Part shown: one piece after another, positions 1-21,170 of the stretch
Layout of the letters: each line of letters opens with the position of its first letter
How positions within the stretch are numbered: the stretch's first letter is position 1
Source of the DNA: a virus
Length of the DNA stretch: 21,170 nucleotides
Direction: 5' to 3' (one strand)
IMG/VR virus record: IMGVR_UViG_3300007276_000378
Location: 1 to 21,170 of that record
Notes under the pieces: generated by a model
The model's database searches: none
The model's input: the letters and a program-made list of their open reading frames with translations, nothing else
Told to the model about the DNA's origin: nothing
Program-made: the position numbers and the translations under genes

Positions 1-2993
1 ATGCGGATGCAGCCCAGGGTGATGCTACGACGGCTATCGGCGCGTCCATCGACGCCATTAACGATGCCGCTGCTGCTCAAGGGACCGCCAACACCGCTGT
101 CACCGATGCTGCTACGGCGGACGGCAAGGCCGTCGCCGCGCAGGGTGACGCTACCCAGGCTCTCTCTGACGCTGCCAACGCTCTGACTGCGGCCCAGCTT
201 GCTGTGTTGCCTGCCGAGGTCAACGCCAACGTGACGGCCATCTCTGGCGGGGCTATCACTACTGGCACTGTTGATGCCAACCGTCTGTCGGCGGTTGACA
301 TTCGGGCACGCTGGCTGGAGGCTGGCAAGATCGACACGATTGACCTCGTAGCCGACTCGGTGACTGGCGACGAGATTTATGCGGAGTCACACATCGTGGT
401 GGGTGGCGACGACGACAACAAGATCAGCCTGATCGGTTCATCGGCCCCCGAGACGACAATGATTGCAGTGACCACCACATGGGAGGCTGGATGGGCCGAC
501 CTGATCTCAACATGGTCCGTCACTCACGCTTTGCCTGCCACGGATGGCGACTGGCAGGTTAACGACGGCAGCGGGCCGCATGCGCCTAGCAGCAACTCGC
601 TGCTTCCACTGCCGCTCCCAGGTGTGCCCGCCGCACCCGCTTTGCAGGGCGCTTCGAACCAGATGGGAACCGAGAGCGCGGGCACTGGCATGGACGGCAC
701 GGCTACCGACTCGGCCCTCAACTTCATCACATACTTGCCGCCTGGCCTCGCTGTCGGGGCTTACGGCTTCTGGTCCAAGGGTGGCAACACCAACGGGCAG
801 GGCCTATATCTCCGCTCTGACGGCGCAGACAACTATGAAGTGATCTTCACACACAACAACAGTTCCACCACAGACCCAGGCTACTGTTCGGCTGCGGTCA
901 CTCCTGGCACGCACATGATCGGCGCGGCATTCGACGGCGACATCATCGGTTCGAATGCGTATCTTTACGTCGATGGCAAACTTGCCGATTCGGCGGTGAC
1001 GACCAGAACAGTTACCAACGGCACTGGCAGCCCCGAGGTCGGCGCGTACAATGTCCACGAACAGTCCCCAGACGGGCAGGCCGCGAAGCTTGATGGCACG
1101 GGCATTGTCATGGGCATGTTCCTTTGGACCAAGGACGGCTCAGGGTGGTTGACCAACGAGACCGACACACTGTTCCAACGTGCCTACGGCTACTTCTTCG
1201 GACACCTCGAAGCACCGTTCTACGCTGACGCTTCGGGCCGTGTCTCTCTCGGGCGGGGCGCGATCCAGTACGACCCTGACACCAGCACAACGACCTTTGA
1301 GGGCGTTGTTGCCGCTGACGCTTTCGAGGTGTTTGATGCTGGTTCCCGCATCTTCGCTGTCGAGGGCAACGATCAGGCCAACACTGGCTACGACACTATG
1401 CGGTTCGAATCGTCGCTGGGTTCGTTCCCGTTGACGTGGACGATTGACTGGGCGCAGGAGAACGACGACGTATTTGATCCGTCTTGGTTCTCTATCGGCA
1501 ACTGGTCCACCGTGTCGGGCACTGCTGACGGCAACTTTACCAACATGTATTCGGGTATCGGCTGGGTGTACAACTCGGACAGCAACTCGGCAAGGTGGAC
1601 GGCATCGTCGGCCACTTACATTGACCTGGGTGAGAGCCTGGGGACGGGGTACGGTCACGTCCAGCTCAAGACTGGGGCCGTGAACTGGACGTTGTACGAT
1701 CCGTCGAACCCTGCGACGCTTCCGTACATCCAAACCTCGGCCACGACCCGCGGCGCTGACGGCAGCGTGACGGAGCCTGCCTACTCTTTCGCGGACGACC
1801 CAAACACGGGCATGTATCGCTACAGCAGCGACCACATCGGCTGGTCCGCTGGCGGCTACCAAATGATGGTGATGAACACGGATGGCACCTACTTTTACGA
1901 CCACACCAGCACCGCCAACTATCTGAACATTCACGCCGACGCTAACTATGGTCGGATCACGACATCAGAAAACTGGTTCTATTTCAATAAAGGTCTCAGA
2001 GTGGACACGGGCCAAGTCAGTTCGTATAACGAACCCCTGTACTTGGGCGTCGATGGCATCACGATGGTGACGATTAATAACGACAATAACGTCGCTGGCA
2101 TGGTGGTCTACCAGAACTACGCCAGCCCAATCGGTGAGGGCATTGACGCGGCCATAGTCATTCGCACTAAGAATGCCAACCTGATTACGGGCGAAGTGGC
2201 TGGCCTGGCGATGTGGACCCAGTATTCCACCGACCGACACGTCCACCAGCGCGTCTACCACGGTACGGGCGATGTCCTCACCTACCGCAACTGGGAGAAC
2301 ACCGCATGGGTCGGTTTGCAGGCGTTGTCGTTCGCTGTCCAGTCGACCATCAAGTCGAAAGATAGGGTCCGCACGGCACGCGACGAACGGGGTCTGCTTG
2401 ACTTCGCTGTCGCAGGGCCACGCAAGATGGCGTTCAGCCAGCACCGCAAGGTGCGGCCCGTCTTGTTCGACAACAAGTATGGCGAGTACCTCACCGAATG
2501 GGCGGGATGTACAGGCCACTCAGTCCGCGACCACGCCAACGAAGACCCCAGGGACGAGCACGACAAGAAGTGGACCGAACCTGTATTCCACGAAACCCGA
2601 GAAGAATGCTTTGAGGCCGACTGTAAAGGTGGGGACAACACCCGCAAGATTCAACACCATTGCGACGACTACATATGCGGCGGCACGAAGGAGCGTCCCT
2701 GCGACCTCGTTTCCCGCCACGTCAACCGCGTCGGTTTGATCGCTGAAGAGATCGAAGAGATTTGGCCTCGGGCAGTCACCCAAGACATGTACGGTGACGA
2801 GAAGGGCATTGACTACTCTGTCATCGTCACCGAGCTACTCAACACCGTAACCCACTTGTTGGAGGACCGCGACGAGATGCGTGACCGTGCGGCGGCAGCC
2901 ATCGTTGCTCGACGGTCGGCCGAGAAGCGGCTCGACGCTCTCGAAGCGCAAGTCGCAGAACTGATGGGGGACAGGAAGACCAATAGGCGATGA
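1..2993 (+). CDS. tail fibre / receptor-binding protein with C-terminal S74 chaperone (5' end outside window)
   Basis: The reading frame is open from base 3, so the start lies upstream; a GTG at 204 is internal. The visible order is an Ala/Asp-rich helical stalk (bases 3-200, AAQGDAT repeated), then a LamG/concanavalin-like region (about 560-1200, with FWSKGG and YLYVDGKL), then beta-rich shaft repeats. The fibre signature PAYSFADDPNTGMYRY is near 1780-1830. The end (about 2310-2880) is a peptidase S74 intramolecular chaperone, which trims itself after trimer folding. The expected Ser and Lys with S-x4-K spacing are in STIKSK (Ser at 2343, Lys at 2358), followed by GLIAEEIEEIWP and GIDYSVIVTELL. 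A coiled coil closes the protein, as is usual in this family. Odd points are a Cys/His-rich insertion at 2508-2702 and the position directly before terminase. The family call is firm; the receptor is unknown. Confidence 0.9.
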   Translation, partial: ADAAQGDATTAIGASIDAINDAAAAQGTANTAVTDAATADGKAVAAQGDATQALSDAANALTAAQLAVLPAEVNANVTAISGGAITTGTVDANRLSAVDIRARWLEAGKIDTIDLVADSVTGDEIYAESHIVVGGDDDNKISLIGSSAPETTMIAVTTTWEAGWADLISTWSVTHALPATDGDWQVNDGSGPHAPSSNSLLPLPLPGVPAAPALQGASNQMGTESAGTGMDGTATDSALNFITYLPPGLAVGAYGFWSKGGNTNGQGLYLRSDGADNYEVIFTHNNSSTTDPGYCSAAVTPGTHMIGAAFDGDIIGSNAYLYVDGKLADSAVTTRTVTNGTGSPEVGAYNVHEQSPDGQAAKLDGTGIVMGMFLWTKDGSGWLTNETDTLFQRAYGYFFGHLEAPFYADASGRVSLGRGAIQYDPDTSTTTFEGVVAADAFEVFDAGSRIFAVEGNDQANTGYDTMRFESSLGSFPLTWTIDWAQENDDVFDPSWFSIGNWSTVSGTADGNFTNMYSGIGWVYNSDSNSARWTASSATYIDLGESLGTGYGHVQLKTGAVNWTLYDPSNPATLPYIQTSATTRGADGSVTEPAYSFADDPNTGMYRYSSDHIGWSAGGYQMMVMNTDGTYFYDHTSTANYLNIHADANYGRITTSENWFYFNKGLRVDTGQVSSYNEPLYLGVDGITMVTINNDNNVAGMVVYQNYASPIGEGIDAAIVIRTKNANLITGEVAGLAMWTQYSTDRHVHQRVYHGTGDVLTYRNWENTAWVGLQALSFAVQSTIKSKDRVRTARDERGLLDFAVAGPRKMAFSQHRKVRPVLFDNKYGEYLTEWAGCTGHSVRDHANEDPRDEHDKKWTEPVFHETREECFEADCKGGDNTRKIQHHCDDYICGGTKERPCDLVSRHVNRVGLIAEEIEEIWPRAVTQDMYGDEKGIDYSVIVTELLNTVTHLLEDRDEMRDRAAAAIVARRSAEKRLDALEAQVAELMGDRKTNRR
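2966..2978 (+). promoter_or_regulatory. G(n)ACAAGA-type start-associated repeat, degenerate copy
   Basis: GGGGGACAGGAAG lies inside the last codons of the fibre gene, 20 bp (from GACA) before the terminase ATG. It differs from the other copies by one base (ACAGG for ACAAG). It includes AGGAAG, which could serve as the ribosome binding site. It may be chance, because it is coding. Confidence 0.35.
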
Positions 2994-4612
2994 CCGAAAC
3001 CAGCGAGTTCTCCCAACAAGAAATCGAGATGGCACTCATCCTTCGGAAGTGTGCCCCCGACTGGGAAACCAGCAGCCTCGAAGAAAAGCTCGAAGGGTTC
3101 ATGTTCTTCTGTGAACACTTCGGACACATCAAGCACCCGTCCGAAGGCATGATCCCCTTCAAGCTGCGGCCAGCCCAAAAGGAGACAGTCGAATGCTGGC
3201 TGGATGAACGGTACTCGATCGTGCTCAAAGCGCGACAGGTCGGGTTCTCCACCCTCGTATCCATCTTCTGTTTCTGGTTGACGTTCTTCTACCCTGACCG
3301 CCACATCATTATGCTGTCCCGCACGGAGCGCGAATCAGCGAAGCTGCTTTCGCACTCCAAATACCTGTACAACGCTCTACCCGAGTGGATGAAACATGTT
3401 GGGCCAGTCGTACAGTTCACGCAGACCCGCTGCTCGATGTCGAACAACTCGGCACTCGAATCCATGCCGTCCGCTAACGACCCTGCCCGTGGCTCCACCG
3501 CGTTCCTTATCGTGGTCGACGAGATCGCGTTCATCCCGAACGCCGATGACGCCTGGGCGTCCATCGAGCCAGTGGTCGACGTCGGCGGTTCGTGTATCAT
3601 GCTGTCCACCGCATACGGTGAAGGCAACCTGTTCCACAAAATGTGGGTCGGGTCACAGACTGGCACCAACCAGTTCAAAGGCTTATTCTTCCCCTGGCAC
3701 GCTTCCGACCGCGACCAGGAATGGTACGACAAGAAGAAAGCCGAACTGCCCGCATGGCAGTTGGCCCAAGAGTACCCCGACAATCCCGAGGAAGCGTTCC
3801 TCAAATCGGGGCGGCCTGTGTTCGACCACGACGCCATGCGTGACATCATCACGTCGGAACCGTACCGTGGGCGGATCGTCAAGTCGCCTGATGGGCCTTT
3901 CGAGTTCGAGGACGACGGCGGGCCGCTGGCTGTCTGGGAGCATCCGAAGGCTGACGCGGTCTATGTAATCGGGGCTGACGTTGCGATGGGCCTGGCTCAC
4001 GGCGACTTCTCGTCGGCTCACGTCATTGACGCTAAAAGCGGCAAGGTCGTGGCCGAATGGTGGGGCAAGGTGGAACCAGACCTGTTTGGGACGCACATCC
4101 TCAACATGTTGGGCCGCTACTACAACGAAGCGTTGCTGGGTGTGGAGAACAACAACCAGGGGCTGGTCACTGTCACCGCTTTGAAGCGGGTCCAGTATCC
4201 CAACCTGTATCGTGCGCGTGGGGAAGAGAACAAGCGTGGCACTGTGAAGCGTACCGACACTTACGGGTTTTCGACGAACAAGAAGTCGAAGCCGTTGATG
4301 ATCGGGGAGCTGGCGGGTGCGATCCGCGACAAGGCTATCACCATCGAGTCCGAGGCGACCATTGCAGAGCTTCGCACCTACGTTCGTGACAACAGTGGCG
4401 GAACTCACGGTTCCCCGCACGACGACAGGGTCATGTCTTTGGCGATCACAGTCCAGATGGTGAAGTGGTGTTATCTGCCAGAGTTTCAGGGTGCGGCTCC
4501 GAAGCCTGGGCCTGGGACGTGGGGCTATAACTTGGAGAAAATGTACGCTGAACCGAAAAAGGCGAAGAAAGTGGACCTTATCGGCCAGCATTCGTTCAAA
4601 ATGGTCCGATAA
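2990..4612 (+). CDS. terL: terminase large subunit (packaging ATPase/nuclease)
   Basis: This 540-residue protein is the DNA-packaging motor, which pumps and cuts concatemeric DNA at the portal. The N-terminal ATPase has a Walker A variant LKARQVGFST (79-88), a Walker B LIVVDEIA with D177/E178, and a coupling motif LSTAYGEG (205-212). The C-terminal RNase H-like nuclease has its acidic residues in VIGADVAMG (D330), LLGVENNNQG (E386) and GSPHDDRVMSLAI (D478/D479). Length is normal for the family. The start ATG overlaps the fibre stop (ATGA), suggesting coupled translation; GGGGGACAGGAAG lies 20 bp upstream. No small terminase subunit is adjacent, so it must be outside the window, highly diverged or absent. 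Confidence 0.97.
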   Translation: MTETSEFSQQEIEMALILRKCAPDWETSSLEEKLEGFMFFCEHFGHIKHPSEGMIPFKLRPAQKETVECWLDERYSIVLKARQVGFSTLVSIFCFWLTFFYPDRHIIMLSRTERESAKLLSHSKYLYNALPEWMKHVGPVVQFTQTRCSMSNNSALESMPSANDPARGSTAFLIVVDEIAFIPNADDAWASIEPVVDVGGSCIMLSTAYGEGNLFHKMWVGSQTGTNQFKGLFFPWHASDRDQEWYDKKKAELPAWQLAQEYPDNPEEAFLKSGRPVFDHDAMRDIITSEPYRGRIVKSPDGPFEFEDDGGPLAVWEHPKADAVYVIGADVAMGLAHGDFSSAHVIDAKSGKVVAEWWGKVEPDLFGTHILNMLGRYYNEALLGVENNNQGLVTVTALKRVQYPNLYRARGEENKRGTVKRTDTYGFSTNKKSKPLMIGELAGAIRDKAITIESEATIAELRTYVRDNSGGTHGSPHDDRVMSLAITVQMVKWCYLPEFQGAAPKPGPGTWGYNLEKMYAEPKKAKKVDLIGQHSFKMVR

Positions 4613-4617
4613 CGGGT

Positions 4618-4633
4618 GGGGGGGGACAAGAAT
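4618..4633 (+). promoter_or_regulatory. G(n)ACAAGA start-associated repeat
   Basis: A run of eight G followed by ACAAGAATG begins a few bases after the terminase stop. The GGGGG end is 6 nt from the ATG at 4632, a workable Shine-Dalgarno distance if G-U pairing is allowed. The sequence GACAAGAATG is shared exactly with the copy before the scaffold gene. Confidence 0.65.
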
Positions 4634-4880
4634 GCTAAGTAGTAGTATGTTTAAGACTTGCGAGTGCGGAAAAGAGTTCACTGAGGACCAGTCCTCTGGT
4701 GCGACCTGTTATCGTTGCAAGCTGGACGGCCTGATGGTCAACTGGGTGGGCGGCGGAGGCTACGGGCGTGAAGCCTTCCATAGTGGCACCGTCAAGGAGC
4801 ACGTCGACTCCCAGTTGGCCTCGGCCGCAGCGAATGGTACGAGGGTAGAGAAGGTTCCCGAGAGAGCCGAGCTGATCTAG
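4632..4880 (+). CDS. small zinc-ribbon-like phage protein
   Basis: The product has 82 residues from ATG 4632, or 77 from ATG 4647. The N-terminus has CECG and, 12 residues on, CYRC, a CxC...CxxC set suited to one zinc ion. These are followed by a Gly-rich GGGGYGREAFH stretch and a polar tail. From memory, similar short Cys-ribbon proteins follow terminase in many actinobacteriophages; their function is not known. The open frame extends upstream into terminase, but that part has no coding merit. ATG 4632 has the G-run at 6 nt; ATG 4647 gives a protein beginning MFKTCECG, which looks more natural. Terminase-associated DNA binding is possible but unproven. Confidence 0.75.
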   Translation: MLSSSMFKTCECGKEFTEDQSSGATCYRCKLDGLMVNWVGGGGYGREAFHSGTVKEHVDSQLASAAANGTRVEKVPERAELI

Positions 4881-4881
4881 T

Positions 4882-5223
4882 ATGAATGCCATCCAAGAAC
4901 TAGGCTACTGGGTGTTTTGCATCAACGTAGCTTACACTATCGTCTTCTGGACGTCCGCCTGGACGCTGATGGAACGGCGGCGCGGCATCTATGTCGGATC
5001 GCGCCGAACGCCCTGGGCTAAGGTGGGCGGCTTGTGTCTCGCTACCGTTGGCCTCCTCACGTTGTCCATTTCGTTCCTGCCCGAAACTTGGCCTGTAAAA
5101 ATCTACACTTACGTTACCCCGTCTTTCATCCTTATCGGAACAGCATCCCTGACGGCGACGATCCGCCGCGAACGGCAGTTGGGCGTGATAGCGACCGAGG
5201 CGATTCGGAGGGAACTTGAATGA
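4882..5223 (+). CDS. small integral membrane protein, three predicted TM segments
   Basis: This 113-residue protein has hydrophobic segments at about 4-27, 47-68 and 74-94. They are separated by a basic loop (MERRRGIYVGSRRTPW), and the charged tail ends EAIRRELE. It starts 1 bp after the stop of the Zn-ribbon gene with no clear ribosome binding site, so coupling is likely. It is the first of three consecutive membrane proteins, and the group looks like a lysis or membrane cassette. A holin or holin regulator is possible, but I do not recognise the family. Confidence 0.75.
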   Translation: MNAIQELGYWVFCINVAYTIVFWTSAWTLMERRRGIYVGSRRTPWAKVGGLCLATVGLLTLSISFLPETWPVKIYTYVTPSFILIGTASLTATIRRERQLGVIATEAIRRELE

Positions 5224-5558
5224 CTCTCCCAGTAGCCATCGTGACGGCGGTGATTTCGCTGCTCACGATCATTGGCGGCGGACTCTGGGGCTTTAAGCGC
5301 AACAACATTTCGGGGGCCAAGGAAGTCACCGAATCAGCCCTGCAGCTCATCAAGCCGCAACACGACCGCATCGCACAGTTGACCACTTCGGTCGATTTGA
5401 TGGCGGAATCCATCAGGGTGTTGCAATTCCAGATCACCGAACTTGAACTTCATATCACTTCCCTGTCCGACCAGATTGTAGACTTGGGGCATGTCCCCAT
5501 AACTTCTTATCGTCGGCCACGACCGACAACCCCACACCCCCATAGCGAGGACCGATAA
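5220..5558 (+). CDS. membrane-anchored coiled-coil protein (spanin-like or holin-partner architecture)
   Basis: The product has 112 residues. One N-terminal TM segment lies at about 3-25 (AIVTAVISLLTIIGGGLWGF). A long amphipathic helix follows at about 36-90 with Leu/Ile heptads (IRVLQFQITELELHITSL), and the tail is Pro/Arg/His-rich. The start overlaps the previous stop (ATGA). The layout matches i-spanins such as Rz, but an actinobacterial host without a proteobacterial-type outer membrane makes a classical spanin doubtful. Small membrane coiled-coil proteins next to holins are also common in actinophages. The function is inferred only from architecture and neighbours. Confidence 0.75.
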   Translation: MTLPVAIVTAVISLLTIIGGGLWGFKRNNISGAKEVTESALQLIKPQHDRIAQLTTSVDLMAESIRVLQFQITELELHITSLSDQIVDLGHVPITSYRRPRPTTPHPHSEDR

Positions 5559-5797
5559 TGGAAACCAGGACTATCACCCGAATCGTCAAGCGCCACATCC
5601 AGGTCGCAGCCAAAGCCTACGTCGCGGCCATCATTCCTGTGCTCGCCTCCATTGTCTTGGCGGTCACTGATGTTACTGACATCGACTTCCGTACTGCTGG
5701 CCTAACTCTCCTGGCTGCCTCGACGCAGTGGGCGGGCGTGTATTACACGGCCAACTACAAGACGAAGCTCGAAGACCTGGCTGGCAAGGAAGCCTGA
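5558..5797 (+). CDS. putative holin (two TM segments, r1t-like)
   Basis: This 79-residue protein has a basic N-terminus, TM1 at about 20-39 (AYVAAIIPVLASIVLAVTDV), a short acidic turn, and TM2 at about 47-66 ending GVYYTANYKT. The pattern KAYVAA...TD...AGVYYTAN resembles r1t-type holins of actinobacterial phages, which make lethal membrane holes that release the endolysin. It overlaps the upstream stop (TAATG) and the portal start (TGATG). It is unusual in lying between terminase and portal, 13 kb from the amidase. Holin is the likeliest role; other small membrane proteins could look the same. Confidence 0.7.
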   Translation: METRTITRIVKRHIQVAAKAYVAAIIPVLASIVLAVTDVTDIDFRTAGLTLLAASTQWAGVYYTANYKTKLEDLAGKEA

Positions 5798-7668
5798 TGG
5801 CCCGTCCGACGAAGCTCAATACGCTGAAGCGGTATCAGGGCGAACTGGTCCGAGGACGCAAGCACCGCAAGGACGGTGACCGCGAGGCCAAGTGGGGTCG
5901 CATGGTCGACTTGTACGAGGGCAACCATCACCACGGTGAGGGTACGTCCGACCGTATGGTTGTGAACCGCGCGTTCAAAACGAAGAACGTCATCTCCCCT
6001 TCGGTCGCTTTGCGTAACCCGAAGTTTATGGTGAAGGCCCGTCTGCCTGAGAACGCAGCCCAGGCGCTGCTGACTACCGACATTCTCAACTATGTGTGGC
6101 AGTCGAACCGTTACAAGGCCGAGTTCCGTTTGGCAGTGGACGACGATTTGGTCGTCGGCCACGGCTGGCTGAAGGTCGGCTACAAGTTCGCGAAGCCCGT
6201 CGAGGTTAAGTCGACCGAAGAGGACGCGGCGATGGATGTCGGTACTGAGCCTGGCGTCGATGATCGAGAAGACAAGGAAGGCAACGTCGAGCATGAGAAG
6301 TATGATGCGGATGATGAACGGGCATTCGTCGAGCGAATCTCCATGTTCGATATGTTCGTTGATCCTGACGCAAGGTCTTTGGGTGAGGCCCGCTGGATTG
6401 CTCAACGGGTACGCCGCCCTGTGGCGGACGTTAAGGTCGACTCCCGATACATTCCTAGCCATCGTAAGATGGCGGCTACTACGTCCGCTGACCAGTGGAC
6501 TGACGAGCGTGAGGAGGTTAGCGGAACTAATGGTGTCTCTAAGGGATTCTGTGAGGTCTGGGAGTTTTACGATCTTCGCGAGAACACCGTCTGCACAATA
6601 TTGGGCGGGTATGAAAAAGGATTCCTGATTGCCCCGACGAAGATGCCGTATACTTTTGGGCATCCGTTCATCATGCTCCGCAACTATGAGGTGTGTGACA
6701 AGTTTTATCCGATGGGTGAGCTTGAGTCGATCGAGGCGTTGCAGCAGGAGTTGAACAAGACTCGCACCGAGCAGATGGAGCATCGTCGCGGCAACCAGCG
6801 CAAGTATCTTGCGATGGAGGACGCTTTGGACTCGGATGCGTGGGAGGCTCTGCAGTCGAACACAGACGGCGAGGTTGTGAAGGTTAAGCCGCAGTATTCG
6901 TTGTCGGAGGCTGTCCAGTTGATGCCGACGCACACTATCTCTGGTGACGCTTACAACATGTCTGACATCATTGATGCCGACATTGACGACATTACGGGTG
7001 TGACCGATTATGCTCAGACGTCGATCCGTCGTACCGCTACTGAGGCGGCGATGATTCAGGATCAGTCGAACGCACGGTCGGCTGACAAGCTGTCGAAGAT
7101 TGAGGACACTCTCGCTCTGGTTGGCGAGCGGTTGATCCAGTTGATGCAGCAGTACATGACTGGTAAGCAGACGGCCCGTATTGTCGGGTCGGATTCGTCT
7201 CCGATCTGGCTTGAGTATGACAAGCACATGATTGAGGGCCAGTTTGACTTTGAGGTCGAGGGTGGTTCTACTCAGCCGATGAATGAGTCTTCGCGCCGTC
7301 AGGCTGCGTTGCAGTTCTCGGATGCGATGATTCCGTTCATTGACCGCGAGGTCGTTGATCCGATGCCTGTCGCTATGAAGCTTTTGGAAGATTTTGGGGT
7401 TCGTAACCCTTCGATTTTCTTGGCGCAGCAGGCACCAGAAGAAGAGCCTCTCCCTGAACAGGGACAGGAGCTTGGCGGGGGAGATCCCTCGGCTCTGGGC
7501 ATGCCGCCTGAGATGGCGGGTATGCCGCCTGAGATGGCGGCTATGCTTGGGGGCGAGGCTCCGCTTCCGCCAGAAGGGCTTGAGCAGGACATGTCGGCTA
7601 TTGAGGGCATCCCTCCAGAGCTGATGTCTCGACTCAATATTGAGGCTTCTCCCGCCCAGCAATTCTAA
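5797..7668 (+). CDS. portal protein
   Basis: This 623-residue protein forms the ring at the capsid vertex through which DNA is packaged and ejected. Portal-like features are the N-terminal NHHHGEGTSDRMVVNRAF, the helical ISPSVALRNPKFMVK, and the wing-region motif FDMFVDPDARSLGEARWIA. These are followed by the stem/crown region (FGHPFIMLRNYEV, then ESIEALQQELNKTRTEQ). A highly acidic linker lies at about 140-175. The C-terminus is Pro/Met/Gly-rich, with a perfect amino-acid repeat MPPEMA (see 7501-7542). The start was chosen at the TGATG overlap with the holin candidate; the longer open frame upstream is not supported. Position after terminase and before scaffold fits. Confidence 0.92.
   Translation: MARPTKLNTLKRYQGELVRGRKHRKDGDREAKWGRMVDLYEGNHHHGEGTSDRMVVNRAFKTKNVISPSVALRNPKFMVKARLPENAAQALLTTDILNYVWQSNRYKAEFRLAVDDDLVVGHGWLKVGYKFAKPVEVKSTEEDAAMDVGTEPGVDDREDKEGNVEHEKYDADDERAFVERISMFDMFVDPDARSLGEARWIAQRVRRPVADVKVDSRYIPSHRKMAATTSADQWTDEREEVSGTNGVSKGFCEVWEFYDLRENTVCTILGGYEKGFLIAPTKMPYTFGHPFIMLRNYEVCDKFYPMGELESIEALQQELNKTRTEQMEHRRGNQRKYLAMEDALDSDAWEALQSNTDGEVVKVKPQYSLSEAVQLMPTHTISGDAYNMSDIIDADIDDITGVTDYAQTSIRRTATEAAMIQDQSNARSADKLSKIEDTLALVGERLIQLMQQYMTGKQTARIVGSDSSPIWLEYDKHMIEGQFDFEVEGGSTQPMNESSRRQAALQFSDAMIPFIDREVVDPMPVAMKLLEDFGVRNPSIFLAQQAPEEEPLPEQGQELGGGDPSALGMPPEMAGMPPEMAAMLGGEAPLPPEGLEQDMSAIEGIPPELMSRLNIEASPAQQF
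7501..7542 (+). repeat. 21-bp tandem repeat (2 copies) in portal C-terminus
   Basis: Two 21-bp units (7501-7521, 7522-7542) differ at one base and encode MPPEMAG and MPPEMAA. It keeps the frame and extends a disordered Met/Pro-rich tail. Confidence 0.9.
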
Positions 7669-7686
7669 GGGGGGGGGACAAGAATG
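7669..7686 (+). promoter_or_regulatory. G(n)ACAAGA start-associated repeat with nine-G run
   Basis: Nine G followed by ACAAGAATG begins directly after the portal stop codon. The nearest ATG (7684) opens only an 18-codon reading frame; the scaffold start is 46 bp further on. This copy has the longest G run of the set. Confidence 0.65.
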
Positions 7687-7740
7687 TTAATGTATGAAGA
7701 ACAACCGACCGAAAAGGACTCTTTGAGCAATGACAAGTGA
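7684..7740 (+). CDS. possible 18-residue leader peptide before scaffold
   Basis: ATG 7684 follows the G-run motif at the same 6-nt spacing as the Zn-ribbon start. It encodes an 18-residue acidic peptide beginning MLMYEEQPTEK. Its stop (7738-7740) lies 8 bp inside the scaffold gene, in another frame, so ribosomes finishing here could re-start at 7730. No family is known. It may be non-coding space; the argument is only the motif and the overlap. Confidence 0.3.
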   Translation: MLMYEEQPTEKDSLSNDK

Positions 7741-8566
7741 AGACGTTGGCGGATTTTCCGCCTCCCAGGACGGCGCGGAACCAATCAGTATTGGTGACGC
7801 GGCTCCAGAACCCACAATCGAAGCACCCGCCGATACGGATGGACAAGCAGAGATTGAGGGTGCAGCTAGTGAGCCTGCGGCTTTCAACATGGACGAGTAC
7901 GGTAACCATACGGCTACTGTAACTGTCAATGGTGAGGAGCATCAGGTCACGATGGCAGAGGCTCTTGCGGGCTATCAGCGCCAATCGGCGTTTACGCAAG
8001 GGATGCAGGAAGTTTCGAGCGCGCGCGCTCTCCAAACAGCTTTGGAGAATCCCGCAACACGCGCTCAAGCCCTCCAGCTCATGAACGATCAGTACGGCGC
8101 AGCCGCAGCAAACGAGGCCGCAGAGGCATCTGCATCTTCGGGCGCTGACGACTACCTGGACCAAAGCCCAGTCGAGCGGCAGCTCGCTGAGTTGAGGGAA
8201 TGGAAGCTGGGGATCGAACTCGATGAGACAATGACGAGGCTGCAAGAGAAGTACGGTGACACTTTCGTACCCGACGATGTCTACAATGCGGCGCTCCAGC
8301 GCGGCACTCAGGATATCAGCGAACTCGAAGGGGTGTTCCAGTCCTTGAAGTTCGAGGAAATGTTCGCGAAAGCTACGGCCACCGATCAGGCGGCAGCAGC
8401 AGACGTGGCAGACGACTCGGCCCGCAAGGCCGCAGCTCAGGCTGCAGCCGCCGCGATCTCTTCAGGGAATGGTGTGTCCGCAGGGTCAGCCGCTTCCACC
8501 CCAATCCGATACAAGACGTTTGCCGAAGCAGCGGATGCTGCGTGGGCAAGCGACGCTCCATTCTAA
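7730..8566 (+). CDS. capsid assembly scaffolding protein
   Basis: The 278-residue acidic, Ala/Glu-rich protein lies between portal and major capsid genes, where tailed phages encode the scaffold that shapes the procapsid and then leaves. The N-terminal 60 residues are disordered and acidic. At 65-84 is VNGEEHQVTMAEALAGYQRQ, a pattern common in phage scaffolds (a short beta turn, then an E-L-x-x-G-Y-x-R helix). A mostly helical region follows with heptad-like Leu/Ala (QLAELREWKLGIELDETM). An Ala-rich linker and a C-terminal helix (YKTFAEAADAAWASDAPF) end the protein; in other scaffolds the end binds coat protein. The ATG has only a weak upstream AAGGA at 11 nt; reinitiation from the small upstream frame is possible. 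Confidence 0.85.
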   Translation: MTSEDVGGFSASQDGAEPISIGDAAPEPTIEAPADTDGQAEIEGAASEPAAFNMDEYGNHTATVTVNGEEHQVTMAEALAGYQRQSAFTQGMQEVSSARALQTALENPATRAQALQLMNDQYGAAAANEAAEASASSGADDYLDQSPVERQLAELREWKLGIELDETMTRLQEKYGDTFVPDDVYNAALQRGTQDISELEGVFQSLKFEEMFAKATATDQAAAADVADDSARKAAAQAAAAAISSGNGVSAGSAASTPIRYKTFAEAADAAWASDAPF

Positions 8567-8580
8567 TATCTAGCACCTTG

Positions 8581-8590
8581 AAAGGGTGAT
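8581..8590 (+). promoter_or_regulatory. strong ribosome binding site of the major capsid gene
   Basis: AAAGGGTGAT ends 5 nt before ATG 8596; GGTGAT is a perfect complement to the 3' end of 16S rRNA (anti-SD region). This is the only gene gap over 9 bp in the structural operon without the G(n)ACAAGA repeat. Confidence 0.7.
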
Positions 8591-8595
8591 TCATT

Positions 8596-9594
8596 ATGGC
8601 CGCAGCAGACGCTCAAGCCTCCTACCTCAACACCACACTCGACAACTACCGCGCGCAGCTCGTTGACAACGTGTTCAACAAGCACGTCCTGTCGTGGCTG
8701 CTCATGGACAAGTCCCGTACCCGTATGCTTTCGGGTGGCGAACAGATCGTCGAGCACCTGCTCGTCGCTGACAACACCGACACTGGCAACCTTGCCGAGT
8801 GGGCACAGTTCGACATCACCCCCCAGGGTGGCATCGAAGTGGCGAAGTACGACTGGAAACAGCTCGTTACTTCGATCGCCGTTTCGGGCATGGAAGAACT
8901 GAAGAACAACGGCAAGGAAGCGATTCTCAATCTGCTCCAGGCCCGCGTGAAGCAGTCCGAGTCCAGCTTGCAGAAAAAGGTCAACGACCAGCTCCTCGGC
9001 GTAAGCGCTGGCGGCTGGACCTCGATCTATGACGCAATCGACGACACGGTCGTCCTCGGCGGACTCGACCCCGCCACGGAAACGGTCTGGGCCTCGCCCG
9101 TCACCGACGCAGCTTTCGCTACGTCTGGTGTCACCGCTGGAACCGCCACGTTCGCACAGCTTCAGGGCTACCTGACCTCGCTGTACAACACGGCTTCCGA
9201 CGGCAACGAGCACGTTCACTGCCTCCTGGGAACACAGGACATCTTCGAGACGTATGAACTGGGTCTGACCCCGAACGTGCGTTTCCAGGCGAAGACCAAA
9301 GATGGCGACATCGGCTTCACCAACCTGCTGTTCAAGGGTGTCCCGTTCTACTTCGACAAGGCCGCTGAAGCTGGCTCCGTCGTGGGTATCAACACTGACA
9401 CTCTGACCCTGGTCGGTCACAAGGACCGTTGGTTCAAGCAGTCGAAGTTCACCGACAGCCCGATCGACAGCGCGAGCGCCACCACTGGTGACGCCACGTT
9501 CGTCGATGCCCGCTACGCGGTCATCTCGGCAGTCGGCAACCTCACGGTCAACGACCGTCGCAAGAACTTCAAGCTCAAGGGCTTCGACCTCTGA
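8596..9594 (+). CDS. major capsid protein (HK97 fold)
   Basis: The product has 332 residues. The family signature is a start like ASYLNTTLDNYRAQLVDNVF, then SGGEQIVEHLL, then VTSIAVSGMEELKNNG (91-106), and a helix ILNLLQARVKQSESSL corresponding to the long spine helix of HK97-type coat proteins. Similar proteins are annotated as major capsid proteins in many environmental phages. It directly follows the scaffold gene and precedes a terminator. Codon use is strongly C-ending (GAC, AAC, CTC, ACC), more so than in its neighbours, and the ribosome binding site is strong; both fit the most abundant virion protein. Confidence 0.92.
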   Translation: MAAADAQASYLNTTLDNYRAQLVDNVFNKHVLSWLLMDKSRTRMLSGGEQIVEHLLVADNTDTGNLAEWAQFDITPQGGIEVAKYDWKQLVTSIAVSGMEELKNNGKEAILNLLQARVKQSESSLQKKVNDQLLGVSAGGWTSIYDAIDDTVVLGGLDPATETVWASPVTDAAFATSGVTAGTATFAQLQGYLTSLYNTASDGNEHVHCLLGTQDIFETYELGLTPNVRFQAKTKDGDIGFTNLLFKGVPFYFDKAAEAGSVVGINTDTLTLVGHKDRWFKQSKFTDSPIDSASATTGDATFVDARYAVISAVGNLTVNDRRKNFKLKGFDL

Positions 9595-9629
9595 GTTAGG
9601 GTTTACGCTAACATCGTTACAAAGGTAGC

Positions 9630-9655
9630 GGGGAGGGGGCGCAAGCCCTCTCCCC
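9630..9655 (+). terminator. hairpin terminator after the major capsid gene
   Basis: An 11-bp stem GGGGAGGGGGC / GCCCTCTCCCC (one G-U pair) encloses a GCAA (GNRA) tetraloop and is followed by TTT. It lies 36 bp after the capsid stop. The short T run suggests partial termination, lowering expression of the tail genes relative to the capsid, as T7 T-phi does after gene 10. Confidence 0.8.
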
Positions 9656-9667
9656 TTTGCCAGTGCA

Positions 9668-9681
9668 GGGGACAAGAAAGG
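9668..9681 (+). promoter_or_regulatory. G(n)ACAAGA start-associated repeat
   Basis: GGGGACAAGAAAGG lies 13 bp after the capsid terminator and 19 bp (from GACA) before ATG 9690. GACAAGAAAGG is identical in the copy at 12967. AAAGG, or the AAAGGG further on, may be the true ribosome binding site. Confidence 0.65.
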
Positions 9682-9689
9682 TAAAGGGT

Positions 9690-9950
9690 ATGGCATCAGA
9701 ATACATTTACGTTTTGCAGAACTCTGACATCGGGGAGCTTTCGAACTCCCAGGAACACGTCGGGCCGAACTCGATGCCGTCGTACTCGACCGCACCCTAC
9801 CTCAACCCTCGAAAGAACCGCTGCTCAGGCAAGGACGACACCTGCCAGGCGTACTCGATCAAGGCCAGCCGCGAAACGCAGACCCCCCTCTGTGCAGGCT
9901 GCATCAAAGCAGTCGAGCCTGACACCATGACCCCAGGAGTAGCACCGTGA
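9690..9950 (+). CDS. small Cys-rich (zinc-knuckle-like) protein between capsid and adaptor
   Basis: The product has 86 residues from ATG 9690, which is preceded by AAAGGGT. The first half is polar (SEYIYVLQNSDIGELS, Asn/Ser/Pro-rich). The second half has NRCSGKDDTCQAYSIKA, and 16 residues after the second Cys comes CAGC, giving a four-Cys pattern that resembles the small Zn-binding C...C-x-A...C-x-G-[HC] motifs in phage proteins. The open frame upstream of 9690 overlaps the terminator and is rejected. The stop overlaps the next start (GTGA). Its place in the head-tail region suggests a minor virion or connector accessory protein; no function is established. Confidence 0.7.
   Translation: MASEYIYVLQNSDIGELSNSQEHVGPNSMPSYSTAPYLNPRKNRCSGKDDTCQAYSIKASRETQTPLCAGCIKAVEPDTMTPGVAP
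9935..9939 (+). promoter_or_regulatory. ribosome binding site deciding a GTG start
   Basis: AGGAG is 7 nt before GTG 9947, supporting GTG as the adaptor start and the 4-bp overlap with the Cys-rich gene. Confidence 0.75.
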
Positions 9951-10612
9951 ACGTACAGGAACTTCGTGACGCCGTCCGACTCCAGCTCGACCTCGAAGTC
10001 GAGGATCTCTCCAATGCGCTCGTAGACCTCTATCTACTCGAAGCGTTCCAGCAGACCACGTCCAACGAGAACCGTTGGCCCTGGCTCGAAACGTCTTGGA
10101 CTGTGTCCGCCACTTCCGATGGGGCACCGATAGACCTGCCTTCGGACTTCGGCGTTGCCGCGTCCTTGACAGGCGAGGGACTCCAGTCCGTGAGCCACGT
10201 CAACCATAGCTCTGCTGAAGCCTACTACTCGGATGACTCTTCGGGCAGCAACACTGCCGACTTGTTCTCCATGTGGGGTGGGCAACTGTATCTGTGGCCG
10301 AAGGCGAACACAGACAAGGATATCACTGTTCGTGGCTGGCGCATGTTGTCGGAGGATTGGGTTGGGGTTGCTGCGGCGGTCCCTGACTGTGATTCTCGTT
10401 TGCATCCTTCGATGGTGCATTACGCTATTTCTCGGGCTTATGCGGGCCAGGAGGATGACATTCTTTCCCAGTTCTATTTGGCGACGTGGCAGCGGATGGT
10501 GTCTGTGACGATGACGCAGATCATGCGTGCCGAGTATCAGGGGTCGGTGCAGATGGGGCGTGGCCTTGCTACGGCGCGTCGGCGCGCTAACGTCGGTCTG
10601 GTTGCTCTCTGA
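9947..10612 (+). CDS. head-to-tail adaptor (podovirus tail-tube A / gp4-like)
   Basis: This 221-residue protein probably sits under the portal and starts the short tail. It begins with a helical NVQELRDAVRLQLDLEVEDLSN, continues with WPWLETSW and a beta region (DLPSDFGV...GGQLYLWPKA), and ends with a helical domain (SMVHYAISRAYAGQEDD, an Arg-rich tail). This order (helices, a small beta domain with LYLWP, helices) is typical of phage adaptor proteins directly before a tail-hub gene. It starts at GTG and ends in a TGATG overlap with the hub gene. Codon choice changes from CTC-rich to TTG/GTT-rich near 10330, inside the gene. The family assignment is by pattern and position. Confidence 0.75.
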   Translation: MNVQELRDAVRLQLDLEVEDLSNALVDLYLLEAFQQTTSNENRWPWLETSWTVSATSDGAPIDLPSDFGVAASLTGEGLQSVSHVNHSSAEAYYSDDSSGSNTADLFSMWGGQLYLWPKANTDKDITVRGWRMLSEDWVGVAAAVPDCDSRLHPSMVHYAISRAYAGQEDDILSQFYLATWQRMVSVTMTQIMRAEYQGSVQMGRGLATARRRANVGLVAL

Positions 10613-12234
10613 TGGCTAACCGTATCCAGGCTCTCAACTTGCAAGACTTTTCTGGCGGGTTGAACTTTCGGCGTTCCGAGTTTACTTTGGGTCCGACTGA
10701 GGGTGCGGACATGTTGAACGTCGAGGTTGTCGAGGGTGGTGTCCGTACCCGCAGGGGCTGGGAGCGTTGGAATGATGCGCCGATCACTGTCGCAACCTGG
10801 AACCCTCGGGTCGCGTTTCTGCATGAGGGGTCGTCTGGTTTGGACTCGGTCATTGTCCGCAATGAGGGTGATGACACTTTGTATTGGTCGTCGAACGGTA
10901 CGTTCGCTGACCTGACTCATACGGCTGGGTCGGCTTTCACGGCCACTATGGCCGACTTTGCTCCTTGGGGCGACGACTTGTACATTGTGCGTGGCGGTTC
11001 GGCTGCACCTGCGGTGTGGAATGGTGTGTCGGCTGACTGCACGCTGCTTCTGTCGACGCCTGGCGCGCAGGCTTTCTCTGACGACTACACGGTCCCTGTC
11101 ACTGGCGGGTTCGTTGAGGCGGACTTCACGACGGCCCACGGTGGCCGTACTTGGGTGGCGGCGACGACTGAGGACGGTGTGTCGCATCCTCACCGTGTCC
11201 GTTGGTCGCATCCGAATGTTCCTGACGCTTGGGCGTCATACGATTACGTCGACATTTTGGAGGGTGGTGGCCCGATCACGGGTATCGTCCCGATGCAGGA
11301 CCATCTGCTGGTGTTTAAGGCTTCGTCGGTGTGGGCGATCTTCGGTTACGACGGCCCGTCGCAGCAGTTGATTAACGTGTCCCGCACGAAGGGTGCAAGG
11401 TCGACTCAGGTCATTGCCCGTTCGGAGTCGGCGTGCTATTTCATGTCGATGCCTGACGGCGTGTTCCGTATCGCTGACGGTACGGCGGCCCAGGAAGTTT
11501 CGTATGCGTTGCGTCCGATGTTGTCGTCGGGCGACTTCGTTTCGGGTTTGGCTGACGAGCAGTGGCTCGGCTGGGTCAATAACCGTCTGTGGTGGTCGGT
11601 GCCTTACGACGATGTGGGTGTCGCTACGGAGGCGACTGTCACGTTTGTTTTCGACCCTTCGGTCGGCCAGTACGGTTCGTGGACCAAGTTTCAGGGCGGC
11701 GACGGCGGCACGCTTGGCCCGTTCGCTCAGGGCGGCTACGCTCAGGGTTCGACAGCTTCGCTGGGCTTCGCCCGCAACTCTGCCGATGTGGTTTTGTTGG
11801 ACATCAAGGACCAGGCGGTCGATGACATCTCGGGTTCCTCGGAGCCGTTCGGCACACGCTACACGACGGGCTGGCTGAACGCTGGCACCATTGATCTCAA
11901 GAAGCGTTGGAAGCGTCCGACGTTTGTGTCTTTGGATGGCGGCGAAGATTACCGTTTCCAGGTTTCTGTGCGCGCCGATTACACGTCTGGTCGGGTGACC
12001 CGCAAGTTTGGTGTCGATGTCAACACGGCGGCCGACGGTTCCCGTTACGGCGACGGCACCGCATACGGTGACGGCTCCGTCTACTCGGTCGGTTTCGACG
12101 ACGAGATGCAACTCAAGCGCGGATCGTCCTTGGGGACAATGGCGGCCACACAGCTACAAATCGACGGGGAGCCTGGCATTGCCTGGGGACTCGGCGCAAT
12201 CGTACTCAAGTACCGATCACGAAGGATGAGCTGA
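10612..12234 (+). CDS. tail hub / nozzle-like protein (tail-tube B type)
   Basis: The product has 540 residues. It starts with LNLQDFSGGLNFRRSEFTLGPTE and GGVRTRRGWERW, a hallmark of podovirus and related proteins that begin 'x-x-F-S-G-G-L-N...', then 'N-x-x-x-x-x-G-G-x-x-x-R-x-G'. The rest is beta-rich with repeated 'V-x-W-S...P' elements (HRVRWSHPNVPDAW, NNRLWWSVPY, VTFVFDPSVGQYGSW), suggesting beta-propeller blades as in the nozzle of short-tailed phages. The end is a beta sandwich (KKRWKRPTFVSLDGG). It is likely the distal tube that contacts the cell and gates ejection. It overlaps the adaptor (TGATG) and is followed 1 bp later by a fibre gene. Confidence 0.75.
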   Translation: MANRIQALNLQDFSGGLNFRRSEFTLGPTEGADMLNVEVVEGGVRTRRGWERWNDAPITVATWNPRVAFLHEGSSGLDSVIVRNEGDDTLYWSSNGTFADLTHTAGSAFTATMADFAPWGDDLYIVRGGSAAPAVWNGVSADCTLLLSTPGAQAFSDDYTVPVTGGFVEADFTTAHGGRTWVAATTEDGVSHPHRVRWSHPNVPDAWASYDYVDILEGGGPITGIVPMQDHLLVFKASSVWAIFGYDGPSQQLINVSRTKGARSTQVIARSESACYFMSMPDGVFRIADGTAAQEVSYALRPMLSSGDFVSGLADEQWLGWVNNRLWWSVPYDDVGVATEATVTFVFDPSVGQYGSWTKFQGGDGGTLGPFAQGGYAQGSTASLGFARNSADVVLLDIKDQAVDDISGSSEPFGTRYTTGWLNAGTIDLKKRWKRPTFVSLDGGEDYRFQVSVRADYTSGRVTRKFGVDVNTAADGSRYGDGTAYGDGSVYSVGFDDEMQLKRGSSLGTMAATQLQIDGEPGIAWGLGAIVLKYRSRRMS

Positions 12235-12235
12235 C

Positions 12236-12958
12236 ATGGCTTCATTGAATATTCCTAACGACATTGTTGATGCCGCTCTCATTGAGGCTATCGACCACCA
12301 GCAAAACTATCAGGAGATCGAGACGCATGTCAATGCGAACTTGGTCAACAAGGATGGTTCGGTCGGCATGGCTGGCCCGCTGCTGCTGAACGCTACGGCA
12401 ACCGCCCCGTTGGAGGCTGTCGGTCTGGCTCAGATGGAGGCTGCTGATACGGCCGCGGCTGCGACCGCTTCGGCGGACGCTACGGCGAAGGCCGATGCGG
12501 CTGAGGCTGCTGCCGTTGTCACGGCGAACGCTTACACTGACACGAAGGCTATTGAAACAGATTTTGCGACGGATGTGACTGCTGGGAGTCTGGATACGAC
12601 TGGGACGGCGGCGCTGTTCCTCGATACGGGGAATATAACGAACACGAAGGCGGGGCATTACATTATCACGGTGACGCTCGACGTGAAGGTTCAAACTGTG
12701 GCTGCTGGCCCAACGGTGAGCGCTTTTATTGGCGAACTGCACGTTAAGAATGTGATGCAGTTGAATCAGATGGTCTGGCACCCGTTGCCTGCCACGGCGG
12801 GTTCCAGGGTGACGCTTAGCCAAACCTGGATCGTTACGGCTGGAGCGGGCACCACTCTCGATTTCCAGGTCAAGGTCCGTCAGGACGTGGGCGGCACTGG
12901 CAGTTACAGGTGTGACGGCTCGAACCATTCGTTCATTTCCGCACTGTTTGTCGGCTGA
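12236..12958 (+). CDS. short tail fibre with C1q/TNF-like C-terminal head
   Basis: This 240-residue protein has an N-terminal attachment part (NIPNDIVDAALIEAIDHQQNYQEIE, then GSVGMAGPLLL). A heptad/Ala-rich trimeric stalk follows at about 66-105 (AAATASADATAKADAAEAAA), and the C-terminal beta sandwich is at about 120-240 (TKAGHYIITVTLDV, VTLSQTWIVTAGAGTTLDF, SFISALFVG). Such jelly-roll heads on trimeric stalks are common receptor-binding tips. GAAGGA 5 nt upstream serves as ribosome binding site. It is the second fibre in the window and shares the Ala-rich stalk style with the fibre at the left edge. It may be the adaptor for that longer fibre or a separate appendage. Confidence 0.8.
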   Translation: MASLNIPNDIVDAALIEAIDHQQNYQEIETHVNANLVNKDGSVGMAGPLLLNATATAPLEAVGLAQMEAADTAAAATASADATAKADAAEAAAVVTANAYTDTKAIETDFATDVTAGSLDTTGTAALFLDTGNITNTKAGHYIITVTLDVKVQTVAAGPTVSAFIGELHVKNVMQLNQMVWHPLPATAGSRVTLSQTWIVTAGAGTTLDFQVKVRQDVGGTGSYRCDGSNHSFISALFVG

Positions 12959-12966
12959 TCCCCTTA

Positions 12967-12982
12967 GGGGGGGACAAGAAAG
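12967..12982 (+). promoter_or_regulatory. G(n)ACAAGA start-associated repeat with seven-G run
   Basis: Seven G then ACAAGAAAGG lies 8 bp after the short-fibre stop, 20 bp (from GACA) before ATG 12993. AAAGG is 9 nt from the start. CCCCTTA just before the G run could fold back on it (CCCC/GGGG, 3-nt loop). Confidence 0.65.
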
Positions 12983-12992
12983 GCTATATGTA

Positions 12993-13427
12993 ATGGCTAT
13001 CGACCAATCACGCTACACGCAGCGACGTAGCGACGTAAACCAGGATCACCTGTCCAAGCAGGCCGCGAACACCCGCGGCCGTTTCTTGGCGCAGCAGCGC
13101 GGAAACCGTCAGACGTCCGATACTACTCGGACGTTCGGTCGGTCGCATGAGCCATTCGTTTCCAACCATGCCCGACGCGGTCTGACTGGCGGGGGTGTCC
13201 GTTCGGGTGCGTTCCAGAACGCTTTGCGGCAGCGGACGGGCGACCATGTCCGCAAGATGGGCCGCCAGGCGGGCGATCAGGCAGCAGAGTTGCGCCAGTA
13301 CGATTTGAACGCGTCGAACATCGACCGTCACCGCGATGACCAGTTGCGGGCCATTCAGGAAGACCGCCAGCGTGAGATCGCTATGGCTGCTTTAAACTTG
13401 CGGGCCTTGAAGCCCCTTTACGGATAG
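12993..13427 (+). CDS. basic putative internal virion protein
   Basis: This 144-residue, Arg/Gln-rich protein begins MAIDQSRYTQRRSDVNQDH. Its centre is basic and Gly-rich (SNHARRGLTGGGVRSGAF), and the C-terminal half is a long charged helix (QAAELRQYDLNASNIDRHRDDQLRAI by position 95-122). It lies at the head of a block of four virion-like genes that occupies the place of the ejection proteins in podoviruses. I recognise no family. Charge and Gln content would suit packaging with DNA. ATG 12993 was chosen because it follows the repeat motif and AAAGG; the frame upstream overlaps the fibre gene and is rejected. The start context GTAATGGCT recurs at 14324. Confidence 0.7.
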   Translation: MAIDQSRYTQRRSDVNQDHLSKQAANTRGRFLAQQRGNRQTSDTTRTFGRSHEPFVSNHARRGLTGGGVRSGAFQNALRQRTGDHVRKMGRQAGDQAAELRQYDLNASNIDRHRDDQLRAIQEDRQREIAMAALNLRALKPLYG

Positions 13428-13436
13428 GACAAGATC
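13427..13436 (+). promoter_or_regulatory. G(n)ACAAGA start-associated repeat, short-G copy
   Basis: GGACAAGATC begins on the last base of the upstream stop codon and ends at ATG 13437. Only two G are present; AGGA at about 7 nt can act as ribosome binding site. Confidence 0.5.
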
Positions 13437-14318
13437 ATGGCTGATGACTGGCGAACGAGGCTCGACTACCGCCCCAACACTGTTGGCGGCGGGGCGAGCC
13501 AAACAAGCAGGGGTGGAAACCACCTTCAGCGCGCCTACACCCGCGGCACGACTATCGGTAAGGGAAACCTGCCCTCCACGATGGGTCAGGCGACCAACGC
13601 TGGGAACCTGCAAAACCTTCTCAACAACTCGGGTGCCGAGAACCCTTACGGCGATCCCACCACTACGCCCCCACCCCCAGGACCAGGCGGCAGCCCGAGC
13701 GGCGGCGGCTACGGCGGCGGCGGCGGACAGTCCGCTAAAGCTCAGGCGCTCAAAATGTCACAAGGCTTGCAGGCACTCCTCGCCTCGGGACGCTTCGGTG
13801 CCCGCGACGTTTCGGGCGACACGGCACGCATCAACTCGGGTGTGTCCGCCGACCAGGCGTCACGCCAGGCCGCCTACCAGGCTTTGACCGACACGATTAA
13901 CAACCAGGCCAACCCGTACCGCGATGTCGAGCTGACTCAGGCACGGACACTTGACCCGCGGCTCGCAGCGATGCTGCGATCGCAGGGTGGAGATGTTGGG
14001 GCTTACGAGGCAGAGCTTGGTTTGGCGAACACACTTGCTGGGCAGGGCGCTGACGCTGACCAACGTTTCTTGCGGTCGATTGCTGCTGGTCGCGACGCCC
14101 AGAAGGCTGATTCGTTGCAGGCGACTGCCGAGGCTTCGGAGTATGGTCGTGGCGAGATCGCTGCGGCTGGGACGGCTGCCAAGGCGGCTCTGGCTGAGAA
14201 GGCCCGTCTTGAGAATAAGGCGAAGGCCGATCAGCAGATGCAAATTATTCTCCAGTTGATTCAGGCGAACGCTTCGGCGGGCGTCGATACGGATCTCTCT
14301 AAGTACGGATTGGGCTGA
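13437..14318 (+). CDS. putative internal virion/ejection protein (Gly-rich then helical)
   Basis: The product has 293 residues. The N-terminal 100 residues are disordered (Arg, Asn and Gly-rich), with a Pro run and GGYGGGGGQ at about 75-98. After about 100 it becomes helical and Ala/Gln-rich (LQALLASGRFGARDVSG, ELTQARTLDPRLAAMLRSQG, AAAGTAAKAALAEKARLENK). Size, Ala/Gln helices and position resemble gp14-class ejection proteins of T7-like phages, which form a channel for DNA; this is an analogy, not recognised homology. The stop is 5 bp before the next start. Confidence 0.65.
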   Translation: MADDWRTRLDYRPNTVGGGASQTSRGGNHLQRAYTRGTTIGKGNLPSTMGQATNAGNLQNLLNNSGAENPYGDPTTTPPPPGPGGSPSGGGYGGGGGQSAKAQALKMSQGLQALLASGRFGARDVSGDTARINSGVSADQASRQAAYQALTDTINNQANPYRDVELTQARTLDPRLAAMLRSQGGDVGAYEAELGLANTLAGQGADADQRFLRSIAAGRDAQKADSLQATAEASEYGRGEIAAAGTAAKAALAEKARLENKAKADQQMQIILQLIQANASAGVDTDLSKYGLG

Positions 14319-14323
14319 TTGTA

Positions 14324-15835
14324 ATGGCTGATGACAACGGGGCGATGAGTCCTGAAGATATCTTTCGTCTCATTTCGTTGGGTAACACTGGCTTGGATGT
14401 CGGGGCGATTGAGCGTTCCGAGTTGATTAACTTCAAGGACATTGAAGGTCTGCTTGATTCGGCATTGTTCCAGCAGAATGCTGGCGCGACGAACCCGTTG
14501 GCGTTTCAGCCTACGACGACGTATGAGACTGTTGCGCTCCCGCAGCGGCCTTTGTTCCAGCAGTACAGTCAGGCTCCGAAGGGGTCGATTGAGAACACGA
14601 TTGCGCTGTTCATTGAGGAGAACCCTCATTCGCCGTCGAAGGTTTTGTCGGAGATGGAGGCGTTCCTCACGTCTGGTCAGTATCAAACGGCGAACCCGAC
14701 GTTCGCTGATCGACTGAAAAACGACGCTACGAACGGCGATGTGCTCGCTAAGGAGTTGGCGGGCATCAAGGGCCAGATTGACGACATCTCGGCTGAGACA
14801 CGTTCTTACAACACCGAGTACGCGGCTCTCGAACCTGAGGCGCAGGCGGCTGCGGACGATGGCTTGCCGTCGTACCAGAAGGCTACGGAGACTCCTTCGG
14901 AGGCTGCGAAGCGGTACACTGATCGCGGGTTGTCGACGCCTGATGACCGTTACGAGCAGTCCGACTTCTACGACTACGGTCCCGATGGTGGCAGGGCTGC
15001 CGCCGACGAGGCCAAAGCGCTGTTCGACGTGATCCGTCGCCGTCGTTCGGGTGTCGATGATGTGGCTTCCGCGCCGTGGGTTGACCCCCGAGAGAGGGTT
15101 GTGGAACCGTTCAATCCTCGCAGCTCCAGCCGCTTGCCGCAGTGGGGCGTGCAGGCTGATGCGATTGAGGAGGTTCGCCGTCGGGCCAGCGAGGCCCCGA
15201 GCCAGGAGGTTCGCCGTCAGGCCAGCGAGGCCCCGAGCCAGAACGTCATGCCCCCACTCGACCCGTCGACGTTGGACCCGATGGGCACGCCTGACGGGCT
15301 GCCAACCTTTGGCGGGCCGCGCGGACCAGGAGCACCAGACGGTCGAGGTCGTGTGCGTGGCGACGAGGATCAGCGCATTGACTCGGTCGAGGCTGCCCGC
15401 TGGGCTCGGAAGAAGGTTTGGGATCGGGAGTTGACTGACGAGGAAAAAGCCGACCGTTCCCGTATCGCCCAGTCGGCACGGTTGTCCGCTGTTGCCAACC
15501 AGACGTTTGACACAACCTTCTCGGACTGGGCGGAGCAGATTGGTGAAGGCAACCGATCCAACTTCCAGACTGGCGAGCAGTACAACAACGAAGACAACGT
15601 GCTGGCTCAAATGTTGATCGCGCGGGCGAACGCCAACTTCGATCAGGAGAACTCGGCGAGGAAGCTTGCTGGGCGCAACGCTGTCGGCGCGACGCCTCTG
15701 TCGGACCAGCTTCGTGCAGCCACTGGTGGCGCACCGAACATTGCACCGAAGATGCCTTCCCGTTTGGGTGGGCGTAGTGGTGGCGCATCGTCGGCCCTGG
15801 CGGCTCGACTCGCCAAACTGCAGGGTGGTCGCTGA
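14324..15835 (+). CDS. putative virion protein of unknown family
   Basis: This 503-residue protein has a structured-looking N-terminal 150 residues (SPEDIFRLISLGNTGLDVGA; VLSEMEAFLTSGQYQ), a charged helical middle, and a low-complexity region at about 260-340 rich in Arg, Pro and Gly. That region carries a 12-residue tandem repeat (EVRRRASEAPSQ / EVRRQASEAPSQ). A helical C-terminal part follows, with a basic Gly-rich tail (RLGGRSGGASSALAARLAKL). No enzymatic motif was found; no lysozyme or transglycosylase signature could be identified. It is coupled to the next gene by TGATG. By position it is the third member of the ejection-protein-like block. GTAATGGCT at the start matches 12993. Confidence 0.65.
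   Translation: MADDNGAMSPEDIFRLISLGNTGLDVGAIERSELINFKDIEGLLDSALFQQNAGATNPLAFQPTTTYETVALPQRPLFQQYSQAPKGSIENTIALFIEENPHSPSKVLSEMEAFLTSGQYQTANPTFADRLKNDATNGDVLAKELAGIKGQIDDISAETRSYNTEYAALEPEAQAAADDGLPSYQKATETPSEAAKRYTDRGLSTPDDRYEQSDFYDYGPDGGRAAADEAKALFDVIRRRRSGVDDVASAPWVDPRERVVEPFNPRSSSRLPQWGVQADAIEEVRRRASEAPSQEVRRQASEAPSQNVMPPLDPSTLDPMGTPDGLPTFGGPRGPGAPDGRGRVRGDEDQRIDSVEAARWARKKVWDRELTDEEKADRSRIAQSARLSAVANQTFDTTFSDWAEQIGEGNRSNFQTGEQYNNEDNVLAQMLIARANANFDQENSARKLAGRNAVGATPLSDQLRAATGGAPNIAPKMPSRLGGRSGGASSALAARLAKLQGGR
15170..15241 (+). repeat. 36-bp in-frame tandem repeat (2 copies)
   Basis: Two 36-bp units (15170-15205, 15206-15241) are nearly identical, differing at one base (CGG/CAG, Arg/Gln). 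They encode a 12-residue unit in a disordered linker and look like a recent duplication. Confidence 0.9.
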
Positions 15836-18800
15836 TGGTCGACTTCATGGCGGGACGCCGAAACCAGATCGGACAGTCCAGTCCAGCAGTGAGGACGTTC
15901 GACTTGGAAGGCGCGCTACGAGCGCAGGCCCAGTCGTCTGCCAAGACGGCAAGGAACGACGCCGCAAGGCCGCGTCGGGGTTCAGCTATGGAAACGGCAC
16001 TGAACGCTCTCGGTCCAGCGCCATCGGACGGCGAGGACTCTAAGAGCATTTGGGATAAGGCGCTCGGCCTCGTCACAGACGTCAGCCTGGGCCGCGGGAC
16101 GATCGGCAAGATGACAGCCCCGATCAACCCTTGGGCACAGTACCGCATTTTCAAGGAGGACGTCCCTGGCGGTGCCAAGGCGGAAACGGTCGCGCTGGAT
16201 GCTATCGACATGGGGAAGCGCGCTTCTGTGCTCGCCCTCGATGAAGCGTCGAAGCACACCCCTGACTGGGCGCAGGACGCCATGTTGTACAACCCGCTGA
16301 CATTCATGCAGGCAGCGTATGCGAAGTGGGGGCATGACGAGGAGGCTTCTGCTGGCAGGTCTGTCGGTGAGCGTCTGTCTGATCCCCGTTACGGGTTTGG
16401 GGACATCACGAAGTCGACTGGCAACCAGTTGGCTGACAATGTGATCGGGTTCGTTGGCGATGTCGCCCTCGACCCCTCCACCTATGTGACGTTGGGTTCC
16501 ACGAAGTTCGCTGGCGCTGCAGGCCGTATCGCTGCCGCTAACCGTTTAGCGAATGCGAACACAGCAGCTAAGGCGGCGGGTCGGGCGTTGCCGTTTGCTC
16601 AGGAGGGCATTGAGAAGGTCGCGAAGTATGGTGTGTCTCATGCCGATGAGGCGATGCGGGCGCAGCTCAAGTTGGGCGATGATGGTATCAGGTTCATGGG
16701 GGCGCGTGTCCCTGGGACGGGTAAGGTTGCTGATACGACTGGCAAGGCTTTGTCCGAGGTTCGCGCCGATATTATGCAGTCGAATGCTGGCAAGGCTGTT
16801 TCGTGGATGCGTTCCGATAAGGGGTTGAAGCATTCTTTGGACATTATTGCTGGCCGTGTCGACGGCAACGTCGATGAGGCTTTGGGGTTCTTTTCGTCGA
16901 ACGATGTGGCTCGCGCTGCGAGCGGTAACGTTTTGATGGAGACTCGCGACGAGGTTCTCGGCAAACAGTTGCGCGGCATGAAGGGTGAGGGCCGCATTGC
17001 TGCGACCCACGCGTTGGAGGCGGGCGTCGATCTTGACGATGCCCACACTCGCACCCGTGCGATCTTCGATACGTTGTTCGAGTTGGGTCAGTTGGCTGGC
17101 ACGACGGGCCAGAAGCTTCGCGCGAACTATGTCCCGCACCATTTGACCCGCAGAGGCAAGGCGGCTTTGCAGGGCGTGGAGCGTGTCACGAAGCGGACGA
17201 CGCACAAGGTCAACACGGCCCAGTCGCGGGGCGCTTCGTTCTCTCGCGAGTTCAAGAAGGGCGACTACTATGTGCCCAATCCGAATGGCGGCAAGCACAT
17301 CAGGGTCACGTTGGAGGATGCGACGATCGAGGAGATCAACGAGAAGATTGGCGGCATCACTGGTGTCAAGATTTTCGAGGACGACTTGGGTATCATTCTG
17401 GAACGGTCGATCCGTGAGGCTTCGCAGGAGATCGGTATATCTGCACAGTTGCAGTCGTTGCAGAAAACCCATCCTCAGTTCGTGAAGGCTTACGACGAGG
17501 TTATGGCTGACCATCGGGTTCCGAACACGATGGACAGGCAGTTGTGGAAGGGGTCGCCGAAGACGCCTGGCGGCCTGACTACTGACCCTGGCACGCTGTT
17601 CACGGCTACGAAGGCGCAGCGGAACAACGCGAGCCGCCGTGCGAAGTCTGTTCAGGACGCTGTCGATTCTGGCTGGGACTCTGATGTCAACTCGGCGTTC
17701 ATGAAGGCCGCCTCGTCGGGCAGGCTCGGGCCGCACGTCGAGGTTTTGGTCGAGGACGGTTTCGACAAGATCGTTTCGCAGATGAGGGCTGCGGGCCAGG
17801 AAGTGTTAGCTACCCCGCAGATGCGGGAGTCGTTCACGCGTGTCGCGAAGGCGGCGGAAGATCCTGCGTTCGGCAGGGTGCTGGCAGCGTACATGGACTT
17901 CACCCGTCTGTTCAAGGGGTACGCTACGATGACTCCTGGGTTCCATATCCGTAACGGTATGTCAGCCCTGTTTATGAACCTGTCTGACGGTGTGACGTTG
18001 CAGGATCATATCGAGGCTTACAGGTTGATGAACAAGGTGAAGAAGGGCGGCAAGGCCGCTATCGCTGACATGACGCCAGAGGAACAGATGGCTCTGTCTA
18101 CCGCTGTCGGCTCTGGTGTGCATGGCAACCTTTCGCAGACCGAGGTCCGCGTGTCTCAGTCTGGTCGTGGCGGCATTGACGCTTTGACCGACAAGGGTGG
18201 CGGCTACGAAAAGGTGGGCAACGTACTCAACAAGTTGGACGAGAACGGTCTGACACGTCTGCACAAGGACTTCGGCACGATGAACGTCGAGGGTCCGATG
18301 CGTCTGGCTGTCGGCTTGAACACGGTGAAGCGGGGCGTCAAGGACGGCGTCGATGTGGCCGATTTGTTGTCTGAGGGTTTGGCGAGGAACACACGTCTGC
18401 ACTTCGACTATTCGCAGCAGTCGCACCTCGACACTGTAGCGAAGTCTTTCATCCCGTTTTGGACGTTCATGTCCCGCAACCTTCCTTTGCAGATGCAGCA
18501 ACAGTTCCAGCGGCCACGCGCTTACGCCAGGTATGCGGCGTTGCGTGACAACTTCGACCTGTCACAAGAGGGCGATATGCCTTCTTGGCTGTCGTCGACG
18601 GGTTCCGCGATGGTGGGCGGCGGCTGGCATGTCGCTCCCGACATGCCGTTCGCCGACATGGCTGGTGACGCAGAGTCGTTCAAGGGGATCATGGGACCAG
18701 ACGGCGGTATCTTCAACTCGTTCAACCCTGTATTCAAGACGCCTTTCGAGCTGGTGCAGGGACGCAAAACGTTCTTGGACCGCGAGTTTCGGGATGACGA

Positions 18801-19041
18801 AAACAAATGGATGTACGCCCTCAGCTCGATGCTGCCGCCGTTGGCTCGCGCCGACCAACTGTCGGGTGGTAACATCACGAACTTCGTCGAGGGGGACGAT
18901 ATCGAGCTGGACGGCACCAAGTCGTTGAACTCGCTCCTCGGCAACCTCGGTATCCCTGTCAAGCACCGCGACCCTGACGAGCTTCGCCTCAAAGCTCTGA
19001 ACGAGCAACTGCGGGCCTTGGCCGCCCAGCAGGGCAACTAA
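15835..19041 (+). CDS. large internal virion (DNA-ejection-like) protein
   Basis: This 1068-residue protein is the largest in the window and the last of the block. Recognisable patterns are VIGFVGDVALDPSTYVTLG (203-221), PGFHIRNGMSALFMNLSDG (from about 702) and FIPFWTFMSRNLPLQ (from residue 872). From memory, similar 'F-x-x-R-N' and 'PFWTW-x-x-x-N-x-P-L-Q' patterns occur in very large phage virion proteins and large polyvalent proteins. The middle is helical and charged. No peptidase or transglycosylase motif could be seen. T7 gp16 (1318 residues) holds the equivalent place and forms the trans-envelope channel; a similar role is inferred. The start overlaps the upstream stop (TGATG); a second ATG lies at 15847. 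Confidence 0.75.
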   Translation: MVDFMAGRRNQIGQSSPAVRTFDLEGALRAQAQSSAKTARNDAARPRRGSAMETALNALGPAPSDGEDSKSIWDKALGLVTDVSLGRGTIGKMTAPINPWAQYRIFKEDVPGGAKAETVALDAIDMGKRASVLALDEASKHTPDWAQDAMLYNPLTFMQAAYAKWGHDEEASAGRSVGERLSDPRYGFGDITKSTGNQLADNVIGFVGDVALDPSTYVTLGSTKFAGAAGRIAAANRLANANTAAKAAGRALPFAQEGIEKVAKYGVSHADEAMRAQLKLGDDGIRFMGARVPGTGKVADTTGKALSEVRADIMQSNAGKAVSWMRSDKGLKHSLDIIAGRVDGNVDEALGFFSSNDVARAASGNVLMETRDEVLGKQLRGMKGEGRIAATHALEAGVDLDDAHTRTRAIFDTLFELGQLAGTTGQKLRANYVPHHLTRRGKAALQGVERVTKRTTHKVNTAQSRGASFSREFKKGDYYVPNPNGGKHIRVTLEDATIEEINEKIGGITGVKIFEDDLGIILERSIREASQEIGISAQLQSLQKTHPQFVKAYDEVMADHRVPNTMDRQLWKGSPKTPGGLTTDPGTLFTATKAQRNNASRRAKSVQDAVDSGWDSDVNSAFMKAASSGRLGPHVEVLVEDGFDKIVSQMRAAGQEVLATPQMRESFTRVAKAAEDPAFGRVLAAYMDFTRLFKGYATMTPGFHIRNGMSALFMNLSDGVTLQDHIEAYRLMNKVKKGGKAAIADMTPEEQMALSTAVGSGVHGNLSQTEVRVSQSGRGGIDALTDKGGGYEKVGNVLNKLDENGLTRLHKDFGTMNVEGPMRLAVGLNTVKRGVKDGVDVADLLSEGLARNTRLHFDYSQQSHLDTVAKSFIPFWTFMSRNLPLQMQQQFQRPRAYARYAALRDNFDLSQEGDMPSWLSSTGSAMVGGGWHVAPDMPFADMAGDAESFKGIMGPDGGIFNSFNPVFKTPFELVQGRKTFLDREFRDDENKWMYALSSMLPPLARADQLSGGNITNFVEGDDIELDGTKSLNSLLGNLGIPVKHRDPDELRLKALNEQLRALAAQQGN

Positions 19042-19051
19042 GGGGACAAGA
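19042..19051 (+). promoter_or_regulatory. G(n)ACAAGA start-associated repeat
   Basis: GGGGACAAGA follows the upstream TAA directly, 13 bp (from GACA) before ATG 19058. TAAGGGG can pair with the anti-SD if one G-U pair is allowed, but the spacing of 12 nt is long. Confidence 0.65.
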
Positions 19052-19057
19052 TAGCTA

Positions 19058-19951
19058 ATGGCTATGGTACAGATTAATCCTCAGTCAGCCTGGGAGACTA
19101 GCACCATGCCCATCAGCGGGCCTGGGCCGATGGGCGTCCCTGGCACTTGGGTCATTCACTACCCTGGCTCGACGTCACTGTACGAACCGATGACCGACCT
19201 GCAGATGGTGTCGTACCTTCGCTCCATGCAACGGTCATATGTGAACGGGCGGGGCTACAGTTTGGGCTACTCGGTCATCGCATCCCAGTCGGGAAGCCTT
19301 TGGGCTGCCCGTGGGATCGAAGGCTACCCAGGCGTCCGCGTCTACAACCCTGCGTCGAACCCTGGCGACAAGGTTGACGGCAACTTCAACCATGTGTCCC
19401 GCTCCATCCAGATCGCTGTCGGCGGACAGAACGAGGCCAGCCCTGCTGCTGTCGCCGCTGTGAACGCCCTCATTGCCACGGAGCCGACGTGGGACGTTAT
19501 TGTCCACTCGGACGTGGATTACACCGACTGTGCAGGGGCAGGCATCACGGCTCAAGTACGGTCTGGTGTCATCGGACATCAGACGACCACCCCACCTTCG
19601 GAGGACGAAGACATGACAATGATTGACCAGTACCGTGCAGCGGACACCCGAGTTTGGCCGAAGGCCAAGATGAAGGGTGGCGTGACGTACCAGTTCGATA
19701 TCGGTGAGGGTGTGCCGTCGTCAGCGTCCGCAGCTATCGCTACGGTCACTGTCGCCGAGCCTGTGCAGGCGGGGTATGTGGGGATGGCGAAGCCTGGGTC
19801 TTCGAGCCTTGGGTCGACGTCTTACTTGAACTTCGCTCCCCGTCAGACTGTGGCGAACACAACGTTCGTTCCTTTGGTGGATGGGAAGTTTGATATCCGT
19901 ATCACTTGCGATTCTCATGTCATTGTTGATGTGTTGGGTTATGTGAAGTGA
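19058..19951 (+). CDS. endolysin: N-acetylmuramoyl-L-alanine amidase with C-terminal wall-binding-like domain
   Basis: This 297-residue protein cuts the amide bond between muramic acid and L-Ala in host peptidoglycan. The amidase_2/PGRP-type domain covers about 28-170. The likely zinc ligands are H34 (VIHYPG), H150 and C158 (VHSDVDYTDCAG); Y69/Y71 precede the typical GSLWAARGIEG strand. A linker TTTPPSEDED (176-185) leads to a beta-rich domain at 188-297 (YRAADTRVWP, GVPSSASAAIATVTV, SYLNFAPRQTVANTT, VIVDVLGYVK). This domain type occurs in secreted actinobacterial proteins. There is no signal peptide, so a holin is needed for release. A strong internal ribosome binding site lies at the domain junction. 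A structural lysin role during entry is a less likely alternative. Confidence 0.88.
   Translation: MAMVQINPQSAWETSTMPISGPGPMGVPGTWVIHYPGSTSLYEPMTDLQMVSYLRSMQRSYVNGRGYSLGYSVIASQSGSLWAARGIEGYPGVRVYNPASNPGDKVDGNFNHVSRSIQIAVGGQNEASPAAVAAVNALIATEPTWDVIVHSDVDYTDCAGAGITAQVRSGVIGHQTTTPPSEDEDMTMIDQYRAADTRVWPKAKMKGGVTYQFDIGEGVPSSASAAIATVTVAEPVQAGYVGMAKPGSSSLGSTSYLNFAPRQTVANTTFVPLVDGKFDIRITCDSHVIVDVLGYVK
19600..19615 (+). promoter_or_regulatory. internal in-frame ribosome binding site and ATG in endolysin
   Basis: GGAGG (19600-19604) is 8 nt before ATG 19613 (Met186), in frame, just after the interdomain linker. Initiation here would make a 112-residue separate wall-binding domain. Comparable internal starts are known in clostridial and enterococcal phage endolysins. 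GGAGG also encodes Ser/Glu/Asp in the linker, so chance cannot be ruled out. Confidence 0.5.
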
Positions 19952-20148
19952 ACGAAGAGATCCCTCAGCCACCTTTCATTGTTCTACCTAATTTGGAGAT
20001 TGCCGTGCCATTACGACGCATTGGGGACACCCCCGACACCCCTGAAACGACAGAAGCCCCCACCGACAGCTTTGAGGCTGCGATGGAGACTTCTGAAGAA
20101 TTGTCTTGCGGGGTTGAGAACCCCGATGAGTGTGAGGCTTGCGGCTAG
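19948..20148 (+). CDS. small acidic protein after endolysin
   Basis: The product has 66 residues from GTG 19948, overlapping the endolysin stop (GTGA). A second GTG at 20005 has a better ribosome binding site (GGAG at 6 nt) and would give 47 residues. The sequence is rich in Glu, Pro and Thr (TPDTPETTEAPTDSFEAA) and ends with three Cys (SCGVENPDECEACG). There is no TM segment, so it is not a holin. The function is unknown. It is the last gene of the + operon, and its stop overlaps a minus-strand stop. Confidence 0.55.
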   Translation: MNEEIPQPPFIVLPNLEIAVPLRRIGDTPDTPETTEAPTDSFEAAMETSEELSCGVENPDECEACG

Positions 20149-20240
20149 TTCCCTCGCCCGCCGTACCAGACGGCTACGGCAAGTGTGATGCCTGCGACGT
20201 AGACGAGCGGGTGGAAGAACAGCGGGTAGTCGTTAAACAT
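20145..20240 (-). CDS. tiny membrane peptide (31 residues)
   Basis: It reads from ATG at 20240 to TAG at 20147-20145 and encodes a 31-residue, mostly hydrophobic peptide (FFHPLVYVAGITLAVAVWYGG), one TM segment with a short Gly/Arg tail. The start overlaps the upstream gene's stop by 8 bp (ATGTTTAA), continuing the coupled series. The stop shares CTAG with the convergent + gene. There is no known family. Adjacency to the endolysin on the other strand does not by itself show a lysis role. Confidence 0.5.
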   Translation of the reverse strand: MFNDYPLFFHPLVYVAGITLAVAVWYGGRGN

Positions 20241-20364
20241 CGTCTTCGGGCCAGTCGAAGGCTGCTTGTTGCCAGTGTCGGTTGACGTCCCAGATGGCTG
20301 CTGCGATGAGCATTGGTGGGACGATGATGATGGCGAGTGCGCCGCCTAGCAGGTAGCGGCTCAT
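20233..20364 (-). CDS. small single-TM membrane protein (43 residues)
   Basis: It starts at 20364 in a TGATG overlap with the upstream gene. The product begins MSRYLLGGALAIIIVPPMLI, continues hydrophobic to about residue 24, then has a polar tail (WDVNRHWQQAAFDWPEDDV). A basic N-terminus, one TM and an acidic tail suggest a membrane-anchored peptide with the tail in the cytoplasm or outside. It is too short for an ordinary 60-residue gene cutoff, but is supported by the overlap chain. The function is unknown. Confidence 0.6.
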   Translation of the reverse strand: MSRYLLGGALAIIIVPPMLIAAAIWDVNRHWQQAAFDWPEDDV

Positions 20365-20645
20365 CAGTCGCTGAAGATGGCGTCGGGGGCGATGACGTCG
20401 GCGGCTTCTTCGTCGGCCTGGTTGACGTTGGCCCAGCGGACGGTGCCGTCTGCGAGGAGGATGAGGGCTTTGGTGCCTTCGTCGTTGAGTGGCAGCACGT
20501 TTGCGATGCCGACGGTGAAGGCCATCTGTTCGGTCTGCTCGCTGTTGGTTTCTTCGGGGGTTTCGATGTCACTCATGGTTTCTCCTGCGTGGGCTTTCTG
20601 GATTCGGTCGGTAATCATTTGGGGGTCTTCGGGCATTTTACTCAT
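20364..20645 (-). CDS. small acidic protein, two candidate starts
   Basis: The product has 93 residues from ATG 20645, which overlaps the upstream stop by 8 bp (ATGAGTAA). An internal in-frame ATG at 20576 has a textbook ribosome binding site (AGGAGA, 5-nt spacing) and would give 70 residues beginning MSDIETPEETNSEQ. The N-terminal part is charged. The core, MAFTVGIANVLPLNDEGTKALILL and DGTVRWANV, looks like a small beta domain, and the tail is acidic (ADEEAADVIAPDAIFSD). No family is recognised. The + strand frame over it is low-complexity and rejected. Confidence 0.6.
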   Translation of the reverse strand: MSKMPEDPQMITDRIQKAHAGETMSDIETPEETNSEQTEQMAFTVGIANVLPLNDEGTKALILLADGTVRWANVNQADEEAADVIAPDAIFSD

Positions 20646-20841
20646 GGTTTAACTCTTTTCCTTTGAGGAGGGTTAGGGCTTGTCGGAGTCCGAATCGTCT
20701 GCCGACCCAGTAGCCGTCGTAGAAGGCTGGTTCCTGTACGTTGGTGTAGTCCAGCACGTTGGGTGAGGGCGAGTCCCCGAGTGCTCGGTTGGCTGTTGCC
20801 AGTTCGGATTCTAACTGTTGGATGATCTTGGAACGTTTCAT
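20638..20841 (-). CDS. small helical protein (67 residues)
   Basis: The start was chosen at ATG 20841, which overlaps the upstream stop (ATGA); the open frame runs further but overlaps the Cys-rich gene. The product starts with a charged helix (MKRSKIIQQLESELATANRA), has a loop (GDSPSPNVLDY), and ends in an aromatic and basic helix (AFYDGYWVGRRFGLRQALTLL). The pattern 'YDGYWVGRRFGLRQAL' resembles short phage proteins of unknown role that carry a helix-pair. Function is unknown. Confidence 0.6.
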   Translation of the reverse strand: MKRSKIIQQLESELATANRALGDSPSPNVLDYTNVQEPAFYDGYWVGRRFGLRQALTLLKGKELNHE

Positions 20842-20990
20842 TTCCAACCTTTCTTTTTGAGCCAGTCGACGAGCGGCCCTCCCTCGAATACTGAGTCGGT
20901 CAACGTCAGCATCTGGCATCCCATTTCGCATGACTGCCCGAAGCTTTGTTTCAGTTTGCATTCGGGGTCGCACGATTTGTTGCGGTTCAT
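20838..20990 (-). CDS. Cys-rich small protein (50 residues)
   Basis: It reads from ATG 20990 (overlapping the upstream stop as TGATG) to TGA at 20838-20840. Four Cys lie in the first half, in CDPEC and CEMGC (C7, C11, C21, C25), giving a CxxxC-x9-CxxxC pattern that could bind zinc or form a helical hairpin. The second half is aliphatic and basic (PLVDWLKKKGWK). AGAGGACAA, 9 nt before the start, contains a partial GGACAA match to the + strand motif. Length and Cys spacing suggest a metal-binding or regulatory peptide; no family is recognised. Confidence 0.6.
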   Translation of the reverse strand: MNRNKSCDPECKLKQSFGQSCEMGCQMLTLTDSVFEGGPLVDWLKKKGWK

Positions 20991-21169
20991 TCGTATTGTC
21001 CTCTCAGTCTGCGGTCATGTTCATACTCCTTAGCGTCGGGCGCAAAGTTTGTGTTCCCGTACCACCATTGCAATGTTTCCAGCAGGCTCGCTGCCGACAC
21101 TTCGGCCGACACTTCGGGTGACGGCTTGATCGAGTTGAAGTTCAGTGCATACATGGTCCCTGGTGGCAC
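20987..21169 (-). CDS. small protein at right edge, start uncertain
   Basis: The frame is open to the window end. Possible starts are GTG 21169, ATG 21154, or one outside the window. From ATG 21154 the product is about 55 residues, beginning MYALNFNSIKPSPEVSAEV, with a short repeat (EVSAEVSA, encoded by a 12-bp tandem unit), aromatic LQWWYG and a charged tail (EYEHDRRLRGQYE). It is the most upstream visible gene of the minus-strand operon and overlaps the next by 4 bp (ATGA form). Function is unknown. Confidence 0.5.
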   Translation of the reverse strand: MPPGTMYALNFNSIKPSPEVSAEVSAASLLETLQWWYGNTNFAPDAKEYEHDRRLRGQYE

Positions 21170-21170
21170 C

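Follow-up and report, generated by a model that had tools for sequence, protein, structure and literature searches.

We wanted to understand what a short G-rich repeat does in the structural operon of a phage, where it recurs at gene junctions on one strand only. The DNA analyzed (from here on, the window) is a virus record of 21,170 bases, itself a fragment, with genes for a P22/SU10-type portal, a terminase, a scaffold, a major head protein, a tail and lysis-type functions. A first-pass annotation of this sequence had listed seven copies of a G-run followed by ACA[AG]GA, and all seven are present on the + strand, at 2966, 4618, 7669, 9668, 12967, 13427, and 19042 or a few bases off. The pattern GGGGACARGA occurs six times on the + strand of the window and never on the - strand (mean 0.08 and maximum 2 in 500 shuffles), and the shorter GGACARGA eight times on + and never on - (mean 1.05, maximum 5 in 500 shuffles), the eighth match lying at 7462 within the portal gene. 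The motif is real and far above chance, and six of the seven listed copies form one group. These copies and the features around them are as follows.

2966..2989, + strand: element 1, GGGGGACAGGAAGACCAATAGGCG; abuts ATG 2990 of the large terminase gene and shares bases with the end of the 929-aa ORF before it
4618..4646, + strand: element 2, G8-ACAAGAATGCTAAGTAGTAGT; followed by ATG 4647 of a small putative zinc-ribbon ORF
7669..7695, + strand: element 3, G9-ACAAGAATGTTAATGTAT; precedes the leader hairpin of the scaffold gene
7696..7724, + strand: scaffold leader hairpin, stem GAAGAA/CTCTTT, core CAACC...GGA; scaffold ATG 7730
9624..9661, + strand: terminator-like hairpin after the major capsid gene, strong (fold -32.9 kcal/mol, z -4.7)
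9668..9689, + strand: element 4, GGGGACAAGAAAGGTAAAGGGT; ATG 9690
12967..12992, + strand: element 5, G7-ACAAGAAAGGCTATATGTA; ATG 12993
13427..13436, + strand: look-alike, GGACAAGATC; no second block, junction motif-free in relatives
19042..19063, + strand: element 6, GGGGACAAGATAGCTAATGGCT; lysis-type ORF with in-frame ATGs at 19058 and 19064

The copy that falls outside the group is that at 13427 (GGACAAGATCATGG), which lacks the second block described below; relatives have no motif at this junction, and one of them (G002) has a plain AGGA there. This copy is probably an ordinary Shine-Dalgarno look-alike. The earlier statement that the motif is not just a Shine-Dalgarno holds for the six true copies, Shine-Dalgarnos being few at start-adjacent sites, and probably fails for 13427, where we accept that reading. 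The genes without the element, namely the capsid gene and the gene at 13437, have a Shine-Dalgarno; the capsid gene had already been singled out as the exception, and it indeed combines a normal Shine-Dalgarno with the absence of the motif. The distance from motif to start had been given as 7-22 bp, and 53 bp for the scaffold gene, and this scatter shrinks when the distance is measured from the first G of GGGGACA: it is 23, 25, 22, and 23 bp for the copies whose first G lies at 2967, 4622, 9668, and 12970. For the element at 19042 it is 22 bp, provided that translation begins at the second in-frame ATG (19064).

Relatives were gathered through the capsid protein, and about 150 further loci were added from terminase and portal alignments; all IMG/VR relatives are metagenomic and possibly incomplete, and the lists of sites were collected partly by eye. 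Comparison with these sequences revealed that the conserved unit is longer than the first-pass annotation had seen, with the consensus GGGGACA-N7-CTATAG-GTGATG. The motif is thus one half of a two-part element, in which G[GT]NAC[AG] is followed after 7-8 bp by a CTATA-like block, and the string ACAAGA is specific to the phage of the window, only ACA or ACG being general. The first block varies by clade: it reads GGGGACA in the clade of the window and GTAACG or GTTACA/GTGACA at the same junctions in sister clades. The sequence 5' of the G-run is not conserved, and the G-run itself is 4 to 9 bases long among the copies of the window and, in close relatives, about 3 to 6 bases long at these junctions. 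Among 37 hand-collected start-adjacent sites, 34 have the ATG at 21-23 bp from the first block and 33 have the CTATA-like block at 12-14 from it; only five carry a Shine-Dalgarno 4-mer with normal spacing.

Relatives with the element range down to about 40% capsid identity and from 44 to 67% GC. The unit stands at six junctions in L012 (62% capsid identity; one of the six on the remainder of its contig), at four in L065 (67% GC, about 41% capsid identity), and at five in G006 (a 43.6-kb record of 64% GC), and in the relatives of 64-67% GC the second block is no longer clearly TATA-like. BLAST of the ORFs that follow the element returned homologous genes, namely the zinc-ribbon-like ORF, the scaffold gene, and the post-capsid ORF; the ORF after element 2 has a homolog downstream of the element in about 10 relatives. 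Further, the junction of element 1 recurs in L008 (80% capsid identity) at 919, and that of element 5 in L006 (8441) and L009 (6336). The claim that the motif marks gene starts directionally is borne out by its confinement to the + strand in the window and by its presence at homologous junctions in relatives, and the comparisons of strands, positions, and relatives on which the first-pass annotation had rested its case came out in its favor: the motif is strand-biased, bound to junctions, and kept at the same junctions. The unit, its spacing, its conservation at junctions, and its clade-specific first blocks are direct observations.

The element is absent from the replication genes (- strand) of G002 and G006 and from MW202803, the nearest named phage record, and no + strand match to the sigma-70 pattern TTGACA-N16/18-TATAAT was found at any element of the window. 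An exact pattern scan of viral_contigs with GGGGACAAGANNGNTAANG gave mostly scattered single matches of mixed GC, the exception being one near-identical contig. On the - strand of MW202803.1, at 41422, 39204, and 30027, another element, CGTTTCTGA[CT]GGAAACG, which is an inverted repeat, precedes three gene starts, two of them at corresponding junctions. We also note that, in G006 (= L222), the post-capsid element at about 11774-11832 makes up the 3' arm of an inverted repeat of 14 bp, AACCCGGTCTGTCC/GGACAGACCGGGTT.

At the scaffold gene the element and the start codon are apart. In the window, counting again from the first G of GGGGACA, the 5' arm of the leader hairpin lies about 22 bp on and the start, with its own Shine-Dalgarno, 56 bp on; the stem has one A-C mismatch beside the core, and the Shine-Dalgarno AAGGA is in the 3' arm. 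Over the scaffold sites taken together, the element is 42-58 bp from the start codon, which has a separate Shine-Dalgarno. The hairpin is found at the same place in about 40 relatives with a near-invariant CAACC...GGA core, and its stem covaries, the fourth pair being A-T in 18, G-C in 10, and T-A in 3. Over the first five positions, 165 of 195 possible pairs are formed, compared with a mean of 140 and a maximum of 151 in 2000 shuffles of the 3' arm; because related sequences can exceed such shuffles, this covariation supports the hairpin and does not prove it. Of 52 non-redundant sequences, a set that includes a few chance hits, 37 carry G[GT]NAC[AG] at 24-29 bp ahead of the core of the hairpin, against about 2% expected for each from base composition. 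No Rfam match at gathering score was obtained for eight sources, nor any at E up to 1 for the scaffold hairpin of L168. The hairpin may serve translational control of the scaffold protein. A micro-ORF upstream of the scaffold gene was rejected, as its frames differ among relatives and a start codon is missing from this place in L012 and in the GTTACA clade.

A second class of sites is likewise uncoupled from the start codon. In L107, L126, L100, L176, L181, L187, L191/L195, and L213, an opposite-strand copy stands beside the first + copy and faces away from it. These divergent copies, some of which read GACTATA|GGGGGGG, are followed by a structured leader of 70-100 nt and then an ATG, mostly with AGGAG or a similar Shine-Dalgarno, so that the element lies about 100 bp from the start codon. 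Strong hairpins were seen in the divergent leaders of L181 (- strand, 6760), L187, L195 (- strand, 7207), L213, L107, L126 (- strand, 5378), L100, and L176, and L181, L187, and L195 share TAGGGGCCA[CT]C...GCGACGACAGGAG ahead of the first - strand gene. The - strand copy of G006 at 4758 is followed by about 600 bp without a clear gene. Because the element is separated from the start codon at both the scaffold and the divergent sites, which is a direct observation, we reason that it marks RNA 5' ends and not start codons.

The repeats are probably compact phage late promoters that give leaderless or near-leaderless mRNAs, judging from these sequence comparisons. A first block (G[GT]NAC[AG]; GGGGACA here) about 13 bp upstream of the CTATA-like block would direct RNA synthesis to begin about 18-23 bp from the first block. 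Where an ORF begins right at the RNA start, the mRNA would have little or no leader; the scaffold RNA would have its 5' end at the hairpin bearing the Shine-Dalgarno, and at divergent sites the RNA would open with the structured leader. From this arrangement we infer a start of RNA synthesis at that distance, leaderless mRNAs, late expression of the genes, and recognition of the first block by a factor of the phage or the host. TATA stands directly before G at the scaffold and some divergent sites, and CTATA stands about 5 bp earlier at start-adjacent sites; the RNA start point is ambiguous in this respect, differing by about 5 bp between the site types. The strand bias, the retention at homologous junctions at 80, 62, and about 40% capsid identity, the strong hairpin ahead of the post-capsid copy, and the lack of the element at the replication genes of G002 and G006 favor the promoter reading; counting against it are the blurred second block at 64-67% GC, the many junctions that have no terminator hairpin, and the negative searches for a polymerase or sigma-like factor described below.

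The first-pass annotation had offered a translation enhancer, an mRNA processing site, or a repressor/silencer site, and none of these fits best; a promoter, which was not on its list, does, as it explains the adjacent starts, the scaffold hairpin, and the divergent sites together. Processing of a long late transcript by an endonuclease that cuts at the element, leaving leaderless or hairpin-led 5' ends, would account for the directionality, the position after stop codons, the constant spacing up to the newly made 5' end, and the placement of the scaffold hairpin at that end. We nevertheless consider it unlikely as a general account: divergent copies have gene blocks pointing away on either side, an arrangement in which no transcript should reach them from upstream on their own strand, which favors promoters, and replacement of the first block clade by clade would be more usual for a factor that reads DNA. 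At junctions inside the operon, the element may still be a processing site. A signal within the mRNA that lies about 22 nt before the AUG and recruits ribosomes without a Shine-Dalgarno would fit the 22 ± 1 bp to the ATG at most start-adjacent sites and the scarcity of Shine-Dalgarnos there, and the start-associated sequences (SAS) of cluster K and EF phages are placed at ribosome sites (PMC3203893, PMC7302621); the scaffold sites, 42-58 bp from the start, and the divergent sites, about 100 bp from it, each with a Shine-Dalgarno of their own, make this quite improbable.

Being short, asymmetric, repeated, intergenic, and in a single orientation, the element also looks like a stoperator-like binding site for a repressor, silencer, or anti-terminator. 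Cluster A stoperators are asymmetric intergenic repeats that serve as repressor sites and are not tied to start codons; they share asymmetry and intergenic position with the element and differ from it in sequence and in its tie to start codons. A plain roadblock needs neither near-constant spacing to a start codon or hairpin nor a conserved second CTATA-like block, and we regard such a site as very improbable.

Terminators bear on the need for promoters within the operon. A hairpin comparable with that at 9624..9661 lies ahead of the post-capsid element in L006, L008, L010, L012, L065, and L166, and most other junctions have no terminator hairpin, so that transcription beyond them does not strictly call for additional promoters. 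The idea that a hairpin precedes every element was rejected, since only the post-capsid site is consistently strong.

We looked for a factor that might read the promoters. T7-family promoters (CACTATA|GGG) are about 23 bp long, and the element resembles them in length and, at the scaffold and some divergent sites only, in the TATA directly before G. It differs in lacking a conserved middle part and in that no T7-type polymerase was found: neither MW202803 nor any of 13 large relatives (30-44 kb, of unstated completeness) has PF00940, the T7 control being positive. A search for R-x3-K-x6/7-YG plus an HD signature found only chance matches in terminases (window, G002, G006, G007, G008, and MW202803), and no polymerase or sigma family was found among the early proteins tested. 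Sigma-54, ECF, and sigma-70 spacing was also set aside, as an RNA 5' end at or before the scaffold hairpin would be too close for a -35 block. Also considered was a late giant ORF of very variable length, assigned in G007 and G008 by position only, the copies of the window and G006 being alignable.

15835-19041, window: late giant ORF, 1068 aa
21061-28425, G006: late giant ORF, 2454 aa
8354-17824, G007: late giant ORF, 3156 aa
17863-24648, G008: late giant ORF, 2261 aa

Where tested, it gave no convincing Pfam, PHROG, or PDB match, and with no family or PDB match and no motif it was rejected as a virion polymerase. When the host was sought in genomes, the portal matched nothing, and the terminase matched two contigs, the first from an Acidimicrobiaceae MAG and the second from a Euryarchaeota MAG. 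The former, L225 (NHIM01000009.1), is a 54% terminase relative binned as Acidimicrobiaceae MAG TMED189, which is a weak hint of a host.

The element resembles known repeats without belonging to any family tested. Together with the cluster EC repeat, its closest described counterparts are the SAS and ESAS, of no known function, which come from cluster K mycobacteriophages and from Microbacterium phages of cluster EF (PMC3203893, PMC7302621). They likewise recur ahead of many gene starts as short, conserved, asymmetric sequences, mostly in one orientation, with clade-dependent sequence and occasional other-strand copies without a gene start. However, the SAS, 13 bp long, has a Shine-Dalgarno core that lies 3-7 bp from the start, whereas the block here is about 22 bp away, and cluster K SAS lie among non-structural genes, whereas the element lies among structural genes and has a second CTATA-like block. 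As first noted, it also differs in sequence: the 13-bp GGGATAGGAGCCC or GGGAAAGGACCCC is not matched at the ribosome-binding position, and the scaffold and divergent elements do not lie immediately 5' of start codons. The 18-bp repeat TAGaCTaTaGGTgTaAgC of cluster EC Microbacterium phages, whose genome encodes a sigma factor, has no known function (PMC7302621); it is, by description only, similar in being asymmetric and intergenic, in standing 22-30 bp ahead of starts, and in its CTATAGGTG-like core, and differs in that no upstream G[GT]NAC[AG] block is described and the phages are different. That compact two-part late promoters exist is shown by phage AR9, whose late promoters read AACA-N6-TA/G, the last base being the start (PMC5312081). 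They too are short, two-part, and at the extreme 5' end of late transcripts; their spacing is shorter, and AR9 has its own multisubunit polymerases, of which none was found here.

Repeats associated with gene starts have been on record from several phage clusters for more than 10 years without a function, and the start-uncoupled sites described here (the scaffold hairpin and the divergent leaders) make it possible to decide clearly between translation and transcription. It is conceivable, if rather doubtful, that a large uncultured phage family has its own undescribed transcription specificity factor or polymerase reading G[GT]NAC[AG]-N7/8-CTATA promoters, with a first block re-coded clade by clade, leaderless late mRNAs, and scaffold synthesis controlled by a conserved 5'-terminal RNA hairpin that matched no Rfam family in the searches above. 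If the promoter reading is true, it would map the promoters of a widespread environmental phage family, explain those of its genes that have no Shine-Dalgarno, and give a search image for the transcription factor.
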